Assembly: GCA_018110825.1 (NCBI GenBank)
Contig: JAGBCL010000115.1
Span: 1 to 64,000, forward strand
DNA from: Oscillospiraceae bacterium
Lineage (GTDB): Bacteria > Bacillota > Clostridia > Oscillospirales > Ruminococcaceae
Length of the DNA stretch: 64,000 nt
Reading direction: 5' to 3'
The notes beneath the pieces are model-generated. The model had not been told where the DNA came from, did no database searches, and saw only the letters and a list, made by a program, of their open reading frames with translations. This document shows positions 1 through 64,000 of the stretch, one piece after another (positions within the stretch are counted from its first letter, which is position 1; every line of letters starts with the position of its first letter). Made by a program: the position numbers and the translations under genes.

Positions 1-1435
1 GGACAACATCTGCCTGATTGACTTCAATATCAGTACCGTTTCAAATGACGGTACTGCCGTTTCCAAGGGTGGCTCTTCAGGTTTTGCCGCACCTGAACAG
101 TTCAGACGCATTATTGATGTTCCTGTTGTCCAGGACGATTTTCACGAGGAAACCCGTTTCATAGGTGTGGAAACAGATATATCCACTTCAAATCCTGCCT
201 CAAACATTGCATTTATTGATTTGCGTACCGATATTTACGGCGTAGGTGCGTCACTTTACTACATCCTTACTCAGAGAAGTCCTGTTGACGGCAAGATGGA
301 TTTCAATGGAATAAATGCCTCCAAAGCATTTAAATCCGCACTTATAAAAGCAACCAATACACAAGCATCAAAACGTTTCAGGAGTGCCGCGGAATTTGCT
401 GCTGAAATAAAGAAAATCAGTGAATCACGCAACAGAAAAAAAACATATATAATCGGGGCTGTTGTACTTGCTGCAGCTATAATTACTACTGCAATCTTCA
501 CCATAAACAGCTTCCGTCCGCAGGAAAACACTGCTGCAAGTAGGAATACTGAAAACACAAGAATACTCAATGCCAACTCAAAACTTGTATATACCAATGT
601 TCTTTCTTATTGCAACAAATGCAAATCCAACGGAATTTCCGTTGCTGACGGCTGGTACAGCGGTGCACTTGCTGACGGAAGTGACGACTTCGTTTATGAC
701 GGAAGCAGTGAGGACATGGCCAAAATGCTCAGCCACAATATAGGCGGCAATGAAAACAAAGGCTATTTCGGTGTAAACATAAGAAACAATACACCTGAAA
801 TTTCATTCTGGAGTCCGGATAGAAAAATCAAACTTGAAAAAATAACAGGACTTAATCAGGAAGAAATTATTGAAAAATCGCTTTCAATCGGAATTTATCC
901 CGATTATGAAACTCTTGACAAAGATGAAATTATTGTTACAAGCGTTACAGAAAAAGAAATTGTAATTGAAACATCAGATACAATTTATTTTGAGACTGAA
1001 GCAATTACAATGGAAGAAACAACTGCTGAAACCATTATCGAAGAAGAAAGCTTTGATATCGAGCTTTTTGAGCATAATCTTATTGAACTTATAAATATTC
1101 AGCGAAGAGCAGAAGGAGCAAGCGAACTTAAATATAATTTTGAACTGGAAAATATTGCATTCAACATGTGTAATGACGTTATAAACGATAACTGCAAATC
1201 CGATTATCTTGAATACAATAACCAGTTCGATGCATTCATTCCATATTACGGATATCAGCTTACACCTGATACCCAATATTCCCCCACCGATTATGCGTTG
1301 GCATTTCTGCAATTCGTAGAAGCAGAGGACCACGCAGTATGGAGCAATAAAGAATGGACATATATCGGCGTGGCAATAATTGAAGATCCAGAAAACACCT
1401 ATAATATTGTATTCTGTCTGAGTTACAATGAATAA
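1..1435 (+). CDS. Membrane Ser/Thr protein kinase with CAP-like extracellular domain (5' partial)
   Basis: The reading frame is already open at base 2, so the gene starts before the window; the GTG at 167 is internal. The visible part begins at the kinase metal-binding motif, which reads LIDFN instead of DFG. It continues through an APE-like motif (AAPEQF) and the subdomain IX block (DIYGVGASLYYIL). One membrane segment lies near bases 440-505. After it come about 290 outer residues: an unassigned part, a Glu/Thr-rich linker, then a C-terminal region (about bases 1060-1430) with features of a CAP/SCP domain (LINIQRR early, YIGVAI late). The protein is probably a membrane kinase whose outer domain senses or binds something at the envelope. 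It is 12 bases upstream of the next gene, so likely in one operon. The kinase call is firm. The CAP call rests on short motifs. Confidence 0.85.
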   Translation, partial: DNICLIDFNISTVSNDGTAVSKGGSSGFAAPEQFRRIIDVPVVQDDFHEETRFIGVETDISTSNPASNIAFIDLRTDIYGVGASLYYILTQRSPVDGKMDFNGINASKAFKSALIKATNTQASKRFRSAAEFAAEIKKISESRNRKKTYIIGAVVLAAAIITTAIFTINSFRPQENTAASRNTENTRILNANSKLVYTNVLSYCNKCKSNGISVADGWYSGALADGSDDFVYDGSSEDMAKMLSHNIGGNENKGYFGVNIRNNTPEISFWSPDRKIKLEKITGLNQEEIIEKSLSIGIYPDYETLDKDEIIVTSVTEKEIVIETSDTIYFETEAITMEETTAETIIEEESFDIELFEHNLIELINIQRRAEGASELKYNFELENIAFNMCNDVINDNCKSDYLEYNNQFDAFIPYYGYQLTPDTQYSPTDYALAFLQFVEAEDHAVWSNKEWTYIGVAIIEDPENTYNIVFCLSYNE

Positions 1436-1788
1436 AGGAGCACGCATATGAAATCCAAACTCAAAATAATAATTCCCGTAGCAGTTGCAGTCATAGCAAT
1501 TATAGCAGCCATAATCTTCATCAGATTCAGTTCTGACGATGCAAACAAGATTTCAAAAATGCTTGACACAGCGCAGAAATATCTTGTGGAACAAAACTAC
1601 GAGCAGGCAATTGCTGAGTTTGAGAATATTATTGAGCTCGACCCAATGAACGCGGACGCGTACATAGGTATTGCTGAAGCATACATAAAAATGGGCAACA
1701 CTGAAATGGCTGTTGAATGGCTGGAAAAGGGCTTTGAAGCTACGGGTGATGAGAGCCTGAAGGCAATGCTTGATGAGCTGCTTTCGAC
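1432..1788 (+). repeat. Direct repeat, unit A: shared 5' module of TPR genes
   Basis: About 355 bases covering the ribosome site (AAAGGAGCACGCATATG) and the anchor-TPR coding module are nearly identical to bases 2611-2964; I see only scattered single-base changes. Similarity stops abruptly at the Thr-rich linker. This pattern fits recent duplication or gene conversion of the N-terminal module with exchange of the C-terminal domain. Confidence 0.85.
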
Positions 1789-2605
1789 ATCTGGGGAAAC
1801 AACTGCTATTACTACTGTTACTGTTGCTGAAACTACAACAACGGAAGAAATAACAACTTTATCTGCTGAAGAACAGGAAATAGAAGATATACGTAAACAG
1901 GCATTAGAGATTATTGCACCGTTTGTGCCTAATAAAAATAAAGGAGAGCCAAACTCGGTTGTATATACGTATTATGAGGATTATGCATGGTTAGATCCAT
2001 TATATTACGGGAATGCTGACACTTACAGTTGTTTTAGATGTACATACGATGAAAATGGAGATATATCAAAAGAGGAATATGTAAATCTTGATCTTTTAAG
2101 TATTTCTAAAAGTAGTTCGGAAAACATAATAGAATATAATTTTGACGCTGGATTTGGACACATAATAGAGTATAATCCTTATTCATCAAAAATGTATAGC
2201 CAAAAATATTATAGAAGTAGTGATGATATTACTTATGCTGCAACAACAGCTAGTGGTAATACATGGAATGCTGTTGGCGGAATAGATAATTGGTATAATA
2301 GGATTGAAAACGGTAAAATTGTAAAATCATCAGATATATATGAAATAGATGAAGAATATTATAGTTATAAAATTTACACTCAAAAAGATAAAATTAATAA
2401 AATTGAACGTGTTTATGGTGAATATGCAAATACGTTGGAGTATGACGAAGTAAATAATAGGTGGATATATCATTATTTCCAAGTAACCCCATATAAACTT
2501 GGTTTACCTGAAGGAGCAGATGAATCTATTTTTGATGTGGAAGATAAAATAGTAAAGACATTTGATAATTATGATGAATTTATGGCTTATATTGAAAATA
2601 ATTAA
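1448..2605 (+). CDS. Membrane-anchored TPR protein, copy 1 of a three-member family
   Basis: The 385-residue protein has a cytoplasmic MKSK start and one membrane segment (about residues 5-25). A short TPR region (about 40-110; LVEQNYEQAIAEFENII, then DAYIGIAEAYIKMG) follows. Next are a Thr/Glu-rich linker (about 118-142) and a C-terminal domain of about 240 residues that I do not recognise. The first ~115 residues and the ribosome site are almost identical in DNA to the next gene, while the C-termini are unrelated. TPRs bind other proteins, and the Thr-rich linker suggests the C-terminus is displayed outside. It lies between two kinase genes and is probably a signalling or surface partner of them. 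No enzymatic motif is visible. Confidence 0.8.
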   Translation: MKSKLKIIIPVAVAVIAIIAAIIFIRFSSDDANKISKMLDTAQKYLVEQNYEQAIAEFENIIELDPMNADAYIGIAEAYIKMGNTEMAVEWLEKGFEATGDESLKAMLDELLSTSGETTAITTVTVAETTTTEEITTLSAEEQEIEDIRKQALEIIAPFVPNKNKGEPNSVVYTYYEDYAWLDPLYYGNADTYSCFRCTYDENGDISKEEYVNLDLLSISKSSSENIIEYNFDAGFGHIIEYNPYSSKMYSQKYYRSSDDITYAATTASGNTWNAVGGIDNWYNRIENGKIVKSSDIYEIDEEYYSYKIYTQKDKINKIERVYGEYANTLEYDEVNNRWIYHYFQVTPYKLGLPEGADESIFDVEDKIVKTFDNYDEFMAYIENN

Positions 2606-2610
2606 ATTAA

Positions 2611-2964
2611 AAGGAGCACGCATATGAAATCCAAACTCAAAATAATAATTCCCGTAGCAGTCGCAGTCATTGCAATTATAGCAGCAGTAATCTTCATCAG
2701 ATTCAGTTCCGACGATACAAACAAGATTTCAAAAATGCTGGACACGGCACAGAAATATCTTGTGGAACAAAACTACGAGCAGGCTGTTGCTGAGTTTGAG
2801 AATATTATTGAGCTCGACCCGATGAACGCGGATGCGTACATAGGTATTGCTGAAGCATACATAAAAATGGGCAACACTGAAATGGCTGTTGAATGGCTGG
2901 AAAAGGGCTTTGAAGCTACGGGTGATGAGAGCCTGAAGGCAATGCTTGATGAGCTGCTTTCTGT
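2611..2964 (+). repeat. Direct repeat, unit B: shared 5' module of TPR genes
   Basis: Second copy of the repeat described at 1432-1788. A third, diverged copy of the same module (protein-level similarity, no near-identity) begins the gene at 20315. Confidence 0.85.
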
Positions 2965-3901
2965 GCCTGATAATGAGGTGGTAACTAACGCCGATAACAG
3001 TTGGTATGAAATGAGCTTCAATTCTGACGGAAAAATTATTCATGAAGATTTCTATGACGCTGACGGCAACTTCTTCGGAAGTGCGGATATTGAATACTGG
3101 CCTAACGGAAACAAGAAAACCGTTACGTACTATCGTGTTGACGGAAGCTATTACGTTTCTGAATACAACGAAGAAGGAAAGCTTCTGAAAAAAACATATT
3201 ACAACTCTGATGGAAGTATTGAAAAATATACCGTTAACGAGTTTAATTCTGATGGCAGAACTATCAAAAATACTGATTATAACGGCGATGGAACAATAAC
3301 TGCATATTCAGTATATGAATATGACAGCAACGGAAATCAAACTGCTTCTACTGACTATTACGGAGACGGAAGCATAAAGCAATACTTTAAATACCAATAT
3401 GATTCAAACGGACATATAATTTATTGGGAACACTACGAAAGCTTGCAATACAGAAAAGAAACATATACAGATGAATATATGTGGGAAGAAAGTCATGATA
3501 CTGCGGAATATAAATACAATGATGATTATACTATTGCTTATATTTATACAAACGGTGGTTTTATGCATCCAGATAATGTAAATGAGTTTTATTGCTATAG
3601 TATCAATGACACGAAAAACCATTATAGCCGCAGAATAATTACACGCGATGAAAACGGCAACGAAATTTACTCAGAAAGTTACAGCAATTATATGGGAACT
3701 GAAGAACTTACCGGCAAAAGTGAAAATATTTATGATGAAAATGGTAAATGTATTGAATCTAAATACTATTACAAAAATTATGAAACCGGAGAAATAGAGC
3801 TTGATAAGTATCATGTTTCAACTTTTGACGGTCTTGGAAATACAATAAGTAACATCGCATATAACGCAGACGGAACAATCTGGGCAACCTGGACTTATTG
3901 A
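2624..3901 (+). CDS. Membrane-anchored TPR protein with YD/MORN-like repeats, copy 2
   Basis: The 425-residue protein has the same membrane anchor and TPR module as the gene before it (about residues 1-113). From about residue 120 it carries tandem units of roughly 20 residues built on Asp-Gly and Tyr, for example YNSDGSIEKY, YNGDGTITAY and YYGDGSIKQY. These resemble YD (Rhs-type) or MORN-like repeats, which usually form beta-rich surface structures that bind carbohydrate or protein. The ribosome site AAAGGAGC is copied along with the module. The gene lies 18 bases after copy 1 and 18 before the second kinase, consistent with one operon. Function unknown; a surface binding or sensing role is inferred. 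Confidence 0.8.
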   Translation: MKSKLKIIIPVAVAVIAIIAAVIFIRFSSDDTNKISKMLDTAQKYLVEQNYEQAVAEFENIIELDPMNADAYIGIAEAYIKMGNTEMAVEWLEKGFEATGDESLKAMLDELLSVPDNEVVTNADNSWYEMSFNSDGKIIHEDFYDADGNFFGSADIEYWPNGNKKTVTYYRVDGSYYVSEYNEEGKLLKKTYYNSDGSIEKYTVNEFNSDGRTIKNTDYNGDGTITAYSVYEYDSNGNQTASTDYYGDGSIKQYFKYQYDSNGHIIYWEHYESLQYRKETYTDEYMWEESHDTAEYKYNDDYTIAYIYTNGGFMHPDNVNEFYCYSINDTKNHYSRRIITRDENGNEIYSESYSNYMGTEELTGKSENIYDENGKCIESKYYYKNYETGEIELDKYHVSTFDGLGNTISNIAYNADGTIWATWTY

Positions 3902-3919
3902 TAAAAAGGAGCAGCAAAA

Positions 3920-5998
3920 ATGATTACAATAGGACAAACTCTCGGAAACACCTATAAAATTACCGAACAACTCGGTGCAGGCGGCGGAGGTATTGTTTAC
4001 AAGGCTTTTCATACCCGTCTCGAAAGATATGTTGCCGTGAAGCTTATCAAGGACAAGGTAAAAGGAATTATCAACGAACGTGCCGAGGCTGATATTCTCA
4101 AGCGACTTAAGCATGACGGTCTGCCTCAGGTTTACGACTTCGTCACTGACGGCGAAGATGTTTACACTGTTATGGAATACATTGACGGCAGGTCACTTGG
4201 CGAAGAAATCAAGCTGCGCAAAAAAATTCCTTACGATACCGCTTTGCAATGGTCAAAGGAAATCTGCTCGGCGGCAGCTTATCTTCACAACAGAAAACCT
4301 GCAATAATTCACAGCGACATAAAACCTGCAAATATCATGCTTACCTCGGAAGAAAAAATCTGTCTTATTGACTTCAATATTTCCTCTGTTTTCGGAGGCG
4401 GCATTTATACAGTGGGAAGCAGCGAAGGCTTCTCCCCTCCTGAACAATATGAAGCTATGGCTTCCATGCAGAACGCAGCAGCTTTAGCTTCGGAAGATAA
4501 TGATGAAACAATTGTTATCGACAACACATCAAATATTATTGATTCACGCTCCGATGTATACAGCATAGGTGCTGTTATGTACATGATGGTAACAGGAAAG
4601 AAACCTGCTAACTCACGTACTGCAGTTACTCCCCTTTCCAAGCTTGATGCAAAGGTTCCTCAGGCGTTTGCATACATAGTTGACACGGCAATGAGCCGTG
4701 ATAAAGAGGACCGTTTCAGTTCAGCGGCGGAAATGCTTGAGGCACTCAACAAAATCAATAAGCTTGATAAGCGTTACAAGCGTATGGCACTTCGGCAGGA
4801 GCTTGCTTTCATCTTCTGTCTGCTTCTGCTTGCAGGTTCGGTTGTTTCAATTATTGCAGGCCATCGTATGATGAAAAACGAAGACAGCGGCAGGTACAAC
4901 AGCTATATTGAAGAGCTTGCGGAAATGAGTGCCGAAAATGATTATTCGGATTTTGATGACGTATTTAAAGATGTTACCGAAGAATACCCTGATGAAGCAA
5001 TGCCCTATTATTTCAAGGCAATGAGAGAATATTACAACAAGGATATTCAGGAAGCCTCCGAAACCCTTGATAAGTACGTTATCCCTTATATTTCCGATTT
5101 TTCGGAAAGTGAAAAAGTCAATATTTACCACATCAAGGCAGAAAGACTTTTTTATGCTGAGGATTATGTTGAAGCCTCTGATTACTATGGGAGGGCAGTA
5201 AATCTCAAGTCCGAAAATCCATCCTTGTACTGTGACTATGCACTTACACTTGCCCGCTGCAATGATACATATAAAGCTGAAGAAATTCTCGAGGAAGCAA
5301 TTTCACTTGGTCTTGAAGAGGATAGCGTTTACATGGCAAATGGTGAAATCCTCTACCAGAAAGGCGAATATGAACAATCAGCTGAATCACTTCTGAAGGC
5401 AATTGAACTTACAGATGACGAAAATGTAAAAAAGACCAGCTATCTTATATGTAGCCGTGCATATTCCGCACTTTCGGAAAATGACAGTCAGATAATCCTT
5501 TCAAACATTGAACTGTTGGAAAAATCACTGCTTGATGTTTCAGCTGAAAATCAGCTCCAGCTCAGGGAGTATCTTGTTCAGTGCTATATAGATTACGGCA
5601 CTGTAGTCGGTAATGATGAATACTACGCCAAGGCAATTACCTTGCTTGAAAAAATCAAATATGACGGCAACGGCGGTTATCAGAATGATATGAATCTTGC
5701 TGTTTTGTGCGACAGAATAGGCAATCACACAGGTGCCAAGGATATTCTCATTGATATGTCAGAAACTCCTGAGTATGAAATGAATATGTTTAAAATATAC
5801 GCTCAACTTGCATATGTTGAAGCAAATATTCAGGGAGATATTGATGTAAATGAACGTGATTACAGCGGCTTTGCCGAATTCTACAAGCAAGCTCAGGAGG
5901 CCTATAAAACATATAGTGCATCCGGACTGAGCGACCCTGATATGGATAAGCTCGATAAACTGTATGCTGAAATGAAACAGCTTGGCTGGCTTGATTAA
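3920..5998 (+). CDS. Membrane Ser/Thr protein kinase with extracellular TPR domain
   Basis: The 692-residue protein has a full kinase domain at residues 10-280: Gly-rich loop GAGGGGIVY (19-27), Lys41 in VAVKL, catalytic loop HSDIKPAN (131-138), metal motif DFN (151-153), PPE at 173-175, and SDVYSIG (211-217). One membrane segment lies at about 295-314. The outer part (about 320-690) is made of TPR-like helices (for example YVEASDYYGRAVNLKSENP). Compared with typical Hanks kinases the HRD Arg is Ser and the DFG Gly is Asn, as in the kinase at the window start; Lys and both Asp are kept, so it is probably active. The probable substrate route is the FHA protein and PP2C phosphatase at the far end of the Tad operon. 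The target itself is not visible. Confidence 0.92.
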   Translation: MITIGQTLGNTYKITEQLGAGGGGIVYKAFHTRLERYVAVKLIKDKVKGIINERAEADILKRLKHDGLPQVYDFVTDGEDVYTVMEYIDGRSLGEEIKLRKKIPYDTALQWSKEICSAAAYLHNRKPAIIHSDIKPANIMLTSEEKICLIDFNISSVFGGGIYTVGSSEGFSPPEQYEAMASMQNAAALASEDNDETIVIDNTSNIIDSRSDVYSIGAVMYMMVTGKKPANSRTAVTPLSKLDAKVPQAFAYIVDTAMSRDKEDRFSSAAEMLEALNKINKLDKRYKRMALRQELAFIFCLLLLAGSVVSIIAGHRMMKNEDSGRYNSYIEELAEMSAENDYSDFDDVFKDVTEEYPDEAMPYYFKAMREYYNKDIQEASETLDKYVIPYISDFSESEKVNIYHIKAERLFYAEDYVEASDYYGRAVNLKSENPSLYCDYALTLARCNDTYKAEEILEEAISLGLEEDSVYMANGEILYQKGEYEQSAESLLKAIELTDDENVKKTSYLICSRAYSALSENDSQIILSNIELLEKSLLDVSAENQLQLREYLVQCYIDYGTVVGNDEYYAKAITLLEKIKYDGNGGYQNDMNLAVLCDRIGNHTGAKDILIDMSETPEYEMNMFKIYAQLAYVEANIQGDIDVNERDYSGFAEFYKQAQEAYKTYSASGLSDPDMDKLDKLYAEMKQLGWLD

Positions 5999-6009
5999 GG
6001 AGGAACATT

Positions 6010-6174
6010 ATGAATTTTACAGAGCTTTTTTCAACAACCGGTAGTATGCTATTTTACGGCGGAATTATTGGCGCTGTATTTTCAGTTGTTCTCAGTTTGA
6101 TTCTGATACCAATATTTTCTGCTTCAAAGAAAAAAATGTTGAAAAAAATTGAGTCTGAATATAAAAGTAAATAA
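6010..6174 (+). CDS. Small single-span membrane protein (54 aa)
   Basis: A short ORF begins at ATG 6010, 11 bases after the kinase stop, with a good ribosome site (AAGGAGGAAC). It encodes 54 residues: a short polar N-terminus, one hydrophobic helix of about 23 residues (MLFYGGIIGAVFSVVLSL region), and a Lys-rich tail ending in YKSK. Positive-inside topology would put the tail in the cytoplasm. Its position as last gene of the kinase operon suggests a small partner of the kinases or of the pilus. I know no family for it. Confidence 0.65.
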   Translation: MNFTELFSTTGSMLFYGGIIGAVFSVVLSLILIPIFSASKKKMLKKIESEYKSK

Positions 6175-6222
6175 TATCTAAAAAAAAAGCTGTTTTTTGT
6201 TGAAAATAATGATGTTAAAAAT

Positions 6223-6251
6223 TTGACATAGATTTGTATGTGATGTATAAT
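6223..6251 (+). promoter_or_regulatory. Sigma-A promoter of the Tad pilus operon
   Basis: TTGACA at 6223-6228 and TATAAT at 6246-6251 with a 17-base spacer are a perfect vegetative promoter. It lies about 150 bases before the first Tad gene, leaving a leader of roughly 150 nucleotides. Confidence 0.85.
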
Positions 6252-6381
6252 TAATAAGTGGCATTTTGCAGAAAAATATCTTATTTTCTACAAATTTCTG
6301 CACCTTACATTAACAAATACAGAAATTTCAAAGCCAAAATAATTTCTGAATGTAAAAATGCATTACTTTGAGAGAGGAGGA

Positions 6382-6400
6382 CATGCTTCTCAGAAGCATG
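6382..6400 (+). promoter_or_regulatory. Palindrome between ribosome site and start codon of tadZ
   Basis: The sequence ATGCTTCTCAGAAGCAT at 6383-6399, flanked by C and G, is a perfect inverted repeat with 9-base arms and a one-base centre. It separates a strong Shine-Dalgarno (GAGGAGG, 6374-6380) from the most likely start ATG at 6410. Folded as a hairpin it would bring the two to about 10 bases apart. Unfolded, the ribosome site would serve ATGs at 6383 or 6398 at poor distances. Confidence 0.55.
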
Positions 6401-6409
6401 GTCATAATT

Positions 6410-7447
6410 ATGAAAATCAAAATTGCAATTGCAGATAATGAAATCGCTTACATCAATAAGCTTTTTTCGGTTTTTGAAAGAAAGGAAAATGTTTCAGTTT
6501 CTATGTTTACAGAAACTGAAAGTCTGAAAAAAGCACTTAACAATCAGAACTACGATATCCTTATTATCAACCCTGAGTTGGATTCTGACACACTCAACTA
6601 CAAAAAGGCTACTGTTGTTGTTTTCCTTTCAGATAACAGCTCTTCCACTTTCAACGTAAGCTGTCAGGATTACAGCGTGGTTTTAAAATACCAGCAGATA
6701 AGCAAAATCTTCAATGAAATTATAAACATTTACTCCGAGATAGTTCCTACTTCGGGAATGGACGGAAGAAGCACTATAGCAAAAATTATTCCTGTATATT
6801 CCCCTGCAGGCGGTACAGGAAAAACTACAGTTGCACTCTCTGTTGCCGAAATGCTTGTTAACCGCGGATATAAAGTGCTGTATATCAACTTCGAAATGAT
6901 TTCTTCATACGGTACATATCTTCCACAAAACAACGGAAGAAATTTCGGAGATATTATTTCCAAAATGGGTGTCGGCTTCAACTGGAAACTGAAAATCGAA
7001 AGTATCATTCAGACTACTCAAAAGGGTATCATGTATTTTGAAGAGTTCAAGAACATTTTTGATGTATATGAAATTTCCGCTGCTGATGCAGAAATGCTTG
7101 TCAACGGTATTGCTTCCGCAGGTGTCTGTGATTACCTGATTATTGATATGGACAATGACCTTTCTGCTGTAAACCGCAAAATCATGAGTATTTCCGATAT
7201 TGTGGTTGCTGTAGCAGCTGCTTCCGAAACAGCAAGCTATAAATTCAATAAATTCCTTGAACACTTTGATATTATTGTTGAAAACACCGATAAGCTCAAT
7301 ATTGTTTGCAACTTCGGCAAACAGCCCGACAATGCAATATCTGCTTATCCGGTAATCGCTAATATCCCGCAAATTAATTCGGGATTTAAAAACGTAATTG
7401 ATTATATCAACAAGAATTCCCTTATCAATATTGAAAATCTGATGTAA
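6410..7447 (+). CDS. tadZ: TadZ/CpaE-like ATPase, pilus localisation
   Basis: TadZ/CpaE proteins place the Tad machine at a cell site. This 345-residue protein starts with a receiver-like domain (MKIKIAIADNE; about residues 1-115) and continues as a ParA/MinD-type ATPase with a deviant Walker A (PAGGTGKTT, about 132-140), as usual for the family. I chose ATG 6410 because the protein there begins like a receiver domain; an in-frame TTG at 6368 and ATGs at 6383 and 6398 would add up to 14 residues. The receiver-like domain shows no clear phospho-acceptor Asp with the usual context, common in CpaE. It is the first gene after a consensus promoter and is followed 16 bases later by tadA. Confidence 0.88.
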   Translation: MKIKIAIADNEIAYINKLFSVFERKENVSVSMFTETESLKKALNNQNYDILIINPELDSDTLNYKKATVVVFLSDNSSSTFNVSCQDYSVVLKYQQISKIFNEIINIYSEIVPTSGMDGRSTIAKIIPVYSPAGGTGKTTVALSVAEMLVNRGYKVLYINFEMISSYGTYLPQNNGRNFGDIISKMGVGFNWKLKIESIIQTTQKGIMYFEEFKNIFDVYEISAADAEMLVNGIASAGVCDYLIIDMDNDLSAVNRKIMSISDIVVAVAAASETASYKFNKFLEHFDIIVENTDKLNIVCNFGKQPDNAISAYPVIANIPQINSGFKNVIDYINKNSLINIENLM

Positions 7448-7463
7448 TTCTGAGAGGTGCATT

Positions 7464-8759
7464 ATGTCTGAGAACAAAAGCAACGATATTATATACCGCT
7501 TAACAAATGATATCAAGCGGTATGTTCAGCAGCTTGACAACCTGACAGTTATTGATGATGCCGAGCTTAACTCCATTATTGAAGAAAGACTTTCAATCTG
7601 TCTTTCAAATGCACGTGAACTTTATCCCGATGACTACAAGGCTTGTGTGCTCCTGAGCTTCAAGGACAAGCATGATATTGTGCACTCCGTTTTTGAGGCA
7701 ATCCGAGGTCTTGATATCCTCGGAAGCGTTATCAAGGATAAAACAATCACGGAAGTTATGATAAACGGCTATGACCATATCTTCGTCGAGCAGGACGGTA
7801 AACTGAAACAGCTTCCTGATAAATTTGAATCAACTGAAAAGCTGACTGACATTATCACAAAATTCGTTAGAGAAGCAGGCCGTTCGGTTAATGAAAGTGA
7901 ACCTATCGTAGATACCAGACTTGCTGACGGCTCACGTGTAAATGTTGTTCTCCCACCAATTGCACTCAACGGTCCTATCGTAACCATCAGACGTTTCCCT
8001 GAAGAGGCAATGACAGTTGAAAAGCTTATCAGATACGGCTCTATTACACCTGAGGTTGCCGATTTCATTGAAAAACTCGTTCGTGCCAAGTATAACATCT
8101 TTGTTTGCGGCGGTACAGGTAGTGGTAAAACTACTTTCCTCAATGCCCTTTCCAACTTTATTCCTACATATGAACGTATTATCACAATCGAAGACTCTGC
8201 CGAGCTTCAGATTAAAAATATTCCTAATATCGTACGTCTTGAAACAAGAAATGCCAATGCGGCAGGTACGGGTGCAATTACAATCCGTGACCTTATCAAA
8301 TCCTCTCTCCGAATGCGTCCTGAACGTATCGTAGTAGGTGAGGTCCGTGGCGGTGAAGCCCTTGACATGCTCCAGGCAATGAACACCGGTCATGACGGTT
8401 CTCTTTCAACAGGTCACGCCAATTCAAGCTACGATATGCTCAGCCGTCTTGAAACAATGGTACTCAGCGGTTCACCCGGACTTCCTCTGGAGGCTATCAG
8501 ACAACAGATTGCTTCCGCTGTTGACATTATCATTCATCTTTCCCGTCTCCGTGACTTTTCAAGAAAAACAATGGAAATCACTGAGGTTGTGGAATATAAA
8601 AACGGCAGCATCACCCTTAATCCGCTGTTCAAGTTCGAAGAGGACGAAAACAGTACAGTTACAAAGGTTTCAGGCATGCTGAAACGTACCGAAAATAAGA
8701 TGATACACACAGAAAAATTCATCAACTCCGGTATCTATGACTTCCTGCCTGACAATTAA
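7464..8759 (+). CDS. tadA: TadA/CpaF secretion ATPase
   Basis: This is the hexameric ATPase that drives Flp pilus assembly at the inner face of the membrane. It has 431 residues, normal for CpaF. Visible motifs are Walker A GGTGSGKTT (about 216-224), the Asp-box ITIEDSAEL, the Walker B region VVGEVRGGEALDML (about 290-303), and the His-box STGHANS. An N-terminal helical part (about 1-80) precedes the ATPase fold. The ribosome site is GAGAGGTG. It sits between tadZ and tadB as in other Tad loci. Confidence 0.95.
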   Translation: MSENKSNDIIYRLTNDIKRYVQQLDNLTVIDDAELNSIIEERLSICLSNARELYPDDYKACVLLSFKDKHDIVHSVFEAIRGLDILGSVIKDKTITEVMINGYDHIFVEQDGKLKQLPDKFESTEKLTDIITKFVREAGRSVNESEPIVDTRLADGSRVNVVLPPIALNGPIVTIRRFPEEAMTVEKLIRYGSITPEVADFIEKLVRAKYNIFVCGGTGSGKTTFLNALSNFIPTYERIITIEDSAELQIKNIPNIVRLETRNANAAGTGAITIRDLIKSSLRMRPERIVVGEVRGGEALDMLQAMNTGHDGSLSTGHANSSYDMLSRLETMVLSGSPGLPLEAIRQQIASAVDIIIHLSRLRDFSRKTMEITEVVEYKNGSITLNPLFKFEEDENSTVTKVSGMLKRTENKMIHTEKFINSGIYDFLPDN

Positions 8760-8800
8760 TATTTAATTCGTGATATATTATCTGGAGGGTTGAAATTACA

Positions 8801-9589
8801 ATGGCAAATATCAAAAAAGGAAATCCGACCTCTGCTGCATCAACAATAGATTACAACAAAAGCTATATGACGCCCATTCAGCATCTTCTTGTATACATAG
8901 CTTGTGTAATTGTTCTGACGTGTGTGCTTTGGGTTTTCTATCACAGTTTTGTTATCCCGTTTATTATTGCGGCAATATGCGGCGTCTTTGTCGAAAAGCA
9001 GATTGCCGAAAAGAAAATCAATTCAAGAAAAAAACAGCTACGCCTTCAGTTCAAGGATATGCTGCAGTCAATGAGCGTTTCAATCAGCGCAGGCGGTACC
9101 GAACTTTCTGCTCTGGAAAGCGCTTACAAGGAACTTATGCTCACTTATAATGAGAATGCCGATATTATGGTTGAGCTTAATACTATACTGCTTAAATATA
9201 AAAACGGCGGTATTCCTCTCCGTGACCTTTTTGCAGATTTCGGTCAGCGAAGCGGAATTGATGATATCGAAAGCTTTGCTGCAATTTTTGAAGTAATTGA
9301 AGGCAAGAGCAACCGTTTCGGCGAAATTATACGAGATACATATCAGATTATTTCCGATAAAATCGAAATTGAACAGGAAATCGAGACTACCATTACTTCC
9401 GCAAAATCAGAAGCATACATCATGCTTATCATGCCGGTTGTAATCACTCAGGCGATGTCTATGATGGGTTCTGACCTGACAGGCGGTCTTTATCATAATC
9501 CCGGCGGAATTATTATTGCAACAATTGCTGTTGTAATATTCCTGATTTCTTTCCTGCTTTCTCAGAAATTTACGGATATCAATGTATAA
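8801..9589 (+). CDS. tadB: TadB-like inner membrane platform protein
   Basis: The 262-residue protein has two membrane segments near the N-terminus (about residues 28-60), a cytoplasmic T2SF (GspF-like) helical domain (about 75-190; DMLQSMSVSISAGG, then FEVIEGKSNRFGEII), and membrane segments at the C-terminus (about 205-255). TadB and TadC form the membrane platform that couples the TadA motor to pilin extraction. The ribosome site is TGGAGGG. The gene is followed by tadC after 15 bases. Confidence 0.9.
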   Translation: MANIKKGNPTSAASTIDYNKSYMTPIQHLLVYIACVIVLTCVLWVFYHSFVIPFIIAAICGVFVEKQIAEKKINSRKKQLRLQFKDMLQSMSVSISAGGTELSALESAYKELMLTYNENADIMVELNTILLKYKNGGIPLRDLFADFGQRSGIDDIESFAAIFEVIEGKSNRFGEIIRDTYQIISDKIEIEQEIETTITSAKSEAYIMLIMPVVITQAMSMMGSDLTGGLYHNPGGIIIATIAVVIFLISFLLSQKFTDINV

Positions 9590-9604
9590 TGGACGGTGAA
9601 CAAA

Positions 9605-10669
9605 ATGACTGTTATTCTTGCTTTAATCGCAACCGTGCTCAGTATTGCAATTATTATACTGATAACAGGTTCCGATACAAATATGGCTAAGGCTCTGCTG
9701 CTTTCGCTTATCCGTGCACAACGATACAAAATAAGCGATATAGAATTAAAAAAGGAAGAATACCTTTTTAAAATGCAGGCTAAGGGTTACAATGTAAAAT
9801 CAAAAAAAGTCCAAAAGAAATTCAAGGAACTTGACAAGAAAATCGACGAATGTCAAAAGAAAATTACTACACTGAAAAAGGGAAAGCTGTCAGTCATTGA
9901 CCTGCTCCCGCTTATCGGATATTCACTTATCGGTAAAATGAAAATAGACGCAAACAACAGCTTCTACAAGAAAATCCATCTGATGTATCTTCAGCTTGAA
10001 GAAAAATCAGAAGCAGGCAACAACACCATTTTCCTTATGGCACAGATGATTTCATATGCTGTTGTCGGTACTGACATTGCTCTCCTCATGCTTGCCCTTG
10101 CAACGGGAACAAACATGGGCTCAAAGGGCTTGGTTATAGGCTTGGTAGTATTCGTTATTTCTATTATCCTTGCATACATTCCGTATAATGAGGTTGAAGG
10201 AAAAACCAAGGAGCGTGCTGAAAGCATTGAACATGACTTCGCAAGCATGGTTTCAAAGCTTACGCTTCTTGTAAGTGCGGGAATGGAAGTTTCAAGAGCA
10301 TGGGAGCTTGCTTCTGCAAAAGGTTCAGGAGTTCTTTTCGTAGAAATGCGTAAGGTAACAGAAGAACTCAACAACAATATCTCACCTGTTGTTGCTTACG
10401 GGAATTTCATTGACCGCTGTAATTCAAAATACACAACAAAGCTTGCTACATCTATCATTCAGAATATTTCAAAGGGTAACGCTGAAATTGTAAAGCTGTT
10501 CCGTGAAATTACCGACGAAAGCTGGAATGAAAAGAAGCATAACGCAAGACGTATGGGTGAAACAGCGGCAGGTAAGCTTTTAGTACCTACTATACTGCTT
10601 TTTGCAGGTATCCTGCTGTTGGTACTTGGCCCTACACTTTTGACTTTCAGTAATACAAGCATCGGTTAA
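9605..10669 (+). CDS. tadC: TadC-like inner membrane platform protein
   Basis: The protein has 354 residues from ATG 9605; a GTG at 9596 would add three. It has an N-terminal membrane helix, a long charged helical stretch (about 35-95) richer in Lys than usual, paired membrane helices (about 140-195), a T2SF domain (about 205-310; FASMVSKLTLLVSAGMEVS) and a final membrane helix. This is the partner of TadB. An intercistronic gap with a weak inverted repeat (10677-10693) separates it from the pilin gene. Confidence 0.88.
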   Translation: MTVILALIATVLSIAIIILITGSDTNMAKALLLSLIRAQRYKISDIELKKEEYLFKMQAKGYNVKSKKVQKKFKELDKKIDECQKKITTLKKGKLSVIDLLPLIGYSLIGKMKIDANNSFYKKIHLMYLQLEEKSEAGNNTIFLMAQMISYAVVGTDIALLMLALATGTNMGSKGLVIGLVVFVISIILAYIPYNEVEGKTKERAESIEHDFASMVSKLTLLVSAGMEVSRAWELASAKGSGVLFVEMRKVTEELNNNISPVVAYGNFIDRCNSKYTTKLATSIIQNISKGNAEIVKLFREITDESWNEKKHNARRMGETAAGKLLVPTILLFAGILLLVLGPTLLTFSNTSIG

Positions 10670-10731
10670 GATATACCAAACGGTATTCGTTTGTTATATA
10701 TATTTATTATCATTATATAGGAGGAAAAATT

Positions 10732-11028
10732 ATGTTTAACAAGTTAAACGACCTTTCCGTCAAGGCTTATGTAAAGGCAACAAATGCTGTAACTAACGCT
10801 AAGACAAAAATCAAGAATGAAGTAAAGAGCTTCACAGAGGATGAACGCGGTGTAGATGGTATCATTATCGCCGTTCTTCTCCTTCTCGTTGCTGTAGTTC
10901 TCGTAGCTGTATTCTGGGAATATATCTCTGAATGGTTTGGAAATCTTTGGGATAGCATTTTCAATTCTGCTCCTGATGTTTCTAAGGATGGGGCTAAGGG
11001 CGACGTAGCAGTACCTGGAGGCAACTAA
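10732..11028 (+). CDS. Flp1-like major pilin candidate
   Basis: The 98-residue protein has an unusually long cytoplasmic leader (about 40 residues, Lys-rich) ending in ERGVDG. One long hydrophobic helix follows (IIIAVLLLLVAVVLVAVF) and then a short acidic/aromatic outer part. This matches Flp1-like pilins of Firmicutes, which lack the classical Glu-Tyr pair after the cleavage site; cleavage by the TadV-type peptidase after the Gly of ERG is the likely step. It has the strongest ribosome site in the operon (AGGAGGAAAAATT) and is followed by a stable stem-loop, both suggesting high expression. Called the pilus subunit by position and form. Confidence 0.8.
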   Translation: MFNKLNDLSVKAYVKATNAVTNAKTKIKNEVKSFTEDERGVDGIIIAVLLLLVAVVLVAVFWEYISEWFGNLWDSIFNSAPDVSKDGAKGDVAVPGGN

Positions 11029-11059
11029 TCCGGAAATAACGGTAACTTTACCGAGCGTA

Positions 11060-11083
11060 GCTCTCAATCTTCGGATTGAGAGC
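11060..11083 (+). terminator. UUCG stem-loop after the pilin gene (partial terminator or RNA stabiliser)
   Basis: GCTCTCAATC / TTCG / GATTGAGAGC forms a perfect 10-pair stem with the extra-stable UUCG tetraloop. CTTTAC at 11046-11051 can also pair with GTAAAG at 11092-11097, giving an outer stem. There is no U-run, so a processing or stabilising element that raises pilin mRNA over downstream genes is more likely than a full terminator. Confidence 0.75.
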
Positions 11084-11115
11084 GTCACTGAGTAAAGCTG
11101 CAAGGAGAAAGTTTT

Positions 11116-11778
11116 ATGAAGATTATGAAAAATGAAAAGGGTTATATGATTGTTGAAGCAACAATTATTTACCCTGTTGTACTTTTGTGCACAATCGCGC
11201 TGCTGCTGGTTTCGCTTTATCTGTATGAACGTGCAAATGTTCAGGCTTCTGCCGAAATTGCACTTACCTACTGTAAAAATCAAATGACGGATACTTACGT
11301 TTCTTTTGATGCTGAAAATATGTATGGTGAAGATTCAAATTCCGCTTCCACATTAAGCAGATTCAACACGGCAAATGTTTTCAGAGTTTTTAGTGTTGAT
11401 GCAGAAGGAACAGAAAAACGCTTCAAGGAGTTGTTCCACAAAGTTTACGGGCATGAAAGCTTCAGTAACGGGAGTCTCGAAATTACCGAATTTAAAATTT
11501 CGGGTGCACTTTTTTACAAAACAATTGATGTAACCATTGTTGATAAAATCAACATCCCTATCAATCTCAGCATGATTGGAATTGATGATGACTCAATCAT
11601 CTACACTATCAAGCTTAAAACAGCCGTAAATGACTCTGACCAGTTTATCCGTGACTTTGACATCGCAAAGGAATTTGTTTTGTTCCTTGTGGAAAAGAGT
11701 AAGCTTGATGACAAAATCAAGGTTGTTACCGATAAATTCGTTGGCTTTTATAATAAATATCTGGTTCCGTCTGCATAA
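11116..11778 (+). CDS. tadE: TadE-like pseudopilin
   Basis: The 220-residue protein begins with a short Lys-rich leader, then GYMIVEATII followed by a hydrophobic helix. This is the TadE pattern of Gly at the cleavage site and Glu at +5. The outer domain of about 185 residues has no enzyme motif. TadE proteins are minor pilins needed for Flp pilus assembly and are usually processed by the same prepilin peptidase as Flp. The ribosome site is AAGGAGA. It lies 17 bases before the large TadG-like gene. Confidence 0.8.
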   Translation: MKIMKNEKGYMIVEATIIYPVVLLCTIALLLVSLYLYERANVQASAEIALTYCKNQMTDTYVSFDAENMYGEDSNSASTLSRFNTANVFRVFSVDAEGTEKRFKELFHKVYGHESFSNGSLEITEFKISGALFYKTIDVTIVDKINIPINLSMIGIDDDSIIYTIKLKTAVNDSDQFIRDFDIAKEFVLFLVEKSKLDDKIKVVTDKFVGFYNKYLVPSA

Positions 11779-11795
11779 TACAAGAGGGGTAATTT

Positions 11796-14700
11796 ATGAA
11801 AAACAAGAAGAAAAAAATCAGACTTTTCAGCAGAGGAAACGAAAAAGGTATGGTTACCGTTCTCGTTTCACTCCTGCTTGTTCCTGTTATACTTTTCAGC
11901 GGACTGATGGTTGACTTTGCACGAGTAAAAATGGCTGAATCGCAGGCTGTATTTACCGCTGACCTTTACGCAAATTCAGTTCTTGCTTCCTATAATAAGG
12001 AAATGTATGATATGTATGCCCTTTTCGGATTTACTCCAAATGAAGAGCTTGAAGCTGAACTTGCCAAAATTGCATCTACTGCTTATGGTGGAAGCTATGA
12101 AATCACTCCGCAGGGCGTTGAAAAGCTTGTAGGGCTTATCGGTAACTCATATTCTCCGACGGAAGCAACCTTTGCACCATTCGGAAACAGTCAGGTAAGC
12201 TATTCCTACTCTGTTGCGGAAAGTCGGGACTCTAAGGGTACTCTTGCCAATGATGATATTTTCCGCACACAGATTACAGACTATACCGTTACACGTATGC
12301 CTACATTCCTTATTGAAGGCGCAATCGACGGCGGTGATTCCGAAATAGAACAAATTATGGAAACAGTCGATCAGATTAAAAACCTTGACAAGTATTCAAA
12401 GATTACATCTATCAAGGGACAGCTTGACGCAGAACTTGAAGTATTCTTCAAATTCCTTAAAGCATATAACGATGACTTGCACAGTTTGAAAAGTGCAAGT
12501 TTTTCAGGTGGAGAAACCAGTTATCAATGGGTATATTACTCAAATCACTTCGGCGAATACGGAATGGAAGAGCTTTCGGATGTTCTCGGTGAATATACAT
12601 ACAAACCTGACGGAACACCATCAACTATCGGTTATGAACTTGATGAATACAGTACTTCGTATTTAGAAATTGTTGGTGCTGCCTATAATGAACTTTATGA
12701 TTACCGTGCAGAAATTGATGCCTGTCTTACTGAAATTGAAAATCTCAGTGTAGATGCAACCGATAACCTTGATGAGATAAAGGAACAGCGTGAAAAACTG
12801 AATGATATGCTCACAGAGCTGTCTAACCGTGAACAGGAAAGATACGAAATCAGTCCTGGTGTATGGGAAGAAGGATTTGTACATTTAACCGCTAAAATGC
12901 TTGGTCGGGTCGGATATAATCTTAACAGAATCATTTACCGTATAACTGACAGTAACGCATATACAAATCAGGCAGGAGACAATCCTTTTACCCTTAAAAG
13001 TCTTGAATGGGCAAGAGATATGGTCCAGATTGGCGAAAAGCTTGATTCTAAAAAAGAAAAAATAAACAATCTTATAAATGACATTTATACTGAAAGAGAA
13101 AAGGCGATTAACAGCGGATGTGATATTGAAATAATCGACCAGATGATTGGCGACTACTACGAAATCCAAAAGCTTACCACAGATGATTTCAGTTATACAA
13201 CCTATGCGCAGAAATACACAGAATTTGCAGAACTTCTCAGAAACTCTGTGGTTGGAGGACAATATTATTCATCAACAAGTGTTGTTCAATCAAATGAAGG
13301 GGCTCTTGGGCACGATTTGGCACTTATTAATAGTGAAGCACATAACCTTACAAGATATTGTCAGGCAGCACGAAACTATGCCGATGAAGTAATTGTTCAG
13401 GAAGATTTCATTCTGATGGAGGACTATATTACACAAGATAATACTCCTGATGAGCCTGATATTAAGGACACATACGCATATGTATTGGATAATTATGACC
13501 TGTTCAATCACACATCAAGTACAAATTTTACACCGGCATATTTAGAAAAACAACTTTTTGGATTAAACGGTACTGAACTTCAGGACTTTGAATTTATGCA
13601 CAACGACAAAACTGTAGTAAATGTTGTCTACACTGCAGGAAGCAATTCAGGAACCGGAACAACAACTGTTGCTGATATCTGCGATTATATCAAAAGATCT
13701 TTCCAGACTTCAAACATAGGCGATGAAAAGGAAAACAGCGTTCTCAAAAAAGCCAAGAAGCTTCTTGATGATATGGACGGCGTTTCTCTTGACGTTTATG
13801 AAGATAATCCTGTTGTAATCGGCGATGCTGTTGTTGAAAAACTTGCAACAAAACAGGCTGCTGAAGAAAAGAAAAGCAAGTCAATGTCTGAAATGCTGAC
13901 GGGAATTGACAGCTTCTTCCCTACTCTTGATGATCAGAATGACAACTTTATGGGAATGCTCGCAAACATGATTGTCATGCTTTATGACTACAATATGTTC
14001 TCCTGCGATACCACTGACAAGGTTCCGAATGCTGATCTTGCGTCGAAGGACAACAAGCTTTCTTCCGACAAGCAAGAAGTTCATGGAGGAAATAAGCTTG
14101 AGCTCGGCGATGGTAAGGACGAAAGTTCAGCACTTGCTAATCTCGCTCAGAAGGATAATTCAGATTCATCATCTTCTTCCTCAGACAGCAGTTCATCAAA
14201 GGACAAAAAGAAAAATATTTTCTATACAGAAAAGGAAGATGACGAACGAGATGAATCCATGACAGACCAGTGTTATGCCGATACCAGCCTGCTTTACAGA
14301 TGTGAACTTGAATACCTCTATTCAGGCAACAAGGAAATGCAGAAAAATCTTAATAACACCCGTCTGACAATTATTGCTGAACGTACTGTATTCAATTACA
14401 TGAGTACATATACAACCGATGAGCTTAACAATGTTCTTAACGGCATAAGAAACACAGTCAGTGCGGTATTTACACCTGCTGTCGGAATTATTACTGACGG
14501 TGTTCTAAGACTTGCAATCGCAGCTCTTGAAACAAACTCTGACATGACAATGCTTCTGTCAGGTGATTCGGTTGTTCTTTTGAAAACGGATCTTACAGAC
14601 TTCTCATCCTACACAATGATTGCTAATTTGCTTAATGATTCGATTGCTGATGCTGAAAGTGCTGCTGATACAAGTCAGAAGGGCAAGATAACACCACTTG

Positions 14701-15059
14701 ACACAAACAAGAAAAAATCCACAATACCTAAACTATCTTTGAATTATAAGCAATATCTGCTGTTGAATATACTGATATTCACCAATAAAGACGACCTGCT
14801 CCAGCGAACGCGTGACCTGATTGACCTTAATGTCAACAAGAAACAGGGTAATGTTGAGATAAAGGACGATGTTGTTGTTCTCAGCGGTGATGATTATTTC
14901 AGAATCAATGACCAGATTACTGTTATCAATGCTGACTGCAGTGTTCAGATGTCTCCGCTTTTTGCTTCTCTTGGCGTTGACAAGCTTACTGATGATTCAC
15001 AGCAGGTAATGGATTATCTGACTGACAAGAGAACTTATTCTGTTACAAAGGGGTACTGA
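11796..15059 (+). CDS. Very large TadG/DUF5702-like surface protein (1087 aa)
   Basis: A Lys-rich N-terminus (NEKGMVTVLVSLL) leads into one membrane helix at about residues 20-42, followed by DFARVKMAESQA. This opening is typical of TadG and DUF5702 proteins of Firmicute Tad loci. More than 1000 outer residues follow, with helical/coiled segments (about 290-440) and a Ser/Asp/Lys-rich stretch (about 785-810). The usual TadE Glu at +5 is absent. The protein probably anchors or tips the pilus in the thick cell wall. The next gene follows one base after the stop, so translation is tightly coupled. Confidence 0.78.
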   Translation: MKNKKKKIRLFSRGNEKGMVTVLVSLLLVPVILFSGLMVDFARVKMAESQAVFTADLYANSVLASYNKEMYDMYALFGFTPNEELEAELAKIASTAYGGSYEITPQGVEKLVGLIGNSYSPTEATFAPFGNSQVSYSYSVAESRDSKGTLANDDIFRTQITDYTVTRMPTFLIEGAIDGGDSEIEQIMETVDQIKNLDKYSKITSIKGQLDAELEVFFKFLKAYNDDLHSLKSASFSGGETSYQWVYYSNHFGEYGMEELSDVLGEYTYKPDGTPSTIGYELDEYSTSYLEIVGAAYNELYDYRAEIDACLTEIENLSVDATDNLDEIKEQREKLNDMLTELSNREQERYEISPGVWEEGFVHLTAKMLGRVGYNLNRIIYRITDSNAYTNQAGDNPFTLKSLEWARDMVQIGEKLDSKKEKINNLINDIYTEREKAINSGCDIEIIDQMIGDYYEIQKLTTDDFSYTTYAQKYTEFAELLRNSVVGGQYYSSTSVVQSNEGALGHDLALINSEAHNLTRYCQAARNYADEVIVQEDFILMEDYITQDNTPDEPDIKDTYAYVLDNYDLFNHTSSTNFTPAYLEKQLFGLNGTELQDFEFMHNDKTVVNVVYTAGSNSGTGTTTVADICDYIKRSFQTSNIGDEKENSVLKKAKKLLDDMDGVSLDVYEDNPVVIGDAVVEKLATKQAAEEKKSKSMSEMLTGIDSFFPTLDDQNDNFMGMLANMIVMLYDYNMFSCDTTDKVPNADLASKDNKLSSDKQEVHGGNKLELGDGKDESSALANLAQKDNSDSSSSSSDSSSSKDKKKNIFYTEKEDDERDESMTDQCYADTSLLYRCELEYLYSGNKEMQKNLNNTRLTIIAERTVFNYMSTYTTDELNNVLNGIRNTVSAVFTPAVGIITDGVLRLAIAALETNSDMTMLLSGDSVVLLKTDLTDFSSYTMIANLLNDSIADAESAADTSQKGKITPLDTNKKKSTIPKLSLNYKQYLLLNILIFTNKDDLLQRTRDLIDLNVNKKQGNVEIKDDVVVLSGDDYFRINDQITVINADCSVQMSPLFASLGVDKLTDDSQQVMDYLTDKRTYSVTKGY

Positions 15060-15060
15060 T

Positions 15061-16029
15061 ATGAACGAAAAAAGCAATGACCAGCGCGGCTTTATTACAA
15101 TTGAAGCAACCTTTTCACTGGTTATGTTTATTGCAGCAGTTGCATGTATTATTTCTCTGATTAATATTTTCACGCTGCATAACAGGGTTCAGTACGCTAT
15201 TACCCAAACGGCAAACCAGTTCTCTACATATATGTATATCTATGACGGACTAGGAATTCAAGATGCCGTTGAAACCTTTGATAAGAATTCAGATATTGCA
15301 ACCGAAGGCATCAACAACTCTGCAAACGATATTGCCAACACTGCAATAAGCGCCAACAAATTCGGTGAATCCATCGCAACGGTTCTTTCCCAATTCGGAG
15401 GTATTGCCACATCAACAGGACATGCTGCACAATCTGCTAATGATATGGTAAATAATGGTGATATAAGTATACAAAACATAGAATCCTTCATTAATGAACT
15501 TAAACAAATCAGAACATCTGTCGATGATACCAAGCAAAGCATTGATGATGCAAAGTGCAGCTACAACACAATGGTTCAGGATTTCAATACTGCTAAGGAT
15601 TCCACATCGGCATACATCAAAAGTATTCAGGAAAACCCGTACTCACTTGCACTGACAATTTTTTACCTCGCAGCCAACGAACTTGAAGATTATTTTAAAG
15701 AAACCATAAGTGAAAATCTTGCTTATGCTATGACAGAGCAATACCTTATGGGCGATTCGGCAAGTGATTATCTCGAAGCAGCAGGTGTTGTTGGTGGATA
15801 TGATGGACTAAGCTTTAAAGGTACAAACTTTTTTGAACCTGTCACAAAGGCTGCTGAAGGCAAATCCTATTCCAGCGACTCATCACGAAGCCTTAACGTT
15901 CTTCAGATTGATGTTGTTGTATCATATGAAGTAGAATTGAACTTTGCATTTATGCCGCTTAGCGACAATACAGTTACAATTGTTCAGAGAGCCAGCACAG
16001 CTGCATGGACAGGTCACGAAAAAAGCTAA
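15061..16029 (+). CDS. Second TadE-like pseudopilin with long outer domain
   Basis: The 322-residue protein has a short leader with QRGFITIEATFSLV, then a hydrophobic helix; Gly and Glu at +5 fit the TadE cleavage pattern. The outer part is mostly helical and rich in Asn, Ala, Ile and Gln (about 60-200), resembling coiled-coil repeats, with a beta-rich end. It overlaps by position the ORF of the prepilin peptidase; the preferred start of that gene lies just after this stop. Probably a minor pilin of the Tad pilus. Confidence 0.78.
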   Translation: MNEKSNDQRGFITIEATFSLVMFIAAVACIISLINIFTLHNRVQYAITQTANQFSTYMYIYDGLGIQDAVETFDKNSDIATEGINNSANDIANTAISANKFGESIATVLSQFGGIATSTGHAAQSANDMVNNGDISIQNIESFINELKQIRTSVDDTKQSIDDAKCSYNTMVQDFNTAKDSTSAYIKSIQENPYSLALTIFYLAANELEDYFKETISENLAYAMTEQYLMGDSASDYLEAAGVVGGYDGLSFKGTNFFEPVTKAAEGKSYSSDSSRSLNVLQIDVVVSYEVELNFAFMPLSDNTVTIVQRASTAAWTGHEKS

Positions 16030-16046
16030 AGCAGGAGGAAAATAAT

Positions 16047-16697
16047 TTGTACATTGTAATTGCTGCAGTTGCTGCAATATTGATCTTTATTACGGTAAAT
16101 ATTTCAGCATCACTTTATTATAAAACAGAAAATCCCAGCTGGAAACAACTGCTGTTTCATTCCCGCGTCTCTGTAATTTTTGCGGCGATTGCTGCTGTTG
16201 CGTTGGGTGCAGCTGCTGTTATCCAACACGGAAAAATCGGAAATTATGATTTTTTCAGATTATTTGTAATAACTACAGGTATGGCTTTGCTATGCGTTAC
16301 GGATATGAAAGAAAAAAAACTTCCGAATAAAATTCTCGGAATACTTCTGGTTATTTGGCTTGTTATGACGTCAATATTTATTATTACCGATTTCCAGCCT
16401 ACCATTTCCAAGGTTGGAACCGCTCTTTTCGGGTGCTTCTTCTGCCTGCTCACTTTTGGTATAACCTATATTATTTCCAAAAAGAGCCTCGGCGGAGGAG
16501 ATGTCAAGCTTTCAATGCTTATGGGACTTTATCTTGGTTCCGAACGCATTGTAGCAGCGGTTCTGTACGGAGCAGTATTCAGTGCACTGTTTTCATTAAT
16601 CGGACTTCTTGCAAAAAAAATCACCAAAAAAACCGAACTTCCATTCGGCCCATTCCTTTTTGCAGGTACGGTCATTTCATTATTTATATTTGTATAA
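16047..16697 (+). CDS. tadV: TadV/CpaA-type A24 prepilin peptidase
   Basis: This aspartic membrane peptidase removes leaders from Flp and TadE-like prepilins. The protein has about six membrane helices and the two catalytic Asp contexts: TDMKEKKLPN and GGGDVKLSM. It lacks the Cys-containing methylase domain found in PilD, as is normal for Tad peptidases. I place the start at TTG 16047 because AGGAGG lies eight bases upstream; an in-frame ATG at 16005 overlaps the previous gene and has no ribosome site. The product is 216 residues. Confidence 0.9.
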   Translation: MYIVIAAVAAILIFITVNISASLYYKTENPSWKQLLFHSRVSVIFAAIAAVALGAAAVIQHGKIGNYDFFRLFVITTGMALLCVTDMKEKKLPNKILGILLVIWLVMTSIFIITDFQPTISKVGTALFGCFFCLLTFGITYIISKKSLGGGDVKLSMLMGLYLGSERIVAAVLYGAVFSALFSLIGLLAKKITKKTELPFGPFLFAGTVISLFIFV

Positions 16698-16715
16698 TCG
16701 GGGGATTGATAATGT

Positions 16716-18095
16716 ATGAAATCTCGAAAATTGACTTTATTGCTGCCAATGCTGGCAATAATCCTTCTGGTATGGATTTTTGCAGCTGCAAGCATGAATA
16801 ACGATGAAACTGCCGAGCTTATTGCACATCAGACATTGCTTGTAGAAAAAGCTGATGTATTCTGTGCAGATGAAATTTATTCAAGAGCTATCCCGCTGTA
16901 TGAAGAAGCATGTACAATTGCAACAGATTCTACTTATGATATAAGCTATAAGCTTGCAGATGCATACTATAAGTCGGGAGATATCAAAAGCTACTACGAG
17001 CTTCTTATTTTCAGATGTGAAAGCACCGGATATACTGCTTATGAAGAGGAATTTGTCAGCCTCGCAGAATACTATTTCAACTCAAGCAACTATGCAGGTG
17101 CAATGGCTATACTTGATAAGGGCATTGCTGCATACGACAGTGATCAGCTGAAAAAAATGAAGGAAGAACATACCTATGATTTCCATGATGCTTCCGGATT
17201 TTATTCTGAAATGACAATTACTTCCGCAGACTATATTCCTGTTTGCCTGGGAGATAAGTGGGGCTATATAAATAATTACGGCGGTCAGCTGGGTGAATTT
17301 ATTTATGACACTGCAACACCTTATTTTTATGCTTTCGCTTATGACGGAGAAACAATGCTGAGCAGCACGGTTTACTGTGCAATGGTTAATTATGCCGGCA
17401 TAAACCAGATTGTTGATTCCGACGGAAACAGATATGCACTCTGTAAAGAAAATATTACTGACATTCTGGGAATGCAGAAATCAGGTTACGGACTTGTGAA
17501 AAACGGCAACGGAAAATACGTATTCGTAAACAGTGAATTCAAAGTAATCAGCAATGAATTTGAATTTGTCGGACAAACAAGCTCAGACGGTATGTCGGTG
17601 TTTACCGCAGGCGGTAAGGCCGGTGCTATAGACAGTTCATTCCAGACTGTTATCAACGCTGAATATGATGCTTTTGCACAAAATGCATACGGTGAATCTT
17701 TCAATGCCGGAAGAGGCTTCGGGCTTAAATCAGGAAAATATACACTGCTTGATTATACAGGCTCTGTAATAGGCACTGACAGTTACGATGATGCACACGG
17801 TTTTTATCCAAATGCAACACTTGCAGCTGTTTGTAAAAATGGAAAATGGGGATTTATTGATACTGAAGGAAATGTTGTTATTGATTATCAATTCGAAAAC
17901 GCAAAATCCTTTAGCAACGGTCTTGCAGCTGTATGCAGAAACGGAAAATGGGGATTTATAAATTCCGATGGCAAGCTTGCTATAGATTATATTTTCGATG
18001 ACGCATTTGCTTTTAATAAGTACGGTACAGCACAGGTATATACATCAGAAGGCTATAAGTTAATTAGTTTAAATTGGTTTAATAATGAGGTGTAA
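16716..18095 (+). CDS. Membrane-anchored WG-repeat protein
   Basis: The 459-residue protein has an N-terminal membrane anchor (about residues 5-27) and a TPR-like helical part (about 30-145). WG repeats follow in the C-terminal half, for example DKWGYINNYGG, GKWGFIDTEGNVVI and GKWGFINSDGKLAI. WG (KWG) repeats form beta-hairpins that often bind proteins or cell-wall components. It sits between the pilus peptidase and the FHA gene and its stop overlaps the ribosome site of the FHA gene, so it probably belongs to the signalling arm of the operon. Role unknown. Confidence 0.82.
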   Translation: MKSRKLTLLLPMLAIILLVWIFAAASMNNDETAELIAHQTLLVEKADVFCADEIYSRAIPLYEEACTIATDSTYDISYKLADAYYKSGDIKSYYELLIFRCESTGYTAYEEEFVSLAEYYFNSSNYAGAMAILDKGIAAYDSDQLKKMKEEHTYDFHDASGFYSEMTITSADYIPVCLGDKWGYINNYGGQLGEFIYDTATPYFYAFAYDGETMLSSTVYCAMVNYAGINQIVDSDGNRYALCKENITDILGMQKSGYGLVKNGNGKYVFVNSEFKVISNEFEFVGQTSSDGMSVFTAGGKAGAIDSSFQTVINAEYDAFAQNAYGESFNAGRGFGLKSGKYTLLDYTGSVIGTDSYDDAHGFYPNATLAAVCKNGKWGFIDTEGNVVIDYQFENAKSFSNGLAAVCRNGKWGFINSDGKLAIDYIFDDAFAFNKYGTAQVYTSEGYKLISLNWFNNEV

Positions 18096-18099
18096 AACT

Positions 18100-19470
18100 A
18101 TGAAAGATGTTAATTTTGAATCATTACGTGATATTAATGAAAATCTCCTCAAGCTTACTGTTGAAAGTGAAAATATAGATAGTATTGCTGAAAAAGTTGC
18201 ATTGAACGATTGCCCTGACTTTATCATTCCTTTTGTAAGGTCAGAAATTAACGGAAATATTGTTTATAAATACAAGGTTGGTAATCTTCTGGCAGTTAAA
18301 TATCTTGAAAAAGAAGTTAACAAGGTCAATTTTATCAAGCTTATCAAAAACGTGCTCGAGCCATTTATGACATGTGAAGAATGGTTTATGGACTACCGTC
18401 GCTTCTATCTTAACATGGAAAATATCTACATCAAGAAAGAAGATTATACTATAAAGTATATTTATATTTTCTCTGATGATTATTGTTCAACCGATGAGGA
18501 CGTAAAAACATTCATTACTGAACTTATAAAGAAAATCAGAATCTCCGATGACAGCGAACTCAAGCTTGAACTCGTAGAACTTTTGCTTACAAATGAATAT
18601 ACTATTTCTGATATACTTGCTATTATCAGCAAATATGAAAAGAAATTCATGCAAAATGGTAATCAATCAGCTGTTCGTTCTGCACCAAGACCACAGCCTG
18701 TTGTTCAGCAGCCTGTTCCAAAACCTCAGCCAGCCCCTCAGCCGGCTCCAAAACCACAGATTTTCCAGCAGCCTGCTCCTGCACCAAAGCCTGCACCTGC
18801 TCCACAGCCTGTTGTTCAGCAGCCTGCTCCGAAGCCTGCATCTTCAGGCGGCGATGATTTTGATATCGATGACCTTTTCAATGATGGTCCATCAAATAAA
18901 AAGTCTAAAGCTGCAAAACCAGCAAAAGAAAAATCAGGCAGATTTTCTCTTTTCGGTAAAAAAGAAAAGCCTGCTGCTGCACAGTTTACAAATACAGCAC
19001 CAGCTCCTGCTCCTGCTGTAATTCCACAGCCGATTAATCCTCAGCCAATTATAAATACTGCTGACGACGATGATTCCACTCAGTTTATTATCCCCGGTAA
19101 TGAACCAACTCAGGCTGCCCCAAAGGAAAAGAAAGTTACACTTCAGCTTTGTAAAACACAGTTTAATACAGTTCCTGAGATAATAACCCTTTCCTTCAAG
19201 GAAAAGACCGAACTGACAATCGGACGTGAAGGCAACTCCCCGTCACATAAGTCAGATTATATACTTCCAGGTGTATCAAAGGAAATCGGCCGTAAACATA
19301 TTCAGATTGAACAGCATGGTGATAAATATTATATTATCGACCTAGCTTCACGAAACGGAACATACCTTAACGGTCAGATGATTTTCCCTAATCAGTTGGT
19401 TGAACTCGAAAGTGAGGCACTGATTACATTTGGCAATGACATTGTTACATACAAATTTATTATTTCATAA
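18100..19470 (+). CDS. FHA-domain phosphothreonine-binding protein
   Basis: The protein has 456 residues from ATG 18100, which follows GAGGTG by seven bases; an in-frame ATG at 18085 overlaps the previous gene. The N-terminal part (about 1-180) has no sure family. A Pro/Gln/Ala-rich linker of about 130 residues follows, with QPAPKP-type repeats, and a C-terminal FHA domain (about 370-456) carries IGRE, SRKEIGRKH-like and SRNGTYLNG motifs. FHA domains bind phosphothreonine, so it is the expected reader of the kinases upstream. There is no membrane helix. It could recruit phosphorylated partners to the pilus machine. Confidence 0.9.
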   Translation: MKDVNFESLRDINENLLKLTVESENIDSIAEKVALNDCPDFIIPFVRSEINGNIVYKYKVGNLLAVKYLEKEVNKVNFIKLIKNVLEPFMTCEEWFMDYRRFYLNMENIYIKKEDYTIKYIYIFSDDYCSTDEDVKTFITELIKKIRISDDSELKLELVELLLTNEYTISDILAIISKYEKKFMQNGNQSAVRSAPRPQPVVQQPVPKPQPAPQPAPKPQIFQQPAPAPKPAPAPQPVVQQPAPKPASSGGDDFDIDDLFNDGPSNKKSKAAKPAKEKSGRFSLFGKKEKPAAAQFTNTAPAPAPAVIPQPINPQPIINTADDDDSTQFIIPGNEPTQAAPKEKKVTLQLCKTQFNTVPEIITLSFKEKTELTIGREGNSPSHKSDYILPGVSKEIGRKHIQIEQHGDKYYIIDLASRNGTYLNGQMIFPNQLVELESEALITFGNDIVTYKFIIS

Positions 19471-19487
19471 TCCGGTTGGTGATTAAT

Positions 19488-20219
19488 ATGAATTTTATTC
19501 ACGGCTGTTACAGCGATATCGGCAACACACGTCCCAATAACGAGGACAGTATTTTAAGCTACGCATTTGAAAAAGACGGTTTATCTGTTTGCGTTGGAAT
19601 AATCTGTGACGGAATAGGCGGACTTGCAAACGGTGAATTTGCTTCAAGAAAAATGACTGCATATTTTATGAACTGGATTGTCAGCTTAAGCACAACTGAC
19701 CTGAGCCAGCGAGATTTCCAATCAATTACAATGGAATTCAAGGAACAGCTTCATACTATTAATGGAATTATCTGCAAGGAAGCTGCACTTAATTCCATTC
19801 AGACAGGTACAACTGTTTCAGGAGTAATTATTGTGAATGATGACTTTATGACAGTAAATGTAGGTGACAGCCGAGTATATAAGGTTGTGAAAAAAAGCGT
19901 TACTCAGCTTACAAGTGATGATGTGCAGATGCAGAACCGAAACGGTATAGAAAGAAGCGTGCTTTCACAGTGCATAGGCTACGATGGAAATATATTTATC
20001 AGCACTGTTATCGGCAAGGTGGAACACAATGACGCTTTCATTTTCTGCTCAGACGGTTTCTATAAGCTTATGAAGGATAAGGAAATTGCCAAAACGCTTT
20101 TCTGGCTCAACAAAAAGAAAAATGTGTCCTTAGTATGCAGCAGTCTTATTGAAAAAATCAAAAGCCGAGGCGAAAGAGATAATATTTCTCTCGGAATAAT
20201 CAAGTGCATCAACAAATAA
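19488..20219 (+). CDS. PP2C-family Ser/Thr phosphatase
   Basis: The 243-residue protein fits the PPM/PP2C fold: RPNNEDS, CDGIGGL, VGDSRVY, FCSDG and RDNIS are the metal-binding and core motifs in the right order. I place the start at ATG 19488; upstream in-frame TTG/GTG codons at 19476 and 19479 fall in the ribosome site. It is the eraser that would remove phosphates put on by the two membrane kinases, with the FHA protein as reader. It is the last gene of the Tad operon, directly before a terminator. Confidence 0.93.
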   Translation: MNFIHGCYSDIGNTRPNNEDSILSYAFEKDGLSVCVGIICDGIGGLANGEFASRKMTAYFMNWIVSLSTTDLSQRDFQSITMEFKEQLHTINGIICKEAALNSIQTGTTVSGVIIVNDDFMTVNVGDSRVYKVVKKSVTQLTSDDVQMQNRNGIERSVLSQCIGYDGNIFISTVIGKVEHNDAFIFCSDGFYKLMKDKEIAKTLFWLNKKKNVSLVCSSLIEKIKSRGERDNISLGIIKCINK

Positions 20220-20220
20220 A

Positions 20221-20259
20221 CAACTGGCGGACAACATAGTTGCTCCGCCAGCTTTTTAT
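20221..20259 (+). terminator. Rho-independent terminator of the Tad operon
   Basis: CTGGCGGA (20224-20231) pairs with TCCGCCAG (20244-20251) and is followed by CTTTTTATT. It begins one base after the phosphatase stop. Confidence 0.9.
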
Positions 20260-20287
20260 TGACGTCAACAAGATGATATGATATAAT
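20259..20287 (+). promoter_or_regulatory. Sigma-A promoter of the third TPR-module gene
   Basis: TTGACG at 20259-20264, 17-base spacer, TATAAT at 20282-20287. It directly follows the Tad terminator and gives this gene its own expression unit. Confidence 0.82.
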
Positions 20288-20314
20288 TTATTAAAAACGC
20301 ATATGGAGGTTTAT

Positions 20315-21751
20315 ATGAAATCCAAACTAAAAATAATAATCCCCGTAATAATTGCTGTTCTTGCTGTAATTGGTGCAATTATCTTCATCAGATTCAATTC
20401 TGATGATACAAACAAGATTTCAAAAATGCTTGACACAGCACAAAAATATCTTGTAGAAAACAACTATGAGCAGGCTATTGCTGAATTTGAAAATATCATT
20501 GAACTTGACCCGAAAAATGTTGACGCTTATATCGGCATTGCGTGTGTTTACGATGAAATCGGAAACCGTGAAATGGCTATTGAATGGCTGGAAAAAGCTT
20601 ATGAAGAAACCGAAAGCGAAGAAATCAAGGAAATGCTTGACGAGCTTCTCGAAGGCGGTGTAATCTCTGATGATGACACAAATTCCGCTGACGTTATTCC
20701 CACAGTAACAACCGCTGTTACTACTGATTTCAGCACTGAGCCTGCTGTAACAACTATTTCGGATGATGAAACTACAATTTCTGAAACAACCGTTACAGAT
20801 GAAGAAAATGATTCTTTCAAAGTCGAAACAGCAGATTTCCCTTCTCTGCCTGACGTTGAACAGAAGTACTATATCGTGTTCAACGAAGGAAGCCGTAATG
20901 ACAGAGTTGAGCTGTCTGTTTTTGATATTGACGGTGACCTTAATGATAACTATATTTCATGGGGAGGATTCGGATATAATCTTTCACTGCATGACCACAG
21001 CGTAATGACAAACTGCGATCAGTATTATATTGAAAACGGCGAATGGACGTTATTTATAGAAGATTACCCACGAATGAGTGACACTGCTCACGCTGTAATT
21101 GAAAGCAATCTTGATGTTCGCAAGCCTGACGGTTCTCTTGTTCTTGCAGCTTCAGGAATTACATTGGGCAAGGTTGAGGAAGATAAGAAAGAGGAAGGAA
21201 CTTCTTTCACTCTTAATGTAGAAATTCCCGATTACTATTTCAGTCATGTTGAAAATCAAACCGGAAACGATGAATTATTTGCTTTTTTACGTGAAGCAAG
21301 CTATATTTATGATGCAATGTATGCTGGCGCCGGTCATATTAGCAGATTAACAAAAAATCTTGATAATCTTGGTGAAGTTGAAACCGACGTGTATACATAT
21401 ATTCGTACAGGAGTTTCTTTTGAAGATTATGAAACATTTTTAAAAAAATATTTTACTGAATACTTAGTTGACATGCTTGCAGCAGATGATGAAATCTGCC
21501 GCAATATTGACGGAGAATTTTGTTACACATTAGATCCTGGCAGAGGCGGTGACATTATGTATCAAGGTTCTGTTCTGACAATTTCCGAAGAAACCTCAGA
21601 TAAGATTGAACTTTCACTTGAAAGCTACTATTCAAATGCTAATTATCGTTCACTCGATGAACCACTTTATGAAGAAACACAAAGACGTTCATATACTTTA
21701 TATAAAGTAAACGGAGAATGGCGTTTTAACACTATGTTCTGCATATGCTAA
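20315..21751 (+). CDS. Membrane-anchored TPR protein, copy 3
   Basis: The protein has 478 residues from ATG 20315, six bases after GGAGG; an upstream ATG at 20303 overlaps the ribosome site. The N-terminal anchor and TPR module (about 1-112) matches the genes at 1448 and 2624. A Thr/Glu/Asp-rich linker follows (about 118-175), then an outer domain of about 300 residues that I do not recognise. Finding the same module at both ends of the Tad region suggests these proteins belong to the pilus or kinase system. Confidence 0.8.
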   Translation: MKSKLKIIIPVIIAVLAVIGAIIFIRFNSDDTNKISKMLDTAQKYLVENNYEQAIAEFENIIELDPKNVDAYIGIACVYDEIGNREMAIEWLEKAYEETESEEIKEMLDELLEGGVISDDDTNSADVIPTVTTAVTTDFSTEPAVTTISDDETTISETTVTDEENDSFKVETADFPSLPDVEQKYYIVFNEGSRNDRVELSVFDIDGDLNDNYISWGGFGYNLSLHDHSVMTNCDQYYIENGEWTLFIEDYPRMSDTAHAVIESNLDVRKPDGSLVLAASGITLGKVEEDKKEEGTSFTLNVEIPDYYFSHVENQTGNDELFAFLREASYIYDAMYAGAGHISRLTKNLDNLGEVETDVYTYIRTGVSFEDYETFLKKYFTEYLVDMLAADDEICRNIDGEFCYTLDPGRGGDIMYQGSVLTISEETSDKIELSLESYYSNANYRSLDEPLYEETQRRSYTLYKVNGEWRFNTMFCIC

Positions 21752-21798
21752 TATAAATTGTGCAATAAAGATGAAATGATATTACCATGGAGGAAAAC

Positions 21799-22086
21799 AT
21801 GAACAACCGCTTTTTATACACACCAAAAGAACGTCCTTCAAGACTTCTCAGAATATCAAGTCTGCTGTTTGCGGCAGGAACGATTGCACTATGGATTTTC
21901 GGCAAAAACATAGGCTTGTCAACAGGTAATCTGCTGATTATGTCAGGAATCGCTGTCCTGCTGCTCACTTGCTCAATTAACAGCAGACGTGCAGAAAAGA
22001 AAGCAAAGGAACAGAGTGAAGCGGTTATGAAAATGCGTGAGGAATGCGGCAAAGGCGATTACAATAACGATATTTTTTATGATTGA
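21799..22086 (+). CDS. Small two-span membrane protein
   Basis: The protein has 95 residues from ATG 21799, which follows GGAGG by five bases; the ATG at 21787 overlaps that site. A basic N-terminus (YTPKERPSRLLRI) is followed by two hydrophobic helices (about 18-36 and 45-62), then a charged cytoplasmic tail rich in Lys and Glu. No family is recognised. It lies between the third TPR gene and the GH3 gene on the same strand. Confidence 0.7.
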   Translation: MNNRFLYTPKERPSRLLRISSLLFAAGTIALWIFGKNIGLSTGNLLIMSGIAVLLLTCSINSRRAEKKAKEQSEAVMKMREECGKGDYNNDIFYD

Positions 22087-22142
22087 ATTCACTATCAGCG
22101 TAAATTTTACAATAATCACACTTTTAAAGGGAGGTTACTATC

Positions 22143-24197
22143 ATGGAAAAACATCTTAATAAGGATTTGTCTGCTCAGGAACGTGCTGAAGCGCTCACTG
22201 ATTTAATGACCCTTGAAGAACAGGCTTCACAGCTGAAATATCAGGCTGACCCTGTTGAGCGACTTGATATTCCTGCTTACAACTGGTGGAACGAAGGTCT
22301 GCATGGTGTTGCACGTGCAGGCACGGCAACAATGTTCCCTCAGGCAATCGGTATGGCAGCTGTATTCGATGAAAATGTGATTCACCGCATGGCTGAAATC
22401 ACTGCTGATGAGGCACGTGCGAAGTACAATGCCTATTCTGCCCACGGTGACCGCGATATCTACAAAGGTCTGACCATGTGGTCCCCTAACATTAACATCT
22501 TCCGTGACCCTCTCTGGGGACGTGGACATGAAACTTACGGTGAAGACCCGTTCCTGACATCACGTCTTGGTGTTGCTTATGTAAAAGGCCTGCAGGGAGA
22601 TGGCAAAGTGCTTAAAGCAGCTGCTTGTGCAAAACATTTTGCGGTGCACAGCGGACCTGAGGCTGTCCGTCATGAATTTGACGCTGTTGCAAGTCCTAAA
22701 GATATGGAGGAAACCTATCTGCCTGCATTCAAGGCACTTGTTGAAGAGGCTAAGGTTGAAGGTGTAATGGGTGCGTATAACCGTGTCAACGGTGAACCTG
22801 CCTGTGCGAGTCCTTACCTTATGGGTAAACTCCGCGAATGGGGCTTTGATGGTTATTTTGTTTCTGACTGCTGGGCAATTCAGGATTTCCACCTGCATCA
22901 CCATATTACCGACACAGCAACTGAATCTGCGGCACTTGCCTTGAAGCAGGGCTGCGACATCAACTGCGGCTGCACATATTTACAAGCACTTGCGGCTGTT
23001 GAAGAGGGCCTTGCCGACAAGAACGATATCCGAAACGCCTGTGTTCATGCTATGAGAACAAGAATTCGCCTTGGTATGTTTGACGGAACAACTGAGTTTG
23101 ACAACATTCCTTATGATATAATTTCCTGCGGCAAGCACAAAGCCTTTTCTCAGGAATGTGCTGAAAAATCAATGGTACTGCTTGAAAACAACGGTATTCT
23201 TCCACTTGACAGAAGCAAGCTGAAAACCATTGCTGTTATCGGGCCAAACGCTGACAGCAGACTTGCACTTGAAGGCAACTACTGCGGTACGGCTGACCGT
23301 TACATAACTTTCCTTGAGGGCATAGAGGATGCCTTTGACGGATGTGTGCTCTACTCCGAGGGTTGTCACCTTTACAAGGACAGAACTTCGGGGCTTGCTA
23401 TGGCAGGTGACCGTTACGCAGAAGCAATTGCGGCAGCAGAAAATGCTGATGTAGTGATTGCATGCGTTGGTCTGGACGCTACCCTTGAAGGTGAAGAAGG
23501 TGATACGGGCAACGAATTTTTCTCAGGTGACAAAAAGGATTTGCGTCTGCCTGAATCACAGCGTACTCTTCTTGAAAGGCTTTCTGCAACCGGCAAGCCG
23601 CTGGTTGTTGTGCTTACAACTGGAAGCTCCGTAAATCCTGAAGCAAAATGTGATGCACTTATCGAAACCTGGTATCCGGGACAAATGGGCGGCAAGGCAC
23701 TTGCAAGAATACTTTTCGGAGATGTTTCACCATCAGGAAAACTTCCTGTTACATTCTACAAAAATGCAGACCAGCTTCCTGATTTCGAGGATTACTCCAT
23801 GGAAAATCGTACTTACCGCTATACAAAAGACAATGTTCTTTATCCATTCGGCTACGGTTTAACATATTCGAGGATTGAATGTACGGGCATTGCTTACAAT
23901 AACGGCAAGGCTGTTGTAACAATTGAAAACAAGGGCAATTCCGACACTGACGAAGTTGTTCAGCTGTACATCAAGGACACAAGCGAATTTGCTGTACCAA
24001 ATGTAAGTCTGTGCGGCTTCAAGCGTGTACATATCCAAAAGGGTGAAAGGGTTACCATTGAAATTTCTGTACCGCAAAGTGCTTTCGAAGCTGTCAGCAA
24101 TGATGGAAAACGTGCTGTTTACGGTCACAAGTTTACTCTTTATGCTGACGTATCTCAGCCTGCCGAGAACAGTGTTTCTGTTGAAATCAACAAATAA
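22143..24197 (+). CDS. Glycoside hydrolase family 3 (beta-xylosidase or beta-glucosidase)
   Basis: The 684-residue protein has no signal peptide, so it acts on oligosaccharides inside the cell. The N-terminal (beta/alpha) barrel carries NWWNEGLHGVAR, FRDPLWGRGHETYGEDP and KHFAVHSG; the predicted nucleophile is Asp242 in VSDCWAI. The second alpha/beta domain (about 340-570) holds GNYCGT and VIACVGLDATLEGEEGD, and a fibronectin-III-like domain ends the protein. NWWNEGLHG and the EGEEGD motif are usual in xylosidase-type GH3, so xylo-oligosaccharide hydrolysis is the best guess; beta-glucosidase remains possible. The ribosome site is GGGAGG. Confidence 0.92.
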   Translation: MEKHLNKDLSAQERAEALTDLMTLEEQASQLKYQADPVERLDIPAYNWWNEGLHGVARAGTATMFPQAIGMAAVFDENVIHRMAEITADEARAKYNAYSAHGDRDIYKGLTMWSPNINIFRDPLWGRGHETYGEDPFLTSRLGVAYVKGLQGDGKVLKAAACAKHFAVHSGPEAVRHEFDAVASPKDMEETYLPAFKALVEEAKVEGVMGAYNRVNGEPACASPYLMGKLREWGFDGYFVSDCWAIQDFHLHHHITDTATESAALALKQGCDINCGCTYLQALAAVEEGLADKNDIRNACVHAMRTRIRLGMFDGTTEFDNIPYDIISCGKHKAFSQECAEKSMVLLENNGILPLDRSKLKTIAVIGPNADSRLALEGNYCGTADRYITFLEGIEDAFDGCVLYSEGCHLYKDRTSGLAMAGDRYAEAIAAAENADVVIACVGLDATLEGEEGDTGNEFFSGDKKDLRLPESQRTLLERLSATGKPLVVVLTTGSSVNPEAKCDALIETWYPGQMGGKALARILFGDVSPSGKLPVTFYKNADQLPDFEDYSMENRTYRYTKDNVLYPFGYGLTYSRIECTGIAYNNGKAVVTIENKGNSDTDEVVQLYIKDTSEFAVPNVSLCGFKRVHIQKGERVTIEISVPQSAFEAVSNDGKRAVYGHKFTLYADVSQPAENSVSVEINK

Positions 24198-24203
24198 AAC
24201 AAT

Positions 24204-24245
24204 AAGGGTATCGAAACGTCAATCTGTTTCGATACCCTTTATTTT
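24204..24245. terminator. Bidirectional terminator between GH3 and lipoprotein genes
   Basis: AAGGGTATCGAAAC (24204-24217) pairs exactly with GTTTCGATACCCTT (24226-24239), with T-rich sequence after it on the plus strand and A/T-rich sequence on the other side. It serves two convergent genes. Confidence 0.9.
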
Positions 24246-25635
24246 ATTCAATGGTATATTCAATAATGTTGCTAATAGGAACATACTGACCATCAACCCA
24301 CGCAGTAAGGCAGATTGTGTAAACGCCCGGGTCACGTCCGAAATATTGGTAACTCAGTTCATCTTCAGCATTTCGGTGCAGCACCTGCATACCGTCCTTT
24401 TCAACCAGCCAGCCAAGATTTGTATACCCCTCAACTTCGGGACGGGTCACTGTGTATGTATCGTCAATGGTAATTTCAACGGGATTTTCAATTACAATTT
24501 CGCTCTTTTCCTTATCATTCCAGGTAAGAAAATCAAACGGTTCACCGTTTACAAGTACATCTGCAGTGCAATCCACAAGGTGGTCAGTTGCTGCATGACC
24601 AAGCATTGAGCCAGCAGACGAACCATTGACTTCGCCGCTGACATGGCAATTCTCATACCAACCGCCAATTGCCTGACCTGTAATTATTCCCACCATTGAA
24701 CTTCCGCTTACGCTTGCATTTTCAAAGGTAATATTGTAAACTCCGCAATAGGTTTCCCAACCGATAAAGCCTACCGAACCATTATTGCACTCAATTTTCA
24801 TATTTTTTATTGTATATCCATTTCCGTCAACAAGGCAGGTAAAAGGGAAATCCATTTCTCCACCGTACCATCCCATTGGCACCCAACGATAACCTGAAAG
24901 GTCGATATCGTTCTGAAGCTGCATAAAAAGGCCCTGCCCATATTCTGATGTATTCACAATATAATTGAAGCTTGCAAGCTCCTCCGGTGTGCTGACAAGA
25001 AACACACCTTCCGCAAGTGATTTTTCTATGTAATCAGCGTCTGCAAGGTACGGAATATCACCGTAGTCACGTTCTTCCATCCAACCGTACTCATCAGGAT
25101 ATTTATCAAATAAATCTGCATTTTCCACATAAAGCCTGCGTTGTTCACGAGCTTCCATAACCTGCTCGCTGCCTTCCTCGTAAAGCTCTATTATTTCGCC
25201 GTTGTCGCTCACAAGAGTAAGATTGTTGTCGTAGCCTATCAGCACGTCATACTCACGTTCATCACTGATTATCAGGCGTATCTGATAATCCCTCTCCGCA
25301 AGAGTGTATGTTAATTCCTGACCTGCAAAATGAAATCTGCCATCATCATATAAATGCCATTGCTCATATGGGCTTGCAATATTTATATAGAAACCTGCAA
25401 CACTATCATAGTCAATAACTGACTCGCTTTCTGAGACTGTCTCCGACACAGACTCAGCAACTGTTGTTTCCTCAACATAAAGCGGCTCATCTGCATCTAT
25501 CAATTTCTGTCCTGTTGTGCCGATTGTGTAGGTATCCTCCATAATAACAGTTTCCATTTCCATAGCCTGAGGTTCACTGTCACATCCGCACAGCATAAGC
25601 GTACATAAACACATAAATATCCAAACCTTTTTCAT
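24244..25635 (-). CDS. Secreted lipoprotein with GLUG-type beta-helix segment
   Basis: The 463-residue protein has a signal peptide and a lipobox ending in LCGC, so the lipidated residue is probably Cys18. A Glu/Thr/Ser-rich region follows (about 20-70), then an unassigned domain. From about residue 250 there is a beta-helix-like stretch with DGNGYTIKNM, VGFIGWETYCGVYN and GIITGQAIGGWYENC, resembling GLUG motif repeats. Such segments are common on surface adhesins and peptidase-linked proteins of gut Firmicutes. It has its own promoter. Substrate unknown. Confidence 0.78.
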   Translation of the reverse strand: MKKVWIFMCLCTLMLCGCDSEPQAMEMETVIMEDTYTIGTTGQKLIDADEPLYVEETTVAESVSETVSESESVIDYDSVAGFYINIASPYEQWHLYDDGRFHFAGQELTYTLAERDYQIRLIISDEREYDVLIGYDNNLTLVSDNGEIIELYEEGSEQVMEAREQRRLYVENADLFDKYPDEYGWMEERDYGDIPYLADADYIEKSLAEGVFLVSTPEELASFNYIVNTSEYGQGLFMQLQNDIDLSGYRWVPMGWYGGEMDFPFTCLVDGNGYTIKNMKIECNNGSVGFIGWETYCGVYNITFENASVSGSSMVGIITGQAIGGWYENCHVSGEVNGSSAGSMLGHAATDHLVDCTADVLVNGEPFDFLTWNDKEKSEIVIENPVEITIDDTYTVTRPEVEGYTNLGWLVEKDGMQVLHRNAEDELSYQYFGRDPGVYTICLTAWVDGQYVPISNIIEYTIE

Positions 25636-25663
25636 AGACGTCCCTCCGTTCTGTTATATCTAT

Positions 25664-25692
25664 ATTTTACCACAACAAAATATATTTTGCAA
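25664..25692 (-). promoter_or_regulatory. Promoter of the GLUG lipoprotein gene
   Basis: On the minus strand, TTGCAA (25692-25687), a 17-base spacer and TAAAAT (25669-25664), followed by GGAGGG before the ATG at 25635. Confidence 0.7.
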
Positions 25693-25731
25693 CAAAAAGA
25701 AAGAGGCGGAACAGTTAGTGCTTGTTCCGCC
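25690..25731 (-). terminator. Terminator of the deacetylase gene
   Basis: Minus-strand GGCGGAACA (25731-25723) pairs with TGTTCCGCC (25713-25705) and is followed by a T-rich run. It lies about 90 bases after the stop of the deacetylase gene. Its T-run overlaps the lipoprotein promoter. Confidence 0.82.
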
Positions 25732-25823
25732 CAAAATAAAGAAAAAACAAGGAGTTCCGAAGGTCTGCCGTCTGCATCAGCAAACCGAGAACATCAAAGG
25801 GGGTTATCCCCTTGAATAGCAAA

Positions 25824-26582
25824 TCAAAGCTTGGGTGTCGTCAGAGTGTAACCCTGTTCCCTCAGGCTGTCTATTACCCTGCCGAGAATTTCCGCATTAG
25901 TTGAGGAAACGCTGTGCAGGAGGAAAATTCCGCCGCCGTGAGCAGCCTTTGTAACCTTATCAAAAGCAGCTGTAGGGTTTGGTTGGTTATTTACGTCCCA
26001 GTCGGGATAAGCGAAGCTCCAGAGCAAAGTCTTGTAGCCAAGTTCATTGCACACCGCCATGGACTGTTCCGAATATTCCCCGCAAGGGGGTCTGAATAAA
26101 GTCATTTCGTAATTATACTTATCCTTGACAAAAGCATGCAGCGACATAATTTCTGTCCTTACCTGCTCATCTGTAAGCGTAGGAAGAGAAGAATGCTTCA
26201 TACCGTGATTACCGATTATATGTCCCTCATCAAGCATACGCCTCACAAGTTTTTCGTTACGTTCTGCGTAGTCACCTGTCAGGAAGAAAACCGCCTTGAC
26301 GTTCTTTTCCTTCAGCGTGTCAAGAATAGGTTCTGTGTAGCCATTTTCATATCCCTGGTCAAAGGTCAGATAAATCTCGCCATTGTCCTCAAGCATTGCA
26401 TAACAGCCATACTGTCCCATTTCTTCATTGAACATACCTGCACCGATGGGACGGTTACAATCGTCAACCTGAGTCCCCTGACCATAACCATGTGAAGTTC
26501 TGTCAAGTGTCTCTGCCGAAACATTTACTGTCAGCAACGCAGCTGTCAGGATTGCTGTGATAAAGAATTTCAGCATACGCAA
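25824..26582 (-). CDS. PdaA-like polysaccharide deacetylase
   Basis: The 252-residue protein has a signal peptide (about 1-23) and a NodB-type deacetylase domain. Motifs are TFDQGYENG (Asp75), GNHGMKH (His126 and His130, metal ligands), RPPCGEYS and a late LLHS. The FDxGYENG form is typical of PdaA, the muramic-acid deacetylase required for spore cortex muramic-delta-lactam. With spoVAD and spoVAE nearby a role in spore cortex modification is likely, though a vegetative peptidoglycan deacetylase cannot be excluded. Confidence 0.88.
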   Translation of the reverse strand: MRMLKFFITAILTAALLTVNVSAETLDRTSHGYGQGTQVDDCNRPIGAGMFNEEMGQYGCYAMLEDNGEIYLTFDQGYENGYTEPILDTLKEKNVKAVFFLTGDYAERNEKLVRRMLDEGHIIGNHGMKHSSLPTLTDEQVRTEIMSLHAFVKDKYNYEMTLFRPPCGEYSEQSMAVCNELGYKTLLWSFAYPDWDVNNQPNPTAAFDKVTKAAHGGGIFLLHSVSSTNAEILGRVIDSLREQGYTLTTPKL

Positions 26583-26715
26583 CCTCCAAATAGAATTTCC
26601 GAAAGGACAATTTTATTGTTAGCCGCTTCATATTTTTTATCACAAGTATATAATAGCACAAAACTTACCGAAATAAAACTACACAATGGTTACAATTTCA
26701 TCTCAATTTGGATAG

Positions 26716-26753
26716 AAAAATAAAAAATGCGTTACAGAAAAATCCATAACGCA
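26716..26753 (-). terminator. Terminator of the ireB gene
   Basis: Minus-strand TGCGTTA (26753-26747) pairs with TAACGCA (26734-26728) and is followed by six Ts. Confidence 0.85.
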
Positions 26754-26763
26754 CATCATATTC

Positions 26764-27012
26764 TTATTCGCCGAGATAAGATTTAACAAGCACCTGAAGA
26801 AGCTCATCACGGTCAATGTGCCGTATAAGGCTTCTAGCGTTGTTATATGTGGTTATGTAGGTAGGGTCCTCAGAAAGAATATATCCCACAATCTGATTGA
26901 TAGGGTTATAGCCCTTTTCACGCAGAGCGTCATAAACAATAGTAAGATTTTTTCTGATATTGCTTTCTCTGTCCTCAACAACTGAAAAAGTCATAGTCTG
27001 GTCACCGTTCAT
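26764..27012 (-). CDS. ireB: IreB/UPF0297-family regulatory protein
   Basis: The 82-residue protein is of the usual length and shows the family pattern: an N-terminal TMTFSV with a conserved Thr, then [27 protein letters not shown] and a C-terminal [10 protein letters not shown]. In Enterococcus, IreB is phosphorylated on its N-terminal Thr by the PASTA kinase IreK and dephosphorylated by IreP, and affects cephalosporin tolerance. Here it is monocistronic with its own promoter and terminator; it normally sits next to ruvX, which I do not see. Confidence 0.93.
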
Positions 27013-27071
27013 TTATAACACTCCTTTTCTAAAAATTCCTCCCAATAAAACATATTCGGGAGCACACACAT

Positions 27072-27100
27072 ATTATAACCGATTTTAAGAATAAATACAA
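27072..27100 (-). promoter_or_regulatory. Promoter of ireB
   Basis: On the minus strand, TTGTAT (27100-27095), 17-base spacer, TATAAT (27077-27072), then AAAGGAGTG before the start. Confidence 0.75.
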
Positions 27101-27169
27101 GTGTTTCATCTATTTTTTTGAACTTTGCGAAAATTCAACATGCGTTTTTTGTGCATTTTGACAACAGTA

Positions 27170-28036
27170 TTATTTTTCTGCAAATTTCTTAAGTTCCTCT
27201 GCAACTGCCGCTAAATCCTTCAGCTGAAGCTGCTCAGGACGTGCATTTTCGGCAACACCTGCCGCTTTTACAGCCTCTGTAACCGTGCCTTTGGGTATTC
27301 CCATTGAAGAAGAAAGGCTGTTGCACAAATTCTTTCTGCGTTGAGAAAACGCACCCCGTACAACCTTGAAGTAAAACTCTTCATCGCTTACCTCAACAGC
27401 AGGCTCCTTATTCACGTCAAGGCGTATTACGCAGGAGTCAACATTCGGTGCAGGCATAAAACTGCCTCTTGACACATTGAAAAGCAGCTTCGGCTCTGCA
27501 TAGTAACGCACTGCCGCTGTTACCGCACCTGTATCACGGCTTCCCATTTCAGCACAAAGACGCTTACCTGCTTCCTTCTGCACCATAACCGTTATCGACT
27601 CAATTGGCAGGCGGCTTTCAAGCAGCATCATAATAATCGGTGATGTTATGTAGTAAGGAAGATTTGCGCAAACTGCCACTTTCAGACCCTTGAAATGCTC
27701 CTCAATGATTGCCGCAAGGTCGGCTTTCATAACGTCCTCATTTATAACAGTAATATTATCATGATCCGCAAGAGTTTCCTTTAAAATAGGGATAAGTCTC
27801 TCATCAATTTCCACAGCAACAACCTTATCGGCACGCTTTGCAAGCTCGTGAGTAAGTACACCTACGCCCGTGCCGATTTCCAGCACGCCCCAACCCTCTG
27901 CTGCATTGCCCATTTCGGCAATCTTCGGGCATACCGACGGATTGATAAGAAAATTCTGCCCTAAAGTCTTGCTGAATGAAAACCCATGGCGTTCAAAAAT
28001 ATCCTTGATAACATTAATATTAGTTAAATTCTCCAT
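27170..28036 (-). CDS. ksgA: 16S rRNA adenine dimethyltransferase KsgA
   Basis: The 288-residue protein methylates the two adjacent adenines near the 3' end of 16S rRNA. It carries the SAM-binding motif VLEIGTGVGVLT (about 51-62), the catalytic NLPYYITSPI (about 124-133), LGQNFLINPSV near the start and FSQRRKNL toward the end. It begins 18 bases after the membrane acyltransferase-like gene and probably shares its promoter. Confidence 0.96.
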   Translation of the reverse strand: MENLTNINVIKDIFERHGFSFSKTLGQNFLINPSVCPKIAEMGNAAEGWGVLEIGTGVGVLTHELAKRADKVVAVEIDERLIPILKETLADHDNITVINEDVMKADLAAIIEEHFKGLKVAVCANLPYYITSPIIMMLLESRLPIESITVMVQKEAGKRLCAEMGSRDTGAVTAAVRYYAEPKLLFNVSRGSFMPAPNVDSCVIRLDVNKEPAVEVSDEEFYFKVVRGAFSQRRKNLCNSLSSSMGIPKGTVTEAVKAAGVAENARPEQLQLKDLAAVAEELKKFAEK

Positions 28037-28054
28037 ATTGAGAAATCCTTTCAG

Positions 28055-28849
28055 TTAGAAAATAATAAATGTAATCAGCATAAAAACAGGCTGATGAATT
28101 ATGTAAACCCAAAGAGAATGCTTACCGAGGAAGTTTATCACGGGAAGCTTTGCCTTGTAAAATACTTTCGGCAACTGGCCGCTTTTTACAAAGTCGGAAA
28201 AAGCCGTGCCTGCAAGAAAAATAAACCCGTAAGGAATAAGCGGAAAATAATCTGCTGAACGGAATCCCGAAGAGGTGATCCCGATTGGATACAGGTAATT
28301 TATATTGTCAGGCAGGTCAAGCTGGATTTTCCTGAAAATCAGGAACAGCGTTTCATCTCTTGAAAAATCGAAAAATACAACCGTAAGCAGCGTGAAAACA
28401 ACAAAAATTACTATACTAGGTATTCTTTTCAGCCAGGGTGAAATTACACCATATATGAGCATTATTGCACCGAAACAGGACAGCACACCAAAAACAATAA
28501 TATCCTCCGGCATGAAAATCGCTGTACCTATTGTAAGAAGTTCACCTATCAGAAACAACGTTGCACCGCGTCTGAGGACGTTTTGGGACATTCCTGCACA
28601 AATTCCCGAAACACTGAAAAGTATCACAAGGAAAAACTGGTGAACAGTTTCCCACCAATCAGTGAAAAAGAAATTCAAATCCATACCGCCGAAGAAAATT
28701 AAATCATACAGCAGATGATAAAGCATAACGTAAATTATTGCAAAGCCACGTAACAAATCAAGCATTTCAACACGATTTTTACGGCTGATTTCAGCAAAGC
28801 CGTTTTCCTGCACAGCTTCAGCTTTTCGTTCTTCGGTTGCAACGGACAT
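28055..28849 (-). CDS. DUF1624-type membrane acyltransferase-like protein
   Basis: From ATG 28849, preceded by GAAGGTG, the protein has 264 residues and about seven membrane helices. The first carries EMLDLLRGFAIIYVMLYH, the pattern of DUF1624 / heparan-alpha-glucosaminide N-acetyltransferase-like proteins, and the end has HSLWVYIIHQP, also usual for them. An upstream ATG at 28894 has no ribosome site. Such proteins acylate glycans at the membrane; the substrate here is unknown. It is the first gene of an operon with ksgA. Confidence 0.82.
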   Translation of the reverse strand: MSVATEERKAEAVQENGFAEISRKNRVEMLDLLRGFAIIYVMLYHLLYDLIFFGGMDLNFFFTDWWETVHQFFLVILFSVSGICAGMSQNVLRRGATLFLIGELLTIGTAIFMPEDIIVFGVLSCFGAIMLIYGVISPWLKRIPSIVIFVVFTLLTVVFFDFSRDETLFLIFRKIQLDLPDNINYLYPIGITSSGFRSADYFPLIPYGFIFLAGTAFSDFVKSGQLPKVFYKAKLPVINFLGKHSLWVYIIHQPVFMLITFIIF

Positions 28850-28876
28850 ATTTTCACCTTCTTCCCAATTTATTTT

Positions 28877-28905
28877 ATTATAACATATTGTCACTGTATT
28901 TGCAA
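28877..28905 (-). promoter_or_regulatory. Promoter of the DUF1624-ksgA operon
   Basis: On the minus strand, TTGCAA (28905-28900), 17-base spacer, TATAAT (28882-28877). Confidence 0.8.
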
Positions 28906-29012
28906 ATTATTATTTGACATGTTACTCTGCGAAAATTATGGAAAGAGACCCGCTGAGAAAAACTTCCTTCCAAAAGCTTTATCCCAATGGGTCTTATACT
29001 CTAATCCATAAC

Positions 29013-29372
29013 TTATTTTTCTTTTGCCCTGAATATCAATGCACCCAGCAATCCGAAAAGTATTGCAGCGGTTATTCCGCCTGCGGTATTGCTTAACCCG
29101 CCCGTCAGCACACCAAGCAGTCCCTTTTCGTCAACCGCCTGGCGTACTCCGTCTGCAAGCAGATTTCCGAAGCCTGTAATCGGCACTGACGCACCTGCTC
29201 CCGCAAACTCAATCAACGGCTGATACAGATTGAACGCACCCAGAATTACACCTGCCACAACATACGAAACCAGTATTCTTGCAGGGGTAAGCTTCGTATA
29301 ATCAATCAGCAGCTGTCCGATTGCACAGAATGCTCCCCCCACAATAAACGCTTTAAGATAATCCATCAACAT
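29013..29372 (-). CDS. spoVAE: Stage V sporulation protein AE
   Basis: Membrane subunit of the SpoVA channel that moves dipicolinic acid into the spore core. I place the start at ATG 29372, six bases after AGGAGGTG, giving 119 residues, normal for SpoVAE. Four hydrophobic segments and the motifs AFIVGGAFCAIGQLL and LLADGVRQAV are visible. The start lies inside the end of spoVAD (overlap 29353-29372), so the two are translationally coupled. Confidence 0.93.
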   Translation of the reverse strand: MLMDYLKAFIVGGAFCAIGQLLIDYTKLTPARILVSYVVAGVILGAFNLYQPLIEFAGAGASVPITGFGNLLADGVRQAVDEKGLLGVLTGGLSNTAGGITAAILFGLLGALIFRAKEK

Positions 29373-30414
29373 TTTCAGCACCTCCTTTATTGCCGCAGAA
29401 ACTGCTTTCTGCCGAAATAAAAACTGCATGGGAAATGGATGGGATACTTTCACCTTGCTGTGAAGCGGTTGTTGACATAAGTGCGCCCGTTGCACAGAAA
29501 AGTATATTTTTCAGCTCACCTGTACGTACTTTCGGGAGAAAATATCCGCACAGCACGGACGCCGAACATCCGCATCCCGAACCACCTGCGTGGACGTCCT
29601 GCCCCTCAATATCAAACATCATTACCCCACAGTCACGATGCTTTGCAGAAATGTCAATCCCCTCCGTCATCAGCAGTTCAATCAGCAGTTTGCTGCCCAC
29701 TGTACCCAAATCGCCTGTTATAATTGCATCAAAATCTGATGGACTCATAGCTGTGTCCTGCAGGAATGTCCTTATCACATAAGCCGCTGCAGGTGCCATT
29801 GCCGCACCCATATTGTTTGCATCGGTTACACCAAGGTCTACGATTTTACCCACGGTGACAGCTCGTATGAACGGGGATATTCTCTTTGGGGTAACCACAA
29901 CGGCACCCGAAGCAGTACAGGTCCACTGGGCTGTAGGGGTACGTACCGAGCCGTAGGAAAGTGGAAAACGGAACTGCCTTTCTGCGGTACAGAAATGTGA
30001 CGATGTTGTTGCAATAACATTACCTCCTATTCCGCTGTCTGTCATGAGTGACGCAAGAGTAAGCCCCTCGGACATTGTTGAACAGGCACCATAGATTCCG
30101 AAAAGCGGTATCCCAAGGTCACGCAAACCATAGGTGGAAGTTATGCACTGATTCAGCAAATCTCCTGCAAACATGTAATCTATATCATCACTTGTAAGTC
30201 CGCCCTTTTTTATCGCACGCTGAACTGTACGCTTCATAAGCTCACTTTCGCCCTGCTCCCAGGTTTTCTGACCGAAATAAGCGTCCTCTGAAACCTCGTC
30301 AAAACAATCCGCAAGAGGTCCTTGTCCCTCTTTTCTGCCTACAGTTGAAGAAAAACTGTGTATCGTAGGCGGATTTTCCATTATAAAAGTATTTCGTGAA
30401 ATCTTTTTTGCCAT
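29353..30414 (-). CDS. spoVAD: Stage V sporulation protein AD
   Basis: The 353-residue protein has the thiolase-like fold of SpoVAD, which binds dipicolinic acid at the inner spore membrane. Visible signs are FGIYGACSTMSEGL, HFCTAERQFRFPL and GDLGTVGSKLL. The length is near the family norm (about 340). In most spore formers spoVAC comes immediately before it; here the upstream region is divergent with the dCMP deaminase gene, so spoVAC must be elsewhere or absent. Confidence 0.95.
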   Translation of the reverse strand: MAKKISRNTFIMENPPTIHSFSSTVGRKEGQGPLADCFDEVSEDAYFGQKTWEQGESELMKRTVQRAIKKGGLTSDDIDYMFAGDLLNQCITSTYGLRDLGIPLFGIYGACSTMSEGLTLASLMTDSGIGGNVIATTSSHFCTAERQFRFPLSYGSVRTPTAQWTCTASGAVVVTPKRISPFIRAVTVGKIVDLGVTDANNMGAAMAPAAAYVIRTFLQDTAMSPSDFDAIITGDLGTVGSKLLIELLMTEGIDISAKHRDCGVMMFDIEGQDVHAGGSGCGCSASVLCGYFLPKVRTGELKNILFCATGALMSTTASQQGESIPSISHAVFISAESSFCGNKGGAENVDGLS

Positions 30415-30518
30415 ATAAAATTCCCTTTCGGTTTTTTTATATTTTTTCCACGATAATGCTTTTTATTCCGATAAATTGTAATATCTGCAATCATTTACAA
30501 CAAAATCACAAAAAGCTA

Positions 30519-30547
30519 TTGCAAAAGATGTTGAAATCTGTTAATAT
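30519..30547 (+). promoter_or_regulatory. Promoter of the dCMP deaminase gene
   Basis: TTGCAA at 30519-30524, 17-base spacer, TAATAT at 30542-30547. Confidence 0.6.
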
Positions 30548-30587
30548 ACTATATAGACCTTATTTTTTTACGAAAGGGCTGAATAAT

Positions 30588-31085
30588 ATGGAAAATTATA
30601 CAAGACGCGATAAGATAAATTACTACCTTGATATTGCTGAAACGGTGCTGGAAAGAGGCACATGCTTACGAAGAAACTTCGGTGCCATTATCGTTAACAA
30701 TGACCAGATTATTTCAACTGGTTATGTCGGTGCACCAAGAGGACGTGCAAACTGCGTGGATTTGGGTTACTGCACACGTGAAAAACTGAACATTCCCAAG
30801 GGTCAGCGATATGAGCTTTGCAGAAGTGTTCATGCTGAAGCAAACGCAATTATTGCGGCTTCACGTGCGGATATGATTGGGGCAACTCTGTATCTTGCTT
30901 GTCATGACGCTAAGACAGGTGAACTTTACGGTGAAGTTGAACCTTGCTCAATGTGCAAGAGAATGATTATCAATTCCGGCATTTCTACTGTCATTATCCG
31001 CAACACAAAGGATACATACACAACCATCAATGTTGAAAGCTGGATTGACCGTGACGAGTCAATTGAAGGCACTGAAGGATACTAA
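30588..31085 (+). CDS. comEB: ComEB-like deoxycytidylate (dCMP) deaminase
   Basis: From ATG 30588 the protein has 165 residues, the normal length; the open frame upstream to 30396 runs through the spoVAD promoter region and is not coding. Zinc and catalytic motifs are HAEANAI and PCSMCKRMI. The enzyme converts dCMP to dUMP for thymidylate synthesis. In Bacillus it is encoded in the comE locus without a proven competence role. It is a single-gene unit with a terminator. Confidence 0.92.
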   Translation: MENYTRRDKINYYLDIAETVLERGTCLRRNFGAIIVNNDQIISTGYVGAPRGRANCVDLGYCTREKLNIPKGQRYELCRSVHAEANAIIAASRADMIGATLYLACHDAKTGELYGEVEPCSMCKRMIINSGISTVIIRNTKDTYTTINVESWIDRDESIEGTEGY

Positions 31086-31090
31086 AAAAC

Positions 31091-31126
31091 AAAGCTTCCG
31101 TATAAATTACGGAAGCTTTTCCTTTT
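31091..31126. terminator. Bidirectional terminator (dCMP deaminase / PPK2)
   Basis: AAAGCTTCCGTA (31091-31102) pairs with TACGGAAGCTTT (31108-31119), T-rich on the plus side and T-rich on the minus side (complement of the A-run at 31084-31089). Confidence 0.9.
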
Positions 31127-32610
31127 TATTTCATCTTTTTAAGCTGTTCATTGAGTCTGTCAATGATGATGTTCATTATCTTTATTCTGGCATAAAGCTT
31201 GCTGTTGGCTTCGATAATGTTCCACGGTGCATCAACTGTTGAGGTCTTGGCAATCATCTCATCAACCGCCTTTTCGTAAGCGTCCCACTTTTCACGGTTA
31301 CGCCAGTCCTCATCGGTAATTTTCCAACGCTTTTCAGGTGTATTCATACGTTCATTGAAACGCTTGAGCTGTTCGTCCTTGTCTATATGGAGCCAGAATT
31401 TCAGCACCACGATACCTTCCTTTGTAAGCTCCTGCTCAAACTCGTTTATCTCACGATAAGCCATTGCACAGCGTTCCTCGGAGGTAAAGCCTTCAATACG
31501 CTCAACCATTACTCTGCCATACCATGAACGGTCAAAAATTGTAATGTGTCCCGTCTTGGGAAGCTTATTCCAGAAGCGCCAGAGATAATGACGGTTAAGC
31601 TCGTGCTTGTCAGGTGCGGCAATCGGCACAGCTTCGTAGCCTCGTGGGTCAAGTGCGTAGGAAATACGCTTGATTGCACCGCCCTTGCCTGCTGCGTCCC
31701 AACCTTCAAATACCATTACAACGGGAAGCTTCTTCTTATAGATTTTGCCGTGAAGCTTTGCAAGCTCCTTGCGTGCCTTTTTCAATTCATCATCGTACTT
31801 TGTCGGCTGCATTGTCTTGTTTTCAAGACTCACATCGGCAAGCTTAGGCTTCGCTGCAAGCTTGAAAATGTGTGCAGATTCCTCGATTACAGGTGCAGGC
31901 TTTTCAATATTCACAGCGTTTGTAATCTGACTTACAAGGATGTTGAACACCTGAAAACGTGTAAAAGCACGGTCTGTTGTGTCGATGATTTTCCATGGAC
32001 AATGTGGAGTATTTGTCTTGGTAATCATATCGTCAAACTGCTTGTAATATGCATCGTAATTCTTATTACGCTTCTTGTCAAGCTCGGTAACACGCCATTT
32101 TGTTGTGCTGTCCTCTTTCAGCTTGAGGAAACGCTTTTTCTGCTCTTTCTGAGAGATGTGCAGGAAAAATTTTATTATTACATAACCGTCATCGGAAAGC
32201 TGACGCTCAAAGGTGTTGACGTACTCCACACGCTGAGCGTACTCGCTGTCGGAGATGTCTTCCTCCATTTTTGCGATTGCAAGCTCCTGATACCAGCTTC
32301 TGTCAAGTACCGCAAGACTGCCCCTTTCGGGAATTTTTTCCCAGTAACGCTTCATCAAAGGATAACGACGCTCCGTTTCGGTAGCTGGCATTGTTGAATA
32401 AACCTTGAAAAAACGAGGGTCAAGCATCTTAATCATATCTGCAATAAGAGAGCCCTTTCCTGACGCTCCCCAGCCTTCAAGCAGAATTATTACAGGAAGC
32501 TTTTTATCACGGATTTTCTGCTGCAAGGCGGAAAGATTTTTTTCCAGTTCCTTTGTCAGTTCCTTATAATCAAAGGATTTATTTTTGTTTGTAATGGCAT
32601 TTTCAAGCAT
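31126..32610 (-). CDS. pap: Tandem-domain PPK2 (polyphosphate:AMP phosphotransferase type)
   Basis: The 494-residue protein has two PPK2 domains, each with a Walker A: GWGASGKG (residues 46-53) and GWDAAGKG (about 302-309). Each is followed by LDPRFF or LDPRGY and a DRSWY block. Two-domain PPK2 enzymes (class II) typically transfer phosphate from polyphosphate to AMP, giving ADP, and so link polyphosphate to the nucleotide pool. In this protein both Walker loops keep their Lys. It is monocistronic with its own promoter. Confidence 0.92.
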   Translation of the reverse strand: MLENAITNKNKSFDYKELTKELEKNLSALQQKIRDKKLPVIILLEGWGASGKGSLIADMIKMLDPRFFKVYSTMPATETERRYPLMKRYWEKIPERGSLAVLDRSWYQELAIAKMEEDISDSEYAQRVEYVNTFERQLSDDGYVIIKFFLHISQKEQKKRFLKLKEDSTTKWRVTELDKKRNKNYDAYYKQFDDMITKTNTPHCPWKIIDTTDRAFTRFQVFNILVSQITNAVNIEKPAPVIEESAHIFKLAAKPKLADVSLENKTMQPTKYDDELKKARKELAKLHGKIYKKKLPVVMVFEGWDAAGKGGAIKRISYALDPRGYEAVPIAAPDKHELNRHYLWRFWNKLPKTGHITIFDRSWYGRVMVERIEGFTSEERCAMAYREINEFEQELTKEGIVVLKFWLHIDKDEQLKRFNERMNTPEKRWKITDEDWRNREKWDAYEKAVDEMIAKTSTVDAPWNIIEANSKLYARIKIMNIIIDRLNEQLKKMK

Positions 32611-32643
32611 AAGCAGCTTCCTTTCGGACTAAAATATATTTTT

Positions 32644-32672
32644 ATTATAACGCATTTTTACGGCCTTCGCAA
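32644..32672 (-). promoter_or_regulatory. Promoter of the PPK2 gene
   Basis: On the minus strand, TTGCGA (32672-32667), 17-base spacer, TATAAT (32649-32644). Confidence 0.75.
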
Positions 32673-32745
32673 GCGTATATATAAATAAATCTCAGCAGTG
32701 CTTTTGCTCAAATTGACGTAAATATGGCGTTTTCTTAAAATTCTA

Positions 32746-32774
32746 TTGCAATTTCAAAAAGTTTGTGGTATAAT
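32746..32774 (+). promoter_or_regulatory. Promoter of the unknown gene at 32846
   Basis: TTGCAA at 32746-32751, 17-base spacer, TATAAT at 32769-32774. Confidence 0.78.
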
Positions 32775-32845
32775 AATATGCGGTATCTGCGTTCTGATAA
32801 AAGAGTTTACGCAGAAAGAACTTGAACGAAAAGGATTGAATTAAC

Positions 32846-33817
32846 ATGGGATTTCCAATAGTAACTCCTGCTATTCTTAATAGCCTTAAAGAAAAGCTTG
32901 CTCCGGCTGCACCGGAGGATTTCTGCGATGTTGCAGTTACAGTTTCCGCTGTAGAATATGTTCCGAAACTCAGCAGAATTGAAATTGCTGAAACTCTCAT
33001 TGCTGAAAAAGATATCCTCGCATATAACATGATTAACCTCAATGATGAACAAAGCCAGCAGTTTGTTGAGCAGAGCAGACAGATTATTTCTGAGCATCCG
33101 TCCGCAAACTATTACTGGCAGATGCGCACCCTTTTTATGAGCATTATGCAGAACAGAGGTATTCCGTTTGAAAACCGTATGCTGCTTCTTAATTATGCTG
33201 TAAAAACTGCTCAGGGTATGTATGATAACGGTCAGGGCGAAAGAATTCCTAAATTCATTGATGAATTCACATCGCTTACAGACTATACTCCTGTACTTGA
33301 ATACTTCAAGCAGATACGTCCTAATCCGATGTATTCCCTTGCTGACGGTATTTCTCTCATCAAGTCGCTCAAAAAGCCTAATGCGGCTTATAAAGAAGTT
33401 CTCAGTACAATTTACAAGAACCTTGGCGTATCCGGTCCTGAAACGCTGAAAATGATTGATGTTCCGAAGTATATCGGCATGAGAAAAGCTTACTCCGAAG
33501 CTATGAACAGCGAAAAATCCATTGCTATGGAAAACATTATGATCAACTACATCTGGTCCTATTCACTTCCTTTTGCTCATACAGAATTCAATTTCTGGGA
33601 TCACTTCGTATTCTTCGGTTCTCTGTATAATGCTGTTAAAATCCTTTACACATGCTATATGCCCGGCAAGGAAGACGGCGACTTTGCAAAGGCAATCAGC
33701 GCATTTGACGCTGCTCTCAGAATTTCAGACCCTAAGCTTATGCATAAGGTTATTTATGCAATGAGAAATGCAGGTCAGAACAATAATGGTGACCTTGCTG
33801 TTCTTACACTCAGCTGA
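32846..33817 (+). CDS. Hypothetical protein, helical, cytoplasmic
   Basis: The 323-residue protein has no signal or membrane segment. The sequence looks almost all helical, with conserved-looking blocks such as ANYYWQMRTLFMSIMQN and FAHTEFNFWDHFVFFGSLYN. I do not recognise a family, and no catalytic motif stands out. It has its own consensus promoter and a probable terminator, and is followed by the MetRS-like gene. Codon use is like its neighbours, so it is a real gene and not a recent import. Confidence 0.75.
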   Translation: MGFPIVTPAILNSLKEKLAPAAPEDFCDVAVTVSAVEYVPKLSRIEIAETLIAEKDILAYNMINLNDEQSQQFVEQSRQIISEHPSANYYWQMRTLFMSIMQNRGIPFENRMLLLNYAVKTAQGMYDNGQGERIPKFIDEFTSLTDYTPVLEYFKQIRPNPMYSLADGISLIKSLKKPNAAYKEVLSTIYKNLGVSGPETLKMIDVPKYIGMRKAYSEAMNSEKSIAMENIMINYIWSYSLPFAHTEFNFWDHFVFFGSLYNAVKILYTCYMPGKEDGDFAKAISAFDAALRISDPKLMHKVIYAMRNAGQNNNGDLAVLTLS

Positions 33818-33832
33818 TTTGATTTTAAACCG

Positions 33833-33870
33833 GCGGACAAACGAGCTTTCGTATGTTCGCTGTGTTTTTG
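33833..33870 (+). terminator. Probable terminator after the unknown gene
   Basis: GCGGACAAACGA (33833-33844) pairs, with one mismatch and one G-T, to TCGTATGTTCGC (33849-33860), followed by TGTGTTTTTG. It lies in the leader of the next gene, so it could also act as an attenuator. Confidence 0.55.
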
Positions 33871-33906
33871 CTATTGCACACATTTCTGAAAGGAATGATT
33901 TTTGTT

Positions 33907-35943
33907 ATGGGTAACAACAATAACAACGAGATGTACAACAAGAAGAAAATTTCAAGAGATAACCGTCCCGAATTTCCTAAAAGAGCAGTTATCACAGGCG
34001 GTATGCCTTACGGTAACAAGAAACTCCACTTCGGTCACGTTGGCGGTGTATTCGTTTTTGCGGACGTTTACGCACGTTTTCTCCGTGACAGAATCGGCAG
34101 CGAAAATGTAATCTTTGTTTCGGGTACAGACTGCTACGGCTCCCCTATCGCAGAAAGCTACAGAAAGCTTACCGAGGAGCAGGGCTACACAGGCTCTATC
34201 AAGGATTTCGTTACCGAAAACCACGAGGCACAGAAGAAGACGCTTGACGATTTCGGTATCAGCCTCAACCTTTTCGGTGCGTCAGGTCTTGGCAGAAGTG
34301 CTGAAATTCACGACGAGGTTTCCGACTGGTTTATCAGAAAGCTTTACGAGAACGGTCAGCTTCAGAAGATTTCTACTGCTCAGTTCTATGATGAAAAGGT
34401 TGGCACATTCCTAAACGGCCGTCAGGTTGTTGGTAAGTGTCCTGTTCAGGGCTGCCAGTCCGAAAAGGGCTACGCTGACGAATGTGACCTTGGTCACCAG
34501 TATATGCCTCAGGACCTCATTGACCCTAAGAGCACACTCACAGGCGAAACTCCTGTTATGAAAAACGTTGACAACTGGTACTTCAAGCTTACTGACCACT
34601 ATGATATTCTCCGTGAATATGCGGCTGATATCCGTCAGAAGGATAACGTAAGAGCTGTTGTTCATAAGACAATCAGCGAATTCCTTGAACCGCCTGTTAT
34701 CTATATTATGAATGATTACAAGGAAAGCTACGAGTCCGTAAAGGATAAGCTTGAAGCACACGAGCTTATTGAAGAACCAAAGAAAACTTCCTTCACTATC
34801 GTGTTCAAGACTCTTACAGACCGTGAAAAGTCCTGCGAGGTTCTTTCTGCGGCAGGTATCCGTTTCCGTACAGGCAAGACACTTGTTCCTTTCCGTCTTA
34901 CAGGTAATATTGAGTGGGGTGCACCTGCTCCAGTTCTTGAGGGTGAAGACCCGCTGACAATCTGGGTTTGGCCTGAATCTCTCTGGGCACCTATTTCCTT
35001 TACTGAAACTTACCTTGAATCCATCGGACGTGACCGTGAGGACTGGAAGAAGTTCTGGTGCTCCAAGGACGCTCAGGTTTACCAGTTCATCGGTCAGGAT
35101 AACATCTACTTCTATGGTGTTGCTGAAATGGCTATGTTCATGGCTCTCCAAAAGGGCGAAAAGCTCAGCTGCACACCTGACGAGGGCGAGCTTCAGATGC
35201 CTATTCTCGTGGCTAACCACCACATTCTTTTCCTTGATAAGAAGGCTTCCAGCAGCGGCAACATCAAGCCTCCTATGGCTGCTGAACTGCTTGACTACTA
35301 CACAGCTGAACAGCTCCGTATGCACTTCCTTTCCCTTGGTCTTGGTATGAGAAGTGTAAGCTTCCAGCCTAAGCCGCTTAATCCGATTGCTAAGCCTGAA
35401 GAGGACGATCCAGTTACAACACAGGGCTTCCTCCTCTCTAACGTATTCAACAGAATTGTCCGCACATGCTTCTACGATGCGCAGAAGTATCTTGATGGCA
35501 AAATGCCTGTTGGCGAGGTTGACGAGAATATCCTTGCTGACTCTGAAAAGGCAATACTCGAATACGAGCGCTTCATGTATAAGTTCGAATTCCATCAGGT
35601 TACTTACGTGCTTGACTCTTACATCAGAAAAGCAAGCAAATACATGGCTAAGGCCAAGGCTGAGGCTGACAAGGCTGATGACAATGAACTCCGCAGAAAG
35701 TGGATGATTAACGTATTCCACATGATCAAGACTGCTGCTGTTCTTCTCCATCCAATTGCCCCTGAGGGAACAAAGATGGTTCAGGATTATATGCAGCTTG
35801 ATGATAGTATGTGGAACTGGGATTACATCTTCGACCCAATGAGCAAGAACATTCTTGAGGGCAAGGATAACCACGATATCAAGTTCCTTGAACCAAGAGT
35901 TGACTTCTTCAAGCGTCACGAAAGTCAGTTTGACACAAAGTAA
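33907..35943 (+). CDS. Methionyl-tRNA synthetase-like class I protein with divergent active-site motifs
   Basis: From ATG 33907 the protein has 678 residues. The N-terminus has the class I HIGH variant HFGH in GGMPYGNKKLHFGHVGG and FVSGTDCYGSP, the MetRS catalytic start. A zinc-knuckle region follows (CPVQGCQSEKGYADECDLGHQ). About 75 extra residues (around 265-340) precede NIEWGAPAP. The methionine-pocket block reads WVWPESLWAPISF where MetRS has a VWFDAPIGY-type sequence, and the KMSKS loop reads KKASSSGN. The anticodon-binding helical domain is present; the C-terminal tRNA-binding appendage is not. It is either a variant MetRS or a paralogue with another substrate. Confidence 0.85.
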   Translation: MGNNNNNEMYNKKKISRDNRPEFPKRAVITGGMPYGNKKLHFGHVGGVFVFADVYARFLRDRIGSENVIFVSGTDCYGSPIAESYRKLTEEQGYTGSIKDFVTENHEAQKKTLDDFGISLNLFGASGLGRSAEIHDEVSDWFIRKLYENGQLQKISTAQFYDEKVGTFLNGRQVVGKCPVQGCQSEKGYADECDLGHQYMPQDLIDPKSTLTGETPVMKNVDNWYFKLTDHYDILREYAADIRQKDNVRAVVHKTISEFLEPPVIYIMNDYKESYESVKDKLEAHELIEEPKKTSFTIVFKTLTDREKSCEVLSAAGIRFRTGKTLVPFRLTGNIEWGAPAPVLEGEDPLTIWVWPESLWAPISFTETYLESIGRDREDWKKFWCSKDAQVYQFIGQDNIYFYGVAEMAMFMALQKGEKLSCTPDEGELQMPILVANHHILFLDKKASSSGNIKPPMAAELLDYYTAEQLRMHFLSLGLGMRSVSFQPKPLNPIAKPEEDDPVTTQGFLLSNVFNRIVRTCFYDAQKYLDGKMPVGEVDENILADSEKAILEYERFMYKFEFHQVTYVLDSYIRKASKYMAKAKAEADKADDNELRRKWMINVFHMIKTAAVLLHPIAPEGTKMVQDYMQLDDSMWNWDYIFDPMSKNILEGKDNHDIKFLEPRVDFFKRHESQFDTK

Positions 35944-35952
35944 TAAATGCAA

Positions 35953-35990
35953 AGAAGGCACTGCAGCATTGCGGTGCCTTCTAATATTTT
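35953..35990. terminator. Bidirectional terminator (MetRS-like / AraC)
   Basis: AGAAGGCACTGC (35953-35964) pairs with GCGGTGCCTTCT (35971-35982), one G-U pair, then TAATATTTT. Confidence 0.85.
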
Positions 35991-36823
35991 GGTATACTTT
36001 TTCGGTATTCTGTAGGACTTATTCCGACAAAATTATGAAAGCAGCGGCTGAAATATAGCATATCCTGATATCCCACTGCCTCGCTGATTTCTCCTATAGT
36101 CATAAGGGTTGATTTCAGCAGTCTGCATGCCTCATTCATACGCATGGAGATGTGAAGTTGCTGCATCGTTATCCCCTTTTCTTTCTTAAATACCGCAGCC
36201 ATGTATTTATAGCTGAGGAAAAATTCCTTTTCAAGAACTTTTGCAGAGAAAGGTTCCGTAAAATGCCTGCTCAAGTATAAAGCTATTTTATCAGCAAGTC
36301 CTGACGGCTTTTTCTCATGTTCGTTGCACATCGCAATTTCCGTAAGAATACTATGCATCATCGGATTCATGTTCCACCCTTTCATACGGTCATCAGAATG
36401 GAAATAATCAACCATCTCTCCAAGCATTTTTTCAATCCTGCTGCCCTGAAGTCCAGTTAACTTTTTGGGCAGCTTTCTGCTGAATTTAATCGGTTCATAT
36501 TGACGGACAGATGATATATCCGGAAGAAATTCGGGAAGTTCTTCCTGCTCAGAATAATAAAAATGTACAAAGTACCAACGAGTACCCTTAGCAATTTCAC
36601 GGGTTCCGAAATGACGTATTCCGCTTTTAAGGAACAGAATTTCACCTGGATTTATTGTATAATCGATATTATCCTCCGTAACATGAATTGCACCCTCAAT
36701 AACGTATATAAGCACATTAAAATCTATAACTCTGTCGGCATGGAAAAAGCTTTCCGAGGCGGCACAAAGGTCGCAGCCGTTAAGTACGGGCATGCAAATG
36801 TTATTGAAAACTATACTATTCAA
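35981..36823 (-). CDS. AraC-family transcriptional regulator
   Basis: The 280-residue protein has an N-terminal cupin-like sugar-sensing domain (INPGEILFLKSGIRHFG, about 58-75) and a C-terminal pair of helix-turn-helix motifs (about 180-278), ending with the AraC signature GYQDMLYFSRCFHNFVGISPTEYR. It is divergent from the GH127 gene and shares overlapping promoters with it, so it very likely controls that gene in response to an arabinose-containing oligosaccharide, and perhaps itself. The 3' end overlaps the shared terminator. Confidence 0.93.
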   Translation of the reverse strand: MNSIVFNNICMPVLNGCDLCAASESFFHADRVIDFNVLIYVIEGAIHVTEDNIDYTINPGEILFLKSGIRHFGTREIAKGTRWYFVHFYYSEQEELPEFLPDISSVRQYEPIKFSRKLPKKLTGLQGSRIEKMLGEMVDYFHSDDRMKGWNMNPMMHSILTEIAMCNEHEKKPSGLADKIALYLSRHFTEPFSAKVLEKEFFLSYKYMAAVFKKEKGITMQQLHISMRMNEACRLLKSTLMTIGEISEAVGYQDMLYFSRCFHNFVGISPTEYRKSIPKY

Positions 36824-36856
36824 GATAATCCTCCATATTTATGCGTAAATAATCTA

Positions 36857-36906
36857 TTCAATCAGGCTTATTAAAAGATTATAATACATATTAAAGCAAT
36901 TGTCAA
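36857..36906. promoter_or_regulatory. Overlapping divergent promoters of araC-like and GH127 genes
   Basis: Minus strand: TTGACA (36906-36901), 17-base spacer, TATAAT (36883-36878), a perfect consensus. Plus strand: TTCAAT (36857-36862), 17-base spacer, TATAAT (36880-36885). The two -10 boxes overlap inside the palindrome ATTATAAT, so RNA polymerase cannot occupy both. The weak plus -35 fits an activator-dependent promoter. Confidence 0.78.
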
Positions 36907-36931
36907 CAATGCTCTGAAAGGAAGGATTATT

Positions 36932-38839
36932 ATGAAACTTCAAACACGAATTTCCCCTGATTCATATAAGTCTGACGGATTTATCGGCAGATATCAGAAG
37001 CTTATCAAGGATACTGTTATTCCATATCAGTACACCGTACTTTGCGACGAAGCTCCTGACACGGAAAAAAGCCATGTTGTGCAAAATTTCATTAATGCTG
37101 GAAAAGCCGTGCGCGGCGAGAAAACCGACAGCGGTTTTTACGGAATGGTTTTCCAGGACAGTGATGCTGCAAAATGGATAGAAGCAGCTGCTTATTCACT
37201 TGCAGATTTCCCCGATCCTAAGCTTGAAGAAACAGTTGACTCACTCATTGAAAAAATTGCAGACGCTCAGGACACTGACGGGTATCTTAATACATACTTT
37301 ACTATCAAGGACAAGGACAAACGCTGGACAAATCTTCTTGAAGGACACGAGCTTTACTGTTCAGGTCACATGATGGAGGCAGCCTGTGCTTATTATGAGG
37401 TAACAGGGAAAAATACGCTTCTTGATGTAATACTGAAAAACGCAGAACACATTTACAATCATTTCATTGTCAACAAAAATGAGGGCTATCCCGGTCACCC
37501 TGAGATTGAACTGGCACTTATGAAAATGTACCGCTGCACGGGGAACAAGCATTGTCTTGAGCTTGCTGAACATTTCATCAATGTCAGAGGTGTAAACGCT
37601 GAATTTTATCGTCAGGAATTTGAAAAGCGAGATTGGACTGTATGGGGCAACAATGCCAATGATGGTGATTATCAGCAAAGCGGCAAGCCTGTCCGTCAGC
37701 AGACTGACGCAACCGGTCACTCGGTTCGTGCGGTATATCTTTACACGGGTATGGCTGACCTTGCTTCCGAAACGGAAGATACTGAACTTTTTGAAGCGTG
37801 CAAAACGCTTTGGAACAGCATAACACAGAAAAGAATGTATATTACGGGAGGCATTGGTTCAACCGTAATCGGAGAAGCTTTCAGTGTTGATTATGACCTG
37901 CCGAATGACACTGCCTATGCTGAAACCTGTGCTTCAATCGGATTGATGTTCTTTGCGTCAAGAATGCTTGAGAATGAAATAAACGGCGAATATGCCGATG
38001 TAATGGAAAAGGCCTTTTACAACACTGTTCTTGCTGGTATGCAGCTTGACGGGAAAAGCTTTTTCTATGTAAATCCTCTTGAAGTAATTCCGGGAATATC
38101 AGGTGTGTCGCCTACTCATCGACATGACCTTACACAACGCCCGAAATGGTATGCTTGTGCATGCTGTCCGCCGAATGCGGCAAGACTTATTTCCTCGCTT
38201 GGGCAATATGCTTACGGAGAAAATGATTCGACTGCTTTCTGCCACCTTTTTGCAAGCGGAAGCGTTAGTTTCAGAAATGGAATGAAGCTTATCTGCGAAA
38301 CCGATTATCCATATGATTTTACAGTTACATACAAAATTGAAAAGGGTGGAAAGCTTGCTGTAAGAATTCCTGCATGGAGTAAGGATTTTACAGTTGAAAT
38401 CAATGGCACTTCCGTTTCTTCCGAAGTTCAGAACGGATACATATATCTTTCCGCTGCGGACAACGATATTATCAAGCTTACGTTTGATGGCACTCCGTAT
38501 TATGTTTACGGTTCAGCAAAGGTTCCTGAATTGTGCGGAAAGACTGCCGTTTGCAGGGGCCCTTTGGTTTACTGCTTTGAGGGAACTGACAATGACAACG
38601 ATGTACTTTCTGTTTCGCTCAGACGGAATGGTAAAATTACCGTTCAGGAATATGATAATACCCTTCTCAGCGGAACAGTCAAACTTTCCATTGAAGGAAC
38701 ACGCCGTGAAGATTCTGATGTGTTGTACAGCTGCGTTGCACCTGCAGAAAAAGACGTAATACTTACTGCTGTGCCTTATTACACCTGGGGCAACCGCGGT
38801 GAAAATCAAATGCGTGTCTGGCTTAATGAAATAAGATAA
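36932..38839 (+). CDS. GH127 beta-L-arabinofuranosidase
   Basis: The 635-residue protein has no signal peptide, so it is intracellular. It matches the HypBA1-type family: ETCASIG (about residues 331-337) supplies the Glu and first Cys ligand, and YACACCPPNAAR supplies the catalytic Cys pair (residues 411-412), which bind zinc and form the thiol-enzyme intermediate. The barrel part covers about 1-430, with beta-sandwich parts after it. It would remove beta-L-arabinofuranose from arabino-oligosaccharides released from plant cell-wall glycoproteins or pectin. The ribosome site is AAAGGAAGG. Confidence 0.93.
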   Translation: MKLQTRISPDSYKSDGFIGRYQKLIKDTVIPYQYTVLCDEAPDTEKSHVVQNFINAGKAVRGEKTDSGFYGMVFQDSDAAKWIEAAAYSLADFPDPKLEETVDSLIEKIADAQDTDGYLNTYFTIKDKDKRWTNLLEGHELYCSGHMMEAACAYYEVTGKNTLLDVILKNAEHIYNHFIVNKNEGYPGHPEIELALMKMYRCTGNKHCLELAEHFINVRGVNAEFYRQEFEKRDWTVWGNNANDGDYQQSGKPVRQQTDATGHSVRAVYLYTGMADLASETEDTELFEACKTLWNSITQKRMYITGGIGSTVIGEAFSVDYDLPNDTAYAETCASIGLMFFASRMLENEINGEYADVMEKAFYNTVLAGMQLDGKSFFYVNPLEVIPGISGVSPTHRHDLTQRPKWYACACCPPNAARLISSLGQYAYGENDSTAFCHLFASGSVSFRNGMKLICETDYPYDFTVTYKIEKGGKLAVRIPAWSKDFTVEINGTSVSSEVQNGYIYLSAADNDIIKLTFDGTPYYVYGSAKVPELCGKTAVCRGPLVYCFEGTDNDNDVLSVSLRRNGKITVQEYDNTLLSGTVKLSIEGTRREDSDVLYSCVAPAEKDVILTAVPYYTWGNRGENQMRVWLNEIR

Positions 38840-38845
38840 AAGCTA

Positions 38846-38880
38846 AAGGGTCACTCTTAACAAGTGACCCTTCGTTTATA
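38846..38880. terminator. Bidirectional terminator (GH127 / Hpt)
   Basis: AAGGGTCACT (38846-38855) pairs with AGTGACCCTT (38863-38872), with CGTTTATATATTT after it. Confidence 0.82.
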
Positions 38881-39241
38881 TATTTGCTTTTATAACGCTG
38901 CATATCTGGTCTGAAAGACGTTCAGTCTCAGCCGCATCTTCTTCAAATCCTTCGTAAAATCCGTTTCTCACCTTTGTAACAATTTCAGCCGCCTTGCCTG
39001 AAAGATTTGTCATTCCAAGGTTTGCCGAAACACCTTTCAGCTTGTGCGCTGCAGCCAAAAGTTTTTCATAGTCCTTTTCAGCAATAGCTTCATGGATAGG
39101 AGTAATTCTGTCCTCATCAGGAAATCTTGCAAGAAACTTAACGTAAATTTCCGAATTGTTCATGAAACGGGAAATTGTTCCGTCGACATCAACACCGATT
39201 TCTCTGAGCGCAGTGAAAAGATTGTTCTGAGTCGTATTCAT
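38876..39241 (-). CDS. Hpt-domain phosphotransfer protein
   Basis: From ATG 39241 (an in-frame GTG at 39253 is possible) the protein has 121 residues. It is a single Hpt domain with the phospho-accepting His in AAHKLKGVSANLG (about residue 66). Hpt proteins relay phosphate between a hybrid kinase and response regulators. No histidine kinase is in the window. It is divergent from a CheY-like gene and has a perfect consensus promoter, suggesting it acts with that regulator. Confidence 0.9.
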   Translation of the reverse strand: MNTTQNNLFTALREIGVDVDGTISRFMNNSEIYVKFLARFPDEDRITPIHEAIAEKDYEKLLAAAHKLKGVSANLGMTNLSGKAAEIVTKVRNGFYEGFEEDAAETERLSDQICSVIKANI

Positions 39242-39296
39242 AGTATATACCACTGCTCCTTTAAATTTTCTTAAACAGTTTACATCTGTTTAATAT

Positions 39297-39325
39297 ATTA
39301 TAACCGTTTCGTCATTTTTTGTCAA
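39297..39325 (-). promoter_or_regulatory. Sigma-A promoter of the Hpt gene
   Basis: On the minus strand, TTGACA (39325-39320), 17-base spacer, TATAAT (39302-39297): a perfect match to consensus. Confidence 0.85.
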
Positions 39326-39463
39326 GAATAACTTTTTTGTTTGCTATCACATTAAATTAAAATATTGGTCCTAATAATCATTATATATAAAAAAATACAT
39401 TTTTAATTATCCAGTATGTGTAATATATACAAAAAAATTTGATAAAACTGTTTGTTAATTATA
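39326..39463. other. AT-rich divergent spacer between Hpt and CheY-like genes
   Basis: The 315-base gap between the two start codons holds one promoter for each gene, facing apart. The 138 bases between the promoters are strongly AT-rich and show no ORF, stem-loop or clear operator. Confidence 0.6.
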
Positions 39464-39492
39464 TTGAAAAAAAGCAATAAATGATGTATAAT
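39464..39492 (+). promoter_or_regulatory. Promoter of the CheY-CheX operon
   Basis: TTGAAA at 39464-39469, 17-base spacer, TATAAT at 39487-39492. Confidence 0.8.
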
Positions 39493-39556
39493 GTTATTGT
39501 TATATAGTGCGGATTAGTTTTAATTCGTTGATTTTATTTTTGAAAGGGTGTACACA

Positions 39557-39919
39557 ATGTCATTAAAGGTAATGGTCTGTGACGATTCTATGTTTGTACG
39601 CAAGAAGATGAAGGATGCTGTTGCTGCAGCAGGTGTTTCAGATATTATTGAAGCAGCTGACGGCCAGCAGGCAATTGATAAGTATAAGGCAGAAAAACCT
39701 GACCTCGTTTTTATGGATATTATTATGCCTGTAAAAAGCGGTGTTGAAGCGCTTACTGAAATTAAGGCATTTGATGGCTCTGCTAAGGTTGTAATGGCTT
39801 CTTCCGTTGGTACTCAGGAAAATCTGAAGGAAGCTATTATGGCAGGTGCTTACGATTTCCTTCAGAAACCTATTGCAAACGAAGATGTTGCAAAAATTAT
39901 TTCTAAGGCATCCAAATAA
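39557..39919 (+). CDS. CheY-like single-domain response regulator
   Basis: From ATG 39557, after AAAGGGTG, the protein has 120 residues and is one receiver domain. The acidic pair is in MVCDDS, the phospho-acceptor Asp is in LVFMDIIMP, the Ser/Thr switch in MASS and the Lys in LQKPI. There is no output domain, as in CheY. It is followed 21 bases later by a CheX-type protein, its probable phosphatase or partner. Confidence 0.92.
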   Translation: MSLKVMVCDDSMFVRKKMKDAVAAAGVSDIIEAADGQQAIDKYKAEKPDLVFMDIIMPVKSGVEALTEIKAFDGSAKVVMASSVGTQENLKEAIMAGAYDFLQKPIANEDVAKIISKASK

Positions 39920-39940
39920 AAATCGGGAGGACTGAATTTA

Positions 39941-40819
39941 ATGTTTACACAATTTTTCGGCAATTATCTGCTCCATCAGCAGCTTGTTTCACCTGAGCAT
40001 CTTTCCGAAGTTCTCCAGACAATGAAAACAACCCGTCTTAAGCTCGGTGTTCTTGCTATCAATGCAGGATATATGACTGCTGCCCAGGTTGAAAAGGCTC
40101 ATGCAGAGCAGCAGAGAGTCGATAAGAGAATCGGTGAAGTTATGGTCGATATGGGCTTCCTTACCAAGGATCAGGTTGAAGAGCTTTTCAAAACTCAGCC
40201 TGCAGGCCATCTGCTTCTCGGTCAGGCTCTGGTTGATAACGGATATATGACCAATACACAGTTTGAAAAGGCTCTCACTTCATATAAGCAGGAAAATAGT
40301 ATCACAGAAAGTGATTTCAATACTGCAAATGATGAGGCTGCTTCAAAGCTTGTAAAGAATTTTTACAACTTCAATATCGGTGATAAATCTGATTACATGA
40401 CCGATTATGTTTCGCTTCTGTTCAAAAATCTTATCCGCTTTATCGGTGATGATTTCACACCTATGGATGCGAAGCCTGTTTCAGGTGATATTTCCAACTG
40501 CGTTGTTCAACGCATTGAAGGCGGATTAAGTGCAATTACAATTATCGATGCTGACACTTCCGCAATGATTGAATTTGCTTCACGATTTGCAAAGGAAGAA
40601 CTTACAGCTGATGATGAATATACTCAGGCTTGCGTGAGTGAATTTATCAATCTTCACAATGGTCTGTTTGCTGTTAATATGTCCAACGACAACGGCATTG
40701 AGCTGAAGCTTGAACCACAGTGCTATTTTGATAACATGGATATCAGCGAGTTAAAAAACGCCTGTGTAATTCCTGTTTGCTTCTCATTCGGCGTAGTAAA
40801 CTTCATTATCTCACTTTAA
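39941..40819 (+). CDS. CheX-type protein with N-terminal PilB/MshEN-like helical module
   Basis: The 292-residue protein has three helical-hairpin units in residues 1-125 (RLKLGVLAINAGYMTAAQVEKA; RIGEVMVDMGFLTKDQVEEL; LLGQALVDNGYMTNTQFEKA), resembling the MshEN/GspE N-terminal domain also present in the PilB protein of this window. The C-terminal half (about 150-292) fits CheX/CheC-like phosphatases with the ExxN-type motif in SEFINLHNGLFA. CheX proteins dephosphorylate CheY. The extra module could bind c-di-GMP or a pilus ATPase partner. It is co-transcribed with the CheY-like gene. Confidence 0.82.
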   Translation: MFTQFFGNYLLHQQLVSPEHLSEVLQTMKTTRLKLGVLAINAGYMTAAQVEKAHAEQQRVDKRIGEVMVDMGFLTKDQVEELFKTQPAGHLLLGQALVDNGYMTNTQFEKALTSYKQENSITESDFNTANDEAASKLVKNFYNFNIGDKSDYMTDYVSLLFKNLIRFIGDDFTPMDAKPVSGDISNCVVQRIEGGLSAITIIDADTSAMIEFASRFAKEELTADDEYTQACVSEFINLHNGLFAVNMSNDNGIELKLEPQCYFDNMDISELKNACVIPVCFSFGVVNFIISL

Positions 40820-40824
40820 AAAAT

Positions 40825-40858
40825 AACCTGAGAGGAAAAATCCTCTCAGGTTTTCTTG
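40825..40858 (+). terminator. Terminator of the CheY-CheX operon
   Basis: AACCTGAGAGGA (40825-40836) pairs with TCCTCTCAGGTT (40841-40852), followed by TTCTTGTG. Confidence 0.88.
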
Positions 40859-40861
40859 TGT

Positions 40862-40905
40862 AAAAAAGCCTTGCCTGACCAAATTGGTTCATACAAGGCT
40901 TTTTT
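40862..40905 (-). terminator. Terminator of the rnhA-nifS-tcdA operon
   Basis: AAAAAAGCCTTG (40862-40873) pairs with CAAGGCTTTTTT (40894-40905); on the minus strand it ends in a run of six Ts just after the tcdA stop. Confidence 0.88.
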
Positions 40906-40908
40906 ACT

Positions 40909-41613
40909 TTATTTTTTACACAAGTCCTTAATAACCTCTCCGGCAAGAATAAGTCCTGCAACAGACGGCACAAAAGCAACGCTTCCAGGAACGACTTTTT
41001 TTGCACATTCCTCATCAGACGGAAGCGGCACAATAGGCTGTTCCTGAGAATATACAACTTTCAGCTTTTTTATGCCACGCTTACGAAGTTCATTTCTCAT
41101 TACACGTGCAAGTGGACAAACGCTGGTTTTATAAATATCCGCAACCTGAAATGCTGTAGCATCAAGCTTGTTGCCTGCACCCATTGAACAAATTATCGGC
41201 ACCCCTGCCTCCTGAGATTTCATTATAAGCTCTATCTTTGCGGTAACTGTATCAACTGCATCAATGACATAATCGTATTGTGTAAAATCAAAATCAGCCG
41301 AATTGTCAGGCATAAAAAAGCAACGATATGCATTGACCTCAGCGTCAGGATTAATCTGAGCGATTCGTTCCTTCATTACATCAACCTTGTATTCGCCTAC
41401 TTTATCGAGAGTGGCAATAAGCTGACGGTTGATGTTGGTAAGGCTTACTGTATCATTATCAAAAATGTCAAGTCTCCCAATTCCTGTTCGTGCAAGTGCT
41501 TCGGTCGCATGACCTCCCACACCGCCTATACCGAAAACCGCAACACTGGCGTTTTTCAGCTTGCTCATACCCTCTTTTCCAAGCAGCAGCCCAGAACGGG
41601 AAAATTGATTCAT
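40909..41613 (-). CDS. tcdA: tRNA threonylcarbamoyladenosine dehydratase (TcdA/CsdL-like)
   Basis: The 234-residue protein has the ThiF/E1-type nucleotide-binding motif GIGGVGGHATEALAR (about 29-43) and SLTNINRQL, the TcdA pattern. It cyclises t6A37 in tRNA to ct6A using ATP. TcdA often works with a cysteine desulfurase partner, and a nifS-like gene lies 33 bases upstream in the same operon. Confidence 0.92.
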   Translation of the reverse strand: MNQFSRSGLLLGKEGMSKLKNASVAVFGIGGVGGHATEALARTGIGRLDIFDNDTVSLTNINRQLIATLDKVGEYKVDVMKERIAQINPDAEVNAYRCFFMPDNSADFDFTQYDYVIDAVDTVTAKIELIMKSQEAGVPIICSMGAGNKLDATAFQVADIYKTSVCPLARVMRNELRKRGIKKLKVVYSQEQPIVPLPSDEECAKKVVPGSVAFVPSVAGLILAGEVIKDLCKK

Positions 41614-41646
41614 AGCTATTCCTCCGTTTGATTTGAATAAACCGAT

Positions 41647-42783
41647 TTATATTCCTCTGATTTTCCGAAGTCTTTTTATAATTTCAGATGTCTTTTCAAT
41701 TATATAGTCAATCTCGTCGGTGGTGTTCATGCTTGACAAAGTAAACCTGATTGTTCCATTCAGGTATTCTTTATCCACTCCGATTGCTGTAAGAACATGA
41801 GACGGCTCATCATCACCTGTTGTACAAGCTGACCCACCCGAAGCACAGATTCCTTCCGCATCAAGCATCAACAACACAGCTTCACTTTCCACACCTGAAA
41901 AGCTGACATTCACATTTCCGCAAAGACGATTTTCACAGCTTCCGTTAAGACGCACATCAGTAATTTTCAGCAATCCGTCAATCAACTTATCACGAAGCTC
42001 ACGGACATACTCCGAATTATTCTTCTGATTTTCGCAAGCAAGCTTTAATGCCTCACCAAGTCCCACAATTGCAGGAACATTCTCCGTACCTGCCCTTAGT
42101 CCGAATTCCTGATTTCCACCTTTTATCAGACTTTCAATCGGTGTACCCTTGCACACATACAAAAAGCCTATACCCTTAGGTGCACCTATTTTATGTCCCG
42201 AACAAGACAACATGTCAATTTTCTGTCGTTTGACATCAACAGGAAGATTTCCTATCGCCTGAACAGCGTCCGTATGAAACAGCACACCTTTTTTCCTGCA
42301 TATTTCTGCAATCTCCTCAATCGGCATAACTGTTCCGATTTCGTTGTTTGCATACATGACCGACACCAACGCTGTTTCACTGTCAATTGCTGCTTCAACC
42401 TGCTTTGCAGTAACAAAACCATCTCTGTTAACGGGCAAGTAAGTTACAACAGTTCCTGCTTTTTCAAGTGCTTTGCAGCAAGTTAGAACAGCTTTATGCT
42501 CAACATTTGCAGTAACAATTTTCTTGCCCTTTGCAAGACTTAAAGCCCAGTTATCAGCCTCTGTTCCGCCGCTTGTGAAATATATTTCGGAAAAATCTGC
42601 ACCAATTGCTGACGCTATCTTACGTCTTGCCTCCGCAACTGCTTTTGCTGCTGTTCTCGATACGCGGTGCACTCCGGACGGATTACCGAAATTTTCTGTA
42701 AAATACGGAAGCATTACTCTCAGCACTTTCTCACTTACGGGTGATGTTGCGGCATAATCCGCATAGATATTTTTCTTTTCCAT
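41647..42783 (-). CDS. nifS: Cysteine desulfurase (NifS/IscS family)
   Basis: From ATG 42783, after TTGAGG, the protein has 378 residues. It is a PLP enzyme that takes sulfur from cysteine. YADYAATSP near the N-terminus, the PLP-binding Lys in SGHKIGAPKGIG, and the catalytic Cys in ICASGGSACTTG are visible. An upstream in-frame TTG at 42795 lies in the ribosome site. No IscU or NifU gene is next to it, and its neighbour is tcdA, so tRNA modification is a likely use of the sulfur or of the protein. Confidence 0.94.
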   Translation of the reverse strand: MEKKNIYADYAATSPVSEKVLRVMLPYFTENFGNPSGVHRVSRTAAKAVAEARRKIASAIGADFSEIYFTSGGTEADNWALSLAKGKKIVTANVEHKAVLTCCKALEKAGTVVTYLPVNRDGFVTAKQVEAAIDSETALVSVMYANNEIGTVMPIEEIAEICRKKGVLFHTDAVQAIGNLPVDVKRQKIDMLSCSGHKIGAPKGIGFLYVCKGTPIESLIKGGNQEFGLRAGTENVPAIVGLGEALKLACENQKNNSEYVRELRDKLIDGLLKITDVRLNGSCENRLCGNVNVSFSGVESEAVLLMLDAEGICASGGSACTTGDDEPSHVLTAIGVDKEYLNGTIRFTLSSMNTTDEIDYIIEKTSEIIKRLRKIRGI

Positions 42784-42795
42784 ATCAAGCCTCAA

Positions 42796-43233
42796 CTATT
42801 GTGCAAACTTGTCACGTTCCATAACTGCCAACTCGTCGCAGCGTTCGTTTTCAGGATGGCCCGCATGTCCTTTGACCCATACGAATCTGACATTGTGCAC
42901 GTCAAGCAAATCCAATAATTTTTCCCATAAATCAACATTCAGTGCAGGCTTTTTGTCGGATTTTATCCAGCCTTTTGCCTTCCAGCCTCTTGCCCAGCCC
43001 TTTGTTACACTGTCAACAACATATTTACTGTCCGTAGTAAGCACCACGTCACATGGATACTTCAATGCAGAAAGTGCTGAAATTACTCCCATAAGTTCCA
43101 TGCGATTATTTGTGGTATTGGGTTCGCCGCCTGAAATTTCCTTAACATACTCACCAACACGAAGGATTGCACCATAACCTCCCGGACCTGGGTTACCTGA
43201 ACAAGCACCGTCTGTAAATATTTCAACTAACAT
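42796..43233 (-). CDS. rnhA: Ribonuclease HI
   Basis: The 145-residue protein cuts the RNA strand of RNA-DNA hybrids. It has the four acidic residues of the active site: Asp8 ([13 protein letters not shown]), Glu46 (RMELMG), Asp68 (TTDSKYV) and Asp133 (ERCDELA). The basic [11 protein letters not shown] segment is the handle region of the E. coli-type enzyme. It is first in the operon with nifS and tcdA. Confidence 0.95.
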
Positions 43234-43263
43234 AATTTATACCGCCTATTTTTTATTACTATT

Positions 43264-43292
43264 ATTATAACTGATGTTTAACAGCTTTTCAA
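43264..43292 (-). promoter_or_regulatory. Promoter of the rnhA-nifS-tcdA operon
   Basis: On the minus strand, TTGAAA (43292-43287), 17-base spacer, TATAAT (43269-43264). Confidence 0.8.
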
Positions 43293-43360
43293 GAGCCTTT
43301 CAAAATGTCTAAAAGGACTGATTGTTTTTGTGTCAAATACACAATTTTATTTGTTGATTG

Positions 43361-43389
43361 TTGACTTTTTTAATAATATGTGGTATAAT
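43361..43389 (+). promoter_or_regulatory. Promoter of the solute-binding protein gene
   Basis: TTGACT at 43361-43366, 17-base spacer, TATAAT at 43384-43389. Confidence 0.82.
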
Positions 43390-43437
43390 ATTTTCAACAT
43401 ACAAGGAATATAAGTATGTTTTATTTTTGTAAGATAA

Positions 43438-43451
43438 TGTAATCGTTTGCA
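43438..43451 (+). promoter_or_regulatory. cre-like / LacI-family operator site
   Basis: TGTAATCGTTTGCA matches the catabolite-responsive element TGWAANCGNTNWCA at 13 of 14 positions and is imperfectly palindromic about its central CG. It lies about 50 bases downstream of the -10 box, where a bound CcpA or LacI-type repressor would block transcription of the sugar-binding gene. Confidence 0.55.
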
Positions 43452-43494
43452 TCAACTGATTTATTGTGCAAACAAATTTTAAGGAGGTAATCTC

Positions 43495-44871
43495 GTGAAC
43501 AAGACAACAAGAAAAGCTCTTGCAGGAATTCTTGCAGCGTCCACACTTGTTTCCCTTACAGCTTGCTCAAGCGAGGGAGGAAGCGACGCACCTATCACTG
43601 AAACTACTACAGCTAAAACTGAATGGACAGGCGATAACATCGAAGTAACTGTTGCTGAAGATGCAATCGATAATTCTATCAACATTGAAGGTCAGACACT
43701 TAAGTGGATGGGCTTCTATGACCTTAACCCAACAAATGATGCTCCTGAACGTTCCACAGAAGTTGCTCTCTTTGAGGAAACATATGGTGCTAAAATTGAA
43801 TATATGCCTACAACAAACGCTACACAGTTTGATGACCTTGCTACTGCTATCGTAGGCGGTACTTCACCTGATATCTTCGTTTATGACTGGCGTTCTTTCC
43901 CTTATGATATCAACAAGGGTCAGTATCAGCCAATTGATTCCATCGTTGACTGGGAAGATCCAATGTGGGCTGATGTAAAGGACCAGGCTGATATGTTTAC
44001 TTGGAAGGGTGAACACTACGTTGCTCCTTTTGGCTACGGATTCAATGACTTCCAGATTCTTATGTACAACAAGTCTGTTGTTGAAAATCTTGGTATGGAT
44101 GACCCATATGAGCTCTATGAGCAGGGCGAATGGGACTGGGATATCTTTGTAGACATGATGAAGACTTTCCAGGACGGTGACACATCCAAGTACGGTATCT
44201 CCGGCTGGTGGGCTAACGCATTTGTTTACACATCAGGCGATACAATGGTTAAATACGATGGCGAAAAGTTTACTAACAACCTCTACAGCCCTGCTGTTGA
44301 AAAGGCTCAGCTCGTTATCGAAGACATCTGGGCTAATCAGCTTGTAAAGAGAGGTTGGGTTGACGGTTCTCAGGCATTCATAAACAACGACTGCTTGTTC
44401 TACTCCATGGGTACATGGGCTTATCAGGCTGCACAGGCTTCTATGCCGGATGACGTTATTCAGATTGTTCCATTCCCAAGAAACCCTGATGACAGTACAT
44501 ACTATATGAACAAGAGAATTTTCTCTCACATGTGGGTTAAGGGCTCTGAAAACGCTGACTGTGTAAAGGCTTGGTTCAACGTTAACCGTCTTGTAAACTA
44601 TGACTCACAGTACACAGATGTTACTAAGGAAAAGTTCCTTACAAACAACGATGCTTGGACTCCTGAAATGTACGATGTTGTTATGAGCTTCTATGATGAT
44701 GACAAGTTCACACTTGCTTATGACTACGGATACGGTCTCTCCGAATACATGAACTCTGAAGTTATGACACTTCTCTATGAGGGTCTTGTAAACGAACAGT
44801 TCGAAAGCTGGGTACAGGCAAGAGAACAGGTTATGAATATTGTTGACCAGGAAATCGCTATTTATCAGTAA
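43495..44871 (+). CDS. Extracellular sugar-binding lipoprotein (ABC transporter type), orphan
   Basis: The 458-residue protein has a lipoprotein signal with the lipobox LTAC (Cys24). The mature part fits family 1 extracellular solute-binding proteins (TSPDIFVYDW, KYGISGWWANAF, MGTWAYQAAQA). The start is GTG 43495, after AAGGAGGT. Such proteins deliver oligosaccharides to ABC importers. No permease or ATPase gene is adjacent: the next gene is a metallophosphoesterase behind a terminator. It probably serves a transporter encoded elsewhere. Confidence 0.9.
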   Translation: MNKTTRKALAGILAASTLVSLTACSSEGGSDAPITETTTAKTEWTGDNIEVTVAEDAIDNSINIEGQTLKWMGFYDLNPTNDAPERSTEVALFEETYGAKIEYMPTTNATQFDDLATAIVGGTSPDIFVYDWRSFPYDINKGQYQPIDSIVDWEDPMWADVKDQADMFTWKGEHYVAPFGYGFNDFQILMYNKSVVENLGMDDPYELYEQGEWDWDIFVDMMKTFQDGDTSKYGISGWWANAFVYTSGDTMVKYDGEKFTNNLYSPAVEKAQLVIEDIWANQLVKRGWVDGSQAFINNDCLFYSMGTWAYQAAQASMPDDVIQIVPFPRNPDDSTYYMNKRIFSHMWVKGSENADCVKAWFNVNRLVNYDSQYTDVTKEKFLTNNDAWTPEMYDVVMSFYDDDKFTLAYDYGYGLSEYMNSEVMTLLYEGLVNEQFESWVQAREQVMNIVDQEIAIYQ

Positions 44872-44887
44872 TATTTCCAAAATAGTT

Positions 44888-44921
44888 TCAGGGACACTTT
44901 AAAGGTGTCCCTGATTTTTTG
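44888..44921 (+). terminator. Terminator of the solute-binding protein gene
   Basis: TCAGGGACAC (44888-44897) pairs with GTGTCCCTGA (44905-44914), followed by TTTTTTG. Confidence 0.92.
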
Positions 44922-44950
44922 TTGATATTTTTATAAAAATAGTGTATACT
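44922..44950 (+). promoter_or_regulatory. Promoter of the metallophosphoesterase gene
   Basis: TTGATA at 44922-44927, 17-base spacer, TATACT at 44945-44950. Confidence 0.7.
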
Positions 44951-44980
44951 ATAATTATTATAGCTGAAAGGAGATTTGCA

Positions 44981-45835
44981 ATGAAACGTTCATCACTGTT
45001 AACTGCGTCAGCCGCTGTGGGCATACTTTTCCCAATAATATGCAAAGGAATGTCCACATTGCAGGTTTCGCATTTCAGTGTAAATTCACCGCTTCTTCCT
45101 ATCAGCTTTGACGGACTTAAAATCGTGCACCTCTCTGACTTGCACAACAATGTTTTCGGTAAGGACAATTCCCACCTGATTACGCTGATTACCGGAGAAA
45201 ATCCCGATTTGATTGTTATGACAGGTGATATGATTAGTCACAGTGCACCCAACACAGAACAGTTCCTTACACTTGTGAGAGAAATATGCAAGCTTTGCCC
45301 CGTTTATTATGTAAACGGCAACCATGAGCTTTCTGACATTGCCAAAGATGAATTTGAACGTGTTGCAAATAAACTTGCGGAATATGGTGCTGTTTGTCTC
45401 GACAACACTTCCGCAAAAATTTACCGTAATGATGAGTATATCCGCATATGCGGACTATGCTACACAGCTGAATATTACCGAGGAGTACGTCAATACAAAC
45501 GTGGCTGGAAAGCTTTCATGCTGACCGATATGATTGATTATATCGGCATCAAACAGCCTGATGAATACACTGTTCTTCTTGCGCACAATCCACTTGATTT
45601 TGAAGTTCACGCTGAATGGGGTGCCGACCTTTCTTTTGGCGGACACATTCACGGCGGATTTATCCGACTTCCGATTGTGAAAGGACTTGTTTCACCTGAG
45701 CGGAAACTATTCCCGAAATTTAAAGAAGGTGTGTATCACATCAACAACTCATCCCTTATTGTAAGTCGAGGACTCGGCAATATACGAATTAACAACCCCC
45801 CTGAAGTTGTTTCAGTTACACTGAGAAAAATATAA
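44981..45835 (+). CDS. Membrane-associated metallophosphoesterase (YkuE-like)
   Basis: From ATG 44981, after GAAAGGAG, the protein has 284 residues. An N-terminal hydrophobic segment is followed by the calcineurin-type metal motifs in order: VHLSDLHNN, MTGDMI, NGNHE, LLAHNP and GGHIHGG. This is the pattern of YkuE-type phosphohydrolases that act on the outer face of the membrane, some on lipid-linked substrates. Substrate not known here. Confidence 0.88.
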   Translation: MKRSSLLTASAAVGILFPIICKGMSTLQVSHFSVNSPLLPISFDGLKIVHLSDLHNNVFGKDNSHLITLITGENPDLIVMTGDMISHSAPNTEQFLTLVREICKLCPVYYVNGNHELSDIAKDEFERVANKLAEYGAVCLDNTSAKIYRNDEYIRICGLCYTAEYYRGVRQYKRGWKAFMLTDMIDYIGIKQPDEYTVLLAHNPLDFEVHAEWGADLSFGGHIHGGFIRLPIVKGLVSPERKLFPKFKEGVYHINNSSLIVSRGLGNIRINNPPEVVSVTLRKI

Positions 45836-45867
45836 ACGGCACTGTGAACCACAGTGCCGTTATTTTA
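45835..45867. terminator. Bidirectional terminator (phosphoesterase / type IV pilus locus)
   Basis: AACGGCACTGTG (45835-45846) pairs with CACAGTGCCGTT (45850-45861), followed by ATTTTATC. It ends the type IV pilus gene block on the minus strand. Confidence 0.9.
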
Positions 45868-46347
45868 TCAATTATCCTCGTCGGAAGGCATTAACGGATG
45901 ACATCCCATAGGCAGTGAAGTATTCAACGAACCCTCAACATCTTCCTTGGTCATCTGCACAGCCATTCCCTCAGAAATCGGTTTGTCGCTCCAAAGTGCA
46001 TAAACACAACCAAACCCATTAATATCCGTTTTAAATGCAAAATATCCGCCGAACTTATCACCGAGATAATTTTTCAAGTCACAAGTTGCCCCATTTGCCG
46101 CATAACCTATACAATCGTCAGACCCCGTGTAAACTGTATCAGCCTCAATTGTCAACCCCTGATTAAGACTATCAGTAATAGCAAGCTGAGCACCGCTGTA
46201 AATGCTCTTTGCATTTGCATTCATTTTTGTAACCCTTGAATCTGTCATGAACCCAATCATTGCAGGGACAAGAATACACGCAAGAACACCTATAATTGCA
46301 ATTACAACAATAAGTTCAATAAGAGTAAAACCCTTTACCTTTTTCAT
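45868..46347 (-). CDS. Type IV prepilin, GFTLIE class
   Basis: From ATG 46347 the protein has 159 residues. The leader KKVKG is followed by FTLIELIVVIAIIGVLACILVP, the class III signal with Glu at +5; cleavage by PilD is expected after Gly. The globular part has Cys residues (CIGYAANGATCDL) that could form a disulfide. It is very like the pilin at 47324 in its first 45 residues. It is the last gene of the type IV pilus block, next to the C39-like peptidase. Confidence 0.93.
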   Translation of the reverse strand: MKKVKGFTLIELIVVIAIIGVLACILVPAMIGFMTDSRVTKMNANAKSIYSGAQLAITDSLNQGLTIEADTVYTGSDDCIGYAANGATCDLKNYLGDKFGGYFAFKTDINGFGCVYALWSDKPISEGMAVQMTKEDVEGSLNTSLPMGCHPLMPSDEDN

Positions 46348-46445
46348 CTCCAACACCCCAAATGCAATTTTTGTATTTTTTCTTCCCTAATTATTATAAT
46401 ATATTAGTATGGCGTTGTCAATAGTAATTTTGAACTTTTTTTGAA

Positions 46446-47261
46446 TTATTCAGCTTTTGTTACAACATAATATCTTGCAGTTGTAAAGATTATAGTTTCT
46501 GCTGGGTAAGCTATCTCACTTTCCTCTGCACCTCTTGGGTCATTGAGGTAAAAATACTCGCCGTCATATTCTCTGAATATAACCGCATGGCCACCAAATC
46601 CGCCACCCATTGCACCGATTACAATAACATCATCACGATTGATAAGCTCTATAAGTTCTTCTGCAGTAACTTCCCCCTCGCCGCCGTGGTTTTCGTCAAA
46701 GTTATGCTCTTCAGCAGTCATACCATAAGCAGCAAGAACATCTGCAATTGAATCGGTATAAACACCATTTTCACCTGCTAAGTTATTGCTGATTGTATAA
46801 TTCATAATCTTGACGGGGTCAATGGCAGGGCTGTTATAGAAATAAAGATAAGCCATGGTTGTACAAAGATGCATACATCCATAATCTTTTAAGTAATAAT
46901 TATTTTCATAACCCCAGCGCTTATCATCCATATACAAACGTGGAATTTCATCACCGCAGTTAATTTCCTCGTCTGTGAAACTCATTGTTGCATAAGAATC
47001 CTTGTAGAATGGATAACCGTAAACAAACTCCAAATCTGTTCCGCCATCCATATAATCCTCAATCAGCTCCTGCGGATAATCGGAAATATTATCAATAATA
47101 TATCTTGCTCTATCATCCGTTTCAGCGGCAATAGCAAGCTTTCCGAACTCTTCCTTTTCACGCATTTTATGGTCTATTGGCATCAATAACATTATTATCA
47201 CAATTATTAAAGCGAAAAATACCGAAACACCTATTATCGTTTTCTTATCTATATTATTCAT
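46446..47261 (-). CDS. Membrane-anchored C39-like cysteine peptidase
   Basis: The 271-residue protein has an N-terminal membrane anchor (about 8-28) with the catalytic part outside. It fits the Peptidase_C39_2 fold: the nucleophile Cys is in YGCMHLCTTMAYLY, the His in FGGHAVIF and the Asn/Asp in YLNDPRG. The usual double-glycine peptidase partner (ABC transporter domain) is absent. It lies between two prepilin genes, so it may process or trim surface proteins such as pilins, but that is inference. The ribosome site is AAGGAGTT. Confidence 0.85.
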   Translation of the reverse strand: MNNIDKKTIIGVSVFFALIIVIIMLLMPIDHKMREKEEFGKLAIAAETDDRARYIIDNISDYPQELIEDYMDGGTDLEFVYGYPFYKDSYATMSFTDEEINCGDEIPRLYMDDKRWGYENNYYLKDYGCMHLCTTMAYLYFYNSPAIDPVKIMNYTISNNLAGENGVYTDSIADVLAAYGMTAEEHNFDENHGGEGEVTAEELIELINRDDVIVIGAMGGGFGGHAVIFREYDGEYFYLNDPRGAEESEIAYPAETIIFTTARYYVVTKAE

Positions 47262-47276
47262 AATAACTCCTTAAAG

Positions 47277-47305
47277 AAAAAACGGCGGTTTAAAACCGCC
47301 GTTTT
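47277..47305 (-). terminator. Terminator after the major pilin gene
   Basis: AAAAACGGCGGTTT pairs with AAACCGCCGTTTT (47293-47305) on the minus strand, followed by TTTTTTC. It lies between the pilin gene and the C39-like peptidase gene and probably limits read-through from strong pilin transcription. Confidence 0.88.
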
Positions 47306-47323
47306 ATTAAAATCAATTATAGA

Positions 47324-47860
47324 TTATGCAGGGAATGCAACTGCTTCCATTGAAGTTGTGCTGATTTCGCCAGAAACTTCGTAACCAGTACCATCGTAAG
47401 AGTTAGCAGCAGCATCAGCTGGTGTAAGTGGGTGGTAACCAATAATCTTACCATCTTCCTTAGCAGAAGCAAGCTGAGCATCAGCTGTTGGAGGAGCATC
47501 TGCAGGATCTGGAGATGGAGCATCTGCAGCAGCAAGTGCAGACCACTGTGTGTAAGCAACAGCATATGTAGCTGGGTCATATACGCAGTAAGAGTTACCA
47601 TCGAATTCAGAACCGAGGTATTCGGAAAGGTCGAGTGTTGTGTTACCTGTACCAACATTCTTACCGTCGATACCAGCCTGTGTAAGAGCAGCAGCACAAG
47701 CAGTGTTTACCGTCTTAGCGTTAGAGTTAGCGGATGTGATTCTTGCGTTTCTAACGTAACCAAGCATAGATGGTACGAGGATAGCAGCAAGAACGCCGAT
47801 GATTGCGATTACAACGATGAGCTCGATAAGTGTAAAGCCCTTAACCTTTGAATTTCTCAT
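47324..47860 (-). CDS. Type IV prepilin, probable major pilin
   Basis: From ATG 47860, after AAGGAGGAA, the protein has 178 residues. The class III leader RNSKVKG is followed by FTLIELIVVIAIIGVLAAILVP. The Ala-rich globular part lacks Cys pairs except one Cys in the helix spine (NTACAAAL) and one later (SYCVYDP). Strong ribosome site, strong terminator and Ala/Pro-rich simple composition suggest the main subunit. Ruminococcus type IV pilins are known to take part in cellulose adhesion. Confidence 0.93.
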   Translation of the reverse strand: MRNSKVKGFTLIELIVVIAIIGVLAAILVPSMLGYVRNARITSANSNAKTVNTACAAALTQAGIDGKNVGTGNTTLDLSEYLGSEFDGNSYCVYDPATYAVAYTQWSALAAADAPSPDPADAPPTADAQLASAKEDGKIIGYHPLTPADAAANSYDGTGYEVSGEISTTSMEAVAFPA

Positions 47861-47941
47861 GGGAAATTCCTCCTTCTTAAAATTTAAAATATTTTTTATT
47901 AAAAAGCGTTGCAAATGTCATTGCAAAGCACTTTTCCAAAA

Positions 47942-48679
47942 TTAATCAAGTGCATCAGCTGTAGGATAAGCCCCGAAGTAGATGCCCTCATTCTTAACCA
48001 TATCTCTCTGGAGATCAGTGGATTGAAGCATTCTGTAATCATCATTTGAGTCATACGGTGCACAAGTATCGAACTTGTCAAAGAACTCCGATTCACCCGG
48101 GTCTGAATTTGTAGCAACATTTACATCTGCGAATGCAGACTCGACATAAATGACAGAATCTACCTGATAGTTTTCGTAGTCGATGTAAACTGCACAGAAG
48201 CCATCAAAAGATTCCTCCACAAAGGAAGTTATCGCTTCATCAAATTCCTCATGCCATTCAGGTCTGTATGTCTTATTTGTGAGATAACCTGAAAGTATCT
48301 TTTCTTTCGTAGCTGTAGCGGGGTTATCGTAATAAGAACAAACACGAACATCGCCAAGAGTTCCGTTACTCATTTTAAAGTAAAGTTCAACATAAGCCAG
48401 ATTATCGTCTGTATGTGCTGCACCCGCCCCCGTAATTGGATGAGCATCAGCATCAAACAATGTACGATCCTGAGCTATTTCACACTGAATAAGCTGGTTT
48501 TGGAAGCCCGTATAAACAAGCTGAGCTTTTGCGTTATTTGTTTCAATCCTTGCGCTACGCTGGAAACCACTTGTAAGGAGGGAAGCAATTCCCGCCAACA
48601 CAGCAATTATCGCGATAACAACAAGCATTTCAATTAAGGTAAAGCCCTTAACCCTGGAGCCAAGTTTTTTTGAATTCAT
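47942..48679 (-). CDS. Type IV prepilin with long globular domain
   Basis: The 245-residue protein has the leader SKKLGSRVKG, then FTLIEMLVVIAIIAVLAGIASLL. The outer domain of about 205 residues has several Cys and acidic loops. It begins the pilin subcluster behind a perfect promoter at 48738-48766. It is either a minor pilin or a second structural pilin. Confidence 0.9.
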   Translation of the reverse strand: MNSKKLGSRVKGFTLIEMLVVIAIIAVLAGIASLLTSGFQRSARIETNNAKAQLVYTGFQNQLIQCEIAQDRTLFDADAHPITGAGAAHTDDNLAYVELYFKMSNGTLGDVRVCSYYDNPATATKEKILSGYLTNKTYRPEWHEEFDEAITSFVEESFDGFCAVYIDYENYQVDSVIYVESAFADVNVATNSDPGESEFFDKFDTCAPYDSNDDYRMLQSTDLQRDMVKNEGIYFGAYPTADALD

Positions 48680-48737
48680 TGGACTCTCCTCCCATAAGTT
48701 TCAACCTGATTTACTGGTTGTTCCTTACTGTAATTAT

Positions 48738-48766
48738 ATTATATATCCACTTTTTGTATTTGTCAA
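48738..48766 (-). promoter_or_regulatory. Sigma-A promoter of the pilin gene subcluster
   Basis: On the minus strand, TTGACA (48766-48761), 17-base spacer, TATAAT (48743-48738): a perfect consensus, expected for highly expressed pilins. The rest of the 243-base gap to pilT is AT-rich with no clear terminator. Confidence 0.88.
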
Positions 48767-48922
48767 TAGAAAAATGATATTTTTATCGCTAATTTTATGA
48801 ATTTGTGCAATTTTTCGTCAAACCTATAATTTAATGAATTTTTTTCAGCAATTTGACTAAAATATGTACACGCTCATAAAATGCCAATCATTTTTCTACT
48901 GCAAATACTTATTTTGTATAAC

Positions 48923-50044
48923 TTATCTCATATTGCTGAGTGAAACGCCATTACCCTTGAAGTAACGCTCAAACTCGTTAATATCAAGTGACTTTTCACG
49001 AGCGTGCATTTCAGTAATTGTACCATCCTTAACAAGACGAGCAAGCTCCTGGTCAAGACAAACCATGCCTTCTTTTCTACCTGTCTGGATAGCTGTCTGG
49101 ATAAGGTGAACCTTATTGTCACGAACCATAGCCTTGATAGCGTCTGTTGCGTTAAGAATTTCAAGTGCGGCAACTCGTCCTGTACCGTCAGCCTTAGGAA
49201 TAAGAGTCTGAGCGATGATACCTACGAGAACAGTTGCAAGCTGTGTACGAATCTGGGACTGCTGGTGTGATGGGAATACGTCGATGATACGGTTGATTGT
49301 ATCGGCAGCACAAGTTGTATGAAGTGTAGACATTACAAGGTGACCTGTTTCAGCGGCAGTGATAGCAGCGTTGATTGTTTCAAAGTCACGCATTTCTCCG
49401 ACGAGGATAACGTCAGGGTCTTCACGGAGTGCGGCACGAAGTGACATCGCAAAGGATTCAACGTCGTCGCCGACTTCTCTCTGGTTAACCATACATCTCT
49501 TATGCTCGTGAACATATTCGATTGGGTCTTCTACTGTAATAATGTGTGCAGAACGGTTAACATTTACATAGTCAATCATAGCCGCAAGAGTTGTGGACTT
49601 ACCGGAACCTGTAGGGCCTGTTACGAGAACGAGTCCTCTTGGACGGAGAGCAAACTCACCGAGGATTGGCGGCATATCAAGGTCTTCAAGAGTTGGGATA
49701 TCATTACGGAGAAGACGGATAGCGATTGCCGTATCACCTCTCTGGTGATAAACGTTAACTCTGTGACGGTAACCTCTTCTTGTTACATAAGAGAAGTCAG
49801 TATCGACCTTATTCTTGATATTTTCAATATTACGGCCGCCTGTCATCTGTTCACAAATCTTCATAATAGCAGCTTCAGTCATTTCAGGGTAGGAACTGAG
49901 CTTACGGAGGGAACCGTGAAGACGTACTACAGGGGAAATCTTTGTTGTAAAGTGAACGTCGGAGCATCCGAGTACACGAGCCTCATCGAGGATTTTATCA
50001 ATACTGATAACAATTTTGTCCTGGGGTTTGTTCTGGATATCCAT
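48923..50044 (-). CDS. pilT: Type IV pilus retraction ATPase PilT
   Basis: The 373-residue protein powers pilus retraction and twitching. Motifs are VLGCSDVHF in the N-terminal domain, Walker A GPTGSGKSTTLAAMID (about 140-155), the Asp-box TVEDPIEY, Walker B LVGEMRDFETI and the His-box STLHTTCAADTINRIID. It lacks the tetra-Cys zinc loop of PilB, which separates the two. It lies 36 bases after pilB. Confidence 0.95.
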   Translation of the reverse strand: MDIQNKPQDKIVISIDKILDEARVLGCSDVHFTTKISPVVRLHGSLRKLSSYPEMTEAAIMKICEQMTGGRNIENIKNKVDTDFSYVTRRGYRHRVNVYHQRGDTAIAIRLLRNDIPTLEDLDMPPILGEFALRPRGLVLVTGPTGSGKSTTLAAMIDYVNVNRSAHIITVEDPIEYVHEHKRCMVNQREVGDDVESFAMSLRAALREDPDVILVGEMRDFETINAAITAAETGHLVMSTLHTTCAADTINRIIDVFPSHQQSQIRTQLATVLVGIIAQTLIPKADGTGRVAALEILNATDAIKAMVRDNKVHLIQTAIQTGRKEGMVCLDQELARLVKDGTITEMHAREKSLDINEFERYFKGNGVSLSNMR

Positions 50045-50080
50045 TGCACATTTTTCCTTTCAAATATATTTACACTATTA

Positions 50081-51769
50081 TTAAACTGCGTATGTAACTC
50101 TTACAAGTTCGTCCATAGTTGTTCTGCCCTCAAGAACGAGTTCAGTAACGTTGTCACGGAGAAGCTTTGTACCCTGCTTACGACAAAGCTCAGAAATTGC
50201 GTCAACCTTACCGTCGTTAGCAATAAGTGCACTCATTTCAGGAGTACAGAGAAGAATTTCGTGGATAGCGGTACGTCCGGTATAACCTGTGTTGTTGCAC
50301 TTAGGACATCCGCATGCATCATAAACAGTCTGATGCTCAGTAACGCTCATCAGTCTGTCTTCTTCATCTGTAGACATACGCGGAGTTCTGCACTCCAAGC
50401 AAATCTTCTTAACAAGACGCTGAGCAACGATACCGATAAGAGAAGTAGCAACCATGTAAGGAGCAACACCCATATCGATAAGACGAGTTACAGTTGAAGG
50501 TGCGTCGTTTGTATGAAGTGTTGAAAGAACCAAGTGACCTGTGATAGCGGCTCTGATAGCGATTTCCGCTGTCTCCTGGTCACGCATTTCACCGATCATT
50601 ACGATATCAGGGTCCTGACGGAGGATAGAACGAAGAGCAGCAGCAAATGTCATACCTGCCTTAGCATTAACCTGACACTGGTTGATACCTTCGATATTCT
50701 TTTCGACAGGGTCTTCTACCGTAATTACGTTTACGTTAGGCTTAGCGATTTCACCGAGAGCAGCATAAAGAGTTGTTGTTTTACCGGAACCTGTAGGACC
50801 TGTTACAAGTACAACGCCCTGTGGTACCTTAAGGATTGAAGCAAATCTTTCATAGTTATAAGCAGACATACCGAGGTCTGTAATCTTTCTTACACCAACG
50901 TCACCTGTTGAAAGGATACGGATAACGACCTTTTCGCCGTTAACGGTAGGAAGGTTAGATACACGGACGTCAAGAGTTGTTCCGTCAACTACCTGAGTAA
51001 AACGACCGTCCTGCGGGATACGTTTTTCAGCGATATTCATGCCGCTGATAATCTTAAGACGTGTTACAAGGGAGTTATGAACAACGTTGGAAATATTCAT
51101 GAGCTCGATAAGGTCACCGTTTACACGGATACGGATTCGTGTATAGGACTTGAACGGCTCGATATGAATATCCGTCGCGTCAGCACGGAAGGAGTTTTCA
51201 ACGATTGTTGTAGCAAGCTTAACGATAGGAGCACTGTCGATTCTGTCTGCAGATTCCTCATCGATACCGAATGCATCATCATCAGTAAACTGGTTTTCAA
51301 CGCTGTCGAGAAGTGAAGAAGTATTCTGCATGGAATAGTTCTTACCGATAGCCTTGATGATAGCAGCCTTTGTAGAAAGAACCGGCACAACGTCCATACC
51401 GGTTGTAACCTTGATATCTTCGAAAATATAGAAGTTAACCGGGTCATAAGAAGCAACAGTAAGTCTCTTACCTGTAATCTTGATAGCAATAATGGTATGC
51501 TTCTTGGCAAGGGCCTCAGGAATTTTCTTTACAGCCTCAACATTAATAACAGTTTCCGGGTCATTAAGGTCTACAAAAGGAACACTCAGCTTCTTTGCGA
51601 GAATCTGACCGAACTGCACATCAGTAACATAACCGAGTTCAACAACATAGTCACCGAAATACTTACCGGGAGTATTTTCCTCCTTTTTCTTATCAAGGAC
51701 GTTCTGAAGCTGTTCTTCGGTAATAACGCCCTCATTGACCATATACTGACCAATAGGAATATTTTTCAT
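50081..51769 (-). CDS. pilB: Type IV pilus assembly ATPase PilB
   Basis: I favour ATG 51769 (MKNIPIGQYM), giving 562 residues; in-frame ATGs at 51832 and 51901 would extend it. The N-terminal MshEN/GspE_N module (IGQYMVNEGVITEEQL) is followed by the assembly ATPase: Walker A GPTGSGKTTTLYAAL, TVEDPVEKNI, MIGEMRDQETAEIA and STLHTNDAPS. A zinc-binding set CLEC ... CGCPKC lies near the C-terminus. It drives pilus extension. It is transcribed divergently from pilD. Confidence 0.94.
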   Translation of the reverse strand: MKNIPIGQYMVNEGVITEEQLQNVLDKKKEENTPGKYFGDYVVELGYVTDVQFGQILAKKLSVPFVDLNDPETVINVEAVKKIPEALAKKHTIIAIKITGKRLTVASYDPVNFYIFEDIKVTTGMDVVPVLSTKAAIIKAIGKNYSMQNTSSLLDSVENQFTDDDAFGIDEESADRIDSAPIVKLATTIVENSFRADATDIHIEPFKSYTRIRIRVNGDLIELMNISNVVHNSLVTRLKIISGMNIAEKRIPQDGRFTQVVDGTTLDVRVSNLPTVNGEKVVIRILSTGDVGVRKITDLGMSAYNYERFASILKVPQGVVLVTGPTGSGKTTTLYAALGEIAKPNVNVITVEDPVEKNIEGINQCQVNAKAGMTFAAALRSILRQDPDIVMIGEMRDQETAEIAIRAAITGHLVLSTLHTNDAPSTVTRLIDMGVAPYMVATSLIGIVAQRLVKKICLECRTPRMSTDEEDRLMSVTEHQTVYDACGCPKCNNTGYTGRTAIHEILLCTPEMSALIANDGKVDAISELCRKQGTKLLRDNVTELVLEGRTTMDELVRVTYAV

Positions 51770-51915
51770 TCTAAAGCCCCATTTCTCCGCAGATAATTGA
51801 TTTACGAGGGATTTCTCTGCGGCAAAATCCATAACAGCAACTGCTTTACGCAGAATTATGTACGCCGTCTGAAATATGTGAACATCAAAAGATGTATACA
51901 CCTGTGTAATTGGTA

Positions 51916-51944
51916 TTGAAATTTTTAAAAATATATGTTAAGAT
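51916..51944 (+). promoter_or_regulatory. Promoter of pilD
   Basis: TTGAAA at 51916-51921, 17-base spacer, TAAGAT at 51939-51944. Confidence 0.65.
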
Positions 51945-51986
51945 ATAAATATCGGTTTTTCAAATTTAATGTAAAGGAGTTTTTCT

Positions 51987-53012
51987 ATGGAACATCTGAC
52001 TAACGCTGATGGGCTTCTTGGTTACTACATAGGAATATATATAATGGTATTCCTTTTTGGCATAACAATCGGAAGCTTCCTTAATGTCTGTATTTACCGT
52101 TTGCCTGTAGGCGAGTCCCTCACAAAAAAGAATTCACACTGCATGACCTGCGGGGCATATATTAAATGGTATGACCTTATCCCCGTTTTCAGCTGGCTTT
52201 TTCTAAGAGGCAAATGTCGTGCCTGCGGTTCAAAAATTTCAGGAAGATACATTCTTGTTGAAAGCCTTACCGGACTGCTTTTTGCAACAACCTATCTGCG
52301 ATTTGACGTCATAACTGATGGTCTTATCTATCCCGCGTTCCTCTGTCTTTTTATTGCAGGACTTATTGTAATCGGATTTGAGGATTTTGACACTCAGGAA
52401 ATGACCCTGGGAGTTCTTATTTTCATTACTTCAATTGCAGCAATCTCACGAATTGGTTCAATGCTTCTTCCCGATGTTTTTCGCGGAAACGAAATCACTC
52501 TTCTTGACGGATTCATCGGAATGTTCTCTGTAAGTGTACCATTCCTTATTTTCGGATTTGTTTTAACACCGCTTATTTACTGTTTTATAATCAGCGATGA
52601 CCACAAGGCTGCAAGAAAAATCAAACGTCGCCTTAAAAAGGAAAAGCTTAACGAAAAAGAAACCGAAAAGCTTCAGAAAACCCTTGATAAACATCTTGAA
52701 GCAATCAAGGAAGTAGGACCTGTATACGGATTCGGAATGGGAGATGTTCTTCTCATGGCAGCCGGCGGATTGATGCTTGGCTGGAAAGCAGCTGTAGTTG
52801 CAGCATTCATTGCAATTCTTCTCGGCGCAGTTTATGCACTTATACTTAAGCTTAAAGCTAAGCGTGATGATGAAGAAAGCGTAAAAGCATTTGCTTTCGG
52901 ACCATTCCTTGTAATCGGGCTTGTTCTTGCATCGTTCTTCGGAACAACACTTATGGACTTGTACATTGATTATCTTACCGTTCCTCAGATTCCTGAGTAT
53001 TATCTCGGATAA
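51987..53012 (+). CDS. pilD: Prepilin peptidase and N-methylase PilD
   Basis: The 341-residue protein is the only plus-strand gene of the type IV pilus block. It has two CxxC pairs (HCMTCG, CRACG) in the N-terminal methylase domain and catalytic Asp contexts EDFDTQEM and GFGMGDVLL. It cuts and methylates the GFTLIE prepilins. An unusual, highly charged cytoplasmic segment of about 45 residues (around 200-245, many Lys/Glu) is inserted before the second Asp. It differs clearly from the Tad-type peptidase at 16047. Confidence 0.93.
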   Translation: MEHLTNADGLLGYYIGIYIMVFLFGITIGSFLNVCIYRLPVGESLTKKNSHCMTCGAYIKWYDLIPVFSWLFLRGKCRACGSKISGRYILVESLTGLLFATTYLRFDVITDGLIYPAFLCLFIAGLIVIGFEDFDTQEMTLGVLIFITSIAAISRIGSMLLPDVFRGNEITLLDGFIGMFSVSVPFLIFGFVLTPLIYCFIISDDHKAARKIKRRLKKEKLNEKETEKLQKTLDKHLEAIKEVGPVYGFGMGDVLLMAAGGLMLGWKAAVVAAFIAILLGAVYALILKLKAKRDDEESVKAFAFGPFLVIGLVLASFFGTTLMDLYIDYLTVPQIPEYYLG

Positions 53013-53026
53013 TATAATAAAGTATA

Positions 53027-53064
53027 TTTCAGGGCGTGTTCTTCGGGACACGCCCTGAAATTTT
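53027..53064. terminator. Bidirectional terminator (pilD / minor pilin)
   Basis: TTTCAGGGCGTGT (53027-53039) pairs exactly with ACACGCCCTGAAA (53048-53060), followed by TTTTAAT. Confidence 0.92.
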
Positions 53065-53069
53065 AATGA

Positions 53070-53909
53070 TTAACTTGCTGCTACCTGAAGTTCTTGCTTC
53101 AGATCATCGTTAACAAATATAATAAATGTCTTACTGCCCATTATTGTGGAAGATTTTGTAAACTTTGTAACATCATACATACCTGCTTCATCAACACCAA
53201 AGTTAGAATCATTTGTAAGATTACGGCATGTAACGCTGCCTGATGTTGAAATAAGGTCAATACTTGACATAGCAGTACTATTGGTTCTTGCATTTTCAAT
53301 ATCATCTGCAGAATCGCTTGAAAGTGATCTTGAACCATAATTAGATGTTGAAGCAACAGTTACTGTAAGTGTGCCTGTTAAAGGAGTTGCCATCAAACCG
53401 ATTGAATATGTTTCTTCACCGTAATATGCAGCACCGAGAGCAAGTCTTGCCTCGTCGGGATCAGTTTCATAATCATCGGAAATACTTGTGCTTCCTTTCT
53501 TTCTGCGTACTACTCTTCCGTTGCAGTCCTCTCCATCATAAGTTTTAGTAGTATTATCAATAACGATAAAATCAACTTTTTCTTCAATAAGAGCTCTTAC
53601 TGCATCAGCTTTTGTAGAATCTGTAATTGCGTATGTATCAATGTACTCATCTGCGAAAGCAGTAATAGCTCCGCTAACGCTTGTGACTGTATCATTGTAA
53701 ATACCCATATCGCGTGAGAAACGAACAGATTCAGTAACATACTGAATGATACCATTCTGTGTTGTACGCTGATTTTCGTAAAGAGTTGCATCAACATATG
53801 TTTCACGGATAGGTTTGAACATGTTCATTATAGCAGACATAAGGATGACAAGGATTGCCATTACAATGATAAGCTCAATAAGAGTAAAGCCCTTAAGAAT
53901 TTTTTTCAT
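53070..53909 (-). CDS. Minor type IV prepilin (PilW-like)
   Basis: The 279-residue protein has the leader KKILKG followed by FTLIELIIVMAILVILMSAIMNMF, then an outer domain of about 250 residues rich in Thr and Ser. Length and position after the PilV-like gene suggest a PilW/PilJ-type minor pilin that primes assembly. It is last in the transcription unit that begins with pilC. Confidence 0.88.
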   Translation of the reverse strand: MKKILKGFTLIELIIVMAILVILMSAIMNMFKPIRETYVDATLYENQRTTQNGIIQYVTESVRFSRDMGIYNDTVTSVSGAITAFADEYIDTYAITDSTKADAVRALIEEKVDFIVIDNTTKTYDGEDCNGRVVRRKKGSTSISDDYETDPDEARLALGAAYYGEETYSIGLMATPLTGTLTVTVASTSNYGSRSLSSDSADDIENARTNSTAMSSIDLISTSGSVTCRNLTNDSNFGVDEAGMYDVTKFTKSSTIMGSKTFIIFVNDDLKQELQVAAS

Positions 53910-53921
53910 AACAGCACCTCC

Positions 53922-54359
53922 TTATTCATGGCCCATAAAATACTTGTAACGAAGGTTGTATGAATGACCCATGCTTTCATCAGTCTTAACATTGTCACCA
54001 TCGCGTGATTCAAGCGTATACAAGTCAACACCGTAGCTGTATTCATTTCCGCTGAAACTGCTTACAATGGAAACAAATCTGTCCTTGGAACTACCGCCGC
54101 CGGCTGTTGCACCGGAAACCTCGTGAGGAAGTGTGGTGCCGCTGGCAGGCTCGTCAAACTCAAGTTCAATAGCTTCGGACTTTGTATACTGTTCAACATA
54201 AGCCATCTGATTTGCAAGACTTGTGTTTTCAAGGTGGTTGTTCTTGTTTCTGAGAGAAACCTGAGCGTAAATCTGTGCCATAGTCAATGATGCGATACCC
54301 AGAATTGCGAGTGCAACAAGACACTCGATAAGGGTAAAGCCTTTGAGTTTTCTTTTCAT
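53922..54359 (-). CDS. Minor type IV prepilin (PilV/PilI-like)
   Basis: The 145-residue protein has the leader KRKLKG followed by FTLIECLVALAILGIASLTMAQ; Glu at +5 is present and Cys takes +6. The pattern TLIECLVALAIL is usual in PilV-type minor pilins. It lies 12 bases before the PilW-like gene and 15 after the PilX-like gene. Confidence 0.88.
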   Translation of the reverse strand: MKRKLKGFTLIECLVALAILGIASLTMAQIYAQVSLRNKNNHLENTSLANQMAYVEQYTKSEAIELEFDEPASGTTLPHEVSGATAGGGSSKDRFVSIVSSFSGNEYSYGVDLYTLESRDGDNVKTDESMGHSYNLRYKYFMGHE

Positions 54360-54374
54360 AGTCTTACCCTCCTA

Positions 54375-57104
54375 TCAGTTTCTTGTGTAATGGCTTGGAG
54401 CGAATGCAAGGTGAGGTTCACCCTTAGTACCACTATCCTCAAGTTCAGGATTGATATAAGCAACACCATTGTTATTAGGGAAAATAATTCCGCCTGCAAG
54501 AACAGAACCAACAATTGTCGTTTTAACATCGCCTAAATTTGCACCATTATATGTAAGGTCGACATCATAACCGCCGTCATTAGCATATAAGATAGCGTCA
54601 GGACAATAGAAATATCCGGTATAGAAGCCTCTGTTGTAGATATGTAACACAACATCCTCAGAGAAGTAATAATTGATCTTAGGAACTTTAATCTGTTCGT
54701 CAGGGTCACTTGATGTCTGTACGCTACCCACCTGAAGCGGATCCTGAGTCATTACAGTATCTGTTTTTACTGTACAAGTAAAGAACTTGTAATCCACACC
54801 ACCAGATACATTACCCCATGCGTCATAGCTAAGTGCATCTGTGTTTATATCTTCCCCGTAGAAGTTAACTGTTGTATCATCAGCAACCTCCATCTGGAAT
54901 TGATATTCGTTGCTCCAAGGGGAATTCTGAAGATAAAATTCTACGGTTCCTCCGCCTTGAACCTTGATAGTACCAAGGTTTCCTGGAGAAAGAATATACT
55001 TCTCAGTACCTGCAGCAACATCAATTGTCATACCACTTGTAACATAATTTGAAGCATTAGCAGCGGCATTGAAGTTTGCAATTCCTGACTTGCTTTCTGC
55101 AGAAATCGGAACCGGTGGTGTAACTGTTGCATCGGTAATTATTACACCGCTTGCGTCGAGAAGCTGACCGGCATCATTAGTTACATAGTATGTATTGAAG
55201 TTTTCAACGTGTGTAGGAATCTGCTTCTTTACACCATTAGGAAGTTCAATTTCAATTTTCTCTTCTGTACCCAAAGGATTCTTGATATCATCAAGAGTTG
55301 GGAAGTTGAGGTTAATTGATGGAACACCTGAAGTTGCTGTTTCATTTACATCATGTTCTGCAGGATAATAAGCAGTATCACTGGCACCTGCAATGCTTGG
55401 ATGCTTGATTTGTGTATCTGTACCTGCATCTCTTGAATAGATTCCACCCATTACAGACACATTGCCTGTAATTTCAGTTGGAATATAAAGGTTTGTTCCG
55501 TCAAATCTTATGCCAACATCTGCTGCACTTGACTTAGGAACAATCAGCTTACCATTTACAAAAACTTCGCCATCTACATCAAGACCGCTTCCGCCGTTTG
55601 TAAAACCGGTTGCATCAAAATCACCTGTAATGTGAAGGTCACCGTCAACTGTAAGTGTTTTACCGCCGCCGATAAGGTTACCGTCAATTATAAGGTCACC
55701 CTTTACATGCAGATTCTTAACGTCACCTGCTTTGAGGACAACATTGCCCTTAACATACACATCACCGTCAACGGTCGAATCGGATATGGAAGCAAGAGGG
55801 TTATCAGGAACAAGAATAAAATCGCCATTGCAATAAATATTACCTGCAGTATTCTGGAAACCATTTCCCTGAAGCTTTATTCCATTTGTAAGGATATCAA
55901 CATTATTGAATATATTTGCATTATCAGCATTAGGAGCAATAAGTGTTCCGCCAACATATATGAATGGCTTTTCATCTTCTGTAATTCCTGCAGGTGCAGC
56001 AGAATTAAGAGTGAAGTTATGGTTAGGAACATTCATATCTCCGCTTACAAAAAAGCTTTCGCCGCTTGTAAGGTATACATTAGGACCTGTAGAATAATCA
56101 AAATTACCTTCTGTATAAGAAGCACCAACAACTATACCTGTATTTCCCCAGTCAACATCACGAGTAACAGAGAAACCACCGACAATGTTCATATTGTCAC
56201 TTCCGCTTCCGCCGAAAGTTGTAAGTGCTCTGGAGCTATTGTTTACCGGAGGGTTAGTAGTATCGTAAATAAGAACAGCCGTACCTTCTGTATCCATAAA
56301 CTGAACAGTAGAAGTAATTTTCAGCTTGAACTTATCCTGTGAACGGTTACCTTCCTTGATGGCATCTTTGATTTCATCATCGTCATCTGTTCCAACAGAC
56401 TTGACTGCATCAACAATCTGCTGAATTGTCTTTTCAGGATTTGTTGCATATACACGTTCAAGAACCTCTACCTTGATTGTTGCAGTATCAGTTCCTTCAT
56501 CAACAAGCTTACCGTAAACCTTTGTGGGGTCTGCTGAATCGGTAATCTGAGGAAGTGTTACTGTATATTCGATGAAGTCAATGTTAGTGTCACTGATGGA
56601 GAAGTGAGCACATTCAGGAGCATCACTGCCGCCTACTGAACCAAAAATCTCTTCCGCATCATCCGCTGTCATATTTTCAGCAAAACCGAGTGCAGCTTTC
56701 TTTGCGGCCTCATCTGTAATACTTGCAGCAGTAAATGCGTCTTCTCTTTCTTTGTTGCCCTTATATTCACCCTTTGATTTAATTTTATAGAGTTCAAGTT
56801 GGAGAGCAAGACCCTGCTTCATATCAGCAGTTTCAGTATCTGACCAATCGTCTTTTGAATATTCATATCCGCCGGCAGAATAAACATGGCCGCTGTCCAT
56901 AAGCATATTCTTTGTGAAAACGTCAAGAGCAGAGCGTGCCGTGTAATAAGCCTGATTTTCCTCAAACTTAGTATAAACACGCTGACCCGCAGATGTAACA
57001 ACAGTCAGTGTTGCCATAAGCATGATTATCAATACAACCATTACAGTAAGTATCATAATCAATACTGCACCACGCAGACTCTGACGCTGTTTGCTTTTAG
57101 TCAT
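54375..57104 (-). CDS. Giant PilX-like protein with bactofilin-like beta segment (909 aa)
   Basis: From ATG 57104, preceded by AAAGGGTGG, the protein has 909 residues. The N-terminus (RQSLRGAVLIMILTVMVVLIIM) is PilX-like: a hydrophobic helix without the GFTLIE site. The next part is helical (about 40-250). A repetitive beta region follows, around residues 390-560, with units such as GDVYVKGNVVLKAGDV and GDLIIDGNLIGGGKTL that resemble bactofilin/right-handed beta-helix repeats. The C-terminus has DIVLHIYNRGFYTGYFYCPDAIL-like sequence without known motif. PilX proteins are usually below 250 residues. Possibly a pilus tip or wall-spanning adhesin. Confidence 0.82.
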   Translation of the reverse strand: MTKSKQRQSLRGAVLIMILTVMVVLIIMLMATLTVVTSAGQRVYTKFEENQAYYTARSALDVFTKNMLMDSGHVYSAGGYEYSKDDWSDTETADMKQGLALQLELYKIKSKGEYKGNKEREDAFTAASITDEAAKKAALGFAENMTADDAEEIFGSVGGSDAPECAHFSISDTNIDFIEYTVTLPQITDSADPTKVYGKLVDEGTDTATIKVEVLERVYATNPEKTIQQIVDAVKSVGTDDDDEIKDAIKEGNRSQDKFKLKITSTVQFMDTEGTAVLIYDTTNPPVNNSSRALTTFGGSGSDNMNIVGGFSVTRDVDWGNTGIVVGASYTEGNFDYSTGPNVYLTSGESFFVSGDMNVPNHNFTLNSAAPAGITEDEKPFIYVGGTLIAPNADNANIFNNVDILTNGIKLQGNGFQNTAGNIYCNGDFILVPDNPLASISDSTVDGDVYVKGNVVLKAGDVKNLHVKGDLIIDGNLIGGGKTLTVDGDLHITGDFDATGFTNGGSGLDVDGEVFVNGKLIVPKSSAADVGIRFDGTNLYIPTEITGNVSVMGGIYSRDAGTDTQIKHPSIAGASDTAYYPAEHDVNETATSGVPSINLNFPTLDDIKNPLGTEEKIEIELPNGVKKQIPTHVENFNTYYVTNDAGQLLDASGVIITDATVTPPVPISAESKSGIANFNAAANASNYVTSGMTIDVAAGTEKYILSPGNLGTIKVQGGGTVEFYLQNSPWSNEYQFQMEVADDTTVNFYGEDINTDALSYDAWGNVSGGVDYKFFTCTVKTDTVMTQDPLQVGSVQTSSDPDEQIKVPKINYYFSEDVVLHIYNRGFYTGYFYCPDAILYANDGGYDVDLTYNGANLGDVKTTIVGSVLAGGIIFPNNNGVAYINPELEDSGTKGEPHLAFAPSHYTRN

Positions 57105-57158
57105 TGTCAACCACCCTTTCATAAATTTTTTCTCTCTTAAAATATTTTTTATTAATCG

Positions 57159-57217
57159 TTTTTAACCGGCTTAAACCGATAAACCATTTTCGATTTATCG
57201 GTTTTTCCGGGTTAAAA
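57159..57217 (-). other. Long stem-loop between pilO-like and pilX-like genes
   Basis: Inner arms AAACCGATAAA (57173-57183) and TTTATCGGTTT (57194-57204) pair exactly; outer arms TTTTAACCGG (57160-57169) and CCGGGTTAAAA (57207-57217) pair with one bulge. On the minus strand no U-run follows, so it may be an RNA processing or stability site inside the pilus operon, separating the membrane platform genes from the pilin-like genes. Confidence 0.7.
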
Positions 57218-57222
57218 CTTAA

Positions 57223-57963
57223 TTATTTTGCAGCCTTTATTTCGTCAGCTTCCTTAAGAACTTCTTCAACGTTAAGTGGGAATACAGAATACAATGTAAT
57301 TGTAGCTTCTGCTTCTGCCTCTGTGTCTCCGCCGGAAACATCTGCAACCTCACTACCGATTGTATTAAGGATAATTGCCTTTTCATCTTCTGCAATTCTG
57401 TCAATTGCATCATACGCACCCTGAAGATCAAGACCCGGATCAAAAGTAACAACCATTCTTGTTACACCGATGATAGCATAAGGATATTCTTCACGCTTAA
57501 CCTTGTTGTATACATCATATACTTCCTGAGGAAGCTCATTATAAAGGTCAGCGTCAATCTTTGCATCATAAGCAAGTATATTCTTAGGATTAACAATATA
57601 CCTGTCAATCTTACCTGCTGTAGTATAATCAGTTTGCATGGATTTAACCTGAACGTTAATCTCGTTGAAAGCTTCTCTGATGTAATTTTCATTTACATAT
57701 GGAGCACCTTCATCCATGAATATTTTCTGCTTTTCTTCAATTTCCTGTGCAGAAGCCTTCATTTCCTTAACGATGCCTTCAAATGTTGCGATTTTTTCAT
57801 TAACTCTTGTCTGTTCAGCAAGCTTAGTTTCATATGTACGCTTTGCAGCATCAACTTCCTCAAACTTAGGTTTAATGAGGAGGAAGAAACCTGCCACAAG
57901 AACGAGGATAACCATTACCACGATAAAAATAACTTTATCTCTGTAAGAAAGCTTTAAATTCAT
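57223..57963 (-). CDS. pilO: PilO-like alignment-complex protein
   Basis: The 246-residue protein has a short basic N-terminus and one membrane helix (about 10-30), then a coiled coil (about 35-85; KRTYETKLAEQTRVNEKIA) and a ferredoxin-like alpha/beta domain with an acidic stretch (GGDTEAEAEA). This is the build of PilO/GspM, which joins PilM and PilN below the pilus. It starts 20 bases after the pilM-pilN fusion gene. Confidence 0.83.
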   Translation of the reverse strand: MNLKLSYRDKVIFIVVMVILVLVAGFFLLIKPKFEEVDAAKRTYETKLAEQTRVNEKIATFEGIVKEMKASAQEIEEKQKIFMDEGAPYVNENYIREAFNEINVQVKSMQTDYTTAGKIDRYIVNPKNILAYDAKIDADLYNELPQEVYDVYNKVKREEYPYAIIGVTRMVVTFDPGLDLQGAYDAIDRIAEDEKAIILNTIGSEVADVSGGDTEAEAEATITLYSVFPLNVEEVLKEADEIKAAK

Positions 57964-57983
57964 TTAAAATCACCCTCCCTTTC

Positions 57984-59498
57984 TTATTCAGCATCCGCAG
58001 TTTCTTCTGCGTCTTCAGTTTCTTCTTCAACTTCCCTGATTTCGAAATCAATCTGGAATTCGTATGCAACTATACCCTCTTCATCCTTGAATTCAAAACC
58101 GGTATATGTAATATTATCGAAAATATCCTGCTCAATCATATTTTCAACAACAGCTGCAGGTTCATTATGGTCTGCTGCAAGACATACTACAGACATTACA
58201 CCATCACCAAAAGAAAGTTCTGTCCATGTAACATCCATACCTTCAAAGTTTGCTTCAAGATTTTTAATAACCTCTGTATTGAATACAGGAAGAGAATTAT
58301 AGTTTGTATAAGCAGTATCAATAACTTCCTTAACGTCATTAACTCTGTCAAGCTTATCCTGAGCAGCGTCTACAGCAGCAATCTGAGCTGCAACCTCAGG
58401 AGAATCAAGGTATTCCTGGATTTTAAGAGTTTTTGCATCATGGTTGTTTTTCTGAATATTACCAAAGAGCCATACCGCACCTACAATGGCTGCAGAAATA
58501 ACTACTGCACCAAGAACGCTGAATGCGAAGGATGCGCCTGCACTTGTACGACCTGCAGCAGCGTCAACTTCGATAAGGTTGATACGTTCTGTATCCTTAT
58601 TTGAACGGAACATAGCACCGATAGCGTTTGCGTATTCCTTGAACTCAAAGTTCTCGTAACCACCGACGGAATTCGGAACACTGATGATGCTTGTTGCAAT
58701 ATCCATCTGCTCAAGAGCATTTGTAAGACGGATATATTCGGAAGTGTCACCGTAGAATACAACGTTCTGAATAGGATTGTCACCGTTTCTGGACTTCTGG
58801 AACTGGAACATTCTGAAGATGTTTTCGTTAACAGCTTCGAATACATAGTCCTCGGAGTTGTCATAGTCCTCAGGGTCAATAGAAGCAAAACGTGAGAATG
58901 TAAGCTGACCGTTCTCGTAAAGATTGAGAGAAACAAAGTTAGGGTCAATCTGTACAAGGAGCATAGGCATCTTTGCCTTTGACTTAGCGTCGCTGAGAAT
59001 GATTCTTGAGATACTGTTACAGGATACAACTACGGAACGAAGTGCAATACCCAGCATGGAGAATACCTTTCTGAAGCAGTCAACCACTTCGAAAGGACAA
59101 GCTGTTGCAAGAACCTTCATTGCCTGAACGCCCTCTTCTTCAACCTCACCTGCGATTGTATAAGAAATGGAGTAGTCGTCAGCAATACCCATTGTGTGCT
59201 GCATCTGGTTCTGTACCATTGTCAGAAGCTGAGCACCCTTTGCTTTAGGAATATGAAGTTCCTTGAAGATGATAAGGTTGGAAGAGATACTGATTACAGC
59301 TTCCTTGTCAGCCATCTTCTTGTTCTTGAGTTCAGTATTGATGATTGTTGCCATTTTTGGAATATCTTTAATATGACCATTAACAATCAGACCTTCAGCA
59401 ACATCAATGGTATGAGCATCGGAAACCTTGATTTTTCCGTGATTTTCAGTACCACGAATAATGCGTATGTGTCTGTCAGTAATATCAAATGAAAGCAT
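57984..59498 (-). CDS. PilM-PilN fusion protein (GspL-like)
   Basis: From ATG 59498, eight bases after GAGG, the protein has 504 residues. Residues 1 to about 310 form the actin-like PilM part (MLSFDITDRHIRIIRG at the start, ADKEAVISISSNLIIF later). Then comes ERINLIEVDAA, which resembles the conserved INLLP start of PilN, a membrane helix (about 330-352), a coiled coil (about 360-410) and a PilN-like ferredoxin-fold end with an acidic tail. In most type IV pili these are separate proteins; one chain with this order is how GspL of type II secretion is built. Confidence 0.85.
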   Translation of the reverse strand: MLSFDITDRHIRIIRGTENHGKIKVSDAHTIDVAEGLIVNGHIKDIPKMATIINTELKNKKMADKEAVISISSNLIIFKELHIPKAKGAQLLTMVQNQMQHTMGIADDYSISYTIAGEVEEEGVQAMKVLATACPFEVVDCFRKVFSMLGIALRSVVVSCNSISRIILSDAKSKAKMPMLLVQIDPNFVSLNLYENGQLTFSRFASIDPEDYDNSEDYVFEAVNENIFRMFQFQKSRNGDNPIQNVVFYGDTSEYIRLTNALEQMDIATSIISVPNSVGGYENFEFKEYANAIGAMFRSNKDTERINLIEVDAAAGRTSAGASFAFSVLGAVVISAAIVGAVWLFGNIQKNNHDAKTLKIQEYLDSPEVAAQIAAVDAAQDKLDRVNDVKEVIDTAYTNYNSLPVFNTEVIKNLEANFEGMDVTWTELSFGDGVMSVVCLAADHNEPAAVVENMIEQDIFDNITYTGFEFKDEEGIVAYEFQIDFEIREVEEETEDAEETADAE

Positions 59499-59568
59499 AC
59501 TCGTCACCTCACAAATTTTTTAATATAATTGATGAACAGCTTTTTCTGTTCGATTTTGAAACTTTTCT

Positions 59569-60765
59569 TTAACCCGCAACGTTTGCCATACCGTTGTAAA
59601 GAGCCGGGAGAATACCTGCGATTACAAGACCGATAGCACCACCCATGATGATAATCATTACAGGTTCGATAAGACCAACGATACGCTGGATAGCTGAGTC
59701 AGCTTCATCCTCGTAGAAGCCCGCAGACTTTTCAAGAATTGTATCAAGAGCACCTGACTCTTCACCTACGAAAATGATAGAACAGAACATTGACTCAAAT
59801 ATACCTGTTCTCTGAATTGAAACAGAAAGCTGTTCACCCTGCTTAACCTCGTCAACAACTGTAACGAATGCCTTTTCAATAAAGACGTTATTGAGAATAG
59901 CAGCTGAACGTTCAAGAGCTTCAACCATAGGAATACCTGAGGAGTAAAGGGAAGAAAGAGTTCTGGCGAACTTACCTGTATAAACCTTTACAATAAGTCG
60001 TCCAAGCTTAGGAGCTTTACATATAAGCTTATCAAACTTATACCGCACTGCCGGAATTTTGAGTGAATACTTGATAATGAATATTACTGCCAATACAACC
60101 CCGACATATATGTACCAGTAACCCGTAATACTGTCAGAGAATGCAAACAGTGCACCTGTCAGACCCTTCATATCTTCTTCAGTAAGAAGGTCCTTAAATG
60201 TAGGCATGATGAATGTAAACAGAGCAATTACGATAACAACACAGAGAACAGCAAGAATAATCGGGTACATAAGAGCGCCCTTTACCTTGTTATTCAGCTT
60301 GTTCTGCTTATCGTAATACTCTTCAAGACGTCTTACGATAATATCAAGAGAACCGGAGGATTCACCCGCCTGAACCATTGATACAAAGAAGTTCGGGAAC
60401 GCACCCTGCTGCATTTTAAGCGCATCAGAGAAAGAAGAACCCTTCTGTACTTCTTCATAAACCTCTCTGAATATCTGCTTTGGAGCTTCCTTTTCCTGCT
60501 CCTTATAAAGGATATCCAGTGCTCTTACCAGAGTCAGACCTGATGTAAGCATCGCACTGAGCTGACGGCAGTTGTAAGCCAGCTCTTCCATTTTGAATTT
60601 ATGAAGTGTGTTTGATTTTTTTGAGTCTGTCTCCTTGTAGCTGGAGCAGAAAAGCCCTTTTTCATTTATTTTCTCAAGAAAATCATTTACGTCTTCTGCT
60701 GACATTCTGGCATTCTTTATGGTATTACCCTGAACGTCTGTAGCAGTATAAATAAAGGTCTTCAT
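59569..60765 (-). CDS. pilC: Type IV pilus platform protein PilC
   Basis: The 398-residue protein has two T2SF helical domains and three membrane helices, the standard PilC/GspF length and plan. Motifs are LSAMLTSGLTLVRALDILYKEQ in the first domain and GIPMVEALERSAAILNN in the second. It couples the PilB/PilT motors to the growing pilus. It is the first gene of the minus-strand operon, after GGAGGTG. Confidence 0.94.
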   Translation of the reverse strand: MKTFIYTATDVQGNTIKNARMSAEDVNDFLEKINEKGLFCSSYKETDSKKSNTLHKFKMEELAYNCRQLSAMLTSGLTLVRALDILYKEQEKEAPKQIFREVYEEVQKGSSFSDALKMQQGAFPNFFVSMVQAGESSGSLDIIVRRLEEYYDKQNKLNNKVKGALMYPIILAVLCVVIVIALFTFIMPTFKDLLTEEDMKGLTGALFAFSDSITGYWYIYVGVVLAVIFIIKYSLKIPAVRYKFDKLICKAPKLGRLIVKVYTGKFARTLSSLYSSGIPMVEALERSAAILNNVFIEKAFVTVVDEVKQGEQLSVSIQRTGIFESMFCSIIFVGEESGALDTILEKSAGFYEDEADSAIQRIVGLIEPVMIIIMGGAIGLVIAGILPALYNGMANVAG

Positions 60766-60833
60766 AAATGTTTGACACCTCCGATATGGATAAAATTATC
60801 ATTAAGGCATAACTTGCCCACGATACTTTAAAT

Positions 60834-60862
60834 ATTATAACATTTTATTATAAATTTGGCAA
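60834..60862 (-). promoter_or_regulatory. Promoter of the pilC operon
   Basis: On the minus strand, TTGCCA (60862-60857), 17-base spacer, TATAAT (60839-60834). Confidence 0.75.
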
Positions 60863-60989
60863 TATGTTATTTTTAACAAATTCGAAATGAATATTCGACC
60901 ATTATAACAATTTTTTTGTGTAAATTAACACACGATTGATAAAAATACATAAAATCTAAAGCATACTTTATGAATAAATTATTATGGCT

Positions 60990-61799
60990 TTATATACCGA
61001 GCAGCTTCTCCGCATTCTTATGGGAGATAAGCTCTTTTTCGTCAGCTGTAAGCGGCAATCTTTCAAGCATGGCCTTTTCCCTTGATGCAGCATGCCACGG
61101 ACAATCAGAAGCAAACAGAACCCTGTCCGCACCGTGATTCCGTATAATACGCAGAGCCTGCTCATCGGAAATATTGCCGTCTGTATAGGAAATGTCAAAG
61201 TAAACATTACGTCCCACAAGATACTTCTCAACGTCATCCCAGCAATCATTTCCGCCGAAGTGAGCAAGAATAACAGTCAGTCCCGGCACCCTGTCAAGCA
61301 CTTGTGCGCTCAGCTCAGGCGGACAATGTATACAATCAGGCGAAACCACGTCAAATCCTGCATGAAAAGTAACCGGCAGACCCAATTCCGCGCATTTTCT
61401 GTAAATCGGCATAAGCTTCTCATCGTTCACCATGAAGCCCTGATAATCCGGGTGAAGCTTAACTCCATACAAACCAAGTTCCTTGATACGTTCAAGTTCA
61501 TCAAGTGCATCCTCAGCGTCAGGGTGTACCGAACCGAAACAGTAAATTCTGTCCGACTGAATTTCCCTTGCCCAGTTATTGATAATCGTCTGCTGAGTCG
61601 GCTTTGTGGCAATGTTCAGCACAACAGCCTTGTCAATTCCCCATATGTCCATTTTCTCCAGCAATTCACCGACAGTTCCTCGCGTTGCCGCAGGAACATC
61701 ATCTGTGTACCCCTCTGCAATCAGTGTTCCTTCAAGCTTTGTTATAGCACGTTCAGCGATAACATCGTTGAATGCGTGAGTATGAAAATCAATATACAT
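60990..61799 (-). CDS. Amidohydrolase family 2 metal-dependent hydrolase
   Basis: The 269-residue protein has the TIM-barrel amidohydrolase pattern: FHTHAF at the start, GVKLHPDYQGF, FHAGFDVVSPD, LAHFGGND and LFASDCPW. These supply the metal-binding His residues and the catalytic Asp. Family members include decarboxylases and hydrolases of aromatic or lactone substrates, so the reaction cannot be named from the sequence. It stands alone, opposite in direction to the next genes. Confidence 0.87.
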   Translation of the reverse strand: MYIDFHTHAFNDVIAERAITKLEGTLIAEGYTDDVPAATRGTVGELLEKMDIWGIDKAVVLNIATKPTQQTIINNWAREIQSDRIYCFGSVHPDAEDALDELERIKELGLYGVKLHPDYQGFMVNDEKLMPIYRKCAELGLPVTFHAGFDVVSPDCIHCPPELSAQVLDRVPGLTVILAHFGGNDCWDDVEKYLVGRNVYFDISYTDGNISDEQALRIIRNHGADRVLFASDCPWHAASREKAMLERLPLTADEKELISHKNAEKLLGI

Positions 61800-61876
61800 T
61801 TTTCCGCGTTCCTTTCAAAAAACATACTATAATTATACTACTCACTTTTATTCAAGTCAATTTTTTTACAAAATTC

Positions 61877-61905
61877 TTTACAAGTAAATCCTTTTGTTAT
61901 ATACT
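61877..61905 (+). promoter_or_regulatory. Promoter of the small membrane protein gene
   Basis: TTTACA at 61877-61882, 17-base spacer, TATACT at 61900-61905. Confidence 0.65.
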
Positions 61906-61945
61906 ATATTTATAGACAACAATCCTGATTCATGAGGTGACTGAT

Positions 61946-62452
61946 ATGAATAAACAGCTTATTCCGCTTTTTGTAATGTCAATTTTTTCAATTGTACTCT
62001 CAGTGGTTTCACTTGGCTTCGGAATATGGGCATTTGCCCTTGGGGAGGAAGCTTCCGAATTGATGGATTCAAATGATGCTATAGCCATGATATTCGGCTT
62101 GTTTGGTTCTGTAATGGTTTTGCTGCTGGCAGTACTGGCATTAATCGCCTTTTCAGCAACCTTGCTTCCCGGCATATTCGGAATTATATCCTCAATTAAA
62201 AACGGACGGTTTTCCCTTGCCTGTGTAATCATCGGTTCAATAGAAACCGTATTTGCATTAATTGGTATTCCTACAATGCTGGAGGATATCATGAATGACT
62301 TTAACCCGATAGGACTTATCCCCTTTATTTATTGCGGCATATATACTTCCTGTGCAATTATAGCGTTTATGTACAGGAAAAGGGTTATCCACGAACAAAT
62401 TACAGAAAAGCCGTATGAGTCTCCAACAACTATGGAAGATAACAAATTATAA
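61946..62452 (+). CDS. Four-span membrane protein, DUF4190-like
   Basis: From ATG 61946, eight bases after GAGG, the protein has 168 residues and about four hydrophobic segments, with charged cytoplasmic loops and a polar tail ending in MEDNKL. The alternation of Gly-rich membrane helices resembles small DUF4190-type proteins of Firmicutes, but the match is by form only. Function unknown. It is probably co-transcribed with the DUF815 ATPase 27 bases downstream. Confidence 0.72.
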   Translation: MNKQLIPLFVMSIFSIVLSVVSLGFGIWAFALGEEASELMDSNDAIAMIFGLFGSVMVLLLAVLALIAFSATLLPGIFGIISSIKNGRFSLACVIIGSIETVFALIGIPTMLEDIMNDFNPIGLIPFIYCGIYTSCAIIAFMYRKRVIHEQITEKPYESPTTMEDNKL

Positions 62453-62479
62453 TTTACCACACAAGAAAGGCTTGATAAA

Positions 62480-63643
62480 ATGCTTAAATCCTACGCTGAC
62501 AAACTGCAGGCATTAGCGGTATTCCGTGGCATACTTGCCGATGAAACCGTTGCATGTCTGCTTGAATTTCTGAAAAATCCCACCGCCTGCACCTACGGCG
62601 ATTTCGTGGCAAAGCTTTACGTCCACGGCGACTCCCTGACCGATTTTCTTCTCGATGTTGTAACTGAAAACGAAAATCCGTATATGAAGCGCATTGCTGA
62701 GTACAAGGAAGTCCCCGCACAAATCGACGAGGCTGTACGCAACGAGCTTGAATTTCTGGAACAGCTGTCCTGTCTCACTTCCGATGAAGCCTGGTCTGCT
62801 GTTGACGCAGGAAGAGCCTTTGCAGGCTGGTGCACACACAAAGCTGACTTTCTCACAATTTACCGTGAACGAATCGGCGCACTTCACACCAAAGGCTTCG
62901 GCATTTTTGCCAAGTACCACACATTCACTTTAAAGGACGGCAAGCTTGTTCCCGTGAAAAACCCTGACCCGCAGCGTCTTTCACAGCTTTCGGGCTACGA
63001 ACTGGAACGTGGCAAGGTCATTGCAAATACCCTCGCCCTGCTCCGTGACAAACCTGCTCCCAACGTGCTTCTTTACGGTGACGCAGGCACGGGAAAATCC
63101 TCTACCGTAAAGGCTATTGTCAACGAGTACCGTGACAGCGGTCTGCGGCTTATTGAGCTTACAAAGGCACAGCTTGGAGAATTGCCATCCGTGATAGAAA
63201 AAATCGGAGCAAACCCACTGAAATTTATCATTTTCATTGATGACATTTCCTTCTCCGCTGATGACGATAATTTCAGTGCACTTAAAGCCGTACTTGAGGG
63301 AAGTGCAACGGCAAAGACACCTAATATGTCAATTTACTGCACCAGCAACCGCCGTCATCTTGTTAAAGAAACCTTTTCGGGACGTGACGGTGATGATGTT
63401 CACGCCAGCGATACCCGTGAAGAGCTTGTTTCCCTTTCAGAGCGTTTCGGTCTGAAGATTGCTTTTCTAAAACCAAATAAGGACACATACCTGAAAATTG
63501 TTGAACAGCTTGCGTCGGAGTACGGCATTGAATGTACACCAGACCTATTGACCCGCGCAGAAGCCTACGCTTTACGCAGAAGCGGACGTTCGGGACGTGC
63601 GGCAAAGCATTTTATCGAGCTTGAGGCGGCAAGCAGAAATTAA
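62480..63643 (+). CDS. DUF815 AAA-type ATPase
   Basis: The 387-residue protein has an N-terminal helical part (about 1-170), then an ATPase core with Walker A YGDAGTGKSSTVKA (about 198-211) and Walker B FIIFIDDISF (about 250-259). A sensor-like TSNRRHLV and a C-terminal RSGRSGRAAKHFI follow. This fits DUF815 proteins (YifB-unrelated AAA proteins of unknown role, found in many Clostridia and proteobacteria). DUF815 is related to the AAA group that includes DnaA-like loaders, but the substrate is not known. Confidence 0.88.
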   Translation: MLKSYADKLQALAVFRGILADETVACLLEFLKNPTACTYGDFVAKLYVHGDSLTDFLLDVVTENENPYMKRIAEYKEVPAQIDEAVRNELEFLEQLSCLTSDEAWSAVDAGRAFAGWCTHKADFLTIYRERIGALHTKGFGIFAKYHTFTLKDGKLVPVKNPDPQRLSQLSGYELERGKVIANTLALLRDKPAPNVLLYGDAGTGKSSTVKAIVNEYRDSGLRLIELTKAQLGELPSVIEKIGANPLKFIIFIDDISFSADDDNFSALKAVLEGSATAKTPNMSIYCTSNRRHLVKETFSGRDGDDVHASDTREELVSLSERFGLKIAFLKPNKDTYLKIVEQLASEYGIECTPDLLTRAEAYALRRSGRSGRAAKHFIELEAASRN

Positions 63644-63957
63644 TTTGGAATGCAGAATGCGTAATTAACAAAGGTGTACGAGTGACTAATAAAATTACTT
63701 TCTGTAGTGACAAACTGCATTTATTGACCCAGATACAATGCACGCACCAATGTGGAATATGCAGATTTGGAAAAAGCCTTTTTTGACAAGGAAAACAATT
63801 TAAGAAAATAATAAAAAGTCTGTTTTATGGCAATAACCATAAAGCAGACTTTTTTGTTTTGCAAAATATAAATTACAGGATTCCCAAATCGACAAATTAT
63901 GCATACTTATTGCCGTAAAATAGGTAATGAAAAGCTTAGACAAAGGAAGTGCAAAAA
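63644..63957. other. Intergenic region with one terminator and no recognised gene
   Basis: About 314 bases between the DUF815 stop and the next start. The only clear structure is the terminator at 63813-63856. The first 170 bases carry short AT-rich stretches and no ORF with a ribosome site. Confidence 0.6.
63813..63856 (+). terminator. Terminator upstream of the last gene
   Basis: AAAAAGTCTGTTTTATGG (63813-63830) pairs with CCATAAAGCAGACTTTTT (63837-63854), with one G-U pair, followed by further Ts. Confidence 0.88.
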
Positions 63958-64000
63958 ATGAACGTAATCATCGATACTGAAAATTCAACCGTTATCGCAA
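63958..64000 (+). CDS. Start of a small protein, possibly STAS-domain (3' partial)
   Basis: ATG 63958 follows AAAGGAAGTG by seven bases and reads MNVIIDTENSTVIA before the window ends. The beta-strand, turn, beta-strand pattern with ENSTVIA resembles the first residues of STAS-domain anti-sigma factor antagonists. Only 14 residues are visible, so the family call is weak. Confidence 0.45.
   Translation, partial: MNVIIDTENSTVIA

Follow-up and report, generated by a model that had tools for sequence, protein, structure and literature searches.

A variant of the Tad (type IVc) pilus operon which, judged from its genes and their distribution, is rather likely to contain a built-in phosphothreonine switch was identified in the 64,000 nt of DNA analysed here (the window; JAGBCL010000115.1, GCA_018110825.1, Oscillospiraceae bacterium), which form the start of contig C107. 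In a comparison of hundreds of related genomes, the control genes were often found together with pili of this kind, and a pilus switched by protein phosphorylation is therefore suggested. The preliminary description had proposed that kinase/phosphatase/FHA logic resembling that of type VI secretion (T6SS) controls a pilus here; genomic linkage of these genes to this type of tadA was strongly supported, while control of assembly by phosphorylation is what we infer.

Gene content and organisation of the locus

One tight run of genes (6368-20219) encoded TadZ-A-B-C-Flp-E-G-E2-V, a WG/TPR protein, a DUF6382-FHA protein and a PP2C phosphatase, with intergenic distances of -25 to 87 nt. All genes of the window given here and below, and the promoter-like site before tadZ, lie on the + strand. 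The first gene, tadZ (6368..7447; translation may in fact begin at the ATG at 6410), encodes a receiver-like domain and a ParA/MinD-type ATPase. The CpaF-type motor ATPase gene tadA (7464..8759) matched T2SSE above the Pfam cut-off (6.8e-57), and the NCBIfam TadA family at 1.1e-87 and 294 bits, below the cut-off of 373. The platform genes are tadB (8801..9589), with a T2SSF match of 23.4 bits that by itself is below the cut-off of 25.2, and tadC (9596..10669), also with T2SSF. They are followed by a Flp-type pilin (10732..11028; Flp1_like, 2.1e-7, 30.7 bits, below the cut-off of 33.5), a TadE-like pseudopilin assigned from a weak match (0.0015) and its position (11116..11778), a TadG-like protein with DUF5702 (11796..15059; Tad 0.0093, DUF5702 3.5e-18), a second TadE/G-like pseudopilin with a conserved position and no Pfam match (15061..16029), and the tadV prepilin peptidase (16005..16697; Peptidase_A24 2.1e-12, above cut-off). 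The gene set of a Tad (type IVc, Flp) system was found, i.e. a TadA/CpaF motor, a TadB and TadC platform, Flp and a prepilin peptidase; TadZ was also present, as were TadE/G pseudopilins, the latter recognised by weak matches and position. From this content the locus is a Tad (type IVc) pilus operon, and the full operon expected after the kinases was recovered from TadZ through the prepilin peptidase (6368-16697). It continues with an anchored TPR and WG-repeat protein (16716..18095), which is present in most loci of the TadA subclade described below.

The run ends, as had been described, with an FHA reader (18085..19470) and a PP2C phosphatase (19476..20219). These had been called the last genes before a terminator, which was not borne out: no terminator-like site was found directly 3′ of the PP2C gene, and a gene for a membrane-anchored TPR protein (c, 20303..21751) with its own 11/12 promoter match comes next. 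The first strong terminator-like site downstream, for both directions, is at 24204-24239. No RNA families were detected at gathering scores within 1-26000.

Upstream of the Tad run lies a separate unit with two receptor Ser/Thr kinases and two TPR proteins. Both membrane kinases that had been noted, at the window start and at 3920, were present, the first in part (2..1435) and the second complete (3920..5998). Kinase 1 is incomplete because the window begins at the start of the contig; its sequence is present from the activation segment onward only, and this C-terminal part comprises the end of the kinase domain, a transmembrane segment and an outer part with CAP. Pfam matched only the CAP domain (5.8e-6), while our own kinase profile gave 126 bits, and the activation-segment insert contains EETRFIG. 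The membrane-anchored TPR proteins a (1448..2605) and b (2624..3901) follow, and the first approximately 300 nt of a are repeated in b and c. Kinase 2 (Pkinase 5.5e-36) has a transmembrane segment predicted by hydropathy at 290-309 and an outer TPR part. The 369-nt gap between kinase 2 and tadZ contains a small membrane-protein-like ORF (54 aa, 6010..6174; reading frame only) and a promoter-like site, TTGACA-17-TATAAT, with a 12/12 consensus match (6223..6251; consensus match only). The kinases are probably not part of the Tad transcript.

Distribution of the control genes

Among 393 genomes of the class, 127 encoded DUF6382 and 160 encoded TadA (1e-40), 122 had both and 228 neither (Fisher 4.7e-60, relatedness not corrected for). 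Co-location was read from the matches listed for 106 of the 122 genomes, five genomes of the window's order and eleven others being left out; the two genes were no more than 20 kb apart on one contig in 82, farther apart in six and on different contigs in 18. On these counts, Tad genes throughout the class often have the predicted DUF6382-FHA reader nearby.

FHA, PP2C and kinase genes were found together in 20/21 genomes of one TadA subclade (branch SH-aLRT 98 in a quick tree), representing nine family codes; in four of these they were split over two contigs. None of the three occurred with a second Tad type (22/22 loci). Among 41 relatives, a window-type TadA (1e-60) and a window-type kinase (1e-30) were found in the same four, and neither in the other 37. 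Conservation of the kinases, FHA and PP2C next to tadA in relatives, on which the preliminary description had staked its proposal, was observed for this type of tadA. Among type strains, Cohnella lupini CECT 8236 has FHA, PP2C and the beginning of a kinase gene at such a locus, and Catenibacillus scindens DSM 106146 a DUF6382 gene and a kinase. In the subclade, a PP2C and a (mostly transmembrane) kinase appear as additions that are inherited with the motor gene. Distances in 21 loci tracked those of TadA closely for FHA and PP2C (Mantel r 0.87 and 0.89) and less so for the kinase (0.67); shared inheritance alone can yield both the high Mantel values and the co-occurrence in near relatives.

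Neither kinase nor PP2C was seen in 54/64 of the class-level DUF6382 stretches read, some of them short; 10/64 had at least one of the two, and 5/64 had both. The local pair is therefore not needed in general, and DUF6382-FHA looks like the core, with kinase and PP2C added in one subclade and in scattered others. At order level, 12/30 DUF6382 genomes were without a window-like TadA.

The DUF6382-FHA reader and the phosphatase

The reader consists of DUF6382 (3.1e-10), a linker and an FHA domain (1.1e-14), with no predicted transmembrane segment. In GarA/OdhI, an ETTSVF motif is bound in cis by the FHA domain. The FHA profile matches GarA/OdhI (about 1e-16), and a candidate Thr motif N-terminal to the FHA domain is reminiscent of them; GarA/OdhI are not known to carry DUF6382 or to be linked to pili. 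The candidate phosphothreonine in the window is T332, in DDDDSTQFII. This is a weak form of the motif, and the aligner took T352 and missed T332. A linker Thr-hydrophobic motif was present in 54/76 FHA proteins, against 12 reversed sequences and 17.8 expected from shuffles, and a stricter form in 31/76 against 1 and 4.7, with patterns that had been picked after inspection of the sequences. When the strict motif was sought as a trans ligand, it was found in 19/65 DUF6382-FHA proteins and 8/26 kinases, some of the latter matches lying in the outer part. Elsewhere it was rare or absent (0/76 TadA, 2/65 TadZ, 0/22 TadB, 1/118 TadC, 0/26 WG and 0/29 PP2C proteins), so that the sequences point to no ligand in the Tad platform.

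The phosphatase matched Pfam PP2C above cut-off (4.9e-8) and an Stp1 model at 1.1e-36 and 127 bits, below the cut-off of 230. Its metal-binding Asp is kept, as in 30/32 of the PP2C proteins. Two subclade loci (G093 and G116) have a degenerate PP2C together with kinases without a predicted transmembrane segment.

Alternatively, DUF6382-FHA might chiefly have a structural or positioning role in the Tad base, for which it would need either no phosphorylation or only that by a housekeeping kinase, with the local kinase and PP2C acting elsewhere, e.g. on large surface proteins encoded nearby. The many class-level stretches without either gene fit this explanation, as do Ig-like proteins of 1208-2144 aa, which follow the kinase in all three of the loci inspected for them. 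The FHA domain of the window retains Arg, His and Asn, but the usual Ser of SxxH is Gly (GRKH), and Gly at this canonical position in many FHA domains speaks for this alternative. However, the linker Thr motif is enriched both in full-set loci (17/22 vs 1 reversed) and in FHA-only loci (24/39 vs 10 reversed), and PP2C, whose gene in the window is separated from fha by 5 nt, tracks TadA. We consider this alternative doubtful.

A by-eye suspicion that DUF6382 is an EssB/YukC-like pseudokinase found no support in the sequences: one of 44 members matched YukC (E 0.11), and hhalign against one YukC gave 0.5% probability, with 0.2% and 0.3% for two controls. No significant PDB relative of DUF6382 was found (best E 0.058).

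Origin and exchange of the kinases

Kinase 2 of the window grouped with the Tad-linked kinases of relatives (96/92). On the kinase tree the label 'Tad-linked' changed six times, four of these changes being forced by starred branches, and one slot therefore appears to have been refilled repeatedly by several kinase lineages. The comparison set consisted of only eight other kinases, all from one genome; kinase 1 (a fragment), L182/L183 (one kinase split over two stretches), short fragments, and an additional G299 kinase that is not in the slot were left out. In the subclade, the kinase of this slot has been replaced by others that bring new outer domains.

That the kinases and TPR proteins of the window form a separate sensory island lying beside Tad by chance, so that FHA and PP2C belong to the pilus and kinases 1 and 2 do not, would agree with the gap and promoter match before tadZ. 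It would also agree with the further kinase matches in the genome (12 in all), with paralogous kinases on its contig C75, and with a kinase-TPR block that in G018 lies on a different contig. Against such an island, kinase 2 is nested among the Tad-linked kinases. In G016, the contig with the Tad-FHA-PP2C-kinase genes carries, downstream of them, a full-length orthologue of kinase 2 (49% over 735 aa) and TPR relatives, and relatives of TPR protein b (44% and 42%, about 450 aa) adjoin this orthologue. TadA and kinase also co-occurred without exception among the relatives (4/4 vs 0/37), and we regard an accidental island as unlikely. An island inherited together with no functional coupling would suit the patchy presence of TadA within the genus (4/21 genomes, some incomplete), but is very improbable given a gene order conserved over nine family codes, a kinase slot refilled in several lineages and the lack of these genes with the second Tad type.

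A role of the kinase in anti-phage defence was also considered and rejected, as its PADLOC matches were read as generic kinase matches.

Comparison with known systems

The T6SS threonine phosphorylation pathway consists of PpkA, PppA and Fha, PppA being the phosphatase. An earlier paper describes this pathway for TssL of A. tumefaciens (PMC3953482). In the window, too, a Ser/Thr kinase, an FHA reader and a phosphatase accompany an envelope machine, and the logic proposed here, assembly gated by phosphothreonine, is that of the T6SS pathway. The kinase, PP2C and FHA protein at the window locus are analogues only: the machine here is a pilus, and the FHA protein carries DUF6382. It scored 28.2 bits with the T6SS TagH model TIGR03354, far below the cut-off of 120.25. 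In a scan of 20 proteins encoded within 1-26.6 kb, no T6SS family, EssC-type ATPase or WXG100 protein was found.

The DUF6382-FHA architecture with a PPM phosphatase is common to the window and two type VII secretion systems of Bacillota, as outlined in excerpts of the T7SS paper (PMC11217815): T7SSe, which also has a kinase (TseD, with phosphatase TseF and DUF6382-FHA protein TseJ), and T7SSf (TsfF and TsfJ, without a kinase). There, the module goes with an EssC-type ATPase and with WXG100 proteins, in the window with TadA/Flp. The same excerpts raise phospho-regulation too, and mention Tad only as a neighbour of T7SSg and T7SSh, neither of which belongs to the three subtypes for which an FHA component of their own is listed (PMC11217815). 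For the Tad-like Kil system of Myxococcus, parts of the source place FHA with a Tad machine and suggest a signalling cascade; its main text uses neither the word kinase nor the word phosphatase (PMC8460266). In Kil and in CpaF class III, according to parts of both sources, FHA is fused to the ATPase (PMC8460266, PMC12019362), whereas no FHA match was obtained for the window's TadA. No description of how clostridial Tad pili are switched on was found in the open-licence literature.

Proposed mechanism and phase variation in relatives

In the phosphothreonine switch that we favour, the receptor kinases would use exchangeable outer domains (TPR, CAP, LRR, beta-propeller or PASTA) to sense an outside cue, such as a surface, a glycan or a peptide, and would phosphorylate an acidic-Thr-x-hydrophobic motif in the FHA linker and in their own activation segment. 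The preliminary description had the TPR-module proteins supply the outside signal as well; they may do so, and a TPR-kinase-TPR block does recur next to the Tad locus of a congener. Once phosphorylated, the motif may be bound by the FHA domain in cis, as in GarA/OdhI, or in trans, the ligand then lying on the kinase or on a different Tad partner. Binding would change how DUF6382-FHA docks on the cytoplasmic platform (TadZ/TadA/TadB/TadC), so that pilus assembly starts or stops, and the PP2C would reset the switch. If this is correct, DUF6382 acquires a role, pili of a widespread kind can be tested with phospho-mutants, and a single regulatory cassette serves pili as well as secretion machines.

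More tentatively, and with somewhat less than even confidence, we suggest a clostridial Tad subtype with two dedicated control layers, namely the post-translational phosphothreonine switch (exchangeable receptor kinases, PP2C and a DUF6382-FHA reader that itself carries a phospho-motif) and, in a number of relatives, a promoter inverted by a recombinase of its own; DUF6382-FHA might then be a general adaptor placing envelope machines of Bacillota (Tad pili, T7SS) under Ser/Thr-kinase control. No inverted-repeat pair or recombinase was found in the 2.6 kb before tadZ of the window. In seven relatives, the operon lies behind a recombinase-encoding segment that is flanked by inverted repeats and carries an outward promoter. 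This segment is likely a phase switch, which would add an all-or-none transcriptional layer in several relatives and could account for such pili possibly being silent in culture.

Gene layout of the Tad locus

The window lies at the start of contig C107 of a 3.1-Mb genome. Between positions 6368 and 20219, twelve co-directional genes separated by -25 to 87 nt were found in the order tadZ, tadA, tadB, tadC, flp, tadE, a DUF5702 tadG-like gene, a second TadE/G-like pseudopilin gene, tadV, an anchored TPR/WG-repeat protein gene, DUF6382-FHA and PP2C. Hydropathy revealed no transmembrane segments in the FHA and PP2C proteins. Upstream of the Tad genes, kinase 1 (truncated at the contig end), two TPR protein genes and kinase 2 are spaced by 12-18 nt; the 369-nt gap between kinase 2 and tadZ contains a 54-aa ORF and a 12/12 promoter match. 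The PP2C gene is followed by a third TPR protein gene, preceded by its own 11/12 promoter match. The first 300 nt are common to the three TPR genes (96% and 77% identity to the first copy), and these direct repeats, at 1434-1733, 2610-2909 and 20301-20600, bracket the whole Tad region, which recombination between them could delete. On the minus strand at 50468-51070, a 618-aa frame matched TadA (33%, 9.6e-12); at a guess, it is perhaps a PilB/GspE-type ATPase, and so part of another type IV pilus.

Conservation of the FHA, PP2C and kinase genes

The preliminary description had attributed control of the pilus to the kinases, the FHA protein and PP2C, and their co-occurrence with Tad genes was borne out. 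FHA, PP2C and kinase were present in 20, 19 and 18, respectively, of 21 loci with window-like TadA (first type, >400 bits; 19 loci from a survey of 297 genomes of the order plus the congeners G016 and G018), whereas each was absent from all nine loci of the second type (350-373 bits); for five first-type genomes (G309, G137, G093, G116 and G244) the FHA part came from a second contig chosen for its DUF6382 match. The G126 locus stops at the contig edge past TadG and DUF6382 was not found in that genome, neither PP2C nor kinase was seen in G244, and no kinase was seen in G307; most genomes are drafts, in which absence close to contig ends is weak evidence. DUF6382 occurred in 30 of the 297 genomes, including 18 of the 19 with window-like TadA (in G244 as a match below the family's cut-off, on another contig) and none of the nine with the second type; window-like TadA was absent from 12 of the 30.

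A class-level sample of 393 genomes (Clostridia, judged by named relatives; TadA threshold 1e-40) yielded DUF6382 in 127 and TadA in 160, with both in 122, DUF6382 alone in 5 and TadA alone in 38 (Fisher 4.7e-60, uncorrected for relatedness). Distances could be compared in 106 of the 122 genomes: the two genes lay within 20 kb on the same contig in 82, farther apart in 6 and on different contigs in 18. For 64 DUF6382 genes, each from a different genus, and for 16 additional Tad loci, stretches of up to 20 kb were fetched. TadA, TadB or TadC accompanied DUF6382 in 57 of the 64, PP2C or kinase in 10 and both in 5. Thirteen of the 16 further loci were of the second type and carried no FHA, PP2C or kinase, making 0 of 22 second-type loci in all (stretches of 7-30 kb); six of the 13 host genomes also have a DUF6382 gene. 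As for the other three, G511 and G671 gave a DUF6382 or FHA match with our own profiles that the Pfam search had missed, and G687 gave neither with these profiles. Among 80 loci from named genomes (flanks up to 10 kb), DUF6382 was present in 58 and a kinase or PP2C in 17, two of the kinases being very weak matches (26 bits) and five lying on the opposite strand. In Cohnella lupini the locus has FHA-PP2C together with the beginning of a kinase gene. In Bifidobacterium, an FHA gene is listed under pili in PMC11418510.

History of the locus

In a TadA tree of 97 loci, built by a quick method with SH-aLRT support only, one clade (98) of 21 rows held 20 full sets of FHA, PP2C and kinase, the remaining row being G126. 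It covers nine family codes, two of them beyond the window's order. Outside it, G450 was the sole full set, FHA+PP2C occurred on four rows and FHA+kinase on one; G337 and G391 have all three genes on stretches without TadA and hence fall outside the tree. Across 21 loci including G450, distances tracked those of TadA for FHA (r 0.87) and PP2C (r 0.89), and less so for the kinase (0.67). Among 41 relatives, TadA and the window-type kinase occurred in the identical four genomes. Three of these have DUF6382; the fourth, G010 (80% complete), shows PP2C-TadZ-A-B-C-Flp-TadV-WG and then a contig edge.

The kinase tree (34 rows) had a small comparison set of eight other kinases, all from the window's genome. 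Window kinase 2 fell next to a paralogue encoded on C75, another contig of that genome (99/92), and grouped with Tad-linked kinases (96/92, 97/95). The Tad-linked label required six changes, four of them forced by starred branches, and 28 of 500 shuffles were equally low. The Tad kinase slot is thus filled by other lineages too, e.g. in G365/G137, G053 and G093/G116. The outer parts of the kinases include TPR, CAP, LRR with Ig-like, PQQ/WD40-like propeller and PASTA domains. In relative G016, TPR proteins flank a full-length orthologue of kinase 2 (49% over 735 aa); this block lies downstream of two large proteins and of the Tad-FHA-PP2C-kinase genes.

Contig C75 encodes two further window-type kinases (L182:1-2109; L182:18353 to L183:515), one with LRR and one with MORN repeats; a kinase start is cut at its edge, and C75 may adjoin the window start. 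Stretch L184, on contig C87 of the window's genome, has a pair of LRR kinases clustered with an FHA-trypsin protein, another FHA match and two matches to PP2C; a relative of the window's TPR proteins is encoded nearby. In three relatives scanned, four large proteins (1208-2144 aa) with Ig-like domains follow the kinase (L080:5354-12855, L054:6703-13134, L044:6520-10437) and are possible adhesins.

Predicted phosphothreonine switch

From sequence and comparison, we consider it fairly probable that this is a Tad pilus operon with a built-in phosphothreonine switch, a judgement tempered slightly by the loci that are split over contigs and by the few kinases available for comparison. The kinase would phosphorylate an acidic-Thr motif in its own chain and in the FHA linker, the FHA domain would read the phosphorylated motif in cis or in trans, and PP2C would remove the mark.

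Kinase 2 carries the motifs AVK, HSDIKPANI and LIDFN; other Tad-linked kinases have HRD, HGD or YRD forms, the patterns used missing one motif in several of them. The PP2C metal Asp was retained in 30 of 32 proteins. In G093 and G116 (L073, L077), PP2C-like proteins lacking this residue, perhaps a pseudophosphatase variant, stand beside kinases without predicted transmembrane segments. The linker ahead of the FHA domain in relatives contains motifs such as FGETTVLG. Of 76 linkers, 54 matched a loose pattern, Thr-(x)-hydrophobic-hydrophobic, vs 12 reversed and 17.8 expected from shuffling, with 15 matching at least twice; a stricter pattern matched 31 vs 1 reversed and 4.7 expected. Both patterns were picked after inspection of the sequences. 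A Thr column was filled in 45 of 47 aligned FHA proteins (the window's and 46 from named contigs), but nothing kept the aligner from seeking such a column, and in the window's protein it took another Thr than the favoured one. The activation-segment insert of window-type kinases has a similar acidic-Thr motif (EETRFI, DETIVI), noted without a control.

Candidate invertible promoters in relatives

Eight of the 21 first-type loci have a tyrosine recombinase gene before tadZ, on the identical strand each time; in at least three others (G311, G126, G196) the contig begins too near tadZ to judge. In seven of the eight, a single inverted-repeat pair encloses it (L079:7310-8714, L045:7335-8721, L057:7399-8862, L047:7440-8866 and L051:7473-8877, and the G016 and G299 loci, the latter with an extra ORF between segment and tadZ); no such pair was found in the eighth, G053. 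Six of these seven loci, which are related and hence not independent, have an outward-pointing 11-12/12 promoter match 23-26 nt inside the far arm, equalled by at most 1 of 300 shuffles. The seventh, G309, has just a 9/12 match at 32 nt, a score reached by 82 of 300 shuffles. The best match at the tadZ-proximal end was 9/12, and therefore inversion would put the promoter before tadZ. The segment is likely an invertible promoter of the Tad operon, which would be an unexpected second level of control in these relatives, and all seven assembled copies would be in the OFF orientation. Neither a recombinase gene nor an inverted-repeat pair was found in the 2.6 kb before tadZ in the window, and no open-licence paper was found joining 'Tad pilus', 'phase variation' and 'invertible'. 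Before PP2C-tadZ in G104 (L043) and G047 (L049), a 20-21-nt inverted-repeat pair 115 nt apart lies downstream of a 203-aa gene, a serine resolvase in G104, and is a candidate for a second, unrelated promoter switch.
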